NCBI RefSeq assembly: GCF_006337165.1
Contig: NZ_CP040896.1
Coordinates: 3,658,001-3,722,000 of the forward strand
Origin: Hymenobacter jejuensis
Lineage (GTDB): Bacteria > Bacteroidota > Bacteroidia > Cytophagales > Hymenobacteraceae
DNA: 64,000 bases
Reading direction: 5' to 3'
Made by a program: the position numbers and the translations under genes. The notes beneath the pieces are model-generated. The model did not search any database. It saw only the letters and a program-made list of their open reading frames with translations, and was not told where the DNA came from. Of the stretch, positions 1-64,000 are shown in pieces (positions within the stretch are counted from its first letter, which is position 1; each line of letters begins with the position of its first letter).

Positions 1-439
1 CAACGGGTTCGACCGGCAAGTCGGGCAGCTCGGCCTGCAAGCTGGCTACCAGCCCATCGAGGGCGGCGGCAGAAATATCAACAGGCACATACGTAACCTG
101 CGCCCCGGTTTCGAGCAGGTGCCGCAGCAAGATCTTGGTTTTCAGGCCGTCGCCGGCGCCTAGTTCCAGCAAGAAGAAGGGTTCGTCAGCCTCTTGCGGG
201 CGCAAGGCCTTCCCGATGGCTTCGCAATGTGCCGTGAGCAGGGCAAACTCGGTGCGCGTGGGATAATACTCCGGCAGCGCCATAATCTGCTGAAACAGGC
301 GGCTGCCTGCGTCGTCGTAGAAATACATCGACGACAGCGTTTTGGGCGTACGGCTCAGACCTTGGGCTACGTGTTGGGCCAAAAGTTGCGTGGACGTGGG
401 CGGAAGCAAAGCAGAATCGTGGGCAGTGGAAGTGCGCAT
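1..439 (-). CDS. egtD: L-histidine N-alpha-methyltransferase, partial (3' end outside window)
   Basis: This is the N-terminal part (about 146 residues) of a SAM-dependent methyltransferase of the EgtD/DUF2260 family, which trimethylates histidine to hercynine, the first step of ergothioneine synthesis. The start is the ATG at 439. The protein shows the family opening around residues 35-60 (SSMYFYDDAGSRLFQQI, then LPEYYPTRTE) and the SAM-binding LELGAGDGLKT near residue 95. The downstream part is cut by the window edge. It follows egtB on the same strand after a 59-base gap that holds a palindromic repeat, so the two are probably one transcript. The family call is firm from motifs and neighbour. 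Confidence 0.9.
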   Translation of the reverse strand, partial: MRTSTAHDSALLPPTSTQLLAQHVAQGLSRTPKTLSSMYFYDDAGSRLFQQIMALPEYYPTRTEFALLTAHCEAIGKALRPQEADEPFFLLELGAGDGLKTKILLRHLLETGAQVTYVPVDISAAALDGLVASLQAELPDLPVEPV

Positions 440-473
440 AGGGGGTACAGCAAGCAAAATTGCCTGTTCAGTT

Positions 474-498
474 TATATTTCTGATAATCAAGTAGTTG
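474..498. repeat. Intergenic palindromic element, copy 1
   Basis: The core TGATAATCA matches the consensus exactly. The arms match 3/6 (left) and 4/6 (right) of TAAGTA/TACTTA. It lies directly after the egtB stop codon, inside the egtB-egtD gap. Confidence 0.6.
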
Positions 499-1803
499 CT
501 ATTTGGCCAGCCGAATGCCCGTAAATTGCCAGCGCTTGTCGGCCTGAAAGAAGTTACGGTAGGTAAGCCGGATGTGGCTTTCGGGCGTGGCACAGGAGCC
601 GCCGCGCAGCACCATCTGATTGATCATGAATTTGCCGTTGTATTCGCCCAACGCACCCGCCGCCCGCTCGTAGCCAGGGTAGGGGTGATAAGCCGAATAC
701 GTCCATTCCCAAACGTCGCCGAGCAGCTGGTGGCACTGTGCGGGGTCGGCGTCCGGCGATACGGGCTGTGGGTCGAATAGGCCGCTTTCCACGAAGGTGC
801 CGTTGGCCGCATCAGGGGCAAAGTGACGGGCCGCTATTTCCCATTCCTGTTCGGTGGGCAGGCGGGCACCCACCCAATGCGCGTACGCATCGGCTTCGTA
901 AAAGCTGACGTGCGTGACGGGCGCTGCCGGGTTGACGGGCTGCAACCCCGAGTGCGTAAAGCGGTGCCAGCCGTTGTCTTTCCGCACCCAATACAGCGGC
1001 GCTTCCCAGTGGGCTGCCTGCACCAGATCCCAGCCTTCGCCGAGCCAGTAGCGAAAATCCTGGTAGCCACCCGCTTCGATAAACTCAATGTATTCGGCAT
1101 TGGTAACCAAGCGGTTCTGAAGCGAGAAATCGGCTACGTACACTTCGTGCGGTGCCTGTTCATTGTCAAAGCAGAAGCCTGTGCCTTCGTAGCCGATGCG
1201 GTGCACGCCGCCGGGCACGGCCAGCCATTGCAGGGGCAGAGTGCGAGCCGGCGCCTCTTGCAAAGCCGCCGGCAGCGGTTGGTAGGCCGGAGCCAAAGGA
1301 CTGGTACTCAGGATGTATTTGATGTCCGTTACCAGCAGCTCTTGGTGTTGCTGCTCGTGTTGCAGGCCCAACTCAAACACGGTGCTAAAGGCCGCCGGCA
1401 GCGTGTCGGTAGTAGCCAAAAGCTGTTGCATGTGCTCGTCGACGTGGGCGCGGTACGCATACACATCTTGCAGCGGCGGGCGCGACAGCGTGCCGCGGTC
1501 GGCGCGGTTGACGCGGCTGCCCAGCGAATTGTAGTACGAATTGAACAGGAACGCGTAGTCGGCGTGATACACGCGGTACCCTGGCAGGTATTCGCCCAGC
1601 AAAAAAGTCTCGAAAAACCAAGTGGTGTGCGCCAAATGCCACTTCGGCGGGCTCACGTCGATAATGGGCTGTACCACAGTGTCTTCGGGGAGCAGCGGGC
1701 GGCACAGGATTTCGGTTTGGCGGCGCACTGCCTGGTAGCGTTCCAGCAGAGAGGCAGGCACCCGGACAGAGGCAGTAGCTGGCGTAGGTTGTGAAGTAGA
1801 CAT
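499..1803 (-). CDS. egtB: Ergothioneine biosynthesis sulfoxide synthase EgtB
   Basis: EgtB is a non-haem iron enzyme that joins a thiol donor to hercynine with O2 to give the sulfoxide precursor of ergothioneine. The 434-residue protein has an N-terminal DinB-like helical domain with iron ligands H56 or H59 (WHLAHTTW) and the HX3HXE motif at H149/H153/E155 (HEQQHQE). A C-terminal formylglycine-generating-enzyme-like domain follows (VTHVSFYEADAYAHW, ARLPTEQEWE, GDVWEWT, VLRGGSCATP). The ATG at 1803 is preferred; the frame extends upstream only to a TTG at 1812. It precedes egtD on the same strand. No egtA, egtC or egtE is visible, so the sulfur donor cannot be told from the window. A perfect 15-base palindrome lies 23 bases upstream of the start. 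Confidence 0.93.
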   Translation of the reverse strand: MSTSQPTPATASVRVPASLLERYQAVRRQTEILCRPLLPEDTVVQPIIDVSPPKWHLAHTTWFFETFLLGEYLPGYRVYHADYAFLFNSYYNSLGSRVNRADRGTLSRPPLQDVYAYRAHVDEHMQQLLATTDTLPAAFSTVFELGLQHEQQHQELLVTDIKYILSTSPLAPAYQPLPAALQEAPARTLPLQWLAVPGGVHRIGYEGTGFCFDNEQAPHEVYVADFSLQNRLVTNAEYIEFIEAGGYQDFRYWLGEGWDLVQAAHWEAPLYWVRKDNGWHRFTHSGLQPVNPAAPVTHVSFYEADAYAHWVGARLPTEQEWEIAARHFAPDAANGTFVESGLFDPQPVSPDADPAQCHQLLGDVWEWTYSAYHPYPGYERAAGALGEYNGKFMINQMVLRGGSCATPESHIRLTYRNFFQADKRWQFTGIRLAK

Positions 1804-1825
1804 GGCAAGCAAGGAAAGGACAGTG

Positions 1826-1840
1826 CTGAGGTAACCTCAG
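1826..1840. promoter_or_regulatory. Perfect palindrome upstream of egtB, candidate operator
   Basis: CTGAGGT-A-ACCTCAG is a perfect 7+1+7 palindrome 22 bases before the egtB start. A weak -7-like box (TGCTTTTG on the minus strand, 1881-1874) lies upstream, so the palindrome would fall in the leader. The regulatory role is inferred from symmetry and position only. Confidence 0.35.
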
Positions 1841-2069
1841 AACGTACGTGAAGTTTTGTCCAATAGCTACAAAAGCAAGAGCGGCACGAGCTAAGCTCGA
1901 CCAGTATTTAGCGCAGCACTTGCTTTTTAGTACGTAGAAGGTCGTCAGTAGTAAGTGGTATTTTGTGCAATAGCGAGAATATTTTGGATATTTTTTCAGC
2001 TATTGCCGTTGGGCTGCCCGTTGAAGCAGCACTGTTCGTTCCCGATTCCACCTCCAAAAACACTGGGCT

Positions 2070-2345
2070 ATGATAACAAATGATGTACCCCAACGCGGCG
2101 CTGCTTCGGCTACAAAAGGGCAGAAAAGCAGTCAGAGCGCCGCTTCTGCCCGCAAGAGCACCCGCGGTTTTGCTGCCATGGATCCGGCCCAGCAGAAACG
2201 CATTGCCAGCGAAGGCGGCAAAGCCTCACACGCCAGCGGCCGCGGCCACCGGTTTACTTCGGAAGAGGCGCGTGCTGCCGGCCGTAAAGGCGGCATGTCC
2301 AACCGTACGCGTAACGAACCAAGCAGCCCTGCTGCCCGCTCGTAA
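2070..2345 (+). CDS. KGG-motif general stress protein
   Basis: This small (91 aa), hydrophilic, basic protein belongs to the con-10/GsiB-like stress group, marked by Gly-Gly repeats. GFAAMDPAQQKRIASEGGKA and then FTSEEARAAGRKGG give the two characteristic KGG-type units at about residues 30-50 and 65-85. Such proteins are usually stress- or desiccation-induced; the molecular role is unclear. The N-terminal 28 residues are low-complexity (Ser, Ala, Lys). No Shine-Dalgarno is visible before the ATG. A strong intrinsic terminator follows at 2381, so it is probably a single-gene transcript. Confidence 0.8.
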   Translation: MITNDVPQRGAASATKGQKSSQSAASARKSTRGFAAMDPAQQKRIASEGGKASHASGRGHRFTSEEARAAGRKGGMSNRTRNEPSSPAARS

Positions 2346-2380
2346 TTCGTCCCCTTTCGGCCCGTAAGACCGCCTTCTTA

Positions 2381-2411
2381 AGCCTCTGCGCCCTGCGTAG
2401 AGGCTTTTTTT
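2381..2411 (+). terminator. Intrinsic terminator after the KGG protein gene
   Basis: AGCCTCT (2381-2387) pairs with AGAGGCT (2399-2405) and is followed by a run of T. Confidence 0.85.
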
Positions 2412-2435
2412 ATGTGTTTGATTATAAGGTAATTA
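2411..2435. repeat. Intergenic palindromic element, copy 2
   Basis: Core TGATTATAA (8/9), left arm 4/6, right arm 5/6. It lies just after the terminator and 83 bases before menC. Confidence 0.55.
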
Positions 2436-2517
2436 TCCTGTGCCTGATATAAGCTTTGGTTCGGCGGTAAGTTATTTCGGCGTTACTTATCGGCAGTTTG
2501 CCTGTTAGGATATCCGT

Positions 2518-3588
2518 ATGCTACAACTCCGTTACTCGCAGCGTGTTCTGCGCTTCAATTTTCCGGCCCGTACGTCGCGTGGGGCCCTCACCGAACACGT
2601 TGCGTGGTATCTGCATCTTTTCGACCCGGCCCAACCCGGTCGGGAAGGCATAGGCGAAGCCGCCCCGCTAGCCGGACTTAGCCCCGACTACAAGCCCGGG
2701 TTTGAGGCGCAGCTCCAGAAGTTATGCTCTGATTTTAATAATCTGAATACAAGCGCATTAGAGCCGGAGGAGATAGCCAAGTTCGTAGGTCCCGAATGGC
2801 CTGCGCTGCGGTTCGGACTGGAAACCGCCGCCCTGGACTGGCAACACGGCGCCCGGCGCCACCTCTACGACAACGCATTTAGCCGGGGCGAAGCAGGAGT
2901 GCCCATCAACGGCTTGGTGTGGATGGGCGATGCCGGCTTCATGCGCGAGCAAATTCAAAAGAAGCTGGCCGATGGTTATTCGTGCCTGAAACTCAAAATC
3001 GGGAGCCTCGACTTCGGGACCGAGCTGCGGCTGCTGGCCGAAATCAGAGCCGTGGCGGGTCCGGCCGAACTCACGTTGCGCGTGGATGCCAACGGCGCTT
3101 TTGCCCCCAACGAGGCCTTGTCGAAGCTCGAACGGCTGGCCCAATTCGAGCTGCATTCCATTGAGCAGCCCATTGGGGCCGGCCAAATCGAGCGCATGGC
3201 GGCCGTGTGCCAACGCTCGCCCGTGCCCGTGGCGCTGGATGAAGAACTGATCGGCGTCACCCAGCCCGCGGCCCAAGTAGCGTTGCTTGAGCGCATCAAA
3301 CCGGCCTACATCATCCTGAAACCCACCTTGGTGGGGGGGCTGCAAGCCACCCTCGAATGGGTAGCTACCGCCGAAGCCCTGGACATCGCGTGGTGGCTTA
3401 CGTCGGCGCTGGAGTCGAACATTGGCCTGAACGCAATCAGCCAGCTGGCCGGGCAATACGCACGGCTTGGCTTTGCCCAAGGGCTCGGTACGGGGCAGCT
3501 ATATCACAATAATTTGGCGGCGCCGCTTTACATCGAGGCCGGTCAGCTGTATTATAATCCACAGACGCACTGGGAGTTACCGGGGTGA
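2518..3588 (+). CDS. menC: o-Succinylbenzoate synthase
   Basis: MenC dehydrates SHCHC to o-succinylbenzoate in menaquinone synthesis, in the cytoplasm. The 356-residue protein is an enolase-superfamily member of normal length. Expected active-site residues are all present: K158 and K160 (LKLKIG), metal ligands D190 (RVDANGAF), E216 (SIEQP) and D241 (ALDEEL), and K268 (LKPTLVGG). The later TSALESNIGLNAISQ segment is typical of Bacteroidota MenC. Dipeptide epimerases share the fold and residues, so substrate is assigned by overall resemblance. No other men gene is nearby. Confidence 0.85.
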   Translation: MLQLRYSQRVLRFNFPARTSRGALTEHVAWYLHLFDPAQPGREGIGEAAPLAGLSPDYKPGFEAQLQKLCSDFNNLNTSALEPEEIAKFVGPEWPALRFGLETAALDWQHGARRHLYDNAFSRGEAGVPINGLVWMGDAGFMREQIQKKLADGYSCLKLKIGSLDFGTELRLLAEIRAVAGPAELTLRVDANGAFAPNEALSKLERLAQFELHSIEQPIGAGQIERMAAVCQRSPVPVALDEELIGVTQPAAQVALLERIKPAYIILKPTLVGGLQATLEWVATAEALDIAWWLTSALESNIGLNAISQLAGQYARLGFAQGLGTGQLYHNNLAAPLYIEAGQLYYNPQTHWELPG

Positions 3589-3650
3589 TACAAGGGGCAG
3601 ACAATTAGCGGCTTTTTTTAGTAAATTACCGGACCCGCCTTCCCTTTCTT

Positions 3651-4946
3651 ATGTCCGCCCCGCGCTTGTTTGCCATGCTGGTTTCGGGCCGTACTCGGCC
3701 CCTGTGGACATGCTTTGGCTTGCTCATTTTGCTGTTGTGTATGCCCTTTGTGCCCCTTTCGGCCCAAGATTCGGGGGCGCCTTTTACCATCGTAAATCAG
3801 AAAAAACAGGCCGTCCGGATTCCCTTCGAATTGCAGCGCAACCTCATTGTGGTGAGTGCTAAGCTCAATGGCAAAGGGCCGTACAACTTTCTGCTTGATA
3901 CGGGGGTGGGCATTTCGCTCATCACCGACCCATCGCTTCGGCAGACGCTGAACCTGCCCATCGGCAACCGCTTTCAAGTGGCCGGTGCGGGTGAGGAAAA
4001 TGCCATTCAGGCCTTCCAGAGCGACGGCGTGCGCGTGGAACTGCCCGGGGTAGTAGCGCCGGCGCTCTCCTTTTTGGTGTTGTCGGAAGACGTGCTCAAC
4101 CTGTCGGGCTACGTGGGCGTGCCCATTCACGGCATTCTGGGCTATGATATATTCCGCAGCTTTGTGGTCGAGGTGCGGCCCGTTGAGCTGGTGCTTCGGT
4201 TTCACGACCCCTATATGTTTCGGCAACCGCAGGGCCGCAGCTGGACTACTATACCGTTACAGCTGCAAGGCAACAAAGCCTACATCACAACGGAAGTGGT
4301 TGTGAATGACCAACTTGCGTTGCCCTTGAAATTGGTGTTGGATACGGGTGCGGGACATGCTTTGTCGCTGGAAGTCGGCTCCGACCCGCGCCTACAATTG
4401 CCGCCCATCCGCCTGCGCTCGCAGCTCGGCCGCGGCCTGAGCGGGTACATCAACGGTTTTCTGGGGCGCGTGACGGCCCTGCAGATCGGCAAATACCGCC
4501 TCAAATCGCTGCTTACGTCCTTCCCCGACGCCGACAACGTGCAGCAGCGCGTCGATATTCCGCGCAACGGCAACGTGGGTTTCGAGCTGTTGAAGCGCTT
4601 CAACATGATCATCGACTACCCGCACGCGCAGTTGATGTTGCGGCCCAATGGCCTGTACCGCGACCCGTTTGAGCACGACATGAGCGGCTTCGACCTGATG
4701 GCGACTGGCCCCGATTTGCGCCGCTACATCATCATGAAAGTGCAGCCCGATTCACCCGCCTCGGCGGCCAACCTGCACCCCAACGATGAGATTGTTTCCA
4801 TTAACCTGCAACCGGCATCCAGCATGAGCCTGACCCAGATCAGCCGCCTGCTGCACTCCGCCGATGGCCGCCTGCTGCTCCTGATTGTGCGACGCAGCGA
4901 TGGGCACATGTACACGACGGCTCTGCAGCTAAAACGCCAGATCTGA
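3651..4946 (+). CDS. Secreted retropepsin-like aspartyl protease with PDZ domain
   Basis: The 431-residue protein begins with a basic N-terminus and a hydrophobic signal segment (TCFGLLILLLCMPFVPLSAQ), so it is exported. It carries two retropepsin-like halves, each with a DTG motif: LLDTGVGISLI near residue 84 and VLDTGAGHALSL near 231. A C-terminal PDZ domain covers about residues 360-425 (VQPDSPASAANLHPNDEIVSIN). Two DTG halves in one chain would allow an intramolecular active site like pepsin; single-domain relatives must dimerise. The substrate is unknown. It stands 62 bases after menC and 90 before an acyltransferase gene on the same strand. Confidence 0.82.
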   Translation: MSAPRLFAMLVSGRTRPLWTCFGLLILLLCMPFVPLSAQDSGAPFTIVNQKKQAVRIPFELQRNLIVVSAKLNGKGPYNFLLDTGVGISLITDPSLRQTLNLPIGNRFQVAGAGEENAIQAFQSDGVRVELPGVVAPALSFLVLSEDVLNLSGYVGVPIHGILGYDIFRSFVVEVRPVELVLRFHDPYMFRQPQGRSWTTIPLQLQGNKAYITTEVVVNDQLALPLKLVLDTGAGHALSLEVGSDPRLQLPPIRLRSQLGRGLSGYINGFLGRVTALQIGKYRLKSLLTSFPDADNVQQRVDIPRNGNVGFELLKRFNMIIDYPHAQLMLRPNGLYRDPFEHDMSGFDLMATGPDLRRYIIMKVQPDSPASAANLHPNDEIVSINLQPASSMSLTQISRLLHSADGRLLLLIVRRSDGHMYTTALQLKRQI

Positions 4947-5036
4947 GTAAATCACCGCCGCACGAAAGGCTTGCAAAATCCTTACATTTAAAAACTTCGC
5001 TGTTTTTTCCTCCCACCCGTCCTTTTCCGCCGCCCA

Positions 5037-6200
5037 ATGCCCACGGCTCCTTCGCCCGCGCTGCCGCCTGCCATTCGCGATAACCAGCACATCTACAGCG
5101 ATTATTTCGACGAAGAGTTTGCCCGCAGCCTCGACGAAAATATTCTGCAGATGCTGGATCGGATCTGGTTTCGCTCCAAGCTGGTGGGCTTCGAGGATTT
5201 TCCGCAGCGCAACAACCCCGAGCGGCCACTCATTTTCGCCAGCAACCATTCGGGCATGGCTTTCCCCTGGGACGCTATGGTGGCGCTCGCCCACCTGATG
5301 CGCTGCCTGCCCAAGCCCAGCGACCTGCCGCGCCCGTTGTCGGCGCCCATGCTGTCGCAATCGGTGCTGATGAACCCCTTCTTAGTCAAGAACTTCTGGA
5401 AGAAGTGTGGATGCGTAGATGCCACCACGCTCAACTTCGAAACGATGATGTACTACACCGACCACAACCTGATGCTGTATCCGGAGGGCGTGCCCGGCAT
5501 TGGCAAAGGGTTCAATCGCAAGTACCAGTTGCAGCGTCTGGCCACCAGCATGATCCGGCTGGGCATTCAGCACCGCACCGACATCGTGCCGTTTTATACC
5601 ATCAACGGCGAGTATCTCAATCCCTTCGCGTATAGCTGGCGCTGGCTCAACGACAAGACCAAGAAAATCGGGATTCCGTTTTTGCCGCTGGGCCCTATTG
5701 TGCTGCTGGTTTTGTTGCAGCCCTGGTGCTTTTACATGGCCTATCCGGCCAAGCTCACCTTTGTGCTCGGTTCGCGCATCAAGCCCTACGAACTCACCGA
5801 CAAGCCCCACGACCAGATTACCCGCGAAGAGTACGAAACCTTGTCGGAACAAGTGCGCCAGCGCATGCAAACCGAAATGGACGCCGCCGTGAAAGCCCAC
5901 GGCCGATCGCCGTACCGCTTGGGGGAAATGTGGCAGCGCATCAAGCAAAACTGGCGCTATTTCCCGTTTTTCCTGCCTTTTGCGTGGCCAGCCATGTTTG
6001 CCGAGTTCGAGCGATTATACGTCCGTGAAGGCCGCCGCGACTTCCAGATGGATCTGACCCGGCCGGGCGCGTGGCTCCGCATGATTTGGCGCAACCCCCA
6101 CACCCTGTACTTCTTCATTCCCGTATTAGGTTGGATTCCTATTGCCTTGCGAGGGTACAAAGGCAACACGCTTCGCAAGTCACCACCTCAACAGCCGTAA
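5037..6200 (+). CDS. Glycerol/lysophospholipid acyltransferase family protein
   Basis: This LPLAT-superfamily protein (387 aa) probably moves an acyl chain onto a glycerol or lysophospholipid acceptor at the inner membrane. The catalytic block reads FASNHSGMAFPWDAM near residues 64-78, with wider His-Asp spacing than the classical HX4D, as in the MGAT/DGAT-like branch. The second block is LYPEGVPGIGKGF (about 149-161), the PEG motif. A hydrophobic stretch (LGPIVLLVLLQPWCFYMAY) lies around 220-240, and a C-terminal hydrophobic segment suggests membrane contact. The acceptor cannot be predicted. Confidence 0.78.
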   Translation: MPTAPSPALPPAIRDNQHIYSDYFDEEFARSLDENILQMLDRIWFRSKLVGFEDFPQRNNPERPLIFASNHSGMAFPWDAMVALAHLMRCLPKPSDLPRPLSAPMLSQSVLMNPFLVKNFWKKCGCVDATTLNFETMMYYTDHNLMLYPEGVPGIGKGFNRKYQLQRLATSMIRLGIQHRTDIVPFYTINGEYLNPFAYSWRWLNDKTKKIGIPFLPLGPIVLLVLLQPWCFYMAYPAKLTFVLGSRIKPYELTDKPHDQITREEYETLSEQVRQRMQTEMDAAVKAHGRSPYRLGEMWQRIKQNWRYFPFFLPFAWPAMFAEFERLYVREGRRDFQMDLTRPGAWLRMIWRNPHTLYFFIPVLGWIPIALRGYKGNTLRKSPPQQP

Positions 6201-6250
6201 GCCGGAGGTATAGGAATAGATATGAGTTATAAAGTTTAACAAATTTTTCA

Positions 6251-6275
6251 TAACTATTTGTAATTCAAATAATTA
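6251..6275. repeat. Intergenic palindromic element, divergent copy 3
   Basis: Both arms match 5/6 (TAACTA and TAATTA) but the core TGTAATTCA is diverged. It lies between the acyltransferase and esterase genes in an AT-rich gap. Confidence 0.4.
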
Positions 6276-6338
6276 TGAAAATACCCGACCTGCCATCCAC
6301 TTGCTGAATTCTACGCTCAGCGTCCCAATTCCCACCCG

Positions 6339-7301
6339 ATGCCCTCCACCCAACATTCCGTACTCAAGCAGTTTGTCACGGCCGCTACGGGCCCTCTGGC
6401 GCGCAGGCGGCCCCGTCTTCCCGCCATGCGCCTGGCGCTGGAAATGAGCACTCTTTTTCAATTTATGCCTTGGGGCGTGCACTTGGAAGATGTTGATGTA
6501 GAAGGTATTACATCCGAATGGATTCGGCCCGAAGCTGCCGATGCCCGTCGCGTATTGCTGTATCTGCACGGTGGTGGCTACGTAATGGGCTCGTTGAACA
6601 CGCACCGGGCCCTAATCGGCTCGTTAGCAAAGCGTTGCGGGCTTACTGCCCTCGCCATCGACTACCGAAAAGCACCCGAGTATCCTTTCCCGGCTGCTTT
6701 ACAAGATGCCCTCACAGCCTACCGGTGGCTGTTGCGCGAAGGCTACCGCGCGCAAGACATCGTCGTGGCCGGCGACTCCGCCGGGGGCGGCTTGGCGTTG
6801 GCGCTTGCCATTGCCCTGCGCGATGCCGACGATCCTTGCCCGGCCGCGGTCGTTGGGTTGTCGCCCTGGACCGACCTTGTACTGCCCCATAGCGCGCTTC
6901 AGCACTTGGCCCACGAAGAAGCCCAGCTTCTCGAGGCATTGGAAATCCGCAGTTGGGGACCGCTTTACGCCGGCGATACCCCGCTGACGCATCCGCTTAT
7001 TTCGCCGGTTCACGCCTCCCTGCACGATTTGCCCCCGCTGCTCATTCAGCTTTCCGATGCCGAAGTGCTGTGCGCCGATGGCCTTTCTTTCGTGCAAAAA
7101 GCCCAAGCGGCTGGCGTAGATGCTACGCTGCAAGTTTTTCCGGGGCTGGTGCATTGGTGGCATCTGTTCTGGCGCGTTGTGCCCGAAGCCAGCGAGGCAC
7201 TCAACCAAGTTGCCGGGTTTGTGAAGGAAATCTGGGCGGCTCAGAGCCGGTCTGAAAAAGCAGTGCCACGGCCGCGGCGACGGGCGGTGCTGGCCGCCTA
7301 A
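6339..7301 (+). CDS. Alpha/beta hydrolase of the hormone-sensitive-lipase family
   Basis: This 320-residue esterase-type enzyme has the HSL family signature. The oxyanion-hole motif HGGGYVMG is near residue 76. The nucleophile elbow is GDSAGGGLAL near 145, with Ser as nucleophile. A probable acid Asp lies in LSDAEVL (about 239) and the His in PGLVHWWHLF (about 269). No signal peptide is seen, so it is likely cytoplasmic. The natural substrate is unknown. The last 20 residues are basic and low-complexity. It is probably transcribed alone. Confidence 0.85.
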   Translation: MPSTQHSVLKQFVTAATGPLARRRPRLPAMRLALEMSTLFQFMPWGVHLEDVDVEGITSEWIRPEAADARRVLLYLHGGGYVMGSLNTHRALIGSLAKRCGLTALAIDYRKAPEYPFPAALQDALTAYRWLLREGYRAQDIVVAGDSAGGGLALALAIALRDADDPCPAAVVGLSPWTDLVLPHSALQHLAHEEAQLLEALEIRSWGPLYAGDTPLTHPLISPVHASLHDLPPLLIQLSDAEVLCADGLSFVQKAQAAGVDATLQVFPGLVHWWHLFWRVVPEASEALNQVAGFVKEIWAAQSRSEKAVPRPRRRAVLAA

Positions 7302-7568
7302 GATGAATGCAGGAACTGCAAAAAATAGCGACCGATGTAAGCAGAAACACAACTATTTCCTAGCTTCAAATGCCCTATAATCAGCTTATTATGGCCTTGA
7401 AATATGACAAGTGGCCACCCGCCGAAAAAATTGTTTCTGCATAGTCTGCTATATAGTTATGATTTTGTAGGTTTGCGATAAGTAGTCGGCTTGCATACTA
7501 TTTTTCGGGCGCTGGCAGACTTGTCGCATTGTTTTTATTCCCACCAACCCTTTTAATCATTCAGCCTC

Positions 7569-8105
7569 ATGGAAGATCTATTCAAAAAGTTCATCAACGC
7601 CGGCGTCGGTTTCGTGTCGCTGACCACTGATCGTGTGCAAACCACCATCGACGCCCTCGTGAAGGAAAGCAAGCTGTCGGAGCAGGAGGGAAAGAAGATC
7701 ATGGATGATCTGAAGAAAAACACCGACACCAAGCGCAAAGAGCTCGAAAAGCAAATCAACGGCATTGCCTCGCGCGTGATGAAAAGCATGGGCGTAGCCA
7801 CCAACGCCGACGTGGAAGAGCTGAAACGCACCGTGAAAGGCAGCGGCTCGAAGTCTGCAAGTTCTTCAGCCTCAAGTGCTTCCAAAAGCGGCGCTAGCAA
7901 GTCAGGCGGCAGCAAATCGGCCACTGCCACGGCCGCTGGCGCGGCCAGCAAAGCAGCCGGCGCTACCAAGAAAGCCGCAACCAAAACCAGCGCTGCTGCC
8001 AGCACGGCCCAAAAATCGGCGGCCGGCAAAGCTGGCGCTGCCAAAACCAACTCCAAACAGTCCACTTCGGCTGCCGACAATGGCAGCGCCGACTCGGCTT
8101 CGTAA
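7569..8105 (+). CDS. Phasin-like protein with Ala/Lys/Ser-rich tail
   Basis: The 178-residue protein has an N-terminal helical, coiled-coil-prone half (residues 1-95: MEDLFKKFINAGVGFVSLTTD, then heptad-like Lys/Glu-rich helices) that resembles the PhaF/PhaI-type phasin group. From about residue 96 the sequence is almost only Ala, Ser, Lys, Gly and Thr, like the histone-H1-like tail of PhaF. Family members coat polyhydroxyalkanoate granules or act as small chaperone-like helpers; no PHA synthase is in this window, so the granule role is only inferred. A perfect hairpin terminator follows. Confidence 0.65.
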   Translation: MEDLFKKFINAGVGFVSLTTDRVQTTIDALVKESKLSEQEGKKIMDDLKKNTDTKRKELEKQINGIASRVMKSMGVATNADVEELKRTVKGSGSKSASSSASSASKSGASKSGGSKSATATAAGAASKAAGATKKAATKTSAAASTAQKSAAGKAGAAKTNSKQSTSAADNGSADSAS

Positions 8106-8132
8106 GCCGGCCGCGTTTTGCGTCTGATACCT

Positions 8133-8176
8133 GAGAAAAGCCAGTGCCGCCCTCGAAGCGGATGCTGGCTTTTCTC
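8133..8176 (+). terminator. Hairpin terminator after the phasin-like gene
   Basis: GAGAAAAGCCAG (8133-8144) pairs perfectly with CTGGCTTTTCTC (8165-8176). The T tract is part of the stem. Confidence 0.75.
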
Positions 8177-8225
8177 TTATCCCTGTATTTTGCAGTTCCT
8201 TCCCACTTAGCCAGTTGCCGCACGC

Positions 8226-9908
8226 ATGTTCAAAAACACGATTTCCAATCTGGGCCGTATTCGGCAAGTAGTGGAAGTGCTGGTGCGCTATGGCTTTGAG
8301 GATGTGGTAACTAACACAACGTTGCGCCGCCTCGTGCCCCAGAAGCGCCGCCTCTCGTGGCAGCACGCCGAGCGCCCGGTATTTGAAACGACGCGCTGGG
8401 AGCGCATCCGGATGGTGATTGAGGAGCTCGGCCCCACGTTCATCAAGCTGGCGCAGGCCCTAAGTAACCGCCCTGATCTGTTGCCCGAGCCGCTCATCGA
8501 CGAGTTTCAGAAGCTGCAAAGCGACGTGCCGCCTTTTGATGTGCAGGTGGCCAAGCAAATCATCGAGCAGGAATTGGGCCGCCCGATTTCGGAGGTGTTT
8601 ACCGAGTTCGACGATGTGCCGTTAGGCTCGGCCAGCATTGGGCAGGTGCACCGGGCGCGGCTGCTGACGGGCGAGGCCGTGGTGATAAAAGTGCAGCGCC
8701 CCGACGTGCAGGAAAAGGTGCGCACCGACCTGAACCTGCTGCACGAACTGGTACGCCTGACCGCCGGTTTTTTGCGCAACCAAGGCCTTTCCAACCCCCA
8801 GGACATCGTGGATGCGTTTGAGCGCAGCATGATGAAGGAGCTAGACTACACTTCCGAAGCGCGGAGTATGGAACAGTTTCGGAAGCTCTACGAGAGCTAC
8901 ACAACGTTCTATATTCCAAAGCCTTACCGCGAGTTCTCAACGGCCAAGATTCTCATTATTGAGTTTGTGAGTGGCTGCAAGATCTCGGATAAGCAGCAGT
9001 TGCTGGCCTGGGGACTGAGCCCGGAGAAAGTCGCCGAAACCGGCATGGACATTTACCTGACGCAAATCTTCGAGTTCGGGATTTTCCACGCCGACCCGCA
9101 CCCTGGCAACGTGCTGGTGCGTCCCGATGGCACGCTGGTGCTCATTGATTTCGGGATGGTAGGGAAACTTACCAAGCAGCAGAAGTACGCCTTTGCCGGC
9201 GTGTTTATTGGCATGGCCCGGCAGGATGCGCGCAGCATGGCGCTGAATTTTCGCCGCCTCGCGCTCACGGCCGACATTCCCGACATGCGCGCCTTCGAAG
9301 CCGACCTCACTGACCTCATCGAAGACTTTACGATGCTCGACGTGAAGGAAATGAGCATGTCGGACCTCGCCGATCGCTTGCAAATCATCATCTACGACTA
9401 CAAGCTGCAAGTGCCTGGGGCAGTGTTTCTTATCCTGCGGGCGCTGGTGATTCTGGAGGGCATTGGCAAGGTTTTGCATCCTTCGTTCAACACCTTCGAG
9501 TTTGTGCGGCCCTACGGCGCGCGCATCATTGCCGAGCAATATTCTACCGAAAACATCCTGAGCGAAGCGCAGTACACCGGCACCCAGTTGCTGGCCCTGA
9601 TCCAGACGCTGCCCACGGATATCCGCCAGATCATGCGCAAAATCAGTCGAGGCGATTTGCGGGTTCGGGTAGAACTATCTGGATATCAATTGCTTATGCG
9701 CAAGGCTGACCAGTTGGTCAGCCGCACGATCATTGCCTTGCTGGCCGTGGCTTTTTTGCTGTTTTCGGGGCTGAGCTTGCTGGGGCACTACACGGCCGAC
9801 ATGCCGTATTACCGCGGCATGCCGGTTATTACGTGGTGGGGGTTTAGTATCACGTCGTTTCTGCTGTTGGTGCTGCTTATTCTAGGCACCCGAAAGCGGA
9901 AAGAGTAA
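8226..9908 (+). CDS. ABC1/AarF/UbiB-family atypical kinase
   Basis: This 560-residue membrane-associated protein-kinase-like ATPase belongs to the family linked to isoprenoid quinone synthesis (ubiquinone elsewhere; this organism probably makes menaquinone, since menC is nearby). It shows the A-rich loop GSASIGQVHRARL (about 138-150), VVIKVQRP, the catalytic HADPHPGN (about 295) and metal-binding LIDFGMVG (about 315). The family KxGQ segment reads FIKLAQALSNRPD here, so Gly is replaced by Ala. Two C-terminal transmembrane helices occupy about 500-555, with the last residues basic. Length is normal. Confidence 0.88.
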   Translation: MFKNTISNLGRIRQVVEVLVRYGFEDVVTNTTLRRLVPQKRRLSWQHAERPVFETTRWERIRMVIEELGPTFIKLAQALSNRPDLLPEPLIDEFQKLQSDVPPFDVQVAKQIIEQELGRPISEVFTEFDDVPLGSASIGQVHRARLLTGEAVVIKVQRPDVQEKVRTDLNLLHELVRLTAGFLRNQGLSNPQDIVDAFERSMMKELDYTSEARSMEQFRKLYESYTTFYIPKPYREFSTAKILIIEFVSGCKISDKQQLLAWGLSPEKVAETGMDIYLTQIFEFGIFHADPHPGNVLVRPDGTLVLIDFGMVGKLTKQQKYAFAGVFIGMARQDARSMALNFRRLALTADIPDMRAFEADLTDLIEDFTMLDVKEMSMSDLADRLQIIIYDYKLQVPGAVFLILRALVILEGIGKVLHPSFNTFEFVRPYGARIIAEQYSTENILSEAQYTGTQLLALIQTLPTDIRQIMRKISRGDLRVRVELSGYQLLMRKADQLVSRTIIALLAVAFLLFSGLSLLGHYTADMPYYRGMPVITWWGFSITSFLLLVLLILGTRKRKE

Positions 9909-9930
9909 CGGAAAGGCTTGTTCTGACACG

Positions 9931-9967
9931 AAATCGCCCCACTAGTTAGTAACCAGTGGGGCGATTT
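9931..9967. terminator. Bidirectional hairpin terminator
   Basis: AAATCGCCCCACT pairs with AGTGGGGCGATTT around a short loop, between the convergent aarF-like gene and the small gene on the minus strand. T runs are present on both strands. Confidence 0.85.
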
Positions 9968-9990
9968 TGCTCAGAGAGCTACGAGCAAAC

Positions 9991-10137
9991 TTAGTGCGCG
10001 TGAATACGCTTGCGCTTTTGCCGACGCCGTTCCTGCGCCTGCTTTACCCGGCGATGCAGTTCCTGCTGGGCAGTTTCGGCTTGGCTCGAAGCGTCCGACG
10101 AGGTCGTCGCTGCGTTGTTGGATTCAGTGGAGGCCAT
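9991..10137 (-). CDS. Small basic hypothetical protein (48 aa)
   Basis: The frame opens at 10218, but the ATG at 10137 gives a more natural 48-residue protein: a Ser/Thr/Ala-rich start followed by a strongly basic helix (QQELHRRVKQAQERRRQKRKR). The tail could bind nucleic acid or be a coiled coil. No family is recognised. It faces the aarF-like gene across a bidirectional terminator, which favours a real transcript. Confidence 0.45.
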   Translation of the reverse strand: MASTESNNAATTSSDASSQAETAQQELHRRVKQAQERRRQKRKRIHAH

Positions 10138-10223
10138 AACAAAAGAGTTGGTGTGAATCCTTGCGTATACGTAGGGCAGCGACAGGGTTTGCCGAGGATT
10201 GGAAATAAAATTTGGCAACCGCT

Positions 10224-10712
10224 TCAGCCTTGGCTGTAATCGGCTACTTCAACTTGCAGATACTGAGCTAACAAAGCGGCTTTCTCCACTGCTTCCCTAC
10301 GCTTCTGCAAGTCGTATTCTTGCACAACAATTCCTTGGGCCGAGTCGCGAACTGATAGCAGTAGGATATATCCTGCATGCTTCTTATTCACGACTTGGCC
10401 GACCTTGGTTGTGGTTGTAGTTCCGTAAGCGTAATACTTCAAAACCACCCGGACGATATCGGGGAGGGCATCCCACTGGCCACCTGTTATGCCAGCGAAA
10501 CGAGTATAGAAGCGGTATCTTTTGTTAGTAAAATCAAACGAAATCCCTTGCTCAAGCGGAGTTATCGGATAAACCAGTAGCAAGCAAAGGCTCGTTTCAA
10601 TCATGTAATTACTTACCGCTAGCATTGCAGCAGCTAAGACCAGCGCCCAAACTATCGCTGTCTGGCCGGCAAATCGAAGGTTTTGCTTTAAGCAAACTGA
10701 GTACAGATTCAT
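10224..10712 (-). CDS. Membrane-anchored hypothetical protein, tandem paralogue B
   Basis: About 162 residues from the ATG at 10712 (an upstream ATG at 10751 adds 13 residues). Two hydrophobic segments at the N-terminus (AIVWALVLAAAMLAV and ETSLCLLLVYPIT) precede a soluble domain. The soluble part aligns with the adjacent upstream gene: GGQWDALPDIVRVVLK, YILLLSVRDSAQGIVVQEY, and a C-terminal AALLAQYLQVEVADY. The start at 10712 puts the first membrane segment at the same place as in the paralogue. Unknown function. It lies 45 bases after its paralogue and is probably co-transcribed. Confidence 0.65.
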   Translation of the reverse strand: MNLYSVCLKQNLRFAGQTAIVWALVLAAAMLAVSNYMIETSLCLLLVYPITPLEQGISFDFTNKRYRFYTRFAGITGGQWDALPDIVRVVLKYYAYGTTTTTKVGQVVNKKHAGYILLLSVRDSAQGIVVQEYDLQKRREAVEKAALLAQYLQVEVADYSQG

Positions 10713-10757
10713 CACTTTTGAAAAGCCCAAGCCGGATAGGCCCGCCTGCATTGTGCC

Positions 10758-11264
10758 TTACGCCTGCTCGAACAAGGCGACCTCGACGTCGAGATAGGCA
10801 GCCAGTTCATCGGCCAATTCCAAGGCCTCTGGCTTTTCTGATTCGTGAAACTTCTTCACAATAATACCTTTCGCCGACTGTCCCACCGATAACATAACTA
10901 TGTAATAGTGAACGGGATTGTTGACCTGCCAACCTCGTCTGCCGGCAATTGGAAGCTCCGAAAAAAACTTAACCACTACCCGATTTACAGGGGGAAGCGG
11001 CTGCCAAGTGCCAACTTTCATTCCGAGGACTGTAGCAAAATACCGATAACGTCTTCTGGAAGGATCAAGGGCAAAATCAGTGCTGCTGAAACCAAGAACA
11101 CAGGCCACTATGAGGCTGATGATGGCCAGCGTGGCGAACATGCGGGCGATAGAAGCCGAATTGCTTTGCGTCGCCATCACGCAACACGTAAATCCTAAAG
11201 CAAGCAGGAACGGGAACCCCCAGCGCGCTACGAAGCCTCTAGATTGGATGGTAGTGATGAACAT
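10758..11264 (-). CDS. Membrane-anchored hypothetical protein, tandem paralogue A
   Basis: The 168-residue protein has two N-terminal transmembrane segments (about 15-35 and 42-60) and a cytoplasmic-type domain sharing the pattern G-W-LP-RVV-K-F, Y-I-LSV-SA-GI-VKK and LADELAAYLDVEVA with the next gene. The two are diverged (perhaps a third identical by eye), so the duplication is not recent. The family is not recognised. The context (beta-barrel protein upstream, small basic protein downstream) gives no function. Confidence 0.65.
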   Translation of the reverse strand: MFITTIQSRGFVARWGFPFLLALGFTCCVMATQSNSASIARMFATLAIISLIVACVLGFSSTDFALDPSRRRYRYFATVLGMKVGTWQPLPPVNRVVVKFFSELPIAGRRGWQVNNPVHYYIVMLSVGQSAKGIIVKKFHESEKPEALELADELAAYLDVEVALFEQA

Positions 11265-11333
11265 TACAGCAGGTTAGCGCCAAGAATGCTTCAGTAGATG
11301 CTAATTCTGCACTTGCAACAGCACCCGCTAAGT

Positions 11334-12485
11334 CTAGAAAATGATTCCTAAATCGAGGCGCAGGGATTTGTGCGTGGGTGCCGATTCGTAAAAACCCGTG
11401 GCATCAAGCATTTGGTCCGTGCGCACTTCCAGGCTCAGAGTTGGCAACGAGGCCCGTTGCACCAAAATGCCCGCGCCACCCGCTAAGCCAAAGCTGGCAC
11501 CACCCGGGTTGTGAAGCGCATGCTTATCCGGCTCGGTCTGGTTGGAACTCTGGAAAATGTTGGCAGACTGATTGTTGAAATTGAGACCGTAACTCGGTCC
11601 GGCATTCAAGTAGGGGTGTATGGACTTGCGGCCGAAGGTATAGCGCAACAACAACGGAATCTGGAGCTGCGAATACCGAACGGACGTTGTGAGTGTCGTT
11701 GTATAAGCTGCGTAGCCGTTGAAATAATCGATGGGGCCATACGAGCTACGCAGCGCCAGATAGGTAATTTCTACCAATGCAGATAGCCTAGACTTGTTGG
11801 TAGTTTGCACAAATAGCCCTACCTGATAACCCAGGGCTTTCTGATGCTGACCAGTATAAGGCTTTTGGGAGAACTTGAAGTCTGATGCGTTAAGGCCCGC
11901 TTTTATGCCATAGGAAGTTCGTATTCCGTTGGGTGCTTTCACAACTTGGCTAGGCTGTTGTGGCTGACGGCAAGTATTATAGGTTGTAATCAGAGAAGTC
12001 ACACCCGGAGTGGTGTACGGATAGCGGCTTTCGATTTTGCTGTATGTAAAATCCAGCGTTGGGCACCCAGTAAGTACTTTCAGATAAGTCAAGCGAGCTG
12101 TGCCCGGCGCCACTTCTATAACATAAGCTGTATCAGCGGGCTGCAAATAATAACGTAGATCTCCATCCGTGTTTTTGCCGGTATACAAGCTAACAAAGCC
12201 ATGCACCAGTGGCGCTACGAACTGACGGTTGCCATGAGGCCCAACCGCTTTGCTGACCCCAATAGGCCCGTCAGCGTCGCCGTAGCTAGTAACCTCTGCG
12301 GGAGCAAACTCAGTAGTACCTTTTCCTTCTTGATACAGGCGTACTGTTTTGAGTTTTTCTGGTATTTGCAGTCGACCGCGCAAGGTGTCGCCGCCAGCAG
12401 TAACAAGGTAATCCTGATTAACACGCTGGGCGGTAGCCGCAAACGCAGTGAGCCCAAAGGCTGCTAGTAAAACAAATGACTTCAC
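11334..12485 (-). CDS. Outer-membrane beta-barrel family protein
   Basis: The 383-residue exported protein begins with a signal peptide (KSFVLLAAFGLTAFAATAQ) from a GTG start at 12485; no in-frame ATG precedes the signal. The first half (about 20-190) has no recognised fold and includes short beta-rich segments. The second half (about 190-383) resembles the PorT-like outer-membrane beta-barrel domain common in Bacteroidota: YGIKAGLNASDF, GYQVGLFVQ, LQIPLLLRYTFG, PYLNAGPSYGL and a final LDLGIIF strand. Its role is unknown. It is followed downstream by the tandem paralogue pair. Confidence 0.7.
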   Translation of the reverse strand: MKSFVLLAAFGLTAFAATAQRVNQDYLVTAGGDTLRGRLQIPEKLKTVRLYQEGKGTTEFAPAEVTSYGDADGPIGVSKAVGPHGNRQFVAPLVHGFVSLYTGKNTDGDLRYYLQPADTAYVIEVAPGTARLTYLKVLTGCPTLDFTYSKIESRYPYTTPGVTSLITTYNTCRQPQQPSQVVKAPNGIRTSYGIKAGLNASDFKFSQKPYTGQHQKALGYQVGLFVQTTNKSRLSALVEITYLALRSSYGPIDYFNGYAAYTTTLTTSVRYSQLQIPLLLRYTFGRKSIHPYLNAGPSYGLNFNNQSANIFQSSNQTEPDKHALHNPGGASFGLAGGAGILVQRASLPTLSLEVRTDQMLDATGFYESAPTHKSLRLDLGIIF

Positions 12486-12560
12486 GTAAAAAAAGGTAGA
12501 GTTTTGGCAACAGAGATTGAAAATAGAACAACAGGAATATTCGACTTCAAAGAAACCGCG

Positions 12561-12618
12561 CTTTCAAGTAAGAAAAAAGCCCTGGCACGTGCGCCAGGGC
12601 TTTTTTCTTACTTGAAAG
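12561..12618. terminator. Long perfect inverted repeat, bidirectional terminator
   Basis: Two 26-base arms (12561-12586 and 12593-12618) are perfectly complementary, with loop ACGTGC. The core stem GCCCTGGC is flanked by A6 and T6 tracts that lie inside the stem. It sits just after the phosphohexomutase stop on the minus strand. Confidence 0.8.
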
Positions 12619-12629
12619 GAATTTGTAAT

Positions 12630-14369
12630 CTACCGTAGCTTCATGTCGTCGATGATGCGGGCAATGCGCTCGGTCAAGATGCGGTTTTCCATCTCGTAAT
12701 CCACGGCCGATTTTAGCGGTTGTTTTACGCTGAAATAGAATTTGATCTTCGGCTCGGTACCCGATGGGCGGGCTGAAATCTTGCTGCCGTCGGCGGTGAT
12801 GAATTGTAGCACGTTGGAGGCTTCCAGGCCCGTTGGGGTTTCGATGCCCGTCCGCAGGTCATGTAGGGTACCTTTCTGATAATCACGCACTTCTACCACC
12901 GGTGAGCCGGCAATAGTAGCGGGCGGATTGGCCCGCAGATCGCGCATCATTTCCTGGATCTCCTCGGCGCCGCGCTGGCCTTTTTTCGTGATCGAAATCA
13001 AGTCTTCCTTATACAGCCCGTACTCGGCGTACATGGCTACCATTGCCTCGTACAGCGACTGGCCACGGTCTTTGGCCACGGCGGCCATCTCGGCAATAAG
13101 GGCGCAGGCCGACACTGCGTCTTTGTCGCGCACGAAGCTGCCGATCATGTAACCGTAGCTCTCCTCGCCGCCGCCGATGTACGTTTCCTTGCCTTCCAGA
13201 TCGCGGATGATGCCCGCAATGTACTTGAAGCCCGTGAGCGTCTGGTACGCCTTTACGCCGTGGGCATACGCAATATCGCCGAGCACGTCGCTGGTTACGA
13301 TGGTGTAGACGATGAAGTCCTGATCGGTCATTTTGCCGGCCTGTTTGCGGGCCGACAGCAAATAGTGCGTCAGCAAAGCTGCCGTCTGGTTGCCGTTGAC
13401 GAGCACCCATTCGCCGTTGCTGTTTTTTACGCCGATGCCTACCCGGTCCGAGTCGGGGTCGGTGGCCAGCACAATATCCGCGTCAAGCTGCTTGGCTTGG
13501 TCGAGGGCGATTTGCATGGCCGCTTTCTCCTCGGGATTGGGCGAAACCACCGTCGGGAAGTTACCGTCCGGGGTGGCCTGCTCCTGCACGATGTGCACAT
13601 TCGTAAACCCGAAGCGCTCTAATGCCTTGGGTACCAACGTGATACCAGTACCATGCAAGGGCGTGTACACGATCTTCAGATCGTGCTGGCGCTGAATCGC
13701 CGCCGGGTTGATGCTAAGTTTCTGTACTTCAGTAAGATATGCATCGTCCAAATCGGCACCGATCATGTGGATGCGCGACTCGTCGGCCTGAAACTTCACT
13801 TCGTCAACGGAATGAATGGCGTTGACCTCGTGGATGATGTTCTTGTCGTGGGGCGCAACTACTTGCGCGCCGTCCTGCCAATACACCTTATAGCCGTTGT
13901 ACTCTTTGGGGTTGTGCGAAGCCGTGACCACGACGCCGCTTTGGCACCCCAAGTGCCGAATCGTGTACGATAGCTCCGGCGTAGGTCGCAGATCCTCAAA
14001 CAGATACACCGTAATGCCGTTGGCCGAAAAAATGCCGGCCGCAATGCGCGCAAACTCCCGGCTGTTGTTGCGCGAGTCGTGGGCGATGGCCACCTTAATT
14101 TCCTGGTTCGGGAAAGATTTCACGAGGTAGTTGCAAAGCCCTTGCGTGGCCATGCCCAGGGTGTAGCGGTTCATGCGGTTGGAGCCCGTGCCCATTACGC
14201 CGCGCAGGCCGCCCGTGCCAAACTCCAGATTGCGGTAAAAAGCGTCGCTCAGGGCTTCTTCCTGGCTGCCATCCGCCATTAACTGACGAATATTAGCCTT
14301 TGATTCTTCGTCATAATTACCTGATAACCAGGTATTTATCTTTTCTTGGATTTCGGTAGTCAGCGCCAT
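12630..14369 (-). CDS. Phospho-sugar mutase (phosphoglucomutase/phosphomannomutase)
   Basis: The 579-residue cytoplasmic enzyme of the alpha-D-phosphohexomutase family interconverts hexose 1- and 6-phosphates. All four domains are marked: the phosphoserine loop VVTASHNPKEYNGYKVYW (about 140-157), the Mg-binding DPDSDRVG (about 303-310), the sugar-specificity loop GGEESYGYMIG (about 405-415) and the phosphate-binding RPSGTEPKIKFYFS near 540. The length (about 580) fits the PgcA/PGM2-like group, which acts on glucose or ribose phosphates. Sugar preference cannot be fixed by eye. It is flanked by hairpins, so likely monocistronic. Confidence 0.88.
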   Translation of the reverse strand: MALTTEIQEKINTWLSGNYDEESKANIRQLMADGSQEEALSDAFYRNLEFGTGGLRGVMGTGSNRMNRYTLGMATQGLCNYLVKSFPNQEIKVAIAHDSRNNSREFARIAAGIFSANGITVYLFEDLRPTPELSYTIRHLGCQSGVVVTASHNPKEYNGYKVYWQDGAQVVAPHDKNIIHEVNAIHSVDEVKFQADESRIHMIGADLDDAYLTEVQKLSINPAAIQRQHDLKIVYTPLHGTGITLVPKALERFGFTNVHIVQEQATPDGNFPTVVSPNPEEKAAMQIALDQAKQLDADIVLATDPDSDRVGIGVKNSNGEWVLVNGNQTAALLTHYLLSARKQAGKMTDQDFIVYTIVTSDVLGDIAYAHGVKAYQTLTGFKYIAGIIRDLEGKETYIGGGEESYGYMIGSFVRDKDAVSACALIAEMAAVAKDRGQSLYEAMVAMYAEYGLYKEDLISITKKGQRGAEEIQEMMRDLRANPPATIAGSPVVEVRDYQKGTLHDLRTGIETPTGLEASNVLQFITADGSKISARPSGTEPKIKFYFSVKQPLKSAVDYEMENRILTERIARIIDDMKLR

Positions 14370-14796
14370 GTAGGGAGGGGGTAAAAGCGAAGGTTCAGAG
14401 TAGGAGACTCAAAGAAAGAAGAAAATGCCGAAGCATGGTAGTGTGAGCCCAAGGTCACATGAATATGCGATTGAAATGTTGGCTTTTTTTTCCGCACTTG
14501 CGAAGGAAAATGGCCGTGCTGTGGATGGGCTAAACAGCACGGCCTCAGGTGGTAGTGTAGCCCTCTCGGATTACTCTTTCAATGCCATGAAACAGATTCA
14601 TCGCCTCATTAACCTGCTGATGATCGTGGTGCTGCTCGTGCTGCTACTCATCCCGGTAGCGGTCGTATTTGCCCACAAACCAGCGCCCACTGACAAGCCG
14701 GCGCAACACGGCAGAACGGCGGTCCGCCTCGTTGTGTTTCACCAAGCTCCAAATAGCTTGGGGGCCACGGGCGTCAATGCGTTGTATCTGGCTTAA
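14370..14796. other. Gap with ambiguous short reading frames on both strands
   Basis: No confident gene is present. On the plus strand an ATG at 14587 starts a 69-residue frame with a signal-like membrane segment (INLLMIVVLLVLLLIPVAVVFAH), ending at 14796. On the minus strand an open frame covers about 14796-14644 with plausible protein composition (SLVKHNEADRRSAVLRRL, GRWFVGKYDRYRDE), but it lacks an ATG after the terminator at 14800. Both have natural codon use. The minus-strand frame could be a gene remnant. Confidence 0.35.
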
Positions 14797-14799
14797 AAA

Positions 14800-14835
14800 A
14801 AAGCCCCAACCTCCGGGTTCGGAAGCTAGGGCTTT
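14800..14835. terminator. Terminator hairpin downstream of the HPPD gene
   Basis: AAAGCCC (14800-14806) pairs with GGGCTTT (14829-14835), with an inner TCCG/CGGA stem. A and T tracts flank it on both sides. Confidence 0.7.
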
Positions 14836-14881
14836 ATATTTATATTGGCTGTAGAGTGCTGTCAGCCAACGGATTAGATTT

Positions 14882-16015
14882 TTATAAATTACCCCGCAAC
14901 GCCTGTTCGCGTTCGATGGCTTCGAACAAGGCTTTGAAATTGCCTTTCCCAAAGCTCTTGGCGCCTTTGCGCTGGATGATCTCGTAGAACACCGTCGGGC
15001 GGTCTTCTACGGGCTTCGTAAAAATCTGAAGCAGATAGCCTTCTTCATCGCGATCGACGAGCAGGTTCAAGGCCTTAATCGATTCTAGGTCTTCCTCAAT
15101 GGCCCCTACGCGGTCGAGCAGGTCTTCGTAATACGTTTCGGGCACGCTCAGAAACTCGACGCCCCGGCGGCGCAGCTCCGTTACGGTGCGGCGAATGTCG
15201 TGGGTGATGATGGCAATGTGCTGAACGCCAGGCGAATGATAGAAATCGAGATACTCTTCAATCTGCGACTTTTTCTTGCCCTCGGCCGGCTCGTTAATCG
15301 GGAATTTGACAAACCCGTTGCCGTTGCTCACCACTTTCGACATCAACGCCGAATACTCCGTGCTGATGTCGTCGTCGTCGAAGGTGATGAGCAGTTTGAA
15401 GCCCATCACGTCTTCGTAAAACTTCACCCACTGGTTCATTTCGCCCCAGCCCACGTTGCCCACGCAGTGGTCGATGTACTCGAGGCCCACGGGCTCGCCT
15501 TGCGGAACGTTGCTGGTTTTGGCTACGAAGCCGGGCAGAAAGGGCCCGCTGTAGTTGGTGCGCTCGACAAAAGTGTGGATGGTTTCGCCGTAGGTATAAA
15601 TGCCGGCCAGCGTGACTTCGCCGTGCTCATCCTTAAGGGTATAGGGCTCGAAAGCAGGCTTGGCGCCGCGCTTGGTGGTTTCCTCAAAGGATTTGCGGGC
15701 ATCGTCGACCCACAGCGCCATCACTTTCACGCCGTCGCTGTGCTGGCGCACGTGCTCCGTAATTTCGGAATCGGGCAGGAGGGAAGTGGTGAGTACCAGC
15801 CGGATTTTGCCCTGTTGCAATACGTAGCTGGCGCGGTCGCGCAGACCGGTTTCGGGGCCAGCGTAAGCCACTAGTTGATAGCCGAATGCAGCCTGGTAAT
15901 AATACGCCGACTGCTTGGCATTGCCGACGTAAAACTCGAGGTGATCGGTGCCGTTGAGCGGGAGAAAATCGTGCGCAGGGTGGGCCTGCACAGCGGGCGA
16001 AGTCATGGTTTCCAT
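14882..16015 (-). CDS. hppD: 4-Hydroxyphenylpyruvate dioxygenase
   Basis: HPPD converts 4-hydroxyphenylpyruvate to homogentisate in tyrosine breakdown, using Fe(II) and O2. The protein has two vicinal-oxygen-chelate domains. The iron ligands are visible as His in YIDHCVGNV (about 195), His in GVQHIAIIT (about 275) and Glu in VFYEIIQRKG (about 355). The C-terminal gate helix SFGKGNFKALFEAIE is intact. The ATG at 16015 gives 377 residues, the usual family length; the frame is open to 16087 but the extra residues are not family-like. Homogentisate dioxygenase and later genes are not in the window. Confidence 0.93.
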   Translation of the reverse strand: METMTSPAVQAHPAHDFLPLNGTDHLEFYVGNAKQSAYYYQAAFGYQLVAYAGPETGLRDRASYVLQQGKIRLVLTTSLLPDSEITEHVRQHSDGVKVMALWVDDARKSFEETTKRGAKPAFEPYTLKDEHGEVTLAGIYTYGETIHTFVERTNYSGPFLPGFVAKTSNVPQGEPVGLEYIDHCVGNVGWGEMNQWVKFYEDVMGFKLLITFDDDDISTEYSALMSKVVSNGNGFVKFPINEPAEGKKKSQIEEYLDFYHSPGVQHIAIITHDIRRTVTELRRRGVEFLSVPETYYEDLLDRVGAIEEDLESIKALNLLVDRDEEGYLLQIFTKPVEDRPTVFYEIIQRKGAKSFGKGNFKALFEAIEREQALRGNL

Positions 16016-16183
16016 GGGGTGGGAAATAGGTTGGGTGGCAAAAACGGAATCGAGGTAAAAATAAGGCTTTGTTGCCATACGCTCCACCGGGCAGGGAAGC
16101 AGGCGCTACATTTGCCGGACGTGTGTTAGAATTGCAGAATACTTGCCACCTTTGTTTATCCATTTTACGTATCCGTGCTTTTT

Positions 16184-16570
16184 ATGAACACCGAAGACCT
16201 CAACCGCGCCCTCGTTACGCTCATCCAGAAGAAGCAGGAGCTTCAGGTGCTGCCCTACAGCGACGACCGCTACGATGATCTGGAGGAGGAACTGCACGAC
16301 CTTGAAGATGATTTCAACGAACAGTACGGCACTTTCCTCGAAGAAGCCCTCGAAAAAGTTCATGCTGATCTGGGCTCTGATACCGACGTGCTGCTGCCTA
16401 CGGCCTATCTACCCAGTCGCATCGACGGGGACGTATCACCGAAGGAAGGCGTCTGGATCGATTCGGAGAAGTACCCCAGCAAAGAAGCTCGCCTGACGCT
16501 GTTGCCAAACCCCACGCGCGTAATACTCACGGTGGGCAAAACCGTGAAGCAGGAAGTCTGGAAGGCATAA
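16184..16570 (+). CDS. Acidic hypothetical protein
   Basis: 128 residues from the ATG at 16184 (a GTG at 16175 is possible). The first 60 residues are helical and very acidic (DDLEEELHDLEDDFNEQYG). The second half is mixed beta (VLLPTAYLPSRI, GVWIDSEKYPSKEARLTLLP, RVILTVGKTV). It is soluble, without signal or membrane segments. It resembles conserved Bacteroidota proteins of unknown function; no name is justified. A strong terminator follows. Confidence 0.65.
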   Translation: MNTEDLNRALVTLIQKKQELQVLPYSDDRYDDLEEELHDLEDDFNEQYGTFLEEALEKVHADLGSDTDVLLPTAYLPSRIDGDVSPKEGVWIDSEKYPSKEARLTLLPNPTRVILTVGKTVKQEVWKA

Positions 16571-16587
16571 GGCCTTTCACAACCCGC

Positions 16588-16640
16588 AGAAACGTCCATC
16601 CTGCTACGCTCGGCGTAGGAGGATGGACGTTTCTTTTTTT
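16588..16640 (+). terminator. Intrinsic terminator
   Basis: AGAAACGTCCATCCT (16588-16602) pairs with AGGATGGACGTTTCT, with an inner CTACG/CGTAG stem, followed by T7. Confidence 0.85.
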
Positions 16641-16643
16641 GCA

Positions 16644-16668
16644 TAAACATTTGGTAATCAATGATTTA
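16644..16668. repeat. Intergenic palindromic element, copy overlapping a start codon
   Basis: Core TGGTAATCA (8/9), arms 4/6 each. The next gene's ATG (16661) lies inside the right arm. Confidence 0.45.
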
Positions 16669-17011
16669 TATAACTGCAGAAATTTCCGACTGGCAGACCG
16701 CCCAAACAAACGGCGTTTTTGCCAGTGCCGATCTGAAGGCCGAGGGCTTTATCCATAGTTCCGAACGGCAGCAGGTACTTGAAACGGCCCGGCGGTACTA
16801 CTCCGGCCGGTCGGACTTACTGCTCCTGGAAATCGACGAAGATCGCTTAGCCACCACTGGCATACGCTTGGAACGCGAGTGGGTGGGCTCGCGTGGCGAA
16901 GCGTTTGCCCACGTATTTGGCCCAATTCCGGTCGCGGCCGTGCGACGGCTGTGGCCGTTTTCAGTAGCCTCGAACGGCACAGCCGTACTGCCGCCAGACT
17001 TAGAAAAATAG
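16661..17011 (+). CDS. DUF952 family protein
   Basis: A 116-residue cytoplasmic protein matching DUF952: MIYITAEISDWQ at the start, EGFIHSSERQQVLETA near residues 27-42, LLLLEIDEDRL near 55 and EAFAHVFGPIPVAAV near 83-98. The conserved GFIH-S motif is intact. The biochemical role of the family is unknown; a glutathione-S-transferase-like domain name is sometimes attached but nothing here supports it. It follows a terminator and is probably a separate transcript. Confidence 0.82.
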   Translation: MIYITAEISDWQTAQTNGVFASADLKAEGFIHSSERQQVLETARRYYSGRSDLLLLEIDEDRLATTGIRLEREWVGSRGEAFAHVFGPIPVAAVRRLWPFSVASNGTAVLPPDLEK

Positions 17012-17036
17012 GGCAGTGGAACTACAGGGAGTGAGG

Positions 17037-17066
17037 TTGCAGAAATGTTGCCAAGCTCTACATTTA
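17037..17066 (+). promoter_or_regulatory. Candidate Bacteroidota promoter
   Basis: TTG (17037-17039), a 19-base spacer and TACATTTA (17059-17066), which differs from TAnnTTTG only in the last base. The lipoprotein ATG follows at 17095. Confidence 0.4.
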
Positions 17067-17094
17067 TAGCTTTTACATTATTTCTACTGTTGTT

Positions 17095-17772
17095 ATGAAA
17101 TCAATTGTACGTGGTGCCCGCCGTGTTCTGCTGCTGACGAGCGTAGCAGTTGCGGGAAGCTGTGCGCCAGCTACCTATTACCTTTCTATGCAGCCAAATC
17201 AAGGCAGCGGAATTTGGCAAGATGGCCACGAACGCGCCATGGCCAGCCGAGATAGCATTCAGGTTAATATGGCGTTCGTCCGCTACGATGACGAAAGCTT
17301 GATCTTTGATTTTGATATTCAGAATCAGTCATCCAAACCCGTATTGGTGGCGCCCGAACAATTTAGCTACTCAGCTGTGAACACCACGCTGCATGAAGGC
17401 GAACAATACATTGCCTATTATCCCGGTCCGATTAAAGCCGTTAACCCTGAGTTGAAGCTGGATAAGTTGGAGATGGCAGTCGCTTATAACCTGCGCGAGT
17501 CGAATAGGGTGATGTTGCTGGCTTCGCCAGAATACGCCAATCAGACGCGCATCTTGCACTCGACTGTTGCTGCACAAGCCCAAACGCAAAAGGAAGAAAC
17601 CGAAAAGCACATCCTTCGCAAGAATACCCTTGTGCCGGGCCAGGGCATCCACGGGTACGTTTATTTTCCGCGTGCCAACCAAGCCGACCTGCTGCGCATG
17701 AGTCTGCCGCTTCGCTCCGAACCGCTCGTAATCGAATATAAGCAGTCGCGTAGCCGAGAGCCTTTGTATTAA
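17095..17772 (+). CDS. Hypothetical lipoprotein
   Basis: The 225-residue precursor has a basic start, a hydrophobic segment and a lipobox-like VAGSC (Cys near residue 23), so it is likely lipidated. The mature part is mixed and soluble, with a beta-rich region (MAFVRYDDESLIFDFDIQNQSSKPVLVAPEQFSY) that looks like an immunoglobulin-like segment, and a PGQGIHGYVYFPRANQADLL segment near the end. No family is recognised. A strong terminator follows, so it is probably monocistronic. Confidence 0.7.
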   Translation: MKSIVRGARRVLLLTSVAVAGSCAPATYYLSMQPNQGSGIWQDGHERAMASRDSIQVNMAFVRYDDESLIFDFDIQNQSSKPVLVAPEQFSYSAVNTTLHEGEQYIAYYPGPIKAVNPELKLDKLEMAVAYNLRESNRVMLLASPEYANQTRILHSTVAAQAQTQKEETEKHILRKNTLVPGQGIHGYVYFPRANQADLLRMSLPLRSEPLVIEYKQSRSREPLY

Positions 17773-17782
17773 CGACCTGAAA

Positions 17783-17824
17783 AGCAAACGCCTCATTACA
17801 ACGTGGAGTAATGAGGCGTTTGCT
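17783..17824. terminator. Bidirectional hairpin between convergent genes
   Basis: AGCAAACGCCTCATTA (17783-17798) pairs perfectly with TAATGAGGCGTTTGCT (17809-17824). It lies between the lipoprotein gene and uup, whose ends face each other. Confidence 0.8.
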
Positions 17825-17841
17825 GTTGGCAACCGAGGGTT

Positions 17842-19749
17842 TTACATAAAATCCGCCAATTCAAGCCAGCGCTCGCCCTTTGCATCGAGTTCAGCATCAA
17901 TGCGTTTGAGCTGGACAGCCCAATCGGCTAGCTCTTGGTGCGAGCCATTGCCCGCATTAAGCTGATTGATAAGCTGTTGCTTTTGCTCCTCCAACCGCTC
18001 AATATCCTTTTCCAGCGTTTCGTATTCCTTCTTTTCGGCAAACGAAGCGCGCCGTTTGGGGGCGGCCGCTGGTGCTACTTGCGCCGGAGCCGCCGAAGGT
18101 GCTACGCCGGCAGCCGCTTTGGCGGTTTTAGCCATTTCCTTAGCGTATTCGACCGAGTTGTTCTCCTTCTGCCACTCGCGGTAGTCGGTGTAGTTGCCGG
18201 GGAATTGCCGAATCTGGCCGCCTGGCTCCAGCACAAACACATGCTCTACCAAGGCATCCATGAAGTAACGATCGTGCGATACAATCAGCAGGCAGCCACT
18301 GAAGTTGAGCAGGAAATCCTCTAGGATATTCAACGTGATGATATCCAGGTCGTTGGTAGGCTCGTCAAGAATCAGGAAGTTCGGATTCTTGATGAGCACG
18401 CGCAGCAGTTGCAAGCGACGCTTTTCGCCCCCACTCAGCTTGCTGACCAGCGTGTACTGCTGCGCCGGCGGAAACTGAAAATGCTGCAAAAATTGTGAAG
18501 CCGTAACTACTTCACCATTAGCCATTTCCACTACTTCGGCTACTTCCTTCACAATGTCGATGACGCGTTGGCTTTCGTCGAATTCCAGCTCGGTCTGGGT
18601 GTAGTAGCCAAATACCGTCGTCTGACCGGCATCCACCGCGCCGCTGTCGGGCTGGAGCTTGCCGGTGAGCATGTTCAGCAACGTCGATTTGCCGGCGCCG
18701 TTTGGCCCAATCAGGCCAATGCGATCCTTTTTCTTGAACACGTAGCTGAAGTCGTCGAGCACGACTTTGTTGCCGAACTGTTTGTGCAGGTGCTCTACCT
18801 CAATGATTTTGCCACCCTGGCGCGTGGTTTTCACCGAAAGCTCCAGTTGTGGACCGCCGATTTTGGTTTTGGCCTTCTCCTGCGTTTCATAGAAAGCGTC
18901 GATGCGGGCTTTTTGCTTGGTACCGCGGGCCTGCGGTTGCCGACGCATCCACTCCAATTCTTTGCGGAGCAGGTTGCGGGCTTTTTCTACCTCGGCCACT
19001 TCCATTTGCTCGCGCTCGGCTTTCTTCTCCACAAAATAAGAGTAGTTGCCTTGGTAGCGGTGCACTTTGCCCTGGTCGAGCTCCACGATTTCGTTGGCCA
19101 CCTTGTCCAGGAAGTAGCGGTCGTGGGTAACCATCAGCAGCGTCAGCGATGGCGACGCCAAGCGGTTTTCCAGCCACTCGATCGTGTCAAGATCCAGGTG
19201 GTTGGTGGGCTCGTCAAGTATCAGGATTTCAGGCTCTTCGATAAGCACACGGGCCAAGGCCACGCGTTTGCGTTGGCCGCCCGAGAGCTTATCGACGCGG
19301 CGTTCCAGCAACTCACCCAGGATGCCCAAGCGGCCCAAGATTTGTTTTACCTGCGCTTCATAGTCCCAGGCGTTGAGGGCGTCCATGCGCTCCATCACGC
19401 GCTGTAGGTCGTTGGGCGAGTGTTCTTCTTGATTGAGAACGTGTTCGTAGTCGCGAATGGCGGCCAGCGTATCGTTCTGGCTGGCGAAGATGGTTTGCTC
19501 CACTGTCAGACTTTCGTCGAACACGGGCTGTTGGCCCAAGAACGCCACACGAATGTCTTTACGAACGCTAACAGAGCCCGTATCAGGCTGTTCGAGGTTC
19601 GCCAGGATGCGTAGAAGGGTAGTTTTACCAGAGCCGTTGATGCCCACCAGGGCTACACGTTGGCCTTGTTGCAACCCAAAATTGAGGTCGCGGAAGAGCC
19701 AGCGGTCGGCGTAATTTTTCGAAATGGATTCGGCAGAAAGCAGATTCAT
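17842..19749 (-). CDS. uup: ABC-F family ATPase, Uup-like
   Basis: This soluble 635-residue protein has two ABC ATPase domains and no membrane segment, as expected of ABC-F factors that bind ribosomes or branched DNA. Walker A motifs are GINGSGKTT (about 36) and GPNGAGKST (about 350). Signatures LSGGQRK and LSGGEKR, and Walker B segments ILILDEPTNHLD and FLILDEPTNDLD, are all intact. The linker between the domains contains the RRQPQARGTKQKARID segment. The C-terminal coiled coil (about 560-635, EKDIERLEEQKQQLINQL) is the Uup-type DNA-binding extension, which points to Uup rather than EttA. An Ala/Pro-rich spacer precedes it. Confidence 0.88.
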   Translation of the reverse strand: MNLLSAESISKNYADRWLFRDLNFGLQQGQRVALVGINGSGKTTLLRILANLEQPDTGSVSVRKDIRVAFLGQQPVFDESLTVEQTIFASQNDTLAAIRDYEHVLNQEEHSPNDLQRVMERMDALNAWDYEAQVKQILGRLGILGELLERRVDKLSGGQRKRVALARVLIEEPEILILDEPTNHLDLDTIEWLENRLASPSLTLLMVTHDRYFLDKVANEIVELDQGKVHRYQGNYSYFVEKKAEREQMEVAEVEKARNLLRKELEWMRRQPQARGTKQKARIDAFYETQEKAKTKIGGPQLELSVKTTRQGGKIIEVEHLHKQFGNKVVLDDFSYVFKKKDRIGLIGPNGAGKSTLLNMLTGKLQPDSGAVDAGQTTVFGYYTQTELEFDESQRVIDIVKEVAEVVEMANGEVVTASQFLQHFQFPPAQQYTLVSKLSGGEKRRLQLLRVLIKNPNFLILDEPTNDLDIITLNILEDFLLNFSGCLLIVSHDRYFMDALVEHVFVLEPGGQIRQFPGNYTDYREWQKENNSVEYAKEMAKTAKAAAGVAPSAAPAQVAPAAAPKRRASFAEKKEYETLEKDIERLEEQKQQLINQLNAGNGSHQELADWAVQLKRIDAELDAKGERWLELADFM

Positions 19750-19764
19750 GCCGCAAAGGTAACC

Positions 19765-19998
19765 TCAAATCACCCTTACCCGGTCAACGTGTAAGTCGTC
19801 GCGCAGGATTTCGAGGCCTTTGTAAGCCAGCGGCCGCCCGGTGTTGGTGGTCAGCTCGCCGCCGTCGCTGTACTTCTGGGCCACGTCGAGCACTAGTTGG
19901 GTGTATTTGCGTTCGCCCAACTCGATGGCAACCGGGCGGCCGCGGCTGGAATCGAAGGTAGCCAGGGCGCGTTCAATTTCTTCCAGTATTGTACTCAT
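19765..19998 (-). CDS. Small hypothetical protein (77 aa)
   Basis: A soluble 77-residue protein, apparently one small alpha/beta unit: STILEEIERALATFDSSRG, then AIELGERKYTQLVLDVAQKY and a final LEILRDDLHVDRVRVI. It lies 15 bases upstream of uup on the same strand, so the two are probably co-transcribed. No family is recognised. Confidence 0.55.
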   Translation of the reverse strand: MSTILEEIERALATFDSSRGRPVAIELGERKYTQLVLDVAQKYSDGGELTTNTGRPLAYKGLEILRDDLHVDRVRVI

Positions 19999-20159
19999 GA
20001 ACGGGGAGTAGAGCGGGCGGATAAGGAATTACAAAGTAAGAATGGGCAATAAATATTAGGAATACAACTTCTGCCAACCAATGCAAATTGGCTCAATACC
20101 ACGCCCGTGCGCGGTATGGCCTTGTCAAATGTTAAATGTTAGTCGTTACTTGCCCGCCT

Positions 20160-20990
20160 ATGCCTACCTCAACACCCGACCTTAGCACCCGGCCCATCGG
20201 AGTTTTCGACAGCGGTATCGGCGGCCTCACCGTCGCGCACGCCGTCAATAAAATGCTGCCCCACGAGCGCCTGATTTACTTCGGCGACACAGCACATCTG
20301 CCGTACGGTGACAAATCAACGGCTGCCATTCAGGCGTACAGCATCAAAATCTGCGATTTGCTGCTGCGCCAACACTGCAAAGTCATCCTGATTGCCTGCA
20401 ATTCGGCCTCGGCCGCGGCCTACGAGTTGGTGCGCGAATATGTAGGCTCGAAAGCGCGCGTGCTCAACGTAATCGACCCAATTGTGGAGCATATCGGCCA
20501 AGCCTACGCGGAGCGAAACGTGGGCCTGATCGGCACGAAGCAAACCGTCAACTCCAACGTATACAAGAAGAAAATCGACGACCTCGACGCCGGAGTGCAG
20601 CTCCAGTCGCTGGCTACGCCGCTTTTGGTGCCCATGATCGAAGAAGGGTTTTTCAACAACACCATCAGCGACAACATCATCCGCACGTACCTCAACAACC
20701 CTGAGCTGAGCAACATCGACGCCTTGGTGCTCGGCTGCACACACTATCCCTTAATTAAGGAGCAAATCGCCGACATTTACCAAGGCAAAGTACAGGTGCT
20801 GGATGCTTCAGATGTAGTAGCCAAGCACTTGAAAAAGTATCTGGAAGACAACCACTTAGCAGCAAAACCTACTTCTTTGGCACCGGTACACCACTTTTAC
20901 GTCTCCGACTTTACCCGCTCGTTTGAAGAAAGCACCCGCATCTTTTTCGGCCAGGAAGTGCATCTGGAGCATTATCCGCTGTGGGAGTAA
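20160..20990 (+). CDS. murI: Glutamate racemase
   Basis: MurI makes D-glutamate for peptidoglycan. The ATG at 20160 gives 276 residues; the frame is open to 20136 but the extra residues are not family-like. The two catalytic cysteines are in the expected contexts: LIACNSASAAAYE (about 80) and LVLGCTHYPLIK (about 196). The N-terminal GVFDSGIGGLTVAH is the family signature. An imperfect hairpin (ATACCACGC with GCGCGGTAT, 20096-20117) lies in the leader. A lipoprotein gene follows 30 bases later, and that gap is filled by a palindromic repeat. Confidence 0.93.
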   Translation: MPTSTPDLSTRPIGVFDSGIGGLTVAHAVNKMLPHERLIYFGDTAHLPYGDKSTAAIQAYSIKICDLLLRQHCKVILIACNSASAAAYELVREYVGSKARVLNVIDPIVEHIGQAYAERNVGLIGTKQTVNSNVYKKKIDDLDAGVQLQSLATPLLVPMIEEGFFNNTISDNIIRTYLNNPELSNIDALVLGCTHYPLIKEQIADIYQGKVQVLDASDVVAKHLKKYLEDNHLAAKPTSLAPVHHFYVSDFTRSFEESTRIFFGQEVHLEHYPLWE

Positions 20991-20996
20991 AAGTAA

Positions 20997-21021
20997 TAAG
21001 TAATTGATAATGAGATAATTA
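20997..21021. repeat. Intergenic palindromic element, strong copy
   Basis: Left arm TAAGTA (6/6), core TGATAATGA (8/9), right arm TAATTA (5/6). It occupies nearly all of the murI-lipoprotein gap and ends on the A of the next ATG (21021). Confidence 0.7.
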
Positions 21022-21692
21022 TGAAAAAGACATACTATCGTTTAGGCGATTGGCGGCGGAATGCTTTGTTGCTCGCCGCCGCTGCGAGCCTAGGGCTGGC
21101 GGTATTACCTGCCTGCTCAAGCAACAACGAGCGCCAAGATCCGAACGCCGACGAGTGGAGCGGCGAAACCTACAGCGAAGGCGTCATTACGGAGATAACG
21201 GAAGTACAACCCGGCGAGTGGAAAATCACGGCCGAGCGGCCTGCCGGCAAGGAAGAAGTAGCCGCCGTGATGCATCACTTTGATGGCAAGGTAGATACAC
21301 TCCAGGGCCAGGCTCTGCAACGCCAGATGCAAGACTACAGCCGTCGCTACCCCGAAAACCGGGTAGGCAGCACCGGCATGATGGACGTGCTCATGTGGAG
21401 CGGCATTGGCTACATGGCCGGCCGCTACATGACGCCCAACGCGGGATACTATGCCAATCCGGGCCTAGTGCAGCAAAACTCGGCCTGGCGGCAAAATGTA
21501 ACCCGCGAGCGCGAAACCCAAGGGCGTGGATTCTACGGCCGGGGCTTTTCGGGCAATCGTACATCGCGCACGGCTGGGGTGCGGGAGAGCCGCACATTTT
21601 CGCGTTCGGCCTACCGCAGCAGCGCGCCGCGTATGGGGCGTAGCAGCGGGTTTGGAAGCCGTGGCTTCGGTGGTAGAGGCTTTGGCGGGTAA
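21021..21692 (+). CDS. UPF0323-like lipoprotein with Gly/Arg-rich tail
   Basis: The 223-residue precursor has a signal peptide ending in a lipobox (LAVLPACSS), so it is probably membrane-anchored through Cys32. Residues 45-100 form a small beta-rich domain (GVITEITEVQPGEWKITAERPAGKEEVAAVM). A helical GMMDVLMWSGIGYMAGRYM segment follows. The last 60 residues are Gly/Arg/Ser/Phe-rich (RGFYGRGFSGNR, FGSRGFGGRGFGG). The layout resembles the UPF0323 lipoproteins of epsilonproteobacteria. It lies 21 bases before an ATP-grasp enzyme gene, as YgiB/YgiC-type pairs do. The assignment is by layout, not by alignment. Confidence 0.6.
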   Translation: MKKTYYRLGDWRRNALLLAAAASLGLAVLPACSSNNERQDPNADEWSGETYSEGVITEITEVQPGEWKITAERPAGKEEVAAVMHHFDGKVDTLQGQALQRQMQDYSRRYPENRVGSTGMMDVLMWSGIGYMAGRYMTPNAGYYANPGLVQQNSAWRQNVTRERETQGRGFYGRGFSGNRTSRTAGVRESRTFSRSAYRSSAPRMGRSSGFGSRGFGGRGFGG

Positions 21693-21714
21693 ATTGTTGA
21701 TTACATTGTAGTTA
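21690..21714. repeat. Intergenic palindromic element spanning stop-to-start gap
   Basis: It begins with the lipoprotein stop codon TAA and ends at the A of the next gene's ATG (21714). The right arm matches 5/6; the core TGATTACAT is diverged (6/9). Confidence 0.4.
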
Positions 21715-22895
21715 TGAGTATGGTTCGGCTTTTGCCGCTTTCGGGCGATGTTGCACCTGCCGTACGCGCGCTGGGTTGGGATTGGGCCATAGAGGAAGCC
21801 TGCGAAAATTACGTGGCACGTGAAGCAGTGGCACTTCCAGAAGAGGAAGCCGATACGCTGTTGGCAGCCGCCGATACTTTATATGGGATGCTCGTCCAAG
21901 CAATCCCAGACCCTGTTCCGGATGAGCTGCTGCGGTTGCTTGCCATTCCGCCGATGCTTTGGGCTGCCATCCGCCACTCCTGGAACGACGACCGGCATTG
22001 GCACCTCTACGGTCGCTTTGATATAGTAAGCACCCCGGAAGGCCCTAAACTGTTGGAATTCAACGCCGATACAGCCACCAGCATCCCCGAAACAGCCGTA
22101 GTGCAATGGGCCAGCTTGGTTGCCGCCCGGCAGTCGGAAGATGAGCGCCAAGCCAACAGTTTGTTCGAAGGCTTGGAAGCACAGTTTCGACAATGGCTGA
22201 CGCTAAACGCTGACCTAGAGGCAAGTCTGCTATTAGTGCATCTACCTGACAGCGCCGAAGACGAAGCGAACTGCACCGTACTAGCCGAGGCCGCGCGGGC
22301 TGCTGGTTTCACCGAAGTGCACATTTGCCCCGTCGATGACATGCAGGTATCGGTGGCAGGGGAGGAGCGCGGCGTTTGGGCGCAGGTGGGCCCCGAGCAA
22401 TGGTTGCGTTTCAGTTTTGTGTTTAAGCTAGTGCCTTGGGAGATCCTGGCCGAGGAAGAGCCTGCTCTAACCACTGATTTAACCCAATTGCTGCTCAGCC
22501 GCGACGTAATAATTGCCAACCCTGCTTACGCCTTGCTTTTTCAAAGCAAAGGCATTTTGGCGTGGTTGTGGCAAGTTTATCCGCAGCATCCTTTGCTGCT
22601 CGAATCGTCGTTGCAGCCCTTGTCGGGGCATTATGTTCGCAAGCCCTTTTTTGGGCGTGAGGGACAAAATGTGGCTGATATTCATAATGGGTTAACTGTC
22701 AATGAAATAGCTGGAGACTACGAAACTCAAGCCCAGGTATACCAACGGCGGGCTGAACTGCCGCTTGACGAGCAGGGAAGGTATTACCAAGCCGGCGTAT
22801 TTTGGGCTGGCGAAGCCTGCGCGCTAGGGTTTCGCCGCGACAAAGGTTTCATTACCAACTTATCCGAGTTTGTGCCCCACTTGCTTACCTCCTGA
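21714..22895 (+). CDS. Glutathionylspermidine-synthase-like ATP-grasp ligase (YgiC/YjfC family)
   Basis: A 393-residue soluble enzyme of the Gsp-synthetase C-terminal-domain family, whose members form amide bonds using ATP. Family marks are WHLYGRFDIV and LLEFNADTATSIPETA (about 102-128), the central FSFVFKLVPWEIL (about 236), and the ATP-grasp segment SGHYVRKPFFGREGQNV (about 303-319). The amidase domain of true E. coli Gsp is absent, so it corresponds to the stand-alone YgiC/YjfC branch, whose substrates are unknown. The pairing with the upstream lipoprotein suggests the ligase modifies or serves an envelope partner. Start chosen at ATG 21714 (a second ATG lies two codons on). Confidence 0.82.
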   Translation: MSMVRLLPLSGDVAPAVRALGWDWAIEEACENYVAREAVALPEEEADTLLAAADTLYGMLVQAIPDPVPDELLRLLAIPPMLWAAIRHSWNDDRHWHLYGRFDIVSTPEGPKLLEFNADTATSIPETAVVQWASLVAARQSEDERQANSLFEGLEAQFRQWLTLNADLEASLLLVHLPDSAEDEANCTVLAEAARAAGFTEVHICPVDDMQVSVAGEERGVWAQVGPEQWLRFSFVFKLVPWEILAEEEPALTTDLTQLLLSRDVIIANPAYALLFQSKGILAWLWQVYPQHPLLLESSLQPLSGHYVRKPFFGREGQNVADIHNGLTVNEIAGDYETQAQVYQRRAELPLDEQGRYYQAGVFWAGEACALGFRRDKGFITNLSEFVPHLLTS

Positions 22896-23644
22896 CTCGA
22901 AAATTCGCTCCTCATCGTACAGCGTTGAGTAAGCTTCTGAAAAGCAGTAGTTTATAAAGAAGAACCTTGAATAATTCCTAAATAGTCGATAGCGCCAACT
23001 CGACAGTTAAAATATAGAATTCGAAAAAAATAAAGACGTTAAATAATTATAAACACATTTCCCCGTTGGCTTTATAATGTGATTTCATTAGACATAGGTT
23101 GTGTATTTAAATAATGCAAATTTTGTAGGCAATTATCATGTTATTTGGAATTGAGATTGGTTTCTTATCTATAGTTGATCTTTGGCAGCGGCAGTTGATT
23201 TAAAATCTGAAACCTCTTTCCCTGAACCACAAGCTGCTTCACGTCTTCGCAGACTATATCGAATAGTGATGAGCACACCTATCTAAACAAGGGAAAATGA
23301 AAAAATAGTGCTAGTGATTGCACTAGAAAACGTGCAAATTTGTGCCGTGACATTGAATGGATAAATCTGGCTTTGGGTTAAGAGGAGGACTGATGAGAGT
23401 GTCAGATAAATGATATTATTGCTCTGGAAACGCAGCTGAAGTCATAAAAATTCGCAGCCTATCTGGCATGAAATATGAAGGCGAGCGCAACCTAATCCAC
23501 AACAAACGCCAACTTTATACTTTGAATAATTATATTTTATCAAAAAAAATTCCTTGTCCATAAGATTTTGAAATCCGTAAAACACCGCTGATTACAGAAT
23601 AGTATAAGCGTTTCCTTTCGTAACCTTTCTTTCATTCCATACAC
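22896..23644. other. AT-rich non-coding stretch upstream of a T9SS cargo gene
   Basis: No reading frame of credible length or codon use was found on either strand. The base composition is visibly more AT-rich than the surrounding genes. A small hairpin (CTAGTG, 4-base loop, CACTAG at 23311-23326) is present. A near-match to the -7 box (TATACTTTG) lies near 23516, but no -33 match is spaced correctly. It may hold a long leader or a small RNA. Confidence 0.5.
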
Positions 23645-26600
23645 ATGAAAAACAAATACTTAAGTAACCCAAATCGAGCATTACGACCTCGGGCTTGGGC
23701 AATTTTATTGGTGCTTTTGGCCTTGCCCATATTAGGTTGGGCCCAGACATTCACTGAAACCTTCGGGACCAAAGGTCCTGAGTCAGTAAGTGCTGCTAAC
23801 ACTGCTAAGGATTTCGATAATGACTTGCTCACGTTTAGCGGGAATGCATCGTTGATTGCTAGCGACCAATACATTGAGGCTTCACCTGGGTCAGGTGGTT
23901 CCTTTGTGTTTTTTGGCGACGTAAATTCAACTAAAGATGGTATTGACGTTGCGTTTCCTACTAACGTCCGTACTCTATCTATACTAGGAATTAACACTAC
24001 GCAGCTGCAAGCAGCAAGTACAAAGTTGAGCTTCAACTTTTATGTCAACCCTGGTGCTAATACAACACTGGGTAACTTTGTAGTCGAATACCGCACAAGC
24101 CAGCAGTTTGGCGCTCCCTACACCACTATTGCGGATGTAAATCTGAATCGCGGTGCAGGATGGAGTAATGTTTCTATTACCAACCCGTTCAATGGTGCGA
24201 CAGGGAATAGCGTAGAAATTCGATTCCGCCGTTCTGTTGCAGCAAACGAATACATCGCTATTGATGATGTAGTGCTGTCTGGTACTACAAACCCTAACTT
24301 CACGGTTTCACCTGCTGACCTTACGTTTCCCGGAACACCAGTAAATGGAACATCGGCTCCGCAAAGTATCTCGGTTGCCGGCAGCGGACTCACAAGTGAC
24401 ATTGCCGTTCAGGCACCTACTGGTTTCCGCATTCGCAAACAAGGCGATGCTGCTTACTTGGCTGAGGGCGCTACGCTCACGCTGACTCGTGCTAATGGCA
24501 ACATCGACACCAAAGTTGAGGTAGTTTTCAATCCTACGACCCCAACGCCAACTAAGCCAACCGGACAGATTTCATTTGTTGGTGGCGGTGCTACCAGCCG
24601 GTTTGTCTCGGTTTCAGGCACCGTCGTTACCCCAAACATTACTGTAAATCCCACAACGTTGACATTTGGCAACGTGGAAGTAAATACGCAGTCTTCGAGC
24701 CAATTTATTTCCGTTGTAGGTTCCGATCTCACTGACAACGTCAGCGTTCAGGTTCCAACTGGGTATATATTCCGCAAATCTGGAGATGCAACTTTCTTAG
24801 CATCTGGTACAACCCTAACGCTGGTTCAGGCAAGCGGTAGCGTTAATGCTGATGTTGAGATCCGTTTGGCTCCGACAACCATAGGAAATTTCAACGGTAA
24901 TGTATCGTTCGTAAGCAACGGTGCTACTACACGGTTTGTGGGCGCAACCGGTGCGGGCGTCGCGCCGGCGCCAGTGGTAACGGTTTCGACCACTAACCCG
25001 CCTACTGCCAACAGCAATACCATTGGTTTCCCGGATACGCGTATCGGTCGTACTGCTACGCCAGCATCATTTTATGTAAGCGGACAAAATCTGGATAATA
25101 ACACGGTAACTGTTAGCTCACCATCAAACGAATTTCTGATTCGTTTGGGTCGGTCAGGTGCTTTTGGCTCATCCGTCATCCTGAACGGTACAAACGGCAC
25201 TTTGGCTGCTACCGAACTACAGGTGCAATTTGCTCCTTCCACAGTAGGGCCGCGCAACGCTACTATCGCTGCATCTTCCGGTACTACTGTTAACTCCATT
25301 TTGCAGGTAAGCGGCAATGGCTTAGCAGCCACCAACGAAATCTTCATTACGCCCGATCCCGCTACCCTCGATTTCCAGACGGTATCGTCGAACGGCTCAT
25401 CGCAAATTCTGACCTTCCAAGTTGGTGCTACCTTAATCGGGACCAACCCTTTGGTGCTAACTCCCGCCAGCTCTACTTCTTCCAACGCCAACATTGAGAT
25501 TCGGGAAGCGAACGTCGGTGATTTCCAGACCGGCCCGCTCACTTTCCAACCTGTCAACGGCAGCGTAACGGAACGCACTATCGAAGTTCGCCTAACTGGC
25601 CCGCTGGCATTGGGTAACTACGAAGGCTCCATCACGGCTTCCAGCAACGGAACCCCAAGCAAAGCAGTGCGTGTAATCGCAAACAGCAACGGTACTTCGG
25701 CTACGGTTAGTGCCGACAACACGCTGCAGCCTTTCTCTACAGTTCCGGGCGTAGCATCTGCTACGCAATCTTTCCCAGTAAACGGTCAAGGATTGATTCG
25801 TGACATCACGGTGAAAGCCCCCGCTCTATTCCAGATTGCGCTCAACGAAGCAGATTTTGCTGCTCTGAATGGTGCCACTGGAAACACCATTACGGTGGTA
25901 CGTAACAATGATGCTGGCGACGGCTTCAAAAACCCTGTACCCGTATACGTTCGCTACTTGCCTAGCATTGCTTCTCAACAGCCGGACAGCGGCCCGATAG
26001 CGGTTACAAGCGAGCCAGCAATCGGTGCTACAATTCAGGTACAAGGCTATAGCGCTCCTTCGGTCGAAATTCAGTCTTCGATTCCTGAGATCGCAAACGT
26101 TGAGATCAACACGTTGTCTAACCCTGTGGCGGTTACAGTGCACGCTGTGCGGGTACGTCAGGCTATCACGGTTTCGGAAGTGCTGACGCAGCCTACGCAG
26201 TTTAACAATCCGCTTCAGGATCAGTTTGAGATTTCGCTCAAGCCAGATGCTGACTTTGGTAGCGTTGTTACTTTCAGCCCGGATGCAAGCACGTACAGCA
26301 TTGATCAGGTAGTGTATGTGCGTTACAAGCCTACTCATATTGGCAATGCAACTTCGAAACTCCAGTTCAGAAGCAGTGACTTTATCAATTCCGGCTTCCA
26401 GGATTTCCCAGCAAACGGATCACTGCTCGGCAAAGCACTCGACACACAACCAACAGCACAGACTACCATCAATGTTGTGCGGAATGGCTCAACGGCAACC
26501 GTTACCTTCTCGCCTGCGCAGGGCGGTACTATAAACGGTGCCGGCGAAGGTCGTCTGATCATTGCTAGCCTCAGCAACCAGTTGGCCGGTAACAACCAGC

Positions 26601-27409
26601 CTACTGATGGACAATCATACCTAGCAGCCGATGGAACATTCGGTCAGGGTACGGTGCTGGCAAATGGGTACTTCTCGGTATACACCGGTACGGGTGACCA
26701 AGCCATTGTAAAAGGTCTGGATCCAAGTAAGGCTTACTACTTCTACGTGTTCGATTACAACTACGTAGCTACTAACAGCGCTGGTCAGCGTCTATCGGTG
26801 CCGGGTGCTGAAAACTACCGCACGCCTACGCCACCTAACCAATTGGTGCCAGTTGATGCCATTATTCCTCCCGATGCAGCGCTGCCTGTTGAGTTGGTAT
26901 CCTTTACGGCCAAGCTGCGCAACCACCGTGTCGATCTGAACTGGGTGACTGCGATGGAGAAGAACAACAAAGGCTTTGAAGTACAGCGTAGCCAAGACGG
27001 CAAAACCTTCTCGACTATCCTGTTCAAAGAAGGCCACGGCAATAGCTCTAATAAGATCACTTATACCGCTGTTGACCAAGAGCCCCTGTTTGGTACTTCT
27101 TACTACCGCCTGAACCAAATCGATGCAGATGGCAAGTCCACTCTCTCATCAGTTGTCAGCGTTACAAACGGCGGCAGCGGTGAAGTGTCACTCTACCCAA
27201 ACCCTGCGCACGATGTGGTAAACATCCGCTTGGCAGGCTCGACCGAAGGTGTAACGGTACGCATCTCCGATCTGACTGGTCGCGCCGTACGTCGTCAGGT
27301 GTTAAGTGCTGATGGCCAGTTGAATGTAAGCGACTTGCAAGCCGGTACCTACATCGTAACCATCGGTGAGGGTGCTCAGAAAGTCACTCGTAAGATTGTT
27401 AAGGAGTAA
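23645..27409 (+). CDS. T9SS type A cargo protein with repeated Ig-like domains
   Basis: The 1254-residue secreted protein starts with a signal peptide (AWAILLVLLALPILGWAQ). Residues 35-215 form an N-terminal beta-rich domain. Repeat units of about 110-120 residues begin near 218, 330, 442, 565, 684 and 807; each opens with a pattern like ITVNPTTLTFGNVEVN and continues with phrases such as IRKQGDAAYLAEG, as in choice-of-anchor/ASPM-type Ig folds. Near 1079 comes the LPVELVSFTAKL module typical of Bacteroidota cargo. The type A sorting domain starts at VSLYPNPAHDVV (about 1181) and ends LQAGTYIVTI...KIVKE. The function is likely surface adhesion or structure; it should be exported by the T9SS, whose sortase gene is at 37.6 kb. 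Confidence 0.85.
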   Translation: MKNKYLSNPNRALRPRAWAILLVLLALPILGWAQTFTETFGTKGPESVSAANTAKDFDNDLLTFSGNASLIASDQYIEASPGSGGSFVFFGDVNSTKDGIDVAFPTNVRTLSILGINTTQLQAASTKLSFNFYVNPGANTTLGNFVVEYRTSQQFGAPYTTIADVNLNRGAGWSNVSITNPFNGATGNSVEIRFRRSVAANEYIAIDDVVLSGTTNPNFTVSPADLTFPGTPVNGTSAPQSISVAGSGLTSDIAVQAPTGFRIRKQGDAAYLAEGATLTLTRANGNIDTKVEVVFNPTTPTPTKPTGQISFVGGGATSRFVSVSGTVVTPNITVNPTTLTFGNVEVNTQSSSQFISVVGSDLTDNVSVQVPTGYIFRKSGDATFLASGTTLTLVQASGSVNADVEIRLAPTTIGNFNGNVSFVSNGATTRFVGATGAGVAPAPVVTVSTTNPPTANSNTIGFPDTRIGRTATPASFYVSGQNLDNNTVTVSSPSNEFLIRLGRSGAFGSSVILNGTNGTLAATELQVQFAPSTVGPRNATIAASSGTTVNSILQVSGNGLAATNEIFITPDPATLDFQTVSSNGSSQILTFQVGATLIGTNPLVLTPASSTSSNANIEIREANVGDFQTGPLTFQPVNGSVTERTIEVRLTGPLALGNYEGSITASSNGTPSKAVRVIANSNGTSATVSADNTLQPFSTVPGVASATQSFPVNGQGLIRDITVKAPALFQIALNEADFAALNGATGNTITVVRNNDAGDGFKNPVPVYVRYLPSIASQQPDSGPIAVTSEPAIGATIQVQGYSAPSVEIQSSIPEIANVEINTLSNPVAVTVHAVRVRQAITVSEVLTQPTQFNNPLQDQFEISLKPDADFGSVVTFSPDASTYSIDQVVYVRYKPTHIGNATSKLQFRSSDFINSGFQDFPANGSLLGKALDTQPTAQTTINVVRNGSTATVTFSPAQGGTINGAGEGRLIIASLSNQLAGNNQPTDGQSYLAADGTFGQGTVLANGYFSVYTGTGDQAIVKGLDPSKAYYFYVFDYNYVATNSAGQRLSVPGAENYRTPTPPNQLVPVDAIIPPDAALPVELVSFTAKLRNHRVDLNWVTAMEKNNKGFEVQRSQDGKTFSTILFKEGHGNSSNKITYTAVDQEPLFGTSYYRLNQIDADGKSTLSSVVSVTNGGSGEVSLYPNPAHDVVNIRLAGSTEGVTVRISDLTGRAVRRQVLSADGQLNVSDLQAGTYIVTIGEGAQKVTRKIVKE

Positions 27410-27425
27410 CGCCCTTCTTACATCG

Positions 27426-27471
27426 TTTTCAAACAAAAGGCCTCCCAATCGGGAGGCCTTTTGTTTGAAAA
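27426..27471 (+). terminator. Terminator after the cargo gene
   Basis: Two 21-base perfect arms (27426-27446 and 27451-27471) around AATC, with a CCTCCC/GGGAGG core and flanking A and T tracts. Confidence 0.88.
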
Positions 27472-27481
27472 CATACACATG

Positions 27482-27506
27482 TAACTATTTGATAATAAGG
27501 TACTTA
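27482..27506. repeat. Intergenic palindromic element, strong copy
   Basis: Left arm TAACTA (5/6), core TGATAATAA (8/9), right arm TACTTA (6/6). It ends on the A of an ATG that opens a 10-codon frame. Confidence 0.65.
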
Positions 27507-27562
27507 TGAATTTAGACTCCGTAGCTGCTGCTGCTTAAGCAAGGAGAGTTAGACTACGGAGT
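27506..27562 (+). other. Ten-codon frame with hairpin between two terminators
   Basis: An ATG at 27506 starts MNLDSVAAAA followed by a stop. ACTCCGTAG (27516-27524) can pair with CTACGGAGT (27554-27562). The interval is bounded by terminators at 27426-27471 and 27588-27625. It could be a small RNA, a leader-like peptide or non-functional spacer. Confidence 0.25.
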
Positions 27563-27587
27563 AGTTCAAAATACTGATACACTCACC

Positions 27588-27625
27588 AACGCAAAAGCCC
27601 GACCAATTGGTCGGGCTTTTGCGTT
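27588..27625. terminator. Perfect palindromic terminator
   Basis: Two 17-base arms around AATT (27588-27604 and 27609-27625), with A4/T4 runs in the stem. It terminates the iscA transcript on the minus strand and possibly the short interval on plus. Confidence 0.85.
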
Positions 27626-27648
27626 GAGATAGCGCTATATAAAGTTTG

Positions 27649-27975
27649 CTACACCGAGAAGCTTTCGCCGCAACCGCAGGTACGCGATGCGTTGGGGTTG
27701 TCGAAAAAGAAGCCTTTGCCGTTCAGGCCGTCGGAGAAGTCGAGCTGAGTACCAGCGAGATAGAGGAAGCTTTTCATATCCACTACCACGCGAACGCCTT
27801 TGTCTTCGAACTCCTGGTCCATGGGCTTCACTTCGTTATCGAAATCAAGCTTGTACGACAAACCCGAGCAGCCACCACCGGCCACCGAAGCACGTAGGCG
27901 GTACGTTTCGTCGAGGCTGGCATCAGCCATAAGGCGCTCGACCTTTTCTTTGGCTTTATCAGAAACAGTGATCAT
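27649..27975 (-). CDS. iscA: HesB/IscA iron-sulfur assembly protein
   Basis: A 108-residue A-type carrier that delivers Fe-S clusters to apo-proteins. The three conserved cysteines are present: GGGCSGLSYKL (about 35) and the C-terminal RTCGCGESF (about 99 and 101). The ATG at 27975 is preferred; the frame opens four codons earlier at a TTG. It is the last gene of an iscS-iscU-hyp-iscA group on the minus strand, which fits its role. No hscBA or fdx follows. Confidence 0.9.
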   Translation of the reverse strand: MITVSDKAKEKVERLMADASLDETYRLRASVAGGGCSGLSYKLDFDNEVKPMDQEFEDKGVRVVVDMKSFLYLAGTQLDFSDGLNGKGFFFDNPNASRTCGCGESFSV

Positions 27976-28061
27976 AACAGTTGTCAAGTGTTAGTTGCCG
28001 GTTGTCAACAAAATACCAACAGTAGCAAAAGCGCTGGTGGTTCTGCATTGACAACAAATAA

Positions 28062-28472
28062 CTAAGAAGAAGGATTCAGAACCACGCTAAACACCGTAAT
28101 GGTATTGAGGTCGCGGCCGTAATAAAGCTTATCCAGTGCTTCGTAGGCGTTGTGAGCCCGAAAATAGGACGTCTGCAACTCTTTGTCGCCGCGCGCCCGC
28201 CACTGAATGGTATAGGAGCTTTCGGTATCACGGAAGCCCTTGACATAAGCCAGCATTTTGCGCAGCACGTCGAGCTTGTCATAGCCCGTTTCGTAGCGAA
28301 ACAGAAAGCTCTGGTGGTGTCTGGGATTTACCGTAACCAAATCCAACCGAGTCTGCCCGTCCAGTTGCCGAAACTCAAAAAGCAGGTTGCCGGGCGGCAT
28401 GCCCAAATGCTCTTCTATCTGCCGCTGGATGCGTGCACTCTCAACGTGGACGTCGGTGGGGGTAACTTCCAT
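28062..28472 (-). CDS. Hypothetical protein in the isc cluster
   Basis: The 136-residue soluble protein is mixed alpha/beta (LLFEFRQLDGQTRLDLVTVNPRHHQSFLFRYETGYDK, then a helical VLRKMLAYVKGF and a beta-rich tail YTIQWRARGDKELQTSYFRAH). It has no cysteines, so it is not itself a cluster-binding protein. It sits between iscU and iscA on the same strand (gaps of about 85 bases on each side). A conserved helper role is possible, but no family is recognised. Confidence 0.65.
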   Translation of the reverse strand: MEVTPTDVHVESARIQRQIEEHLGMPPGNLLFEFRQLDGQTRLDLVTVNPRHHQSFLFRYETGYDKLDVLRKMLAYVKGFRDTESSYTIQWRARGDKELQTSYFRAHNAYEALDKLYYGRDLNTITVFSVVLNPSS

Positions 28473-28557
28473 GGCTTAGCAGTTGCCCATTACGAATTGT
28501 GAGTTGCCAGCTATCCGTTGCGAAACAGAAGGCCAGCAACTCACAACGGGTAATAGC

Positions 28558-28974
28558 TTAGTGATGCGTCTTGGCTTCTTCGAAAGCAGGCAGACCGTTC
28601 TTCACGCGGTAGTCGTTGATGGCCGACTTAATGGCATCTTCAGCCAATACCGAGCAGTGGATTTTAACGGGCGGCAAGGCCAGCTCTTCCACAATCTCCA
28701 TGTTGTCGATGGCGAGGGCCTCGTCGATGCTCTTGCCTTTCAGCCATTCGGTGGCCAACGACGACGAAGCAATGGCCGAGCCACAACCAAAGGTTTTGAA
28801 TTTAGCGTCGGTGATGGTGTTGGTGGTTTCGTCCACTTCGATTTGGAGACGCATTACGTCGCCGCACTCAGGTGCACCTACCAAGCCAGTACCCACATTC
28901 TTTTTGCTCTTATCCAGCGTGCCCACGTTGCGGGGATTGCTGTAATGATCGATTACTTTATCGGAGTAAGCCAT
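28558..28974 (-). CDS. iscU: Iron-sulfur cluster scaffold protein
   Basis: IscU is the platform on which IscS-derived sulfur and iron are assembled. The 138-residue protein shows the three scaffold cysteines: APECGDVMR (C37), KTFGCGSAIASSS (C63) and VKIHCSVLAEDAI (C106), plus the LPPVK motif recognised by HscA-type chaperones (about 99-103). It lies 84 bases after iscS. Although LPPVK is kept, no hscA is in the window. Confidence 0.93.
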   Translation of the reverse strand: MAYSDKVIDHYSNPRNVGTLDKSKKNVGTGLVGAPECGDVMRLQIEVDETTNTITDAKFKTFGCGSAIASSSLATEWLKGKSIDEALAIDNMEIVEELALPPVKIHCSVLAEDAIKSAINDYRVKNGLPAFEEAKTHH

Positions 28975-29058
28975 TGTCTTGATGAAAAATGATGAATGAA
29001 GAAGGAGGAATGATAAAAGTGAGGGTCATCGCTTCACTCCCTCATTCCCGATTCGATC

Positions 29059-30273
29059 TTAATGTTCTGCCCACTCAATCTTGCTGAGGTCGACGCCTTC
29101 TTTGAACATCTCCCACAGCGGCGACATTTCGCGCAGCTTGGTTACGGCTTCTTTTACGTGGTTGATAGCGTAATCAACTTGCTCGTCGGTAGTGAAACGG
29201 CTCAGGCCGAATCGCAAAGACGAGTGCGCCAGATCGTCGCTAAGGCCCAGTGCCTTAAGTACGTAAGATGGCTCCAAAGAAGCTGAGGTACAAGCCGAGC
29301 CGGAAGATACGGCAATGTCTTTTACACCCATCATCAGGCCTTCACCTTCTACGTACTTGAAAGAAATGTTGGTAGTGTGCGGCAAGCGGTGCTCACGCGA
29401 ACCGTTGACGTAGCTTTCTTCCAACGTGAGCAATTCGCGCTCCAAGCGGTCGCGCATGGCGCTGATACGCTGCGAGTCACTTTCCATTTCGAGGCGGCAG
29501 AGTTCGCATGCTTTGCCAAGCCCTACAATGCCGGGAACGTTGAGCGTGCCCGAACGCATGCCGCGCTCGTGGCCGCCACCGTCCATCTGGGCGGTAACTT
29601 TCACCCGCGGGGCTTTACGGCGAACATACAGTGCGCCTACGCCTTTGGGGCCGTACATTTTATGGCCGCTGAAGGCCATCAGGTCAATACCGTCGGCGTT
29701 TACGTCTACCGGAATCTTACCTACGGCCTGCGTAGCGTCCGTCATAAACAGCGCGCCGTGCTGCTTGGCAATGCGGGAGATCTCTTTAACCGGCTGAATA
29801 ACACCTACTTCGTTGTTGGCATACATGATGCACACCAGAATGGTCTGGGGCGTCATGGCAGCTTCCAACTCGGTGAGGCTAATTAGGCCTTCTTCGTTAA
29901 CGGGCAGGTACGTTACCCGAGCACCCAGCTTTTCGAGGTGCTTGCAGGTGTCGAGAACGGCTTTGTGTTCAGTCGTAGCCGTGATGATGTGGTTGCCTTT
30001 CTGGGCATACATCTCGAACACACCTTTAATGCCCAAGTTGTCGGATTCGGTAGCGCCCGAGGTGAAGATGATCTCCTTAGGGTCGCATTTAATCAGGGCA
30101 GCAATCTGTTCGCGGGCATAATCCACGGCTTCCTCAGCAGCCCAGCCAAACGGGTGGTTACGGGACGCGGCGTTGCCAAATACCTCGGTGAGGTATGGCA
30201 TCATGGCTTCCAGAACGCGCGGGTCCAGCGGAGTAGTCGCGTTGTTATCGAAGTAAATAGGTAGCTTGAGCAT
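29059..30273 (-). CDS. iscS: Cysteine desulfurase
   Basis: The PLP enzyme that takes sulfur from cysteine and passes it to IscU. Start at ATG 30273 gives 404 residues and the usual opening [17 protein letters not shown]; the frame continues upstream to 30330 but that part is not family-like. PLP-binding Lys is in [16 protein letters not shown] (about 207). The active-site Cys loop is [16 protein letters not shown] (about 328). It heads the isc operon on the minus strand. No iscR precedes it; a divergent mce gene does. Confidence 0.94.
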
Positions 30274-30362
30274 GGCTCGGAGTTGGTAAATCAGCAGAAA
30301 CCAAAGGAGAACGATTCTCCGGTAGAACACAAAAACCAGCGAACAGGTTTTACTTTGCTTTG

Positions 30363-30395
30363 CAAAAGTAGAAAGAATCCAAACAAGCCGCGCAA
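30363..30395 (-). promoter_or_regulatory. Candidate promoter of the isc operon
   Basis: On the minus strand TTG (30395-30393), a 22-base spacer and TACTTTTG (30370-30363). The -7 box matches TAnnTTTG exactly; the spacing is within the usual range. A near-palindrome (TACTTTGC/GCAAAAGTA) overlaps the box. Confidence 0.45.
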
Positions 30396-30415
30396 CTTAG
30401 CGCGCCACTTCTCGC

Positions 30416-30820
30416 ATGCTCACCAACTTAGAACACCTCGGCTTGGCCGTACAGGATCTTGAAGCAGCCACTGCGCTCTATACAACGCTACTCGGCGAAC
30501 CGCCTTATAAACGCGAACATGTTGCCAGTGAGGGTGTTGACACAGTGTTTTTTAAAGTTGGCGGTTCCAAAATTGAGTTGCTAGCAGGCACAACGCCGGA
30601 GAGCGCCATCACAAAATATTTGGCCAAGAAAGGCGAGGGCATTCACCACGTCGCCTTCGAAGTAGCTGACATCCGAGTTACAATGGCGCGGTTGCGCGAG
30701 CAGGGGTTTGTGTTGCTCAACAAAGAACCTAAACGAGGCGCCGACAACAAGCTCGTATGCTTTGTGCACCCAAAGAGCGCGGCGGGCGTATTGGTAGAAC
30801 TATGCCAGGAAATCGGGTAG
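30416..30820 (+). CDS. mce: Methylmalonyl-CoA epimerase
   Basis: The 134-residue single vicinal-oxygen-chelate protein interconverts the (R) and (S) forms of methylmalonyl-CoA in the propionate route. Family marks are LEHLGLAVQDLEAATALY at the start (metal His), KIELLAGT with the metal Glu, GEGIHHVAFEV (metal His near 76) and the final VLVELCQEIG (Glu). Methylmalonyl-CoA mutase genes are not in the window. Just downstream is tsaC, with a palindromic element between them. Confidence 0.9.
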   Translation: MLTNLEHLGLAVQDLEAATALYTTLLGEPPYKREHVASEGVDTVFFKVGGSKIELLAGTTPESAITKYLAKKGEGIHHVAFEVADIRVTMARLREQGFVLLNKEPKRGADNKLVCFVHPKSAAGVLVELCQEIG

Positions 30821-30847
30821 GGAACGGCTCATTGTAGCTGTATTATA

Positions 30848-30872
30848 TAACTGATTCATAATCAACTATATG
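30848..30872. repeat. Intergenic palindromic element ending on the tsaC start codon
   Basis: Core TCATAATCA (7/9), left arm 4/6, right arm 3/6; the final ATG is the tsaC start. Confidence 0.4.
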
Positions 30873-31442
30873 ACGCTTTTTCAGCAGGAAGTAGAAATGG
30901 CCGTAGATGCCTTGCTCATGCAGCAAGTTATTCTGTACCCGACCGATACGGTGTGGGGCTTAGGCTGTGATGCCGAAGTGCCGCGGGCGGTGGAGCGCTT
31001 GTATAAGCTGAAAGGCCGCCCGGAAGACAAGCCCAGCATCGTGCTGGTCGCTGACCTGGACATGATGCACCGATACGCTTCGGCAGTACCCGATGGGCTG
31101 GCTGAGTTGCTGGCTGCCCAGACGCGCCCTACCACTTATTTACTGCCGGCCTCGAAGCAAGTGGCTCCACTGCTTGTAGCGTCCGATGGCACCATCGGGC
31201 TGCGCATTGCACAGGATGAGTTTTGCCACAAAGTAGTGCGCCGACTGGGGCACGGCTTGGTATCTACCTCGGCCAACCTCAGCGGCAATCCAACGCCCGC
31301 TACCTACGCGCAAGTCGATCCGCTGATAATTAGAAAGGCAGATTACGTCGTGAGCTGGCGCCAAGACGATACCACAACCGTCGCGCCGTCGCGCGTAGTG
31401 CGCTTAGCCGCTGATGGAAGGCTGGAAGTAGTGCGGGAATAA
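30870..31442 (+). CDS. tsaC: L-threonylcarbamoyladenylate synthase (Sua5/YciO/YrdC family)
   Basis: Makes threonylcarbamoyl-AMP for the t6A37 tRNA modification. The 190-residue protein has the YrdC fold: ILYPTDTVWGLGCDA (about 21-35), LYKLKGRPEDKPSIVLV (about 45-61), TYLLPA and the GLRIAQDEFCHKVV and GHGLVSTSANLSGNPTP segments (about 110-145). The C-terminal Sua5 domain is absent, as in short TsaC/YwlC-type proteins. Both tsaC and the next gene cca act on tRNA. Confidence 0.88.
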   Translation: MTLFQQEVEMAVDALLMQQVILYPTDTVWGLGCDAEVPRAVERLYKLKGRPEDKPSIVLVADLDMMHRYASAVPDGLAELLAAQTRPTTYLLPASKQVAPLLVASDGTIGLRIAQDEFCHKVVRRLGHGLVSTSANLSGNPTPATYAQVDPLIIRKADYVVSWRQDDTTTVAPSRVVRLAADGRLEVVRE

Positions 31443-31552
31443 ACCTCTATGCTTTGCTAGTAGGATAAATAGGAGCGATGATGGGCAAGGCGATAAATCT
31501 CCCAAAATCGGAGTTCTTACCTTTGCGGCCGTTTGGCAATCCCTCGTCGCTC

Positions 31553-32992
31553 ATGAAATCTCCGCAACTCCCTGATCTTCCGTTGTTCCAAACCATTGCC
31601 GAAGCCGCCGGCGAACTGGCGTATCCGGCTTATGTAATCGGTGGATTTGTGCGCGACTTAGCCCTGGAGCGACCTAGCAAAGACGTGGACGTTGTATGCG
31701 TGGGCGATGGTATTAAGCTTGCCCAAGCCGTGGGCCGAAAATTGCCCAACAAACCCCGCGTAACGGTTTTCAAAAACTTCGGGACGGCTATGCTGCCCAC
31801 GCCGGAGGTCGAAATCGAATTTGTGGGCGCCCGCAAGGAAAGCTACCGCGCCGAGTCGCGTAAGCCCGAGGTAGAAGCGGGCACCTTGGAAGAAGACCTG
31901 GCCCGTAGGGACTTTACAATCAACGCGTTAGGGTTGAGCCTAAACCCGCAGGATTTTGGGGCGCTCGTCGATCGGTACGATGGCATGGGCGACTTACGGC
32001 GCAAAACCATTCGCACGCCCCTCGACCCGGATATTACGTTTTCCGACGATCCGTTGCGCATGATGCGCGCCATCCGGTTTGCCGCGCAACTCAATTTCGA
32101 CATCGACCCCGATACCTACGACGCACTGGCTCGCAATAAGGAGCGCATCAAAATTGTATCGCAGGAGCGCATCACCGACGAGCTGAACAAGATCATTATG
32201 GCGCCGAAGCCAAGCTATGGCTTCAAATTGCTGTTTCAGTCGGGATTATTGCAGCTTATCTTCCCCAAGATGGCGCAACTCTACGGCGTCGAGCGGGTGG
32301 GGCAGCACGCCCACAAAGACAATTTCTACCACACTTTGCAAGTACTTGATAATGTGGTAGTTGCGGGCGGTGATCTGTGGCTGCGCTGGGCCGCCATCCT
32401 GCACGATATTGCCAAGCCGGCTACCAAACGCCTCGACCCAAAAATAGGCTGGACGTTTCATGGCCACGAAGACAAAGGCGCGCGGTGGGTTCCGCAGATT
32501 TTCACTGAGCTGAAGCTACCGCTGGGCGAAGAAATGCGCCAGGTGCAAAAGCTGGTTCGGCTGCACTTGCGGCCAATTGCGCTGGTAAAGGAAACCGTAA
32601 CCGACTCAGCCGTAAGACGTTTGCTATTTGAGGCCGGTGACGAGATCGATCGGTTGATGACGCTGTGCCGCGCCGACATTACCAGCAAAGACCACAACCG
32701 GGTGCAGCGCTACCTGCGCAACTTCGACGTGGTGGAGCAAAAGCTGAAGGAGGTAGAGGAGAAAGACCACCTGCGCAACTTCAAGCCCGTGATTACGGGC
32801 GAAGTCATTATGGAAACGTTCGGCCTGAAACCTTCGCGTGAGGTAGGCGAACTCAAAGACGCATTGTTGGAAGCCATCCTCGACGGGAAGGTCCGAAACG
32901 AATTTGAGGAAGCCTTTGCCTTCCTGTTGCAGCTAGGAAAGGCAAAAGGGCTTCCTCCGGGTCAACCTTTCACTCACCAAAAGACCCAATAA
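31553..32992 (+). CDS. cca: CCA-adding tRNA nucleotidyltransferase with HD domain
   Basis: Adds or repairs the 3' CCA of tRNA. The ATG at 31553 gives about 479 residues; the frame extends upstream to 31478 but this stretch is not family-like. The nucleotidyltransferase core shows YVIGGFVRDLALERPSKDVDVVC (about 26-48), with the two catalytic Asp. LARRDFTINALGLSL and RYDGMGDLRRKTIRTP follow, then DDPLRMMRAIRFAAQL. An HD domain lies near 275-305 (LRWAAILHDIAKPATKR), which in relatives gives phosphohydrolase activity. Confidence 0.9.
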   Translation: MKSPQLPDLPLFQTIAEAAGELAYPAYVIGGFVRDLALERPSKDVDVVCVGDGIKLAQAVGRKLPNKPRVTVFKNFGTAMLPTPEVEIEFVGARKESYRAESRKPEVEAGTLEEDLARRDFTINALGLSLNPQDFGALVDRYDGMGDLRRKTIRTPLDPDITFSDDPLRMMRAIRFAAQLNFDIDPDTYDALARNKERIKIVSQERITDELNKIIMAPKPSYGFKLLFQSGLLQLIFPKMAQLYGVERVGQHAHKDNFYHTLQVLDNVVVAGGDLWLRWAAILHDIAKPATKRLDPKIGWTFHGHEDKGARWVPQIFTELKLPLGEEMRQVQKLVRLHLRPIALVKETVTDSAVRRLLFEAGDEIDRLMTLCRADITSKDHNRVQRYLRNFDVVEQKLKEVEEKDHLRNFKPVITGEVIMETFGLKPSREVGELKDALLEAILDGKVRNEFEEAFAFLLQLGKAKGLPPGQPFTHQKTQ

Positions 32993-33010
32993 CTCGCGAA
33001 TTGTTTAGAA

Positions 33011-33059
33011 AAGATGCCAGTCGGTACCGGTAGGTTGCCCGGCTGGCATCTTATTTTTT
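33011..33059 (+). terminator. Terminator after cca
   Basis: AAGATGCCAG (33011-33020) pairs with CTGGCATCTT (33043-33052), followed by a T-rich tract. Confidence 0.75.
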
Positions 33060-33113
33060 GTGACGGCAATTTACCCTTCAGCAGATGAGAGAATAATGAA
33101 GGGCGTGACAGGA

Positions 33114-35774
33114 TTAATTGTTTGGCTCAATGCGCTTTACGCGTGACGAGCCCGAAACGTCGTTTTTTATGGTAGACGGGTTGCCGGCATACTCGACGTG
33201 GCTGGCTCCGCTCAGATCGGTGCGCAACTCATCCGAAACCCGTACCTGGGCCTGGCTCATGCCTGTGAGCTCTAGAGTGGTGCGCTGCGTTTGCAGGCCT
33301 AACGCCTGAATCTGGCAGGCGCCGGAGCCTTCGGCATGCAGCTCAGTGGCGCTGCCGCGGACATCGGTGTGGCAGGCGCCGCTCAAGTCGAGGTCGAGGC
33401 GTGGTACATCGACATTAAGCGTAGCGGAGCAGGCTCCGGATTGCTCTACAGAAAGCGACTCGCCGCTAAACCCGGCTACATCGGCGCGGCAGGCGCCGCT
33501 TAGGTCGAGGCCCCGGAGCGTAGGCAGCGTGACGCGCACCAATACAGGCTTGTTGTTGTGGGAAGAAAAGTTGAACCAAGAGCCCGTGTTACGCGGCCGG
33601 ATGACCAGCTCTTCGCCGTTGGTATCAACGCGCAGGTTGCCTAGGTCGCGCTCGTCACCGGCGGCTTCGATTTTGAATTCGCTGCCTTGGCGTACATACA
33701 CTCGGTAGGCGCCGTTGGCCTCGATGCGCTCAAATCCGTTGAGGTTGAAGCTGCGGCGGCCCGAACCGTAAGCGCCCAGATCGGTAGGAAAGCTGGTCTT
33801 TCCCAGGTCAATCTTCACGCTCACGTCGCCGTTTTCATCGTCGTCGGTGTTGACGTGCACATTGATGCCGTCGTTATCGTTCATGTCGACGTTCACATCG
33901 TCGCCGTCTTTGTCGTTTTTGTCGCGCATTTCCTCGGCTGTGCAATTGATGCACTCCAGTTGGTTGCCACGCAAACGGAACCGGCGGCTGGCGATATCCT
34001 CGGGGCGATGGTCATTTACAAATGACTCGCTATTAAGTAGATAGCTAAAGTTTTCACTCAAGCGGTAGGTTTTGTCTTTGGGCAAGTGCAGCACCAGCGA
34101 CACCCGCTGATCGCGGAAGGTAGCGTTGGGCCGGAAGCGGTAGCTCTCGTCGAAGGTCAGCACCGAGTCGCGTTGCTGCACGCCGTAGGTGATGCTGTTG
34201 GCAGCCGATTGAATAGCTGCCTCTTCGGTAGCGCCGTTAGCCGATACTTCCTGCTCCATCCGGATCACTTGGCCGCTGTCGGCAGAGACCAAAGTGATGT
34301 TCGGACGGCTCATCGAGTTTTCAAAGTCCCGCATGGCCAGCATCACGGTAGGGTACGGCACCGGCGCAAAGCTGCGGGTGGTTGAGTACGTACCGCGGTC
34401 TTGAAAGTCGCGGCTGATGCGGGCGGCTGCAATGCTAGAGCCTACAACGCTCAGCAACCACAGGCCCAGCAGCGACAGACCCGCCGTGCGGCTCAGTACC
34501 GAGCGGCGTAGCAGCAGCCCGATGCCCAGCAGCAGCATGGCCAACGCAGGGATAGCAGCCGTAGCGTAGAAGGCGAAGAGCGCCCAGGTAGGCACGCTGT
34601 TCATGAACAGGTAAGGAGGGAAGGGGCCCGTGTGCACAAAGCCCTGCGACTCCGGTATCCAACCCAAGGCCACGCCCAGCGCGATGGTAAAGCCCAGCAG
34701 CATGGAGAAGCCAATGACAACGAGCAGAGCGCCGGCAGCCCAGCGAATCAGGTTGCCCAGAAAGTTGATCAAAGGCCGAACATTGCGGAACAGCTCTTCT
34801 AGAAAGGTGCCTACCGGGCGGTTGCTGGAAGGAACCGCGCCTGCCTCAAACGCATTGTTACGCAAGGAGTTATCTATTCCGGAGAGCGTAACGGCGTCGC
34901 CGCGCATGCGCATCTTATCGGATACGGTTTTGGCTTCGGGCAGCAAAATCCAGAGGATAATGTAGACCGGAATGGAGAAGCCGCCGGCAAAGATGAAGAC
35001 GATGAACAGGATGCGAACCAATACTACGTCAACTTTGAAGTACGCTGCCAGGCCGGCCGAAACCCCACCGACTTTGCCGTTGTCGGTGTCGCGGTAAAGC
35101 TTTTTGAAGGTCGGATCTTCATCGGTGGGCGGCGTGTCGTAGCGCTTGGGCAGCGCAATCCAGAGGATGACGTAGGCCAACAGCACCAGACCAGCCAGGT
35201 CGAAATGCGTGTTGTCGAAGGGCGTCATGTGCCGGAACACGGGGTTGATGAAAAACAGAACCAGGAATCCTAACCGAATCCACAACGGATTGATAGAGAA
35301 GTACCTAGCAATGCCAGCGGCTACGCCCGCAATCTTGCGGTTGGCCATGTCGCGGTAGAGGCGACGGGGCTCGTCGGTGGCAGCGGTTGCCGAAGCAGCG
35401 CCGGTGGCCGAGGGGCCACTGCCCGTGCCGCTGCTATAGGTGTAGCTGCCGGCAGCGGTGCCAGCGGCTACGGCCGAAGCCAGGGTTTCTTCGTCGTCTT
35501 CGGCATCGTCGGCCGATTGGAAGTCGCTGACGCGGCCCATTTTGGCCACCATTTCCTCTACGTCTTCCAGCGTGATGACTTGCTTGGTGCTGGACAGGCG
35601 CATCGAAAACAGCTCGGCGATGCGGCTTTCGATATCGGCCACAATCTCTTCGTGGCCACGGTAGCCAGAAAAATGAGCCTTCACTTCAGCCAGGTAGCGG
35701 CTAAGGATTTCGTAGCCATCCTCTTCGATGTGGAAGATGATGCCCTGAAGGTTGATGCTGATGTTCTTTTTCAT
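33114..35774 (-). CDS. Double-PspC membrane protein with C-terminal GIN domain
   Basis: An 886-residue inner-membrane protein. After a cytoplasmic N-terminus it has two PspC domains: RRLYRDMANRKIAGVAAGIARYF near 137 and KKLYRDTDNGKVGGVSAGLAAYF near 226, each followed by hydrophobic helices. Several more membrane helices cover about 300-470. A long periplasmic-type region follows, with an Asp/Asn-rich stretch (DVNVDMNDNDGINVHVNTDDD near 630). The last 230 residues form a beta-helix-like GIN (DUF2807) domain with repeats LDLSGACRADV, EQSGACSATL, LDLSGACHTDV and TDLSGASHVEY. It lies 51 bases after a padR gene, so it is probably PadR-controlled. A stress-sensing or envelope role is inferred from PspC. 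Confidence 0.82.
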   Translation of the reverse strand: MKKNISINLQGIIFHIEEDGYEILSRYLAEVKAHFSGYRGHEEIVADIESRIAELFSMRLSSTKQVITLEDVEEMVAKMGRVSDFQSADDAEDDEETLASAVAAGTAAGSYTYSSGTGSGPSATGAASATAATDEPRRLYRDMANRKIAGVAAGIARYFSINPLWIRLGFLVLFFINPVFRHMTPFDNTHFDLAGLVLLAYVILWIALPKRYDTPPTDEDPTFKKLYRDTDNGKVGGVSAGLAAYFKVDVVLVRILFIVFIFAGGFSIPVYIILWILLPEAKTVSDKMRMRGDAVTLSGIDNSLRNNAFEAGAVPSSNRPVGTFLEELFRNVRPLINFLGNLIRWAAGALLVVIGFSMLLGFTIALGVALGWIPESQGFVHTGPFPPYLFMNSVPTWALFAFYATAAIPALAMLLLGIGLLLRRSVLSRTAGLSLLGLWLLSVVGSSIAAARISRDFQDRGTYSTTRSFAPVPYPTVMLAMRDFENSMSRPNITLVSADSGQVIRMEQEVSANGATEEAAIQSAANSITYGVQQRDSVLTFDESYRFRPNATFRDQRVSLVLHLPKDKTYRLSENFSYLLNSESFVNDHRPEDIASRRFRLRGNQLECINCTAEEMRDKNDKDGDDVNVDMNDNDGINVHVNTDDDENGDVSVKIDLGKTSFPTDLGAYGSGRRSFNLNGFERIEANGAYRVYVRQGSEFKIEAAGDERDLGNLRVDTNGEELVIRPRNTGSWFNFSSHNNKPVLVRVTLPTLRGLDLSGACRADVAGFSGESLSVEQSGACSATLNVDVPRLDLDLSGACHTDVRGSATELHAEGSGACQIQALGLQTQRTTLELTGMSQAQVRVSDELRTDLSGASHVEYAGNPSTIKNDVSGSSRVKRIEPNN

Positions 35775-35825
35775 CGTGGATGCTGCAACTATTCGGGAAA
35801 AACTCGGTGAGAACTGGCGGTCTGC

Positions 35826-36188
35826 TTACAGCAACTCCACAGTTCCGCTACCATTGGAGTGAGGTTTCTGGCGGATGATGCGGATCGAGTCCTGCACTTC
35901 TTCCCAGGTGAGGCGCAATTGGTGCAGAAACTCCTGCCCGGCCTGAGTGAGGGTGTAGTACTTGCGGGGTGGCCCGGACGTCGACTCCTTCCAGGTGTAA
36001 TCCAGCAAGCCGGCGTTTTTGAGGCGCGTGAGGAGCGGATACAGCGTGCCTTCTACCACGATCATGCGGGCAGAGGTAAGCTCTTCCAGCATATCCGACG
36101 CGTAGACCTCGCCGCGGGCAATGATTTCCAGGATGCAGAACTCAAGGATGCCCTTCCGCATCTGCACTTGGGTGTTCTCTACTTTCAT
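35826..36188 (-). CDS. PadR family transcriptional regulator
   Basis: A 120-residue winged-helix regulator. The N-terminal DNA-binding unit reads RKGILEFCILEIIARGEVYASDMLEEL, then VVEGTLYPLLTRLKNAGLLDYTWKES and GPPRKYYTLTQAGQEFL, the standard PadR layout. The short C-terminal helix is for dimerisation. It is the first gene of a two-gene unit with the PspC-GIN gene. A canonical promoter with a directly repeated 9-mer lies upstream, which suggests autoregulation. The ligand or signal is unknown. Confidence 0.88.
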   Translation of the reverse strand: MKVENTQVQMRKGILEFCILEIIARGEVYASDMLEELTSARMIVVEGTLYPLLTRLKNAGLLDYTWKESTSGPPRKYYTLTQAGQEFLHQLRLTWEEVQDSIRIIRQKPHSNGSGTVELL

Positions 36189-36219
36189 GGGCTAAGGCAG
36201 ATATCGGTGAAGAATGAGA

Positions 36220-36250
36220 CAAAGATAATAGAAGGTACTATGTAACGCAA
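36220..36250 (-). promoter_or_regulatory. Canonical Bacteroidota promoter of padR-pspC
   Basis: On the minus strand TTG (36250-36248), exactly 20 bases, then TATCTTTG (36227-36220), a full match to TAnnTTTG. The padR ATG at 36188 lies about 30 bases downstream. Confidence 0.7.
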
Positions 36251-36257
36251 GGTACTA
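36232..36257. promoter_or_regulatory. Direct repeat in the padR promoter, candidate operator
   Basis: The 9-mer AAGGTACTA occurs at 36232-36240 and 36249-36257, spaced 17 bases start to start. One copy covers the -33 region and the other the spacer, a position where a bound regulator would block RNA polymerase. Confidence 0.5.
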
Positions 36258-36441
36258 GCGAAAAATATTTTTGGTTTCGTTTAGGACGGTCTTTTTGTTG
36301 AATTGGACTTAGGAAGGGAATATGCAGTAGCAGGGCATTTTGTGTTAAACAAAGGCCGCTGACGCGCAAAAAGCTCGCTTCGGAAATGAGTATCTTGCGT
36401 TCCCGCTCCCGCGATTATCCTTTTATTCAGTTGGTTACGCT

Positions 36442-37551
36442 ATGACGCACGTCTCCCGAATTGTCACTTTCTGTATTGGGCTGGGTCTGAGCGCCGGCCT
36501 GACCACCGTGGCCACAGCGCAGAGCAAAGACAACACGCCCAAGTACAGCAACGAATTCCTCAACATCGGCGTGGGTGGTCGCGCCCTCGGCATGGGAAAG
36601 GTGCAGGTAAGTTTGGCGGATGACGCCACCGCCGGCTACTGGAACCCCGCCGGCCTGCTGGGCCAGAAAACCAAGTACGACGCGGTGCTCATGCACTCGG
36701 AACTGTTTTCGGGCATTGTGAAGAACGACTACGCAGCCTTTTCCACGCCCCTCGACGACAAAAGTGCCATTGGCGTGAGCTTGGTGCGCCTCGGCGTCGA
36801 CGACATTGCCGACACCCGCAACCTGATCAACGAGTACGGCTACATCGACTATAACAAGATTCAGTATTTCTCCATTGCCGATTATGCGCTGCTGGTGTCG
36901 TACGCCCGCAAAATCGGGAACGTGGAAGGGCTGACCATCGGCGGCAGCGGCAAAATCATCTACCGCAACATCGGCAGCTTCGCCAACGCTTGGGGATTCG
37001 GCATTGATGCCGGCCTTCGCTATAACCACGCCGGGTGGCAGTTTGGACTGACCGCTCGCGACGTCACGACGACGTTCACGGCCTGGACGATCAACTCAGA
37101 AAAATTCCAGAACACCACCCTCACCGGCGATTCCATTCCGACCAACAGCACCGAAATCACGCTACCGCGCTTCGTATTGGGCGCGAGCCGGTCGGTGAAG
37201 CTGCCGGGGCAGTTTACCGCGCTCGTAGCCGCCGACTTGGAAATGACCACCGACGGCAAGCGCGAAACGCCCATCTCAACCAGCCTTATCAGCATCGACC
37301 CGCGCGCGGGCTTGGAAGTGGGCTACAACAACGTGGTGTTTTTGCGCGGCGGCATCAGCAACTTTCAGAAGCTCAAGAGCTTCACTGGCCAAAAAGAGTG
37401 GTATGCCCAACCTAGCTTCGGCGTAGGCGTGGCCACCAACGGCTTGCGCCTGGACATGGCCTTCTCGCGGCTGGCAGTAGGCTCAATCGCAGGCCAGAAA
37501 ACCGGGCAGGCCAACTCCATCATCGTGTCGCTGGGGTACGGATTTAGATAA
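36442..37551 (+). CDS. porV: PorV/PorQ family type IX secretion outer-membrane protein
   Basis: The 369-residue beta-barrel protein has a signal peptide (VTFCIGLGLSAGLTTVATAQ) and the FadL-like PorV/PorQ opening: FLNIGVGGRALGMGKVQVSLADDATAGYWNPAGL (about 40-70), typical of the family. Further strands alternate to a C-terminal aromatic strand (IIVSLGYGFR). PorV shuttles T9SS cargo from the translocon to the PorU sortase. It lies 67 bases upstream of porU on the same strand, which supports PorV over PorQ. The start ATG at 36442 fits the signal peptide. Confidence 0.8.
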   Translation: MTHVSRIVTFCIGLGLSAGLTTVATAQSKDNTPKYSNEFLNIGVGGRALGMGKVQVSLADDATAGYWNPAGLLGQKTKYDAVLMHSELFSGIVKNDYAAFSTPLDDKSAIGVSLVRLGVDDIADTRNLINEYGYIDYNKIQYFSIADYALLVSYARKIGNVEGLTIGGSGKIIYRNIGSFANAWGFGIDAGLRYNHAGWQFGLTARDVTTTFTAWTINSEKFQNTTLTGDSIPTNSTEITLPRFVLGASRSVKLPGQFTALVAADLEMTTDGKRETPISTSLISIDPRAGLEVGYNNVVFLRGGISNFQKLKSFTGQKEWYAQPSFGVGVATNGLRLDMAFSRLAVGSIAGQKTGQANSIIVSLGYGFR

Positions 37552-37618
37552 GTCTTGTTGTAAAATATTGATTGATAAGCAGTTATAATCTGCTTGGGTT
37601 TGGCATTGCTCTATACAC

Positions 37619-40600
37619 ATGAAACAAAACTACCAGCTGACAATCTTCTTTCGCTGGAGCATTTGCCTGTTGCTGCTAGTAGGCGGCTTCCAAGCGAAAG
37701 CGCAGTCCGGGCCCTTCGGCAACGAATGGATTGTGCCCGGTCAGCAATACTATAAAATCAAGGTTACTTACGATGGTTTACATCGTCTTGATTATCAATA
37801 TCTTGCTAACTCAGGTGTGGCGGGCGTTCAGCCCAGCCAGTTTCAACTCTGGCGTCGGGGCAAAGAGGTAGCTATCTACGTGGGCGGCAATCCCGCTACG
37901 TTCGACGCCAACACCTTCATCGAGTTTTACGGCCAGCGCAACGACGGTCAGCTGGACCGGGGCATGTACAAAAAGCCCACGGATCAGCCGCAGAACCTCT
38001 ACAGCCTCTACACCGACACGGCCGCATATTTCTTGACGTGGTCGGCGGGACGGGCAGGCAAGCGCATGGCTCAGCCCAGCGCATCGGCCCCTGGCACGGC
38101 GCATCCTTATCGAGTGCAAAATCGGCTACGCATTTTTGCAAATGCCTTCTCAAACGTCGATGTAGCTACTCAGGTGTATTTCCCGTGGGCCGAAGCCGGG
38201 GAAGGCTTTTTGTCGCCTTCGTACGGTTTTGGTGCTTCCGATTTGGGGGTTACCACGGTGCAGGAAATCGATTCGATCCGCAACATCGTGGCCGGTTCCA
38301 GCATTCGGGTGGAGGTGACGCTGGTAGGGCATAGCCGGATGGCAACAGAGCACATCAGCAACGTATCGGTGGTGCCGCCGAGCGGACAGGCGCGGCTGCT
38401 GGGCACCATGACGTATAAGGATTACTCGAGCAGCAAGCGAACATTTTCGCTGCAACGCTCTGATATCGGCACCGACGGCAAGGTGAAACTACAGTTCCAA
38501 GCGGCGGGCCCCAGCGACCCATCCGCGCCCCGGGACCGTTCGCGCATCGCCAACATCCGGGTACTGTATTCGCAGGCCAACCGGTGGTTTGCGCGGCAGC
38601 GGAGCGTTTCGTTTGCCAACGATTCGACGTTGAGCAGACCCGCTTATTACGTCCTCGACAGCATCCCAAATTCTGTTGCCGGCTTCGACGTAACGGACCC
38701 TTACAACGTGCAGCGGGTTGAGGGCGTGGCCACGGCTGGCACCCAGCGCGGCTTCGTGTTTCCCAGTGCCACCGATCGCACGCATACGCTGCTGCTTGCC
38801 GACGAAGCCCGCCCATACATTCCGGGTCCGGCCAAGCGGATTACATTCCGGACCATTACGCCAAGTGCCTATAACTTCTTGATTATCAGTAACGGGGTAT
38901 TGATGAAGCCAGTAGGCAGCGTCACCAACCCGGTGCGGGCGTATGCCGAGTACCGCGGCTCGGCCGCGGGCGGCAAATACGACACCCTGGTCGTGACCAG
39001 CCAGCAGCTTTTCGACCAGTTTCACTACGGCGAGTACTCAGCCTTGGCCATCCGGCACTTCGCGCAATGGATGTTGACCAATGCTCGCCCCAAATACCTG
39101 CTGCTGCTGGGTAAAGGCGTGCATACCGGGGAGAGAGCCGGCAATGGAGCGCTGTACCGGCAGTTTCCGGAGCAGTATTCGGTGAAGGACTTGGTGCCCA
39201 CGAGCACGCGTGGGCCGTCGGATAATTTTTTCTCGGCCGATTGGGAGAAAGACGAATACATCGCCCGCATTCCTACGGGACGCATTCAGGCCAATACGCC
39301 GCAACAGGTTCTGAATTACCTAAACAAGCTGAAGGAGCACGAGGCGCTGGGCGCGGAGCCCTGGCGCAAAAACGTGCTGCATCTGGTAGGTGGGCACGAT
39401 GCTGTAGAAACTGCTCAGTTTCAGGGTTATATGAACAGATATAAGAACTCTGTCGAGAAGCCGTGCTTTGGGGGCAAAGTGGTAAAAACCTACGTGCACC
39501 CACCCGAAGCCGGGGCAAACCTGGTTGATATCAACATTGCGCCGGAACTGAACGCCGGGCTAAGCCTGATTACGTATTTCGGCCACGGTTCGCCCGAATT
39601 CTACGACCTCAACCTGGGTTCACCCTACAATCCGAGCACCAACTACAACAACAAAGGCAAGTATCCGGTCTTTATCATCAATGGCTGTGCCGGCGGCTAC
39701 AGCTATACCGAGCACATTACGGTAGGCGAAAACTGGACGCTGGTCGGCGATAAAGGCGCGGTGGGCTTCATGGCCAGCGCCGTAGAGGGGCTCGATTCGG
39801 ATCTGAACGAGTATTGCAGCACCATGTACCAGGAACTCTTCAACGACCCGAACTGGTACGGTAAGCCGATGACGGAAGTATACAACGAAGTAGCACGGCG
39901 GTTGCAGCCGCGGCTGGCCAGCTATCCTTTCGGAACGGCCCTGCTGATAAGCACCGTGTGGCAAGGCGACCCCGCGTTGCGCCTCTACTCGCCCGCTAAG
40001 CCCGATTTTGTCACTTCCAACGATAATCTTCAACTTCAGGATGGCAACGGGGGCGTGGCTCAAGCCACTTCTGCGAGCTTCAACCTGAACCTGCGCGAAA
40101 GCAACACGGGCAATTTGTGCGGCGCCGAAAACGTGGATATTAAGGTAACGCGCTTCTATCCGGCAGGGGCGAGCCCGGCCAGCGTCGATTACCACTTCAC
40201 GATGCGGCAAGGCCGGCAGGATTCGACCTATGTTCTGGCCATTCCTAACACACCGCCCACGTCGGGCAGCAGCTTTGGCGCCAACCGATTTGTTGTGACC
40301 CTCGACGACAAAAACCTGGTCGATGAACTCAGCGAAACTAACAACCAGGCCGAGCTAAACATCAACCTGTTGCAGGGGGGGGTAACTACTCTCATGCCGA
40401 CCGAGTTTGCCATTGTGCCCAGCACGACGGTGCGTTTGGTAGGACAATCCAACCTGCCGGGCAAGACCGCCCGGGGCTTTGAAATGCAGTTGGATACGGT
40501 GCCCACCTTCAACAGCAACGTATTGCAAAACCGGGTCGTTCAGGATGCCTACGTACCGCAATGGCAGGTTACGCTGCCCGCCGTCAACCGCGACAGCGTG

Positions 40601-42175
40601 GTGTGGTACTGGCGTTTGCGCCTGCAAACCCCACAGGTTGGCGAAGACCCGGAATGGGCCGTGAGTTCGTTCCGCGTCATCAACGGCAGCATGGGCGGTT
40701 GGTCGCAGAGCCATTACGGACAATTCGCGCGCGATAAGCAAGCGGGCCTGAGCAATGCCGCGCCCTCCGGCAAGTGGAGTTTCGCCAACACAACACAGGG
40801 CACGATCACATCCACGCTGATCGGGCGGGCTCAGCAATGGAATTCGCTCTACCAAACGGTGCGCACCGCGCCATCCGGCAGCTACACGCTACGCCTGATT
40901 GGGGTGGATGCCAATAATAAAAAGACCGTGCTAAACCCCGATATAAAGGATCGGGTGTATTCATTAGCTAGCATTTCGGCGGCGGCCTACCCGTATTTGC
41001 AACTGGAACTGGAGATACGCGATGCCTCAAGCGGCACAGCTCCACAACTCAAACAGTGGCTTGTGACCTACCAAGGCGTGCCCGAAGGTGTGGCCCGCCC
41101 GGACAAAGTAGCCGCGTCTACCTACGAAGCGGCCACGTTGGCCCAGCAAGCGGCCAGCACCGGCTACGTGGAGTTTCCGGTCGTTTTCGACAACGTTTCT
41201 CCCCTCGATTTCGGCAAGCCGCTGCAAACGCAGGTTTCGTTGCTGGACGAAAATGGCAAGTCAGCTACCCAAACGGTGGCGGCGACCCCCGACGTGCTAA
41301 AAGCCGATGGCACAGCTACTTTCAAGATGAAAGTTAACGTGTTTGGCCTCTCGGGCCGGGTGTCAGGCCGGGCAATCGTCAACACGGTACCGGTGCCTGA
41401 GCAGTACTTCTTCAATAATGAAATTATGCTGCCGGCCTTCAATGTGCCCGGCAACACCGTGCCGCCTGTTTTGGACGTAGCCTTTGACGGTCAGCACATT
41501 CTCAATGGTGACATCGTGTCGCCAGTGCCGGTGATTACGGTGCAGTTGCAAAGCAGCGACCGGCGGCGGGCAATCAAGGACCCGGCAAACTTCGATCTGT
41601 TCTTAACCAAATCGGGGCAGCCTACCATTAAGATTGACGTGCGAGCTTCCAACGTGGTCTTTGCTTACGATTCGCTCAAAGGCACGGCCCGCATCGACTT
41701 TCAGCCTGGAAAAGCTTCGCCGCTCGCCGACGGCACCTACACCCTGCGGGCGCAAGGCCGCGGCGCCAACGGCGTAGCCGCCGGTACGGAAGCGTACGAG
41801 GTTGCCTTCCAAGTGATTAGCGCTTCTACCATCACCAATCTTTACCCGTATCCGAACCCGATTACGAGCAAGGCCAAGTTTGTCTTTACGCTGACGGGCT
41901 CGGAGTTGCCGCGCAACATGAAAATCCAGATCATGACGCTCACGGGCAAAGTCGTACGGGAGATCATGATGGATGAGCTGGGGCCGTTGCGCATCGGCAA
42001 CAACATCACCGATTTTGCCTGGGACGGCACCGACGAGTTCGGCGACCGCTTGGCCAATGGTACCTACCTCTACCGCGTCATGCTCGACACCGCCAACAAG
42101 CCCTTTGAGCACCGCATCACCGCTGGTGATAAGTCGTTTAAGAAAGACTGGGGCAAACTGGTACTGTTGAGGTAA
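37619..42175 (+). CDS. porU: Type IX secretion system sortase PorU
   Basis: The 1518-residue exported C25 gingipain-type peptidase cleaves the sorting domain from T9SS cargo at the cell surface. A signal peptide (SICLLLLVGGFQAKAQ) is followed by a large N-terminal beta domain. The C25 domain shows the catalytic His in LITYFGHGSPEFY (about 653) and the Cys in PVFIINGCAGGYSY (about 690). A long Ig-like and FlgD-like C-terminal region ends ITNLYPYPNPITSKAKFVFTL and LANGTYLYRVML. The length is larger than P. gingivalis PorU but in the range of other Bacteroidota. The stop codon TAA is the start of a palindromic element. Confidence 0.93.
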   Translation: MKQNYQLTIFFRWSICLLLLVGGFQAKAQSGPFGNEWIVPGQQYYKIKVTYDGLHRLDYQYLANSGVAGVQPSQFQLWRRGKEVAIYVGGNPATFDANTFIEFYGQRNDGQLDRGMYKKPTDQPQNLYSLYTDTAAYFLTWSAGRAGKRMAQPSASAPGTAHPYRVQNRLRIFANAFSNVDVATQVYFPWAEAGEGFLSPSYGFGASDLGVTTVQEIDSIRNIVAGSSIRVEVTLVGHSRMATEHISNVSVVPPSGQARLLGTMTYKDYSSSKRTFSLQRSDIGTDGKVKLQFQAAGPSDPSAPRDRSRIANIRVLYSQANRWFARQRSVSFANDSTLSRPAYYVLDSIPNSVAGFDVTDPYNVQRVEGVATAGTQRGFVFPSATDRTHTLLLADEARPYIPGPAKRITFRTITPSAYNFLIISNGVLMKPVGSVTNPVRAYAEYRGSAAGGKYDTLVVTSQQLFDQFHYGEYSALAIRHFAQWMLTNARPKYLLLLGKGVHTGERAGNGALYRQFPEQYSVKDLVPTSTRGPSDNFFSADWEKDEYIARIPTGRIQANTPQQVLNYLNKLKEHEALGAEPWRKNVLHLVGGHDAVETAQFQGYMNRYKNSVEKPCFGGKVVKTYVHPPEAGANLVDINIAPELNAGLSLITYFGHGSPEFYDLNLGSPYNPSTNYNNKGKYPVFIINGCAGGYSYTEHITVGENWTLVGDKGAVGFMASAVEGLDSDLNEYCSTMYQELFNDPNWYGKPMTEVYNEVARRLQPRLASYPFGTALLISTVWQGDPALRLYSPAKPDFVTSNDNLQLQDGNGGVAQATSASFNLNLRESNTGNLCGAENVDIKVTRFYPAGASPASVDYHFTMRQGRQDSTYVLAIPNTPPTSGSSFGANRFVVTLDDKNLVDELSETNNQAELNINLLQGGVTTLMPTEFAIVPSTTVRLVGQSNLPGKTARGFEMQLDTVPTFNSNVLQNRVVQDAYVPQWQVTLPAVNRDSVVWYWRLRLQTPQVGEDPEWAVSSFRVINGSMGGWSQSHYGQFARDKQAGLSNAAPSGKWSFANTTQGTITSTLIGRAQQWNSLYQTVRTAPSGSYTLRLIGVDANNKKTVLNPDIKDRVYSLASISAAAYPYLQLELEIRDASSGTAPQLKQWLVTYQGVPEGVARPDKVAASTYEAATLAQQAASTGYVEFPVVFDNVSPLDFGKPLQTQVSLLDENGKSATQTVAATPDVLKADGTATFKMKVNVFGLSGRVSGRAIVNTVPVPEQYFFNNEIMLPAFNVPGNTVPPVLDVAFDGQHILNGDIVSPVPVITVQLQSSDRRRAIKDPANFDLFLTKSGQPTIKIDVRASNVVFAYDSLKGTARIDFQPGKASPLADGTYTLRAQGRGANGVAAGTEAYEVAFQVISASTITNLYPYPNPITSKAKFVFTLTGSELPRNMKIQIMTLTGKVVREIMMDELGPLRIGNNITDFAWDGTDEFGDRLANGTYLYRVMLDTANKPFEHRITAGDKSFKKDWGKLVLLR

Positions 42176-42197
42176 GCGTTTGATTAAAAGATAGATA
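42173..42197. repeat. Intergenic palindromic element at the porU stop codon
   Basis: The first three bases are the porU stop TAA. Left arm 4/6, core TGATTAAAA (7/9), right arm 4/6. Confidence 0.4.
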
Positions 42198-42198
42198 T

Positions 42199-42235
42199 AA
42201 AGAGGCCGCCCAATTTGGGCGGCCTCTTTATTTTC
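42199..42235 (+). terminator. Terminator after porU
   Basis: AAAGAGGCCGCCC (42199-42211) pairs with GGGCGGCCTCTTT (42217-42229), followed by T-rich ATTTT. Confidence 0.85.
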
Positions 42236-42245
42236 TCTCACCACT

Positions 42246-42337
42246 GCGTGTCATCCAGAGCGCAGCGAAGGATCTCTACACAAGTAATACACCGAACGAA
42301 GCGGGCGAGATCCTTCGCTGCGCTCTGGATGACACGC
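42246..42337. repeat. Inverted-repeat element (REP/MITE-like) with 31-base arms
   Basis: The arms 42246-42276 and 42307-42337 are perfectly complementary over 31 bases, around a 30-base loop. The sequence contains the phrase CATCCAGAGCGCAGCGAA, which reappears at 53811 in the window. No protein is encoded. Confidence 0.75.
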
Positions 42338-42350
42338 GGCGCTAAATTTA

Positions 42351-42375
42351 TAAGTAGATTATAATCAATTACTTA
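42351..42375. repeat. Intergenic palindromic element, best copy, within a 51-base inverted repeat
   Basis: Both arms are perfect (TAAGTA and TACTTA); the core TTATAATCA is 8/9. It forms the centre of a larger inverted repeat (42338-42356 with 42370-42388, 18/19 matches) that overlaps the folA stop codon and may act as its terminator. Confidence 0.75.
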
Positions 42376-42380
42376 TAAAT

Positions 42381-42866
42381 CTAGCGCCGTTGCATCGTTA
42401 CGAAGCTGAAGGCATAGGCGTGTTTGGCATCAGGCTCGTGCCGTTCGCGGGTTATCTCGCGCCATTCGGTGTGGTTGAGCTCGGGAAAAATTACGTCGCC
42501 ATCGAAGCTGTTGTGGACTTCGGTAAGGAACACGGTGTCGGCGGCGGCCAAGGCTTGGCGGTAAATTTCACCACCTCCAATCACGAATACATCTTCGTCT
42601 AGAGCCTGCGCTTGTTCCAGCGCCTCGGGTACCGAAAAGGCGACTTGGCAGCCTTCTGCGTGCCAATCGGGCTGCCGGGTAACCACAATGTTGGTGCGTC
42701 CCGGCAACGGCCGGCCGATGGCTTCGAACGTGCGGCGGCCCATCACAATCGGGTGATTCAGAGTGAGTTGCTTGAAATGCTTCAAGTCGGCGGGAAGGTG
42801 CCAAATGAGCTGGTTGTCGCGCCCAATTACTCCATTTTCGGCAACGGCTACTACTAAAGCGATCAT
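42381..42866 (-). CDS. folA: Dihydrofolate reductase
   Basis: Reduces dihydrofolate to tetrahydrofolate with NADPH. The 161-residue protein shows IALVVAVAENGVIGRDNQLIWHLPADLKHFK at the start (with the catalytic Asp in LPADLKHFK), PIVMGRRTFEAIGRPLPGRTNIVVTR and FVIGGGEIYRQAL. Its start overlaps the stop of fmt by four bases (ATGA), so the two are translationally coupled; both depend on folate one-carbon units. A large hairpin overlaps its stop. Confidence 0.94.
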   Translation of the reverse strand: MIALVVAVAENGVIGRDNQLIWHLPADLKHFKQLTLNHPIVMGRRTFEAIGRPLPGRTNIVVTRQPDWHAEGCQVAFSVPEALEQAQALDEDVFVIGGGEIYRQALAAADTVFLTEVHNSFDGDVIFPELNHTEWREITRERHEPDAKHAYAFSFVTMQRR

Positions 42867-43837
42867 GTGGTGGGCGGAGTTAGGGTACTGGCATTGAAGC
42901 CGCGCAGGAAGTCGGAAACAGGCAGACGCTTCTTGCCTTCCAGCTGCACATCCAACAGATCGAGCAGGCCCGCTCCGGTTTGTACCCGGAGGTACGTGCG
43001 CCCATCCGTGAGCCAGGTGCCGGGCGGTGCTATTGCACCGGGTCCGCTGTCGGCGTCGTCGGCCATAGCTTGCGCCCGAAAAACTTTCAGCGTGCGCCCA
43101 TCCGGGAGTTGCGTAAAGGCCGTCGGGATGGGGGAGAGGCCGCGCACTAAATTCGCTAAGGCAGGTGCGGATTGCGTGAAATCAAGCCGGCCGGTTTCCT
43201 TCTGTATTTTGGGAGCCGAACGCAGCGATTCGGTGGCCGTTTGGGGCGTAGTGGGCACATTGCCGGCTGCTATCGCCTGCACCGTGCGCAAGGCTAACGC
43301 CGCGCCAGAAGCCTTGAGCTTTTCGTACAGCGTGCCGAAGTCGTCGTCTTCGGAAATGGGTACCATATCCTGCAAAATCAGGTCGCCGGTGTCGATCTCG
43401 TGTTGCAGAAAGAAGGAAGTGACGCCGGTTTGCGTTTCGCCGTGGATCAGCGCCCAGTTGATGGGCGCCGCTCCCCGGTACTGGGGCAGCAGCGAAGCAT
43501 GGATGTTGATGGAGCCCAGGCGCGGCATGTTCCAAACCGCCTCCGGCAACATCCGGAAAGCTACTACTACTTGCAAATCCGCTTCGTAGCTCCGCAGCTC
43601 CGCCTGAAACTCCGGTGATTTCAAGTTGGTGGGTTGTAGCACGGGTAAGTTATGCCGCGTCGCTGCCTGCTTCACGGCCGATTCGGCGAGTTGCCGACCG
43701 CGGCCCGCGGGCTTATCCGGCGCCGTCACAACGGCCACCACTTCGCAGCCGGGCCAAGTCAGCAGCGTTTCGAGCGTCGGCACCGCAAATTCGGGCGTAC
43801 CCATGAAAATGAGGCGGAGAGGAGAAGTAGAATTCAT
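42863..43837 (-). CDS. fmt: Methionyl-tRNA formyltransferase
   Basis: Formylates initiator Met-tRNA using 10-formyl-THF. The ATG at 43837 gives 324 residues and the family opening LRLIFMGTPEFAVPTLETLL; the frame is open to 43951 but those residues are unlike the family. Catalytic blocks are INIHASLLPQYRGAAPINWALI (about 106-127) and GVTSFFLQHEIDTGDLI. The C-terminal OB-fold domain is present (PIPTAFTQLPDGRTLKVFRA). It overlaps folA by 4 bases. Confidence 0.94.
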   Translation of the reverse strand: MNSTSPLRLIFMGTPEFAVPTLETLLTWPGCEVVAVVTAPDKPAGRGRQLAESAVKQAATRHNLPVLQPTNLKSPEFQAELRSYEADLQVVVAFRMLPEAVWNMPRLGSINIHASLLPQYRGAAPINWALIHGETQTGVTSFFLQHEIDTGDLILQDMVPISEDDDFGTLYEKLKASGAALALRTVQAIAAGNVPTTPQTATESLRSAPKIQKETGRLDFTQSAPALANLVRGLSPIPTAFTQLPDGRTLKVFRAQAMADDADSGPGAIAPPGTWLTDGRTYLRVQTGAGLLDLLDVQLEGKKRLPVSDFLRGFNASTLTPPTT

Positions 43838-43884
43838 AATTATTAAGGAAACCGAAAAGATGAGGGTCAGGATTAGTGCTAGTC

Positions 43885-45150
43885 CTAAAAATCCTGGTAC
43901 AGTAAGTACTTCTTCCTCATCTGTTTGTATTGCGACAGCGCCGGCTCCCACGACGCGCGGATTTCCTGTTCGGACTTCCCGGCGATGATTTGCTGCCGCA
44001 TCGTGGAAGTGCCACTGAGTTGCTCGAAGTATTTCCCGAAGAACTTCTCCTTGTTGGTGCTCTGCTTGTAAAAGTCGATCAGATACTTAAGCGTGAAGCC
44101 AGTTGGTTCTTTGACTTCCACTTTCCGCAGGTCGAGGCCGTAGCAAAGCTGCCCGTTTTGGGGTGGCGTGGGCGAACCTGTGTTGGGCCGGGGCGTGAAG
44201 CTGAAAGGGCGGCTCGTCGGCTGGGCTGGGCCACCAATCACTTCAAAAGGCATATCGGTGCCTCTGCCCACGCTCACGTCGGTGCCTTCGAACATGCATA
44301 CGGTAGGATAAAGCACAACCGAATGCGCATTCGGTAAGTTGGGCGAAGGGCGCACCGGGAGCTGATAGTGCATCGCGTGCGTGTAACCGGCCACCGGCAC
44401 CACCGTAAGGCGGCAAGTTCGGCCACCGGCCAGCCACTTTTCGCCGTTGATCATTTGCGCGAGCTCGCCTACCGTGAGGCCGTGCACAATCGGGATGGGG
44501 TGCATGCCCACAAACGACTTGTGCGCCGGCTCTAGCACCGGCCCGTCGACGTACCAACCGTTGGGGTTGGGGCGATCCAGCACCAGTACTTCCTTGCCTT
44601 GTTCCGCAGCGGCTTCCATGATGTAGTGCAGCGTACTGATGAAGGTATAGAAGCGTGCGCCAACATCTTGAATATCAAATACTAACACATCAACGTCCTG
44701 GAGCATTTCCGGCGTTGGCTTTTTGGTAGAGCCGTAAAGCGAGCGAACGGGCAATCCGCTGCGGCTGTCGCGGCCGTCTTTGATGGTAGCGCCATCGGCA
44801 GCTTCTCCCCGGAAGCCGTGTTCGGGCGCAAAAATCATTTTCACCTGCACGCCCTGCGTAAGCAAGGTATCGACGAGGTAGGCCTGCCCAACGCGAGCGG
44901 TCTGGTTGACGACGAGGCCTACGCGTTTGCCGCGCAGCTGCGGCACGTAGCGGCCAAACTGCGCCGCGCCCACTTGCAGGCTGGCCGGCGCTTGTGTAGC
45001 AGCGTCGAGCACAACCTGAGGCGCGGACGTGACCACCACCGGCGGTACCGGCGTGGCAGCAGCCGACTGGGCAGAGCCGGTGCTAGGACGGCTGCAATCG
45101 GCGAACAAAACGGTGAAACCTAGCAGGCTGGTAAGCAGGGTTGAAGTCAT
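43885..45150 (-). CDS. namZ: DUF1343 exo-beta-N-acetylmuramidase (NamZ family)
   Basis: The 421-residue protein is exported, with a lipobox-like LFADCS near residue 19. After an Ala/Pro/Thr-rich spacer (about 25-55) the NamZ domain begins: LRGKRVGLVVNQTARVG and KMIFAPEHGFRGEAADGA, with the proposed catalytic Glu in PEHGFRG. Further marks are DVLVFDIQDVGARFYTFISTLHYIMEAA and VLDRPNPNG. NamZ removes terminal MurNAc from peptidoglycan fragments for recycling. It is divergent from the next gene at 45198, with a 47-base gap. Confidence 0.87.
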   Translation of the reverse strand: MTSTLLTSLLGFTVLFADCSRPSTGSAQSAAATPVPPVVVTSAPQVVLDAATQAPASLQVGAAQFGRYVPQLRGKRVGLVVNQTARVGQAYLVDTLLTQGVQVKMIFAPEHGFRGEAADGATIKDGRDSRSGLPVRSLYGSTKKPTPEMLQDVDVLVFDIQDVGARFYTFISTLHYIMEAAAEQGKEVLVLDRPNPNGWYVDGPVLEPAHKSFVGMHPIPIVHGLTVGELAQMINGEKWLAGGRTCRLTVVPVAGYTHAMHYQLPVRPSPNLPNAHSVVLYPTVCMFEGTDVSVGRGTDMPFEVIGGPAQPTSRPFSFTPRPNTGSPTPPQNGQLCYGLDLRKVEVKEPTGFTLKYLIDFYKQSTNKEKFFGKYFEQLSGTSTMRQQIIAGKSEQEIRASWEPALSQYKQMRKKYLLYQDF

Positions 45151-45197
45151 TAGGAACGAAACTAGAAAACTGGCCGTAGACGCGTAGCTTTACGGCA

Positions 45198-46412
45198 GTG
45201 AATGTCTCGCGGTATATATCCCACAAGATCGAGGGTGCCGATTCAGGTTCTTTTACCTCCTCGGTGACAAAAATAGCCATTATCAGCATTGCCCTCGGGC
45301 TGGCGGTAATGGTCGTCTCGTTTGCGATTCTGGAAGGCTTCCGCAACGAGATCCAAAGTAAGATCTTCTCGTTTGGCGCGCACCTCCAAATCAGCAAGTA
45401 CGACACCAACAACTCGCTGGAAGTCGAGCCCATCGAGAGTGTGCGCTTGCTCCAGACGCTGCACCGCATTCCGGAGGTAAAGAATGTGCAGCCTTTCGCT
45501 CGCAAAACTGCCATCATCAAGACCAAAGATGAGGTGATGGGCGTGGCCTTAAAGGGAATTGACGAGAAAAACGGTCTTTCGTCGATGCGGCAAAACCTGG
45601 TGGCGGGCAAATTCATCACGTTCTCCGACACGGCCGCCAGCAACGACGTGTTGCTCAGCCGCAAAATTGCCGACAAGCTCCGGCTGAAAGTCGGCGACGA
45701 GGCGTTGTTTTATTTTATCCAGAATCCGCCGCGGGTGCGCAAATTCACCGTGAGCGGCATCTACCAGACCGGCCTCGACGAGTTCGATGAGGCTTACGTG
45801 ATCGGCGATATTCGGCAGGTGCGCGAGTTGAATTCGTGGCCCGATTCGCTGGTAGGTGGCGTGGAAGTGATGCTGCGCGACTTCACGCAGCTCGATCCCA
45901 CCTTCGATCGCATGTACGAAAGCCTGCCTTATGATCTGAAGCTGGACAAGATCACCGAACAATACGCCCAGCTCTTCGACTGGCTGAAGCTATTGAACCG
46001 TAACGTAGTTATCTTCCTGATACTCATTATCTTCGTGGCTACGTTTAACATGGTGGCTACGATCTTTATCATGATTCTGGAGCGCACCAACATGATCGGG
46101 GTGCTCAAGGCCATCGGGGCTACTGACAACCAGATTCGCAGCATGTTCTTTTTCCGCGGCATGTCGCTGACGGTGCGCGGCATGCTCTACGGCAATTTGG
46201 TAGGCCTGGGCTTCTGCGCGCTCCAATATTATTTTCACCTCATCCCGCTCGACCCCGAAAACTACTACATGAACCGGGTTCCGATTTACTGGGACGTGAA
46301 AATGATTCTGCTGCTGAACGCCGCCACGTTTCTGGCGTCCCTGCTGGCCGTCCTGATTCCGACCTACCTAATCTCACGCATTCGCCCGGTAGCCGCGATT
46401 AAGTTCGATTGA
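45198..46412 (+). CDS. FtsX/LolE-type ABC transporter permease
   Basis: A 404-residue inner-membrane protein of the MacB/LolC/LolE/FtsX permease group. One TM helix near the start (VTKIAIISIALGLAVMVVSFAILEGF) is followed by a periplasmic domain (about 45-255) and three C-terminal TM segments (VVIFLILIIFVATFNMVATIFIMIL, MLYGNLVGLGFCALQYYFHL and MILLLNAATFLASLLAVLIPTYLI). IGVLKAIGATDNQIRSMFF is the cytoplasmic loop that contacts the ATPase. It probably moves lipoproteins or similar envelope substrates. The likely start is the GTG at 45198; no in-frame ATG precedes the first TM. The partner ATPase is not adjacent. Confidence 0.82.
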   Translation: MNVSRYISHKIEGADSGSFTSSVTKIAIISIALGLAVMVVSFAILEGFRNEIQSKIFSFGAHLQISKYDTNNSLEVEPIESVRLLQTLHRIPEVKNVQPFARKTAIIKTKDEVMGVALKGIDEKNGLSSMRQNLVAGKFITFSDTAASNDVLLSRKIADKLRLKVGDEALFYFIQNPPRVRKFTVSGIYQTGLDEFDEAYVIGDIRQVRELNSWPDSLVGGVEVMLRDFTQLDPTFDRMYESLPYDLKLDKITEQYAQLFDWLKLLNRNVVIFLILIIFVATFNMVATIFIMILERTNMIGVLKAIGATDNQIRSMFFFRGMSLTVRGMLYGNLVGLGFCALQYYFHLIPLDPENYYMNRVPIYWDVKMILLLNAATFLASLLAVLIPTYLISRIRPVAAIKFD

Positions 46413-46451
46413 TGTTTGAACCACGGATTTTGTGGACGAACATTAGTTTTG

Positions 46452-46476
46452 TAATCGTTTGATAATCAAGTGCTTA
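46452..46476. repeat. Intergenic palindromic element, perfect core
   Basis: Core TGATAATCA (9/9), right arm TGCTTA (5/6), left arm 3/6. It abuts the terminator after the permease gene. Confidence 0.6.
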
Positions 46477-46514
46477 CAAAAAGCCCATTCTGGGTGAACA
46501 GAATGGGCTTTTTG
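46477..46514. terminator. Bidirectional terminator
   Basis: CAAAAAGCCCATTCT (46477-46491) pairs with AGAATGGGCTTTTTG (46500-46514) between convergent genes. Confidence 0.85.
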
Positions 46515-46551
46515 CTGAAAAGGCAGGTAAGCAGGTTAAACCATTCGTGGC

Positions 46552-47244
46552 TCAAATCAAATGCTGACATTGCAGAATCAAGTTGGGGTCGGGGCATAGC
46601 GCGGCCCATGTTTTCTTTTCTTCCGGCAACGCCACGCCTGGAAAATCACCTTGCCGGCCTTGCATGTCGGCGATGATCTGAAAATGCAGGTGGGGCGGCC
46701 AATCGCCGTTTTCGGGGTGCGGCCCGACTTCAGCAAACGTGGTTCCTTTCTCCACTATCATGTCGGGGCGCAACAGGGCTACTTCGCGGCGCCCCAAATG
46801 TCCGTAGAGCGTGTAAAACGTCGTGCCCTCCAAGCTGTGTTCGAGAATTACCGTTGGGCCGTAATCGCCGAAATTATTGTTGTCGGCCACGCTGTGCACG
46901 ACGGCATCGAGCGGCGCCAACACCGGCGTACCGGCCCGTAGCCACACATCGACGCCCAAATGCAGCGAACGAGACGGGGAGCTTGGGTCGCCAAATACGC
47001 CCGGACTGCGCCGGTAGATCACGCGGTTTTCGAGGTAGCCACCCACGCCAATCTGTGCTTCCTGCGCGTCGAGTAGCTGTTGCACCAGCTCTTCAAAAGC
47101 GGCCGTATCGCGCAGGTCGGCATGATCGAGCAGGGGATTGGCAGCCGTAAAATCGAGGCGAGCCACTTGGGGCGAGTTGAGATCGACGGGCAAAACCGGC
47201 CCGAACTCAGCGGAATGACGACGCAGAAGAGCAGAAAGCGACAT
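46552..47244 (-). CDS. M23-family metallopeptidase domain protein without signal peptide
   Basis: The 230-residue protein has an M23/LytM fold from about residue 95 on. Zinc motifs are HLGVDVWLRAGTPV (first His and Asp) and PPHLHFQII (HXH). TFYTLYGHLGR supplies the next His. The first 90 residues (VLPVDLNSPQVARLDFTAANP) are not hydrophobic and no signal peptide is seen, so it would stay cytoplasmic. The end DFPGVALPEEKKTWAALCPDPNLIL resembles the M23 module found inside large phosphotransferase/aminotransferase fusion proteins. Its substrate is therefore unlikely to be cell wall. Confidence 0.78.
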   Translation of the reverse strand: MSLSALLRRHSAEFGPVLPVDLNSPQVARLDFTAANPLLDHADLRDTAAFEELVQQLLDAQEAQIGVGGYLENRVIYRRSPGVFGDPSSPSRSLHLGVDVWLRAGTPVLAPLDAVVHSVADNNNFGDYGPTVILEHSLEGTTFYTLYGHLGRREVALLRPDMIVEKGTTFAEVGPHPENGDWPPHLHFQIIADMQGRQGDFPGVALPEEKKTWAALCPDPNLILQCQHLI

Positions 47245-47430
47245 AGAAAAACGGGGAAGAACGCAAACTTGGGTGGCAGCTACCGAGAAACGAAACGTAA
47301 ATAGAAATGTTGAGGCCCTAACATGCCCTGTAGCCTACAAAGCTATGCGTTACATTTGTAGCACCGCTTGCCAACCCGCAGCGCCCTTTTTTGGTTAGCT
47401 TACTCCACTCCCACCAGTTCATCAACCCGC

Positions 47431-48534
47431 ATGAGCAGCCCGTATCTTACGCTCAACGTCGTCGAGCTTACCCACGAAACGCCCGATACCGTTACCATCC
47501 ATCTTGAAACGCCTGGCCGTCAGCCCGTAGCCAGTGAGCCGGGCCAGTTTCTTACCCTGATTTTGCCTTGCGGCCCAGCCGGCAAGAAAGAGCGCCGCTC
47601 GTATTCGCTCAGCAGCACGGCCCACGAAGCACCGCGCCTCTCGGTTACGGTAAAGCGCGTGCCGGGTGGGTTGGTGAGTAATTATCTGCTTGATACAGTG
47701 CAGGTTGGCCAGCAGATTGAAGCCATGGCTCCGCTGGGCAACTTTACGATCAAAACCAATCCAAAAGCCGCGCGCTCCATTGTGCTGATTGGGGCAGGCA
47801 GTGGCATCACGCCGCTCATGAGCATTCTGAAAGCCGTGTTGCGCGAAGAGCCCAACAGCCACGTGCTGCTCGTGTATGGCAGCCGCAACGAAGCGGCCGT
47901 GATTTTTTCCAAGCAGCTCCACCAATTGGAAACGCAATACGGCCGCCGCTTACAAATTGAACACGTTTTTAGTCAGCCCGCTAACCCTGCCGCCAGCCAG
48001 CATACCGGCCGCCTCAACCGCACCATGCTGCTGCGCATTCTGGAGCAACTGCACCAATTTCCGGCAGCACAAGCCGAGTATTTCCTTTGCGGCCCCGAGG
48101 GCATGATGACCGAAGCCCGCGCCGCCCTCGACTTGCTGGGCGTCCCCGCTGCGCAGATTCGCCGCGAAAGCTTTGTGGCGGCTGCCGAAACCCAGGAAGC
48201 TGCCGCCGCGCAGCCCAATGGCCACGGCGACGTATCGGACAGCGATACTGATGAAATCGTAACGCGCACTGTCACAATCAATTACGAAGGATCGGAGTAC
48301 GAAGTCAGCGTTGAGCCTTCCCAAACGATACTCGAAGCCGCGCTCGATCAGGACATCGACCTGCCGTATAGCTGCCAGGCGGGTTTGTGCACGGCGTGCC
48401 GCGGCAAGTGCCTTTCGGGCAAGGTGCACCTCGACGAGCGCGAGGGCCTGTCCGACTCGGAAATGAAGCAAGGCTACGTGCTGTTGTGCGTAGGCCACCC
48501 ACTCACCAGCGACGTTGTGCTGGAGATTGGGTAA
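47431..48534 (+). CDS. paaE: 1,2-Phenylacetyl-CoA epoxidase reductase subunit
   Basis: PaaE passes electrons from NADPH to the PaaA di-iron oxygenase. From the ATG at 47431 the protein has 367 residues: FAD domain (PGQFLTLIL, RSYSLSST), NAD(P)-binding domain (VLIGAGSGITPLMSILK about 124-140, and YFLCGPEGMM) and a C-terminal plant-type 2Fe-2S ferredoxin domain with CQAGLCTACRGKC and a final Cys in YVLLCVGHP. The frame opens 21 codons earlier, but that stretch is not family-like. A -7 box match (TACATTTG, 47351-47358) lies upstream. It is on the opposite strand to paaABCD and about 3.3 kb away from paaD. Confidence 0.85.
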   Translation: MSSPYLTLNVVELTHETPDTVTIHLETPGRQPVASEPGQFLTLILPCGPAGKKERRSYSLSSTAHEAPRLSVTVKRVPGGLVSNYLLDTVQVGQQIEAMAPLGNFTIKTNPKAARSIVLIGAGSGITPLMSILKAVLREEPNSHVLLVYGSRNEAAVIFSKQLHQLETQYGRRLQIEHVFSQPANPAASQHTGRLNRTMLLRILEQLHQFPAAQAEYFLCGPEGMMTEARAALDLLGVPAAQIRRESFVAAAETQEAAAAQPNGHGDVSDSDTDEIVTRTVTINYEGSEYEVSVEPSQTILEAALDQDIDLPYSCQAGLCTACRGKCLSGKVHLDEREGLSDSEMKQGYVLLCVGHPLTSDVVLEIG

Positions 48535-48716
48535 CGCTGAGGCGCAAATCGGTGGCCGATTTTCCCAACGCCCAGCCGTTTTTTGCGTAGAAGGGAGCTT
48601 GCGTCACGCCGGAGTTTTAGGGTTGCAGTTGGCTTATTTTCCTCAATTCGACATATTCGTAAGCTGAGCTGTAGCAACTCTTTCCTTTCTCTGTTTTACT
48701 GGCGTATCTTGTATTT

Positions 48717-50462
48717 ATGATGAATTCCGCCCTCGATACCCAAGTGGCTTCGGCTACGGATACGCAGCGTCCGCCGCGTCATTTTCTGCCCGAAGCGTTC
48801 ACTGTCAGCGATTGGGCCTCTCTCGAACCGTATTTTGTCGAGCTACGCGACCGCACCCTTGCTTCTTCCGACGAGTTGGAAAAATGGATGCTCGACCGTA
48901 GCGAGCTGGAAAGCATTCTGAGTGAGGATCTTGCGTGGCGCTACATCCGCATGACCTGCGACACGCAGGACCAGGAGCGGGCCGAAGCGTTTCAGTTCTT
49001 TGTCAACGAGATTGAGCCCAACGTTGCACCTTACGACCATGCGCTCAACGAGAAGATGATGCACTCGGAGTTCTTGCCGGGTCTCGATCAGGAGCGCTAC
49101 GGCGTATTCCTGCGTTCGGTACGGCAAGCCCTCGAAATTTATCGTGCGGAAAACATTCCCCTCAAAACCGACATCAGCACCAAGCAGCAGCAATACGCCG
49201 CTACTGTGGGTGCCATGACGGTAACCCTTGACGGTGAAGAGATTACGCTGCCCCGCGCCGCCGACCGCCTGAAAAACCCCGACCGCGCCATCCGGGAAGA
49301 AGCGTATCGGGCGATTCAGGAGCGCCGCTTGCAGGACTCGCAGCCGCTCGATCAGCTGTTCACTGAACTGGTGTCTCTGCGGCACCAAATGGCTTTGAAC
49401 GCGGATTTTCCCAACTTCCGCGACTACATGTTTGCCGCGCTGGGCCGCTTCGATTACACGCCGGAAGATTGCTTTGCTTTCCACCGTGCCATTCGCGAAA
49501 CGGTAGTGCCGCTCATCGATGACTTGGATCTGGAACGGCGCCAGGATTTGGCCCTGCCAGAGCTGCGCCCTTGGGACCTCGATGTGGATGTGAGCGGCAA
49601 AGCGCCCCTGCGCCCCTTCGACACCGGAGAAGAGCTGCTGGAAAAAACCATTACTGTGTTTCAACGCCTCGATGGCTTTCTGGGCGATTGTCTCCTGACG
49701 ATGCGCCAGATGGGTCACCTCGATCTGGAATCACGCAAAGGCAAAGCACCTGGCGGCTATAATTATCCGTTGGATGAAACCGGCGTGCCGTTCATTTTCA
49801 TGAACGCGACTTCGTCGTTGCGCGACGTGGTGACCATGCTGCACGAAGGCGGCCACGCCGTACACAGCTTCCTGACCCGTGCCCTGCCGCTTTCCGCCGA
49901 TAAGCACCCGCCGTCAGAAGTAGCAGAGTTAGCCTCCATGAGCATGGAGCTAATTTCTATGGACCACTGGGGGCTGTTTTTCCCGAATGAAGACGAGTTG
50001 CGTCGCGCCAAGAAAACACACCTCGAAAGTGTGCTGGAGACGTTCCCGTGGGTAGCCACCATCGATAAGTTTCAGCATTGGGTGTACGAAAATCCGCAGC
50101 ATACCGTGGAAGAGCGCCACGCCCGTTGGACGCAGGTTTTTGACGAATTCAACCAGCGCACGGTAAGCTGGAAAGGCTTGGAGCGCTTTAAGCCTTATTT
50201 GTGGCAGAAGCAGCTTCATCTCTACGAAGTGCCCTTCTACTACATCGAGTATGCGATGGCGCAACTCGGGGCCATTGCCGTGTGGCGCAATTTCCGCCAG
50301 AATCCGCAGGAAGGATTAGAGGCGTACAAGCGGGCCTTGGCCTTGGGTTATACCGCCCCAATTGGCGAAATCTATGCCGCCGCAGGCATTCGCTTCGACT
50401 TCAGCACCGAGTACCTGCGCACCCTAGCCGACTTCGTGCGCGAAGAAATGGCCAAGCTGTAA
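48717..50462 (+). CDS. pepF: M3 family oligoendopeptidase
   Basis: A 581-residue cytoplasmic zinc peptidase of the thimet/oligopeptidase (M3, PepF-like) family, cleaving short peptides. The catalytic block is TMLHEGGHAVHSFL (HExxH variant HEGGH, about 377-381), followed by the third-ligand region PPSEVAELASMSMELIS (Glu near 405). N-terminal helices and the domain order are normal for length. The two first codons are both ATG; either could start. A perfect terminator follows. Confidence 0.88.
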   Translation: MMNSALDTQVASATDTQRPPRHFLPEAFTVSDWASLEPYFVELRDRTLASSDELEKWMLDRSELESILSEDLAWRYIRMTCDTQDQERAEAFQFFVNEIEPNVAPYDHALNEKMMHSEFLPGLDQERYGVFLRSVRQALEIYRAENIPLKTDISTKQQQYAATVGAMTVTLDGEEITLPRAADRLKNPDRAIREEAYRAIQERRLQDSQPLDQLFTELVSLRHQMALNADFPNFRDYMFAALGRFDYTPEDCFAFHRAIRETVVPLIDDLDLERRQDLALPELRPWDLDVDVSGKAPLRPFDTGEELLEKTITVFQRLDGFLGDCLLTMRQMGHLDLESRKGKAPGGYNYPLDETGVPFIFMNATSSLRDVVTMLHEGGHAVHSFLTRALPLSADKHPPSEVAELASMSMELISMDHWGLFFPNEDELRRAKKTHLESVLETFPWVATIDKFQHWVYENPQHTVEERHARWTQVFDEFNQRTVSWKGLERFKPYLWQKQLHLYEVPFYYIEYAMAQLGAIAVWRNFRQNPQEGLEAYKRALALGYTAPIGEIYAAAGIRFDFSTEYLRTLADFVREEMAKL

Positions 50463-50486
50463 GCTGCACCCACCGATCAAGAACGT

Positions 50487-50518
50487 AAAAGGCGGCCGGA
50501 GCAATCCGGCCGCCTTTT
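50487..50518 (+). terminator. Terminator after pepF
   Basis: AAAAGGCGGCCGG (50487-50499) pairs with CCGGCCGCCTTTT (50506-50518). Confidence 0.88.
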
Positions 50519-50647
50519 CTACTGATAACCCCTGCATAAAGACTTTCTACAAGCAATAAACCATACCAATAAAGCCGGGCAGCAAAGTATACGGCATGAT
50601 GATCTGAAACACGGCCTTCGGGTTGCGTGGCAAAAAATAGTTTGCTA

Positions 50648-50672
50648 TTAATGCCTGATTATCAAGTAGAAA
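50648..50672. repeat. Intergenic palindromic element, perfect core
   Basis: Core TGATTATCA (9/9); arms 3/6 each. It lies 25 bases after the stop codon of the lipoprotein gene on the minus strand. Confidence 0.5.
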
Positions 50673-50697
50673 CAACTTCGCAACAGCAGAGCTAGCC

Positions 50698-51030
50698 TTA
50701 CCTAGCACGGATGCAAACAATCTTCACCGTTTGCCCAACCATGCAGATACTTGCCCGTGGGTCGTCGGTGTAGGCGATGTATACTTTCTCGCCGTCGTGG
50801 GGCGTGTAAGCTGTCCAAGCCTCGCCAGCGGGCTCGAGGCGTTTGCCAGAGCTAAGTTCGAGTACAAACCGACACCCATCGAGGCCAGTTAAGTCGCGGA
50901 TGGTGGCGGGAGTGGAGCAAGCAGGATCTGCGCTCTTGTCATCCTGACACGCACTTAACAGGACGAAACCGGCACCCAAGGCTAGCGTGCAAACAACTTT
51001 ATAGTGGAACGTGAAGCTAGAGAGTTGCAT
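50698..51030 (-). CDS. Small hypothetical lipoprotein
   Basis: 110 residues from the ATG at 51030 (the frame extends to 51123, but the shorter start gives a clean signal peptide). The lipobox is GFVLLSACQD (Cys near 28). The mature part (about 80 residues) holds four Cys (including ADPACSTPATIRDLTGLDGC and SICMVGQTVKIVC), so it may be disulfide-stabilised. It ends VKIVCIRAR. No family recognised. A terminator at 51148 separates it from the upstream gene. Confidence 0.65.
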   Translation of the reverse strand: MQLSSFTFHYKVVCTLALGAGFVLLSACQDDKSADPACSTPATIRDLTGLDGCRFVLELSSGKRLEPAGEAWTAYTPHDGEKVYIAYTDDPRASICMVGQTVKIVCIRAR

Positions 51031-51147
51031 CTGTGACAGGCTTAGTAGTTGAGTATCTGCACTAGAGATACTGACCATAAAAAGGAAGTTGCAAAGCGCC
51101 CAAACTTTTTGGCTCGATCCCAATTGCTAGAGCTCATTTAAAAGACG

Positions 51148-51185
51148 AAGCCCCTTGGCTGCCTTTACAAGCAACCAAGGGGCTT
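51148..51185. terminator. Hairpin terminator of the paa operon
   Basis: AAGCCCCTTGG (51148-51158) pairs with CCAAGGGGCTT (51175-51185), downstream of the last gene of the paa unit. Confidence 0.7.
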
Positions 51186-51210
51186 ACCACAAGCGCGGCA
51201 TCAAATGCAG

Positions 51211-51798
51211 TTATTGCTTTAATTCGAAAAGAGGCAGCGGCTGTAGCTTGCTGTATTTGCCGCCCAACGAGCTAATCTCTTCTTGGTGGAGCTGCAAGTA
51301 ATTGTTGAATTGTTTGGCTGCTTGGTCATAGCGGACTCTGAAACCAACCACTTGATTATCAGTATCTTGTATTTCTTGCGTTAAGGTTTTTACGCCTTCC
51401 GTGGGCTGGCCGTTGTTGGGCAAGGCCACCGTATACAGCACATGCAACAGCGAATCTTGCGCCGAGTCGTAAGCGTCGATTTTATCCGAAGCCGCCATCG
51501 ATTGCTGGTCGTAGCGAATGCGCTTCAGGCGGTCGTTGGCGTGGGCAAGCTGCTGAAGCTGAGCGCGGTCGGTGCCGGGCTGCGATTCTAACTCGCGCAG
51601 CACTTGTTTGGTAGCCGTTACTTTGGCGTCGTCGCTGGCGATCATCTCGGCCCAGCGCGCATCCACGGTGTCGCGGAGCACGTCCAGCTGAACCTTGGCG
51701 GCCTGTGGCGAAGCGGGATCTACGGCCTTAGGAGTGCGGTTACAAGCGTCGAGGCCGGCCAAGAGCAGGAGCAAGGCCAGCGGCAAAATTTTTCTCAT
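51211..51798 (-). CDS. Helical hypothetical lipoprotein at the end of the paa operon
   Basis: The 195-residue precursor (ATG 51798; frame open to 51834) has a lipobox LAGLDACNRTP (Cys near 19). The mature part is almost all helical and charged (VDARWAEMIASDDAKVTATKQVLRELESQPG, LTQEIQDTDNQVVGFRVRYDQAAKQF, then LHQEEISSLGGKYSKL), probably a coiled coil or helical bundle. It follows paaD by 32 bases on the same strand, so it is probably co-transcribed, but nothing ties it to phenylacetate. Confidence 0.65.
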   Translation of the reverse strand: MRKILPLALLLLLAGLDACNRTPKAVDPASPQAAKVQLDVLRDTVDARWAEMIASDDAKVTATKQVLRELESQPGTDRAQLQQLAHANDRLKRIRYDQQSMAASDKIDAYDSAQDSLLHVLYTVALPNNGQPTEGVKTLTQEIQDTDNQVVGFRVRYDQAAKQFNNYLQLHQEEISSLGGKYSKLQPLPLFELKQ

Positions 51799-51830
51799 GC
51801 TGCCAATAACGTCGAAAAGGGGCAAAATAT

Positions 51831-52316
51831 TCACAGCGGTTTAAATTGTTCGAAGATTTGGCGGCAGTCGTGGCAGTAGTGCACAGCACGGCACAGCGTG
51901 GCTCCAAACGGCGTCCGCAATTCGGTGTTGTGGCCGTGGCAGCGGGGGCACTCGGCATACTCCAAAAAGTCGAGGTCGAGCACTTGGCCTTCCAGCATCG
52001 GCGGCGGTGTCAGGCCGTGCTGGCGCAAGCCGGCGCGGCCTTTTTCCGTTACCATATCCGACGACCACGCTTCCGCCAGGCTTATTTCTACCTGCACCTC
52101 CGGCACGCCGTGTGCGCGAAGGGTTTGCTCCACGTCGCGGCGCATGTAATCCATGGCCGGACAACCAGCAAAAGTGGGCGTCATGCGGACCACTACTCGC
52201 CCCGAATCCTCTACCTCCACGGCCCGAATCACCCCCAAATCCACGAGCGAAACCGTCGGGATTTCCGGGTCTTTCACCGCTTCGAGCCAGGAAAATATGT
52301 CGGCTTTGGAGTACAC
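51831..52316 (-). CDS. paaD: 1,2-Phenylacetyl-CoA epoxidase subunit PaaD
   Basis: PaaD has an N-terminal MIP18/FeS-assembly domain (DIFSWLEAVKDPEIPTVSLVDLGVIRAVEV, TFAGCPAMDYMRRDVE) that is thought to mature the epoxidase. A C-terminal zinc-ribbon segment carries ECPRCHGHNTE and VHYCHDCRQIFEQFKPL (four Cys). The 161-residue length is normal. The start is the GTG at 52316 (no in-frame ATG upstream). It follows paaC after a 36-base gap filled with a palindromic element. Confidence 0.9.
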   Translation of the reverse strand: MYSKADIFSWLEAVKDPEIPTVSLVDLGVIRAVEVEDSGRVVVRMTPTFAGCPAMDYMRRDVEQTLRAHGVPEVQVEISLAEAWSSDMVTEKGRAGLRQHGLTPPPMLEGQVLDLDFLEYAECPRCHGHNTELRTPFGATLCRAVHYCHDCRQIFEQFKPL

Positions 52317-52330
52317 GGGTAATGGTTTTA

Positions 52331-52355
52331 GAAGTAATTGATAATCAGATACTTA
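52331..52355. repeat. Intergenic palindromic element, strong copy, inside the paa operon
   Basis: Left arm 5/6 (GAAGTA), core TGATAATCA 9/9, right arm TACTTA 6/6. Read on the minus strand, it begins with the paaC stop codon TAA (52355-52353). Confidence 0.75.
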
Positions 52356-53108
52356 CCATTCGGCCGTAGGGTCGAGGCGGAATACCTCGGCCATTTCGTC
52401 GAGCAGAGGCTGTAAGTACTCAGTGTGCTGGCCCGTACGTCCGCCATATACCGGCGTAAGAGAGGCCAAATCAGGCATTTCCAACGCTGTTTGGTTGAGC
52501 ACTTTCGTGATGTTTTCCTCCCAGCGCGTCTTAATTGCGTCTTCGCCTACAAAGATGCCGTCGGCGATGATGGCTTCTTCCTGAGCAGTTTTTTCAAACA
52601 AACCCAACGCGTAAGGCAAGGTGAAATTCAGCGAGTTCTGAAGGCGCTCAATGGCTTCTTCCGTAGCCGAGCCCAACTGTTTTACCCACGTGTTGGCGTG
52701 CAAGGTGTGGTACTTCAACTCGCCTTTTAGCTTGCGGGCTACCTGCGCCAGCGGCTCGTAGCTGCTCTGTGCAAGTGCCTCAAAGCGAAGTAGTTCGGCG
52801 TGGTCGTAGAGAAAGTGACGGATCAGGCTGAAGTCGTATTCACCGATGGGCAACTCGACCAGCTGTGCGCAATGAAACTGTGGGGCATTCCGCGTGAAAG
52901 CAACCATATCTGGTTCCGCCTCGCCGAGTTGGTGCAGCAACGAGTACAGCTGCAAGCTGTGGCCCAACTTGTCCTGGGCCATCGACGAAAACGCAATGTC
53001 TTCCTCCAGAATAGGGCCTAGGCCGTTCCACTCCGAGTTGCGGTGCCCCAAGATGAGCTGGTCGTCGGCCAAGCGGTAGAGAAGGTCTTTTAGCGCGTCG
53101 GTGTTCAT
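52353..53108 (-). CDS. paaC: 1,2-Phenylacetyl-CoA epoxidase subunit PaaC
   Basis: PaaC is the ferritin-like structural partner of PaaA. From the ATG at 53108 it has 251 residues: DALKDLLYRLADDQLILGHRNSEWNGLGPILEEDIAFSSMAQDKLGH at the start, then GEYDFSLIRHFLYDHAEL and LKGELKYHTLHANTWVKQLG. The frame extends to 53267 but that part lies in the paaB gene and is not family-like. It overlaps paaB by four bases (ATGA), so the two are translationally coupled. Confidence 0.93.
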   Translation of the reverse strand: MNTDALKDLLYRLADDQLILGHRNSEWNGLGPILEEDIAFSSMAQDKLGHSLQLYSLLHQLGEAEPDMVAFTRNAPQFHCAQLVELPIGEYDFSLIRHFLYDHAELLRFEALAQSSYEPLAQVARKLKGELKYHTLHANTWVKQLGSATEEAIERLQNSLNFTLPYALGLFEKTAQEEAIIADGIFVGEDAIKTRWEENITKVLNQTALEMPDLASLTPVYGGRTGQHTEYLQPLLDEMAEVFRLDPTAEW

Positions 53109-53782
53109 GCCTGCGGAGCGTTTGACTTTTGTTCTTGTTTGAACAGTTCGATTTTGTCCATCACTTTGTACGCGATGGCGTCGCGGTATTTTTTGTCGGG
53201 CGTGGTGCTCCAGATGTCGCGATCGTCTTCGTCGGAGCGTAGGATATCGGCCGAGCGTACCACCCACACATTCACCACGGGGCGCTGTTCGCCAAACACG
53301 GCTTTGGCTACCGTCAATGCTTCTCGCGGACTCGAAGCCCGCACTTTGCCCACGTGCACATGCGCCTTGCCGCGCTTCTTGAGGTGGAAAATATCGTAGT
53401 CTTCTTCGCCGGCCGCGTAAGCGAGTTCTTCTTCCTTCGATTCAGAAACCGGCGTTGGAGTTTCACTGGCTTCGGTAGGGAGGGTGTCGTATACTGATTC
53501 TGTATCGTTCACGTAGTCAGATACTTGTACGCAACGCGTGGGCGTTACCCACATACCCGTGCAGGCAAACCGGCGGCTATACTGCTCCTTTGCAAACAGA
53601 AACGCCACGTCCAGCGATGGCGCGTGCACCGGCCCTACGTAGGCGTATGCGGTGCCTTCTTTTTTCTGGTGAAAGACCTCGTACGTCTCGAACTGGTCTA
53701 GTTCGGGCTTGTCGGGTGGGGGCGGAGGCGCATCGGGCAAAGCCAAGCGGTTGATGCGCGGATCGAGGGAGGAGAGGGACAT
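53105..53782 (-). CDS. paaB: PaaB-type epoxidase subunit with two tandem PaaB domains
   Basis: Typical PaaB is about 95 residues; this chain is 225 (ATG 53782). Two copies of the domain are visible. N-terminal copy, about 30-95: YEVFHQKKEGTAYAYVG, then SLDVAFLFAKEQYSRR and GMWVTPTRCVQVS. C-terminal copy, about 130-205: YDIFHLKKRGKAHVHVG, then PREALTVAKAVFGEQR and VNVWVVRSADIL. A Ser/Thr/Glu-rich linker (TEASETPTPVSESKEEE) joins them. It overlaps paaC by four bases. PaaB bridges PaaA-PaaC units, so a double form may act as a covalent bridge. The N-terminal copy looks more diverged in its C-terminal end. Confidence 0.85.
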   Translation of the reverse strand: MSLSSLDPRINRLALPDAPPPPPDKPELDQFETYEVFHQKKEGTAYAYVGPVHAPSLDVAFLFAKEQYSRRFACTGMWVTPTRCVQVSDYVNDTESVYDTLPTEASETPTPVSESKEEELAYAAGEEDYDIFHLKKRGKAHVHVGKVRASSPREALTVAKAVFGEQRPVVNVWVVRSADILRSDEDDRDIWSTTPDKKYRDAIAYKVMDKIELFKQEQKSNAPQA

Positions 53783-53804
53783 TTCGGTGTAAAGTTTCCG
53801 GATC

Positions 53805-53839
53805 AAGTGTCATCCAGAGCGCAGCGAATGATGACACTT
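53805..53839. repeat. Collapsed copy of the 42.25-kb inverted-repeat element, inside the paa operon
   Basis: It contains the same phrase CATCCAGAGCGCAGCGAA and then turns directly into GATGACACTT. AAGTGTCATC (53805-53814) pairs with GATGACACTT (53830-53839). It lies in the 78-base gap between paaA and paaB. Confidence 0.7.
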
Positions 53840-53860
53840 AGGTGGGTTGTGAACGAATAC

Positions 53861-54850
53861 CTACGCCAGCGGGCGCACGTACTTCGCCTTCGGCGAAAGC
53901 AAGGCGCGGCGCACCCAAGCGCCGTTTTCTTCGGCGGCGCGACGCACAGCCAAGCGCTCTTTGTTGCAAGGACCATCGCCGTTGATGACGCGCTTGAAAT
54001 CTTCCCAATCGGGCTCGGTGAACTCCCACACGCCGTCTTCGTTTTTGCGCAGCTTGGGGTCAGGTACCGTGAGGCCCAGTTCCCATATTTTGGGCACGTA
54101 CATGTCCAAGAACTGCTGGCGACACTCATCGTTGGAAGCCATCTTAACTTTCCAGCGCATCAGAATTTCGGTGTGCGTGCTCATCTTATCCGAAGGCCCG
54201 AAGAAGGTCATGATCGGCGGCCACCAACGGTTGAGCGCTTCCTGAATCATCCGGCGCTGGGTGGGAGTGCCGGTGGCAAGGTGCACGACGGCGTCGTGGC
54301 CGTACTTCAGGTGGAAGGATTCTTCGGCGCAAATCCGCTCCAGGGCCCGGCAATACGGGCCGTAGCTGCCTTTCGCATTGGCCATTTGGTTGACAATGGC
54401 ACCCGCGTCAATCAACCACGAAATCACGTTCGAATCGGCCCAAGTGAAAGCCGGATAGTTGAAAACGTTTGAATACTTGCTCTTGCCATTGATCAAATCC
54501 GACAGCATTTGCTCGCGCGTTTTGCCCAGCGTTTCAGCCGCCGAATACAACAACTGCGCATGGCCTACTTCGTCCTGCACCTTGGCCATCTGGGCCATTT
54601 TGCGGCGGAAGCCAGGCGCGCGCGTAATCCAGGTGCCTTCCGGCAACGAACCGATGATTTCGGAGTGGGCGTGCTGCTCGATCATGCGCGTGAGCTGCTT
54701 GCGATAAAGGCCTGGCATCCAATCGTTTGGCTCAATCTTCTCGCCGCGGGCAATCCGGGCTTCAAATTCGGCCAGCTTAATTGGGTCTTCGTTCTCCAAG
54801 CCAGTGGCGGCGTTGGCTGGGATGTCGTGGGTGCTTGCGGAGCCGTACAT
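53861..54850 (-). CDS. paaA: 1,2-Phenylacetyl-CoA epoxidase catalytic subunit PaaA
   Basis: PaaA is the di-iron oxygenase that epoxidises the ring of phenylacetyl-CoA. The 329-residue protein is ferritin-like, with metal-ligand segments [25 protein letters not shown] (Glu and His, about 85-110) and [19 protein letters not shown] (about 168-186), plus [13 protein letters not shown] (Glu-rich helix, about 55). The C-terminal half ([46 protein letters not shown]) is normal. It lies 24 bases after the TetR gene. Confidence 0.94.
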
Positions 54851-54874
54851 CGGGGGGGATTTGGGTGGGTGTCG

Positions 54875-55465
54875 TTAGGAATGAGCAAGGCCGAGCAACA
54901 ACTGGTCGGCGAGGCGATGCGCAATGTCGTCGGGGGTAAGCTTGCCATCGGGCTTAAACCAGTTGGGAAGCCAATTGAGGCTAGCCAGCAGCGTAAGCGC
55001 CGCAAAAGCCGCGTCGGGTGCGTGCAGTTCGCCCGCCTCGATTCCTTGCTGAATCAGGCGGCGAAAGTTGACTTCGTAGCGTTCGCGCAACGTCAAAAAT
55101 TCATTGCGGGCCGCTTCCGAAAGGTGGCGCCACTCGTGCAGAAACACGGCCGAAGCCGCTACGTCCAGCGTAAGCACGCGCACGTGGCTTTCGATGGCGC
55201 GGCGCAACCGCACAGCGGCCGGTTGGGTGTCGTCCTGCGTAGCGTTAGCAAAACCGGCAAAAAACTGGTCCGCCATGCGAAAGCAGATGCGGTGTAAAAT
55301 CTCCTCTTTCGAGCGAATGTGCGAGTAAATGCTGCCTGCCTCAATGCCCAAAGCGGTAGCCAACTCACGCATGCTGGTAGCTGCAAAACCGCGGGTGCGA
55401 AACAGCGCCGTGGCCGTCTGGTCAATCTGGGCTTTGCGCGAAAGAGTGGAGGCAGTGGTTTCCAT
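54875..55465 (-). CDS. TetR/AcrR family regulator of the paa operon
   Basis: 196 residues from the ATG at 55465 (METT). The N-terminal helix-turn-helix reads IDQTATALFRTRGFAATSMRELATALGIEAGSIYSHIRSKEEILH. The C-terminal ligand domain is all helical and includes LLASLNWLPNWFKPDGKLTPDDIAHRLADQLLLGL. It is the first gene of the paa unit and its own promoter carries a palindrome, so it is probably an autoregulated repressor that responds to a CoA ester. The TTG at 55480 lies in the -7 box, so the METT start is required. Confidence 0.87.
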   Translation of the reverse strand: METTASTLSRKAQIDQTATALFRTRGFAATSMRELATALGIEAGSIYSHIRSKEEILHRICFRMADQFFAGFANATQDDTQPAAVRLRRAIESHVRVLTLDVAASAVFLHEWRHLSEAARNEFLTLRERYEVNFRRLIQQGIEAGELHAPDAAFAALTLLASLNWLPNWFKPDGKLTPDDIAHRLADQLLLGLAHS

Positions 55466-55477
55466 ACAAGTTGCTAA

Positions 55478-55509
55478 CAAAGTTATGGTTCCTAACGTTC
55501 GTTAGCAAA
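55478..55509 (-). promoter_or_regulatory. Canonical promoter with TetR operator in the spacer
   Basis: On the minus strand TTTG (55509-55506), exactly 20 bases, then TAACTTTG (55485-55478), full matches to both boxes. CTAACG-TT-CGTTAG (55492-55505) is a palindrome lying entirely inside the spacer. A wider inverted pair TTGCTAAC (55471-55478) and GTTAGCAA (55501-55508) surrounds it. Transcription would start about 6 bases before the METT codon. Confidence 0.75.
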
Positions 55510-55548
55510 CCTAGGTTGCGTAATAAATACGTAGCTGCAAGCTGCACA

Positions 55549-55573
55549 TAAGCAACTGATTATAAAAAGCTTG
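55549..55573. repeat. Intergenic palindromic element, partial copy
   Basis: Left arm TAAGCA (5/6), core TGATTATAA (8/9), right arm 3/6. It lies between the tetR promoter and thiL. Confidence 0.45.
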
Positions 55574-55704
55574 TCGCCGAGATCAGGGGCAAGCTACCGC
55601 ACGAAATGGTGCCGCCAATTTCCAAACGAGAAAATATCACTCCTTTCCCCGCGTCAGCGTACGCAGGAGTTCTTTCTACCTTTGCGCCTTCACGTATGTA
55701 AGCT

Positions 55705-56736
55705 ATGAGCGATTCCATCACGCCCCTCGATAAAGTCGGCGAATTCGGCCTGATCCGCCGCATTCAACAAACCGTTACGCTTCGGCAAGCCAGCACTTCG
55801 TTAGGCATTGGCGACGACGCAGCCATTATTACGCCCGACGCCAACCACGATTTGGTCGTCAGCACCGATTTGCTGGTTGAAGGCGTGCACTTCGACCTCA
55901 CATTTTGCCCAATTAAGCACTTGGGTTACAAGGCGATAGCCGTGAACGTGTCCGATGTAGCTGCCATGAACGCCATTCCGACTCAATTGGTCGTGGGCAT
56001 TGCAGTTGGCGCCCGCTATTCGGTGGAAGCTATTGAAGAACTTTACGAAGGCATGCGGCTAGCCTGCGAAGCCTACAACGTCGACTTAGTTGGCGGCGAC
56101 ACCACGGCCAGCCGCGGCGGCCTCACGATCAGTGTTACGGCGATGGGCCAAGTGCCTCATGGGCAAGCAGTTAAGAGAGGAGGGGCCCGCCCCAACGATT
56201 TGATCTGCGTGACCGGCGATTTGGGCGGCGCATTTCTGGGCTTGCAGGTGCTGGAGCGCGAAAAGCAAGCCTACATGGCCGACCCCGAGATGCAGCCCGA
56301 TTTGGAGAAGTACACGTACGTCGTGCAGCGCCAATTGCGCCCCGAAGCCCGCATGGACGTCATCCACGAGCTCCGCGACCTCGGCGTAGTGCCAACGGCC
56401 ATGATCGACATCTCCGACGGGCTCGCTTCGGAAGTGCTGCACATCTGCCAGCAATCGGGCACGGGCGCGCGGGTGTTCTCCGAAAACCTGCCCATCGCCA
56501 ATCCCACGCTGGAAGTCGCCGCGGAGTTCAACCTCGACCCCATCATGTGCATGCTCAACGGCGGCGAAGACTACGAACTGCTGTTCACCGTCCCGCTCTC
56601 GGCCCACGACAAGCTCAAAAACCACCCCGACATCACCATTATCGGCCACATCACCGAGAAAAGCGACGGCGTTAACCTCATTACCAAAGCCGGCCAACCC
56701 GTGCCGTTGCGTGCACAAGGCTGGCAGCATTTTTAG
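55705..56736 (+). CDS. thiL: Thiamine-monophosphate kinase
   Basis: ThiL phosphorylates thiamine monophosphate to thiamine diphosphate. The 343-residue protein belongs to the PurM/AIR-synthase fold group: EFGLIRRIQQTV near the start, LGIGDDAAII (about 33), LLVEGVHFDL (about 58), NVSDVAAMNAIPTQLVVGIAVG (about 80) and VGGDTTASRGG (about 130). DISDGLASEVLHICQQ (about 235) and CMLNGGEDYELLFTV follow. A -7 match TACCTTTG (55677-55684) and a hairpin (ACTCCT/AGGAGT, 55639-55670) precede it; no TPP riboswitch motif was seen. Confidence 0.92.
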   Translation: MSDSITPLDKVGEFGLIRRIQQTVTLRQASTSLGIGDDAAIITPDANHDLVVSTDLLVEGVHFDLTFCPIKHLGYKAIAVNVSDVAAMNAIPTQLVVGIAVGARYSVEAIEELYEGMRLACEAYNVDLVGGDTTASRGGLTISVTAMGQVPHGQAVKRGGARPNDLICVTGDLGGAFLGLQVLEREKQAYMADPEMQPDLEKYTYVVQRQLRPEARMDVIHELRDLGVVPTAMIDISDGLASEVLHICQQSGTGARVFSENLPIANPTLEVAAEFNLDPIMCMLNGGEDYELLFTVPLSAHDKLKNHPDITIIGHITEKSDGVNLITKAGQPVPLRAQGWQHF

Positions 56737-56764
56737 CGGCATTGTTAACCGACTTACTTATAAG

Positions 56765-56808
56765 GAAAGAAAAAGCCCCGCTATGTGAATAGCGGGGCTT
56801 TTTCTTTC
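56765..56808. terminator. Bidirectional terminator
   Basis: Two 20-base perfect arms (56765-56784 and 56789-56808) around GTGA, between thiL and the convergent small gene. Confidence 0.88.
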
Positions 56809-56822
56809 TAAACTCAAAGGGC

Positions 56823-57197
56823 TTAGTCCTCTGGATACGGCACGAATACGAAGTTGGTAAACTCCTCATCCAACACAAACAAGCAGCAGTATTCATTTGG
56901 GTCCTTATACGTCTGCTGGAAAGCCGGTATGCCTTCTGCATTTATAATCCCTTGTTGTACAAAGAGTTCTGCGTAGGAAGCAAACACATGCCATTCCAGA
57001 TTCAAATCGTCGGCGTTCACCAGCAAAGCACCCAGCGGCACTTGCTGCCGCGCAAACACAAAAATCGGATACTTAGAAATATCGCTCTTCCGAATTTGAG
57101 AAGAAGCTTCCATCAGGGTATCCGAAACAGTGGCGAAATCCTTGGTGATGGTGCCTAGGTATTTGCCATTCAGTTCGGGGTCGTTAGCGTAATCCAT
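56823..57197 (-). CDS. Hypothetical protein
   Basis: A 124-residue soluble acidic protein: DPELNGKYLGTITKDFATVSDTLMEASSQIRK, then SKYPIFVFARQQVPLGALLVNADDLNLEWHVFASYAE and a final CCLFVLDEEFTNFVFVPYPED. It resembles conserved Bacteroidota proteins of unknown function. It is the last of a minus-strand group after rlmD and a low-GC gene (22-base gap from the preceding gene), which suggests co-transcription. Confidence 0.65.
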   Translation of the reverse strand: MDYANDPELNGKYLGTITKDFATVSDTLMEASSQIRKSDISKYPIFVFARQQVPLGALLVNADDLNLEWHVFASYAELFVQQGIINAEGIPAFQQTYKDPNEYCCLFVLDEEFTNFVFVPYPED

Positions 57198-57219
57198 GAT
57201 AAAACGGGCTTAGAGTATT

Positions 57220-57573
57220 TCATTGAAAGACAAACCATTGTCCTTCAACATTCTGGTAAATACCGATCTCTGCTACGATAGCTGGATTGTCTGAATTTAT
57301 AGGCCAGTGAATAAGATTTGCTTCGTCAAAAATTATCCGAAGCATTACGTTTTCAACATACTCTATTCTCGTAACAACCTTGGCAATTAAAGAACAAAGT
57401 CTATTTCTGTATTCTACATTTCCAAATGCAATGCTCTCATTATCACATAGAATGGAAGGCCATACGAACATGGTGAATCCGCTACCGTCGAAATCAAGTT
57501 GCAGATAATCCATTACGAACGTCACAGAACTTAGCTTTTCGCCAACTAGGTCTTTCGTTAATATTTCCTGCAT
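57220..57573 (-). CDS. Immunity-like hypothetical protein, low GC
   Basis: The 117-residue protein (ATG 57573) has an all-soluble alpha/beta layout: LVGEKLSSVTFVMDYLQLDFDGSGFTMFVWP, then RNRLCSLIAKVVTRIEYVENVMLRIIFD and a short tail VEGQWFVFQ. The pattern (two-strand start, WP, LCSLI helix, final W) recalls small widespread proteins that are often counted as immunity proteins. The base composition is visibly more AT-rich than rlmD and thiL beside it, which suggests transfer. It starts 13 bases after the rlmD stop. No toxin is nearby. Confidence 0.55.
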   Translation of the reverse strand: MQEILTKDLVGEKLSSVTFVMDYLQLDFDGSGFTMFVWPSILCDNESIAFGNVEYRNRLCSLIAKVVTRIEYVENVMLRIIFDEANLIHWPINSDNPAIVAEIGIYQNVEGQWFVFQ

Positions 57574-57586
57574 GATGCCCTCCAAA

Positions 57587-59020
57587 TCACTTCAACTCCA
57601 ATGCCACGACGTTCTCCACATGGTGCGTGTGCGGAAACATATCCACCGGCTGTACGCGCGTAACTTTGTAAGCTTCGTCAAGTAGTTCTAAATCACGGGC
57701 TTGCGTGGCAGGGTTGCAGCTCACGTACACGATGCGCGGAGCACGCATTTCGAGCAGACGCGCGACTACATCGGGGTGCATGCCGGCGCGGGGCGGATCG
57801 GTGATGACCACATCGGGGCGGCCGTGCTGGGCGATGAACTCGGCCGAGAGCACGTCCTTCATGTCGCCGGCGTAGAATTCGGTGTTTTTGATGCCGTTGA
57901 TTTCGGAGTTGAGGTACGCGTCCTTCACCGCCGACACCACATACTCCACGCCAACCACGTGCTTAGCCTGCCGGGCCACGAAATTGGCGATGGTACCGGC
58001 ACCCGTGTATAAATCATAAACCAGCTCATTGCCAGTTAGTTGGGCGAAATCGCGGGTGAGCTTGTACAGGTTGTAAGCGCCTTCGGAATTGGTCTGGTAA
58101 AACGACTTCGGCCCAACACAAAAGCGCAATCCTTCCATTTCTTCGTGGATGTAGGGCTCTCCTTTATAGCACGTTACCTCTAGGTCATGAAAGGTCTCAT
58201 TGCCCTTGTCATTGATAACGTAATTCAGCGACGTGATCTGCGGAAACTTCTCATAGACATAGTCGAGCAGCGGTTCCAGCGCGTCGTGGCGGTAGTAGCA
58301 CTGCACAATCACCATCAGATCGCCGGTAGTGTTGGCCGTACGAATGATGAGGTTGCGCAGAAATCCCGTTTGCTTTACTAAGTCGTTGAAAGGCAAATCG
58401 TTATCGCGTGTATAATCACGGATGGCCAACCGGATCGAATTGCTGGGCTCAGGCTGCAACCAGCAATGCTCCACGTCGATGATCTTGTCGAAGCGGGCGG
58501 GCGTGTGGAACCCCAGCACGCGGCGGTCAAATTCCTCGCCCGATTGGATCTGCTCGTTCGTGATCCAGCCGTTGTGGCTAAACGTGAACTCCAGCTTGTT
58601 GCGGTAATACGTGCGCTCCGCCGAAGGCAGAATCTGCGGAATCTCCGGAAGTGCCACTTTGCCAATGCGTTGCAGCGTGTCCTCGACCTGTTGCTGCTTG
58701 TATTTGAGTTGGGTATCGTAGCCGATGTGCTGCCATTTGCAGCCGCCACAGGTGCCGAAGTGCTGGCAAAACGGCTCGACGCGCAGCTCAGAGTATTTGT
58801 GAAAGCGTGTAGGCACCGCTTCAAGGAAGTTCTTTTTGGCTTTGGTGACGCGCAAGTCAACCACGTCGCCGGGCGCGACGCCGGTCACGAAAATGACCAT
58901 GTTGTTGTGGCGCACGAGGCATTTGCCCTCGGCCACCATGTCGGTAATCTCGACTTCGCGGAGTGCGTCCGCAGGGATTTTTTTCGCTGTTTTGTTCACA
59001 AGCGCAAAGGTAAGAACCAT
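57587..59020 (-). CDS. rlmD: 23S rRNA (uracil-5-)-methyltransferase RlmD
   Basis: Methylates U1939 of 23S rRNA (E. coli numbering). From the ATG at 59020 it has 477 residues. An N-terminal TRAM domain (ITDMVAEGKCLVRHNNMVIFVTGVAPGDVVDLRV) is followed by the Fe-S cysteine cluster CQHFGTCGGCKWQH (about 80). The methyltransferase core has VYDLYTGAGTIANFVARQAKHVVGVEYV (about 320) and VITDPPRAGMHPDVV (about 390), with the catalytic Cys in IVYVSCNPATQARDL. RlmCD in Firmicutes also fits, so the exact uridine is by family inference. Confidence 0.88.
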   Translation of the reverse strand: MVLTFALVNKTAKKIPADALREVEITDMVAEGKCLVRHNNMVIFVTGVAPGDVVDLRVTKAKKNFLEAVPTRFHKYSELRVEPFCQHFGTCGGCKWQHIGYDTQLKYKQQQVEDTLQRIGKVALPEIPQILPSAERTYYRNKLEFTFSHNGWITNEQIQSGEEFDRRVLGFHTPARFDKIIDVEHCWLQPEPSNSIRLAIRDYTRDNDLPFNDLVKQTGFLRNLIIRTANTTGDLMVIVQCYYRHDALEPLLDYVYEKFPQITSLNYVINDKGNETFHDLEVTCYKGEPYIHEEMEGLRFCVGPKSFYQTNSEGAYNLYKLTRDFAQLTGNELVYDLYTGAGTIANFVARQAKHVVGVEYVVSAVKDAYLNSEINGIKNTEFYAGDMKDVLSAEFIAQHGRPDVVITDPPRAGMHPDVVARLLEMRAPRIVYVSCNPATQARDLELLDEAYKVTRVQPVDMFPHTHHVENVVALELK

Positions 59021-59104
59021 TTGCCGCACGCTCAGCCCCCAATCCGAGGTTTGACCAAATGCCAACCGATCTTCTTTCTCTATGAGAAACGCTTTGGTTT
59101 GACA

Positions 59105-59142
59105 ACAAAGAGGCCATTTGCGAAAGCAAATGGCCTCTTTGT
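59105..59142 (-). terminator. Perfect hairpin terminator, probably of the type B cargo gene
   Basis: Two 17-base arms (59105-59121 and 59126-59142) around GAAA. It lies 18 bases past the stop of the minus-strand gene at 59160. Confidence 0.88.
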
Positions 59143-59166
59143 AAGACGCTTATAATCAATTAATTA
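59142..59166. repeat. Intergenic palindromic element at a stop codon
   Basis: Left arm 4/6, core TTATAATCA (8/9), right arm TAATTA (5/6). It overlaps the stop codon (59162-59160, minus strand) of the type B cargo gene. Confidence 0.6.
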
Positions 59167-62100
59167 TCTTTTACGATCTCAAACCAGCCTTTGTACGAAG
59201 TGCCGCTCGGCAGCTTGAACAAGTAGTAATACATGCCGGCGCCCAGCCCCTCGCCGCCCCAGGTGTTGCGGTAGTTGGTGGTGCTGTACACTTCCTTGCC
59301 CCAACGGTTGAAAATGGCCAATTGGTTGCCGGCGTAAAGCTGCACGTTGTCGATAAAAAAGACGTCGTTTTTGCCGTCGCCGTTGGGCGTGATGATGTTG
59401 TAGAGGGCGATTTTGTTTTCAAACGTCACGCAGGCGTCGTTGGAATACGTCAGCAAGGCCGAAGCGTCGTCGCTGACGGCTGTTACGCGGAAGCATTGGT
59501 TAAAGCCTTGGCTGCCAGTGCTCAACTTATACTGCAACGGCTGGCCCGCCGGTATGGTCGCTACCAATTCATCCTTGGCGTTATCGATGTGGCGGAAGAC
59601 TTGGTATTGCTTCACTGCAAAGCCTTTGTAATCAGACCATTGTATGCTGACTTCGCCTTCGCTACGGCCGCCTTTGCCTTCAGTGGCTACGGCTTCGGTA
59701 TGGATGATTGTGTGTTCCTGACTGGCTATGACCGTGCCGCAGGCATTTGTGAGCTCGACCCGATAGGTGTAGGCTTTGGCATCCGCGTCGGCAGAGGCAT
59801 CAGCGAATCGCGTGCCCGTAAGGATGGTCGGTACCACGGCAAATGCACCCGTAGAGCCCGCATCCCGACGCAGCACGCGGGTACGGCTACCGTTGTCGCC
59901 CAGGTTGGGCACGGAAAGCAACACTTGGTGGTCATTCTGCGGATCGACCGTTGCGACATTTAGCGTAATCGCGGCGTTGTCGGGTTTCACAGAAAAGGAG
60001 GCCAAAGCGCCGGTACACCCAAAGGACGAAGTGGGCACCACCGTTACCGTTTTGGTAATGTTGCTGGCCAGAAAGTTGACGGTGATGGCGCTCGTGCCCT
60101 GCCCCGAAACGATAGTGCCATCCGTGACCGTCCACTGGAAAGCAGCACCCGTCGCGCCGGGTACCGAATAGCGCAGGCCGTTAAGGCCTTCCGGGCACAC
60201 GTTGGCCGGCCCCGTGATGGTGACCACGGGCAGCGGATCGACGGTAAAGGTTTTGGTATACACTGGCCCAGCGCAGGCCGAAGCGCTTGTTTCGCGCGCC
60301 GTAAGGGTGTACACGCCCGGTGTCGCGAAGGTCGCAACGCTTGCCGTATTGCCCGCCGCCGTGAAGGCAACGTTCTGCTGGGCAGCGTTTTGTAAGGTAA
60401 ACTGATACGTGGACGTCGCTAAGCCAGGCAGCGTAAAGCTAACTGGGCCGCTGTTGGCGCATACTCGGTCGGGGCCCGTTATGGCTAAGTTGGCGGCCGG
60501 CGAAGGCAGCACCGTCACGTAAAGCGTGTCCGACTGGCCGAGGCAACGAATGTCACTGCCGTTGGGGTTGCTGGTTTCGGTCACGACCAGTTTGCCAATG
60601 CCGGGCCGCGTCCAGTTGACTTGGATAGAAGCTTGATTGGTAGCGACTTGGGTGCCGCCAATCACTTGCCAGGCGTAGCTAGAGCCGTTGGTGAGCTGCG
60701 TTTGGTAGGTAAACGGCCCATCGGTCTGACATACGCGCAGCGGCCCGTTAGGCTTGGGCGTGGCCAGCAGCTCATTGATCCGTACCGGCAACACAAAGGG
60801 AGCAGTCAGGCACCCAAATGCATTGCGGCCCACGACCTGCACGCTGGCATTGGCGTTGGTAGCACCCCAGGCCACGGTAATGCTGGTCGTGCCTTGGCCG
60901 CTTACAATATTGCCGCCCTGCACAGTCCATTGATAATCAGTGTTCTGCGGATTTACTACCGAATACGTAACACCTTGCACGGTGGGGCACACCGAACGAC
61001 TTCCCGTAATCACATCGGCCGCGGTTTGGGGGCGCACCGTCACGGTTACCTGGCGCGAGTTGCTGCAAAGGCCATCAGTTGAAGTGACGGTGTAAATGGT
61101 TGTAGTATTGGGGGTTACAGTGATAGAAGCGCCGGTAAACGTCTGGCCGCCGCCGGTCCAGGTATAGTTCTGGCCGCCGCTGGCGGTGAGCGTAGCCGAG
61201 GTGCCGACGCAAATGGCCACGTCGGCGCTCACGCTTAGGGTGCTGACGGGCCGTACTTCTACCGTGCGGGCTACCGAGTCGGTGGTGCAGCCAAAGGCCG
61301 TTATGCCGCGCGCGGACAAAGTGCCGGTGCCGGCCGTATTCCACAAAACCGATACGCTGCTGCCAGTGGCCGGCCCTTGGATGGCACCGCCCCGGACGCG
61401 CCACAAATAGCTGCTCGCGTTGGTGCCCGTTACGGTGTAGGTGCTGGGTTTCGACTGATCGCAGACAAGAGCGTCGCCGGTGATGGCCGTGGGCGGGCTA
61501 GCCCGCTTAACCGTAATTCGGATGATTTGAGCCACACTTTTGCTGCCACACGCCTGGTCAGCAGCCGTCACGACGACGTCGTAAGGGGTGGCGCGGGCGT
61601 TGCCGCACCGCGAGTTGAAGCGAAAGGTGCCGGAAACGTTGCCCGTGCCGGAGATCAGGGCAGAGCCGCTGCCGTTGCTGACGGTTCCCACGTCGTTGGC
61701 GAAGGTGGCATCAAAGCCGCCCGGCCCGTCGAGCAGCACGCTGTTGACTCGCAGCGACAGGGTTTTAAGCTCCGGGTCGCGAGCGGCCAGATCGAAGCTG
61801 AGCGACTGTCCTTCTTCGATGGTAAATTCTTTAATGGCGGTGGTAGAGGCCGTAAACTGCGGGGCCTGATTGGGTTGGCAGGTTTGGGCAATTAATTGAA
61901 TATCGCGCCTGGTCGTCCCGACCAGCACCTCCTGCCCGTTGATAACGCGGTATTCTTTCACATCAACCGCCACCACGTATTTGCCCAGAAATGGCGCGGC
62001 ATAGCGACTCAGGCCCGTTTGAGGATCGAGAAAAGCATAGCTGCCCCGGCCCGGCCCGAAAGGCTGCGCCACATTGTATGTGCTCGCATACACTACCGAT

Positions 62101-62795
62101 GTGGGAGGTGGGTTGAAAAAACTGGGCGGCGTGTTGCCGAGGTTGCCCCCGTAGGGCGTGCCGAAAGAATACACCAGCCGATCGCCGTCGGCGTCGTAGG
62201 CGTTATTGATGATGATGCTCGTATCGCCTTGGCAGATGACGGCCACGGCCGTATCCGAGAAAGTTGGCGTGCTGTTCGGGATTAGTGGCGGCGAAATGTC
62301 GGTGTAGAGCGTCAGGCCGGTGCCGCCGGGGTTGGAAAGGTTGCGGATGTCGTTGTTGCGCGCCGATTCGGTGTAAAAGGCGTAGTAGCCCGCCGCCGAA
62401 ACCGGCAGATTCACAATGAGTTCGTACTTGCACAGCCGCACCGGCACGGGGCTATTGGTGCTGCCCGCCGCGCAGTCGCCCGAGGTGGCCGGCTTGATCA
62501 GTGCGTTGCTTACCCGCGGAAAACTGTACACACCAATGCGCGTGCCGTTTGGCGATTTGCTGTACAGCCCGATCGGGATGACGTCGCGGCCGTTGGGAAA
62601 ATTGGAAGTGACATCGGCATTGAAGTACACAAACACCGTGATGCGGTACCGAAACGGTTGGCCCACCGGTCCTTTATCGTCGAGGTATTGATAGCCCATT
62701 TCGCCGCCGAGCAGGTGCGTAGCCGCCGCCGGTCGCGCTCCTAAGCCAAGTATCGTCACCAAAATGAAAAAAATGCGCAGTAAATGTGGCTGCAT
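59160..62795 (-). CDS. T9SS type B (gliding-motility-associated CTD) cargo protein with Ig-like repeats
   Basis: 1211 residues from the ATG at 62795 (frame open to 62849). A signal peptide (LLRIFFILVTILGLGARPAAA) is followed by THLLGGEMGYQYL, an opening often seen in large Bacteroidota surface proteins. Tandem PKD/SprB-like Ig domains cover about 410-950, with repeated phrases GNIVSGQGTTSITVAWG, GTIVSGQGTSAITVNF and YQWTVQGG/FQWTVTDG. The type B sorting domain is at the end: LYNIITPNGDGKNDVFFIDNVQLYAGNQLAIFNRWGKEVY and GMYYYLFKL. Type B CTDs are used for surface or extracellular export without loss of the CTD signal logic. The next gene upstream on this strand is a type A cargo. Confidence 0.85.
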   Translation of the reverse strand: MQPHLLRIFFILVTILGLGARPAAATHLLGGEMGYQYLDDKGPVGQPFRYRITVFVYFNADVTSNFPNGRDVIPIGLYSKSPNGTRIGVYSFPRVSNALIKPATSGDCAAGSTNSPVPVRLCKYELIVNLPVSAAGYYAFYTESARNNDIRNLSNPGGTGLTLYTDISPPLIPNSTPTFSDTAVAVICQGDTSIIINNAYDADGDRLVYSFGTPYGGNLGNTPPSFFNPPPTSVVYASTYNVAQPFGPGRGSYAFLDPQTGLSRYAAPFLGKYVVAVDVKEYRVINGQEVLVGTTRRDIQLIAQTCQPNQAPQFTASTTAIKEFTIEEGQSLSFDLAARDPELKTLSLRVNSVLLDGPGGFDATFANDVGTVSNGSGSALISGTGNVSGTFRFNSRCGNARATPYDVVVTAADQACGSKSVAQIIRITVKRASPPTAITGDALVCDQSKPSTYTVTGTNASSYLWRVRGGAIQGPATGSSVSVLWNTAGTGTLSARGITAFGCTTDSVARTVEVRPVSTLSVSADVAICVGTSATLTASGGQNYTWTGGGQTFTGASITVTPNTTTIYTVTSTDGLCSNSRQVTVTVRPQTAADVITGSRSVCPTVQGVTYSVVNPQNTDYQWTVQGGNIVSGQGTTSITVAWGATNANASVQVVGRNAFGCLTAPFVLPVRINELLATPKPNGPLRVCQTDGPFTYQTQLTNGSSYAWQVIGGTQVATNQASIQVNWTRPGIGKLVVTETSNPNGSDIRCLGQSDTLYVTVLPSPAANLAITGPDRVCANSGPVSFTLPGLATSTYQFTLQNAAQQNVAFTAAGNTASVATFATPGVYTLTARETSASACAGPVYTKTFTVDPLPVVTITGPANVCPEGLNGLRYSVPGATGAAFQWTVTDGTIVSGQGTSAITVNFLASNITKTVTVVPTSSFGCTGALASFSVKPDNAAITLNVATVDPQNDHQVLLSVPNLGDNGSRTRVLRRDAGSTGAFAVVPTILTGTRFADASADADAKAYTYRVELTNACGTVIASQEHTIIHTEAVATEGKGGRSEGEVSIQWSDYKGFAVKQYQVFRHIDNAKDELVATIPAGQPLQYKLSTGSQGFNQCFRVTAVSDDASALLTYSNDACVTFENKIALYNIITPNGDGKNDVFFIDNVQLYAGNQLAIFNRWGKEVYSTTNYRNTWGGEGLGAGMYYYLFKLPSGTSYKGWFEIVKDN

Positions 62796-62813
62796 ATGTA
62801 GGGAGGATGCGTG

Positions 62814-62838
62814 TAAATGCCTGATTAACAAGTGTTTG
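62814..62838. repeat. Intergenic palindromic element between two cargo genes
   Basis: Left arm TAAATG (4/6), core TGATTAACA (8/9), right arm 3/6. It fills part of the gap after the type A cargo stop on the minus strand. Confidence 0.45.
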
Positions 62839-62851
62839 TGAAATAGCAAAG

Positions 62852-64000
62852 CTATTCCCGCGCAAAACGACGCACAGTTGTGTTGCCGTTGGCGTCACGC
62901 AGCCGGAGTAAATATAGGCCGTGTGGCAACTCTGGTAGGTGCATAGTAGCTTCGGCATCCGGCGTCAGGTGCACCACAGACGCCGCTAGGCGCTTGCCGA
63001 GCAGGTTTTCGACCGTGGCAGCGTAGGTTCCTGACCGGTTTCCATCAGCGAGGCGCAGGTGCAAAGTGCCATCCGAGGTAGGGTTCGGATACACCGTCAG
63101 GGCCGCGAGTGCCTGCGCGGGAGCCGTAGCCAATGCTTGCTGCCCGACCACCAGCGTATAATCTTCCGTTTCCAGGTTGGACGTGCTGATGCTACACGGA
63201 TTTGGGGGCAAGGCACTGGTATTGACCTGCACGCGCAGGCGCGTAGCGGCCCCGGCGGGCAGTTGGGTGGGTATTTTGAAGGTCAGCTTGTGTTCTAGTC
63301 CGGCCTCGTAAGCCGCGTACAGGAGTTCCGTCGACTCGAAAATGCCGTTGCGATTGCCGTCCAGCCACACAGCCGTGGTGTGTTGGGTAACTGCGGTAGT
63401 AGTGCCGAACGCCACGCTCATGGCGTAGGTCTCCTGGGGCTGCACCCGGATGAAGCGCGTCAGGTAATTGCCGTAACCAGTTGGTTCGGAGGTTGAAGCA
63501 CTCGTGAAGACCGTAGCGCCGGCGGAGTTATTGACGCTCACTTTGCTGATCCACGCAAACGTGCTGGTTCCCGTTGAGGTGCAATACTGGAGGCATTCAG
63601 GCGTGATATACACGTAGTCGGGCTGGCTCAGGGTAACGGTGCCCACGTTGTTGGTGGCCGTCAGTGATACCGAATACAAACCGGGCGCGGCGTAGGTGTG
63701 CAGCGGCGATTTTTCGGTGCTGGTCTTGCCATCGCCAAAATCCCAGCGCCAGCTATTGGGGAAGTTGGTGGTTTGATCCGTAAAACGGATCTCGCGGATG
63801 CAAGTACCCTGAATGTGATTGGAAGCGAATTGAACCACAGGCAGTTGCGTCACGGGCAAAATAACCAAGGTATAATCTTCTACCTGCCCCAACCGCGGAT
63901 TGGTGCAAGGGCCAGCGGCTGCCCCCGCAAAATCACTGATCACGCGTAGGCGCATTGGCTGGCTGGCAGCAGTCACGTAGGGAAGCGTGATCGTGCCGCT
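62852..64000 (-). CDS. T9SS type A cargo protein with GEVED and PKD domains, partial (5' end outside window)
   Basis: At least 382 residues are present; the frame runs off the window at 64000 without a stop, so the true N-terminus is outside. In order from the visible start: a GEVED domain end (RLRVISDF, RLGQVEDYTLVIL), a PKD domain (WRWDFGDGKTSTEKSPLHTYAAPGLYSVSLTA), then a second GEVED (DGNRNGIFESTELLYAAY, CSISTSNLETEDYTLVV). The type A sorting domain is ALTVYPNPTSDGTLHLRL through GLYLLRLRDANGNTTVRRF. A protease or surface-binding role is likely, but the catalytic part, if any, is outside. Confidence 0.85.
   Translation of the reverse strand, partial: SGTITLPYVTAASQPMRLRVISDFAGAAAGPCTNPRLGQVEDYTLVILPVTQLPVVQFASNHIQGTCIREIRFTDQTTNFPNSWRWDFGDGKTSTEKSPLHTYAAPGLYSVSLTATNNVGTVTLSQPDYVYITPECLQYCTSTGTSTFAWISKVSVNNSAGATVFTSASTSEPTGYGNYLTRFIRVQPQETYAMSVAFGTTTAVTQHTTAVWLDGNRNGIFESTELLYAAYEAGLEHKLTFKIPTQLPAGAATRLRVQVNTSALPPNPCSISTSNLETEDYTLVVGQQALATAPAQALAALTVYPNPTSDGTLHLRLADGNRSGTYAATVENLLGKRLAASVVHLTPDAEATMHLPELPHGLYLLRLRDANGNTTVRRFARE

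Follow-up and report, generated by a model that had tools for sequence, protein, structure and literature searches.

The window, meaning the whole 64,000-nucleotide stretch of Hymenobacter jejuensis DNA analysed here, carries repeated copies of a 25-base palindrome, refined in this work to YAANNNNYTGATWATCARNNNNTTR and classed as a putative palindromic IHF-type site. With mismatches counted against this pattern and no strand assigned, intergenic copies lie at 474–498 (one mismatch), 2411–2435 (two), 6251–6275 (three) and 7367–7391 (two), in convergent gaps at 27482–27506 (one) and 46452–46476 (none), in a divergent gap at 55549–55573 (one) and in a short tandem gap at 62814–62838 (one). A further convergent gap holds the copy at 42351–42375 (two mismatches), which forms the tip of a longer inverted repeat, CGGCGCTAAATTTA / TAAATCTAGCGCCG. 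Other copies touch gene boundaries, as at 16644–16668 (gene start, one mismatch), 30848–30872 (overlapping the next ATG, two) and 59142–59166 (gene end, one), and weak sites with three mismatches each occur at 37561–37585 and 50648–50672. Copies that the earlier note had missed are those at 14314–14338 (one mismatch), near the start of the minus-strand ORF 12630–14369, for which the gene call starts at 14279; at 22930–22954 (two), downstream of a gene end at 22895; at 37781–37805 (one), within a gene; and at 51345–51369 (none), within the gene 51211–51834.

Several copies share letters with stop or start codons, as that note had described. The first TAA of the weak site at 21690–21714 (four mismatches) is the stop codon, at 21690, of the ORF ending at 21692, and that of the site at 42173–42197 (three mismatches) is the stop, at 42173, of a 1518-aa ORF ending at 42175; on the minus strand, the ORF 52353–53267 stops on the TTA at 52353–52355 that closes the site at 52331–52355 (one mismatch). 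The site at 20997–21021 (one mismatch) fills the gap from an ORF end at 20990 to the ATG at 21021, and the last A of this element and of the one at 21690–21714 is the A of the ATG at 21021 and at 21714, respectively. Fifteen of the 16 copies originally listed match YAANNNNYTGATWATCARNNNNTTR with at most three mismatches, the one at 46452 with none, while the copy at 21690 falls outside this limit with its four. Among the three weaker candidates proposed alongside them, the one at 7367 is real, the one at 37565 was out of register and belongs at 37561, and no copy exists at 56735 (eight mismatches).

Motif, symmetry and abundance

Abundance was assessed in a sampled set made up of 60 evenly spaced 20-kb stretches and the window, together 1.26 Mb or about one quarter of the 5.09 Mb genome, with genes called by a simple purpose-made caller. 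The proposal that the palindrome is real and far above chance is borne out by these counts: the pattern as first written has 284 matches across the 5.09 Mb genome when up to three mismatches are allowed, its reversed form none, and in the 202 kb of sampled intergenic DNA YAANNNNYTGATWATCARNNNNTTR is found 36 times exactly, 110 times with at most one mismatch and 273 times with at most three. In the same DNA, 40 palindromes with permuted half-site letters give means of 0, 0.05 and 8.8 at these three levels, and reversed YAANNNNYTGATWATCARNNNNTTR gives 0, 0 and 19. Extrapolation from about a quarter of the genome yields approximately 1000 intergenic and several hundred imperfect coding copies genome-wide, and site density between 1.7 and 3.0 Mb is normal in the sampled stretches. 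Mismatch counts were used in place of an iterated weight matrix, which led to AT-rich noise.

The logo of 129 H. jejuensis sites reads Y1 A2 A3, a free position 4, partly free positions 5–7, and Y8 T9 G10 A11 T12 W13 followed by the mirror image, with AT-rich edges extending to about 20 bases left and right of the palindrome centre. The G and C that the first consensus had placed at positions 4 and 22 are without conservation. The same positions are fixed in the Cytophagales genome G196 (181 sites), where the N4 is nearly free; in both logos the specified positions are 1–3, 8–18 and 23–25.

The IHF consensus has been given as TAAnnnnTTGATW / WATCAAnnnnTTR (PMC10380432); a table in PMC6907758 places WATCAANNNNTTR in the H-NS row, apparently through a row swap, and the consensus was therefore taken from PMC10380432. 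The palindrome corresponds to TAAnnnnTTGATW set head to head with its own reverse complement, the central W being common to both; each half matches WATCAANNNNTTR in the logos of both genomes, and T/C at position 1, A/G at position 25 and A/T at position 13 match the ends and the W of the IHF consensus. This likeness was spotted post hoc, after the motif had been derived. The half-site occurs 208 times in intergenic DNA versus 17 times for its reversed sequence, and half-sites beyond the strong palindromes are also in excess (97 versus 11). A Fur-like box, which has TGATWATCA in common with the palindrome, was considered and rejected, as its outer positions differ (A at 8 and T at 6 in Fur; Y and A here). 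A literature search with the core 11-mer returned no Cytophagales paper, and one on BHFa returned nothing useful.

Distribution and conservation of the copies

Sites of the strict set in H. jejuensis number 1.80 per kb in convergent gaps, 0.73 in tandem gaps, 0.31 in divergent gaps and 0.018 in coding DNA; the preference for convergent gaps is not seen in G196. Within genes of the H. jejuensis sample, 23 copies with at most one mismatch and 97 with at most two were counted, as against 0–1 and 2–9, respectively, in synonymous-codon shuffles. The corresponding figures in G196 are 20 versus 0–4, and a coding excess over synonymous shuffles is also present in G178 and absent from G073 and G012, both low-copy species. 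The in-gene excess over synonymous shuffles establishes that copies are made by point substitution.

Spacing in H. jejuensis is more even than under a null that kept gap classes and allowed one site per gap, as seen in the coefficient of variation (0.72 versus 0.87 ± 0.04), in the 5-kb variance ratio (0.59 versus 0.88 ± 0.07) and in the number of occupied gaps adjoining each other (37 versus 63 expected, p = 4e-6). Evenness is not significant in G196, which is assembled in short contigs. Typical and atypical DNA of the sample, the latter with few genes, have similar site densities.

Counted at no more than one mismatch to the palindrome, copies number 510 in H. jejuensis, 51 in another Hymenobacter (G064) and 0–4 in most sampled Hymenobacter; other Cytophagales have from 0 to 403, G196 has 5293 and other Bacteroidota have 0–18. 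The pile-up is confined to some Cytophagales lineages. In the Cytophagales genome G139, an identical 25-mer, TAAGTTTTTGATATTCAATGAATTG, recurs across many contigs, which suggests an insertion sequence bearing an IHF-type site.

Retrieval of 26 loci with exact matches in other Hymenobacter placed about ten of them at one common position. Of the 30 Hymenobacter species compared there, 29 carry the palindrome, with at most three mismatches, on the stop codon that ends a rhomboid gene (2 of 30 for the reversed control), and the position of the stop codon within the element shifts (offsets −3, −7, −11 and −13) while the element stays; a small PLDc_N lipoprotein gene lies approximately 90–110 bases downstream. 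A2, A3, T9, A17 and T24 are invariant in the ortholog alignment, which shows no covariation. The copy at this locus is ancestral in Hymenobacter. Between the palindrome and the lipoprotein gene, a second conserved block, approximately TATATCTATTT followed by GTGCGTAAAG, was observed at L344 and 29 orthologous loci (L341–L370); it looks like a putative alternative-sigma promoter.

An IhfB-like candidate protein

HU-family searches returned one strong gene per Hymenobacter genome, encoding an IhfB-like protein that has a VRGFGSF segment and in which the arm-tip proline of HU/IHF is replaced by isoleucine. At the equivalent of IhfB R46, a residue that takes part in TTR recognition, arginine is present in 17 of 17 aligned Cytophagales proteins, HupB having V and IhfA S there. 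IHF kinks DNA twice, with 9 bp between the kinks, a spacing that presumably corresponds to the T8–T9 and A17–A18 steps of the palindrome.

A search for an additional HU-family gene that would set high-copy genomes apart found none, and a nearly identical HU-family protein occurs in Hymenobacter with 0–4 sites; the protein alone therefore does not explain copy number. No HU-family gene of the IhfB-like type was found in the draft assemblies G196 (95% complete), G179 and G176, an absence that may be due to assembly incompleteness. Two further kinds of HU-related protein were noted. One Cytophagales family has a short HU-like protein that lacks the DNA-binding arms (EPITLENFGKFHIED...; L203 in G184 and L204 in G196), its G196 copy containing an internal stop codon. 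HU-type proteins of this family, namely L198 (G118), L194 (G184) and L195 (G144), keep RGFGSF and have a strongly diverged N-terminal region with inserted residues.

Competing explanations and significance

The palindrome is best read, with a probability of roughly 0.58, as a symmetric site of the IHF type, recognised by an IHF-like homodimer, which favours and narrows the earlier suggestion of a site for a nucleoid or abundant DNA-binding protein. We infer which protein binds, that it bends the DNA and what benefit results as follows: two IHF half-sites, TAAnnnnTTGATW and its reverse complement, around a central W and within AT-rich flanks would give a footprint of approximately 41 bp; the most likely binder would be the single full-length, IhfB-like HU-family protein, which as the sole such subunit found would act as a homodimer, and a homodimeric binder would account for a palindromic site; and this protein would bend the DNA sharply at every copy. 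One copy would be an old site in a promoter region, retained across Hymenobacter; point substitutions within gaps and codons would have created further copies, here and independently in other Cytophagales lineages, and the resulting evenly spaced grid would most likely serve chromosome architecture.

Comparison with known systems brings out both likenesses and differences. E. coli IHF is a heterodimer acting on asymmetric sites that have not accumulated on such a scale; each half of the palindrome shares with its sites the consensus WATCAANNNNTTR, the N4 gap, the W and R positions and the AT-rich surroundings, whereas here the palindrome is complete and the searches found a single HU/IHF-type subunit gene in each genome. 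RIB elements, composite repeats containing REP units, are likewise repeated IHF-type sites that often lie at gene 3' ends; unlike in RIBs, the repeating unit here is the bare site, no conserved sequence being found outside the palindrome and its AT-rich edges that would place an IHF site inside a REP-containing composite repeat.

Independent arms, unshared flanks and coding copies together argue for a protein site rather than a mobile repeat or an RNA hairpin, both of which the earlier note had entertained. High copy number, mainly intergenic position and species specificity would suit a palindromic repeat that is mobile or REP-like and dispersed by a transposase, and REP sequences with RAYT transposases are likewise abundant, species-specific intergenic palindromes; the elements described here, however, have no conserved stem and no sign of mobility, and their arms vary independently. 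Not one exact 25-mer duplicate exists among 175 sites, the best flank likeness between any two copies is at most 30–34 of 50 bases, motif positions are conserved around a free N4, copies are built from codons and spacing is even. Unrelated flanks and coding copies already refute a mobile origin, to which we attach next to no probability; a survey of REP sequences by RepRanger does not mention Hymenobacter. An RNA hairpin, or a part of an intrinsic terminator at gene 3' ends, is highly improbable and as a general role already largely refuted, even though site density peaks in convergent gaps in H. jejuensis and terminator-like inverted repeats carry the palindrome at their tip in about 29 of 173 copies (~17%), these long-inverted-repeat copies lying, among those classified, in convergent and tandem gaps only. 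Outside this subset, and apart from the 4/22 pair, where the signal is weak, complementarity between the arms of H. jejuensis and G196 sites generally does not exceed expectation; orthologous copies have no surplus of compensatory changes, G196 sites do not favour convergent gaps, copies occur within genes, and Rfam gave no match above the gathering score within the window. Between some convergent genes, a perfect inverted repeat whose arms are longer than 20 bases has a copy exactly at its midpoint (e.g., AACGCTGAAAAGCGTCAAATCA / TGATTTGACGCTTTTCAGCGTT).

Two further readings keep recognition by a protein and differ in what that protein is or does. A homodimeric regulator or nucleoid protein unrelated to HU/IHF would fit all of the motif evidence, as any homodimer would, and no HU-type gene of the IhfB-like kind was found in G196, the genome richest in sites; the exact match to the IHF consensus, including the N4 spacing, the Y/R ends and the AT-rich flanks over approximately 41 bp, speaks against such a protein and makes it quite improbable. 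It is unlikely, in our judgement, that the palindrome is a DNA uptake sequence amplified in competent lineages through receptor preference together with transformation and recombination, although the genome-wide excess, the even spacing and the occurrence of both coding and non-coding copies are what such a sequence would display, as are copy numbers in the hundreds to thousands in some species with almost none in their sisters and the ~17% of tested copies on terminator-like inverted repeats. Amplified uptake sequences such as DUS in Neisseria and USS in Pasteurellaceae are short non-palindromic motifs with a likewise large copy number, lineage specificity, presence in genes and gaps, even spacing and overlap with terminators. 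Neisserial DUS often act in terminators as inverted pairs (PMC2397512). Unlike DUS and USS, the palindrome is also a single conserved promoter-region site in species that do not accumulate it, and such a lone copy in 29 of 30 Hymenobacter suits an ordinary protein site better; moreover, the exact agreement with the IHF consensus would have to be fortuitous, and no difference in site density is seen between typical and atypical DNA, as far as the few atypical genes sampled can tell. That an uptake sequence of Cytophagales took over an IHF-like recognition motif, for example via DNA carried by extracellular IHF/HU, appears doubtful to an even greater degree. We know of no uptake sequence in Bacteroidota, and such a takeover, if true, would give this phylum its first self-recognition uptake motif, which would also be the first with a palindromic sequence.

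The usual picture of nucleoid proteins is one of binding to scattered sites that are only loosely defined; here, a precise, symmetric site of the putative IHF type can evidently multiply within one lineage from a few to hundreds or thousands of evenly spaced copies, while its sisters remain near zero, and this lineage contrast makes an effect on chromosome folding, gene expression or DNA exchange testable between close relatives. If the role of the palindrome is architectural, the genome would be building its own grid of DNA bends through point substitution.
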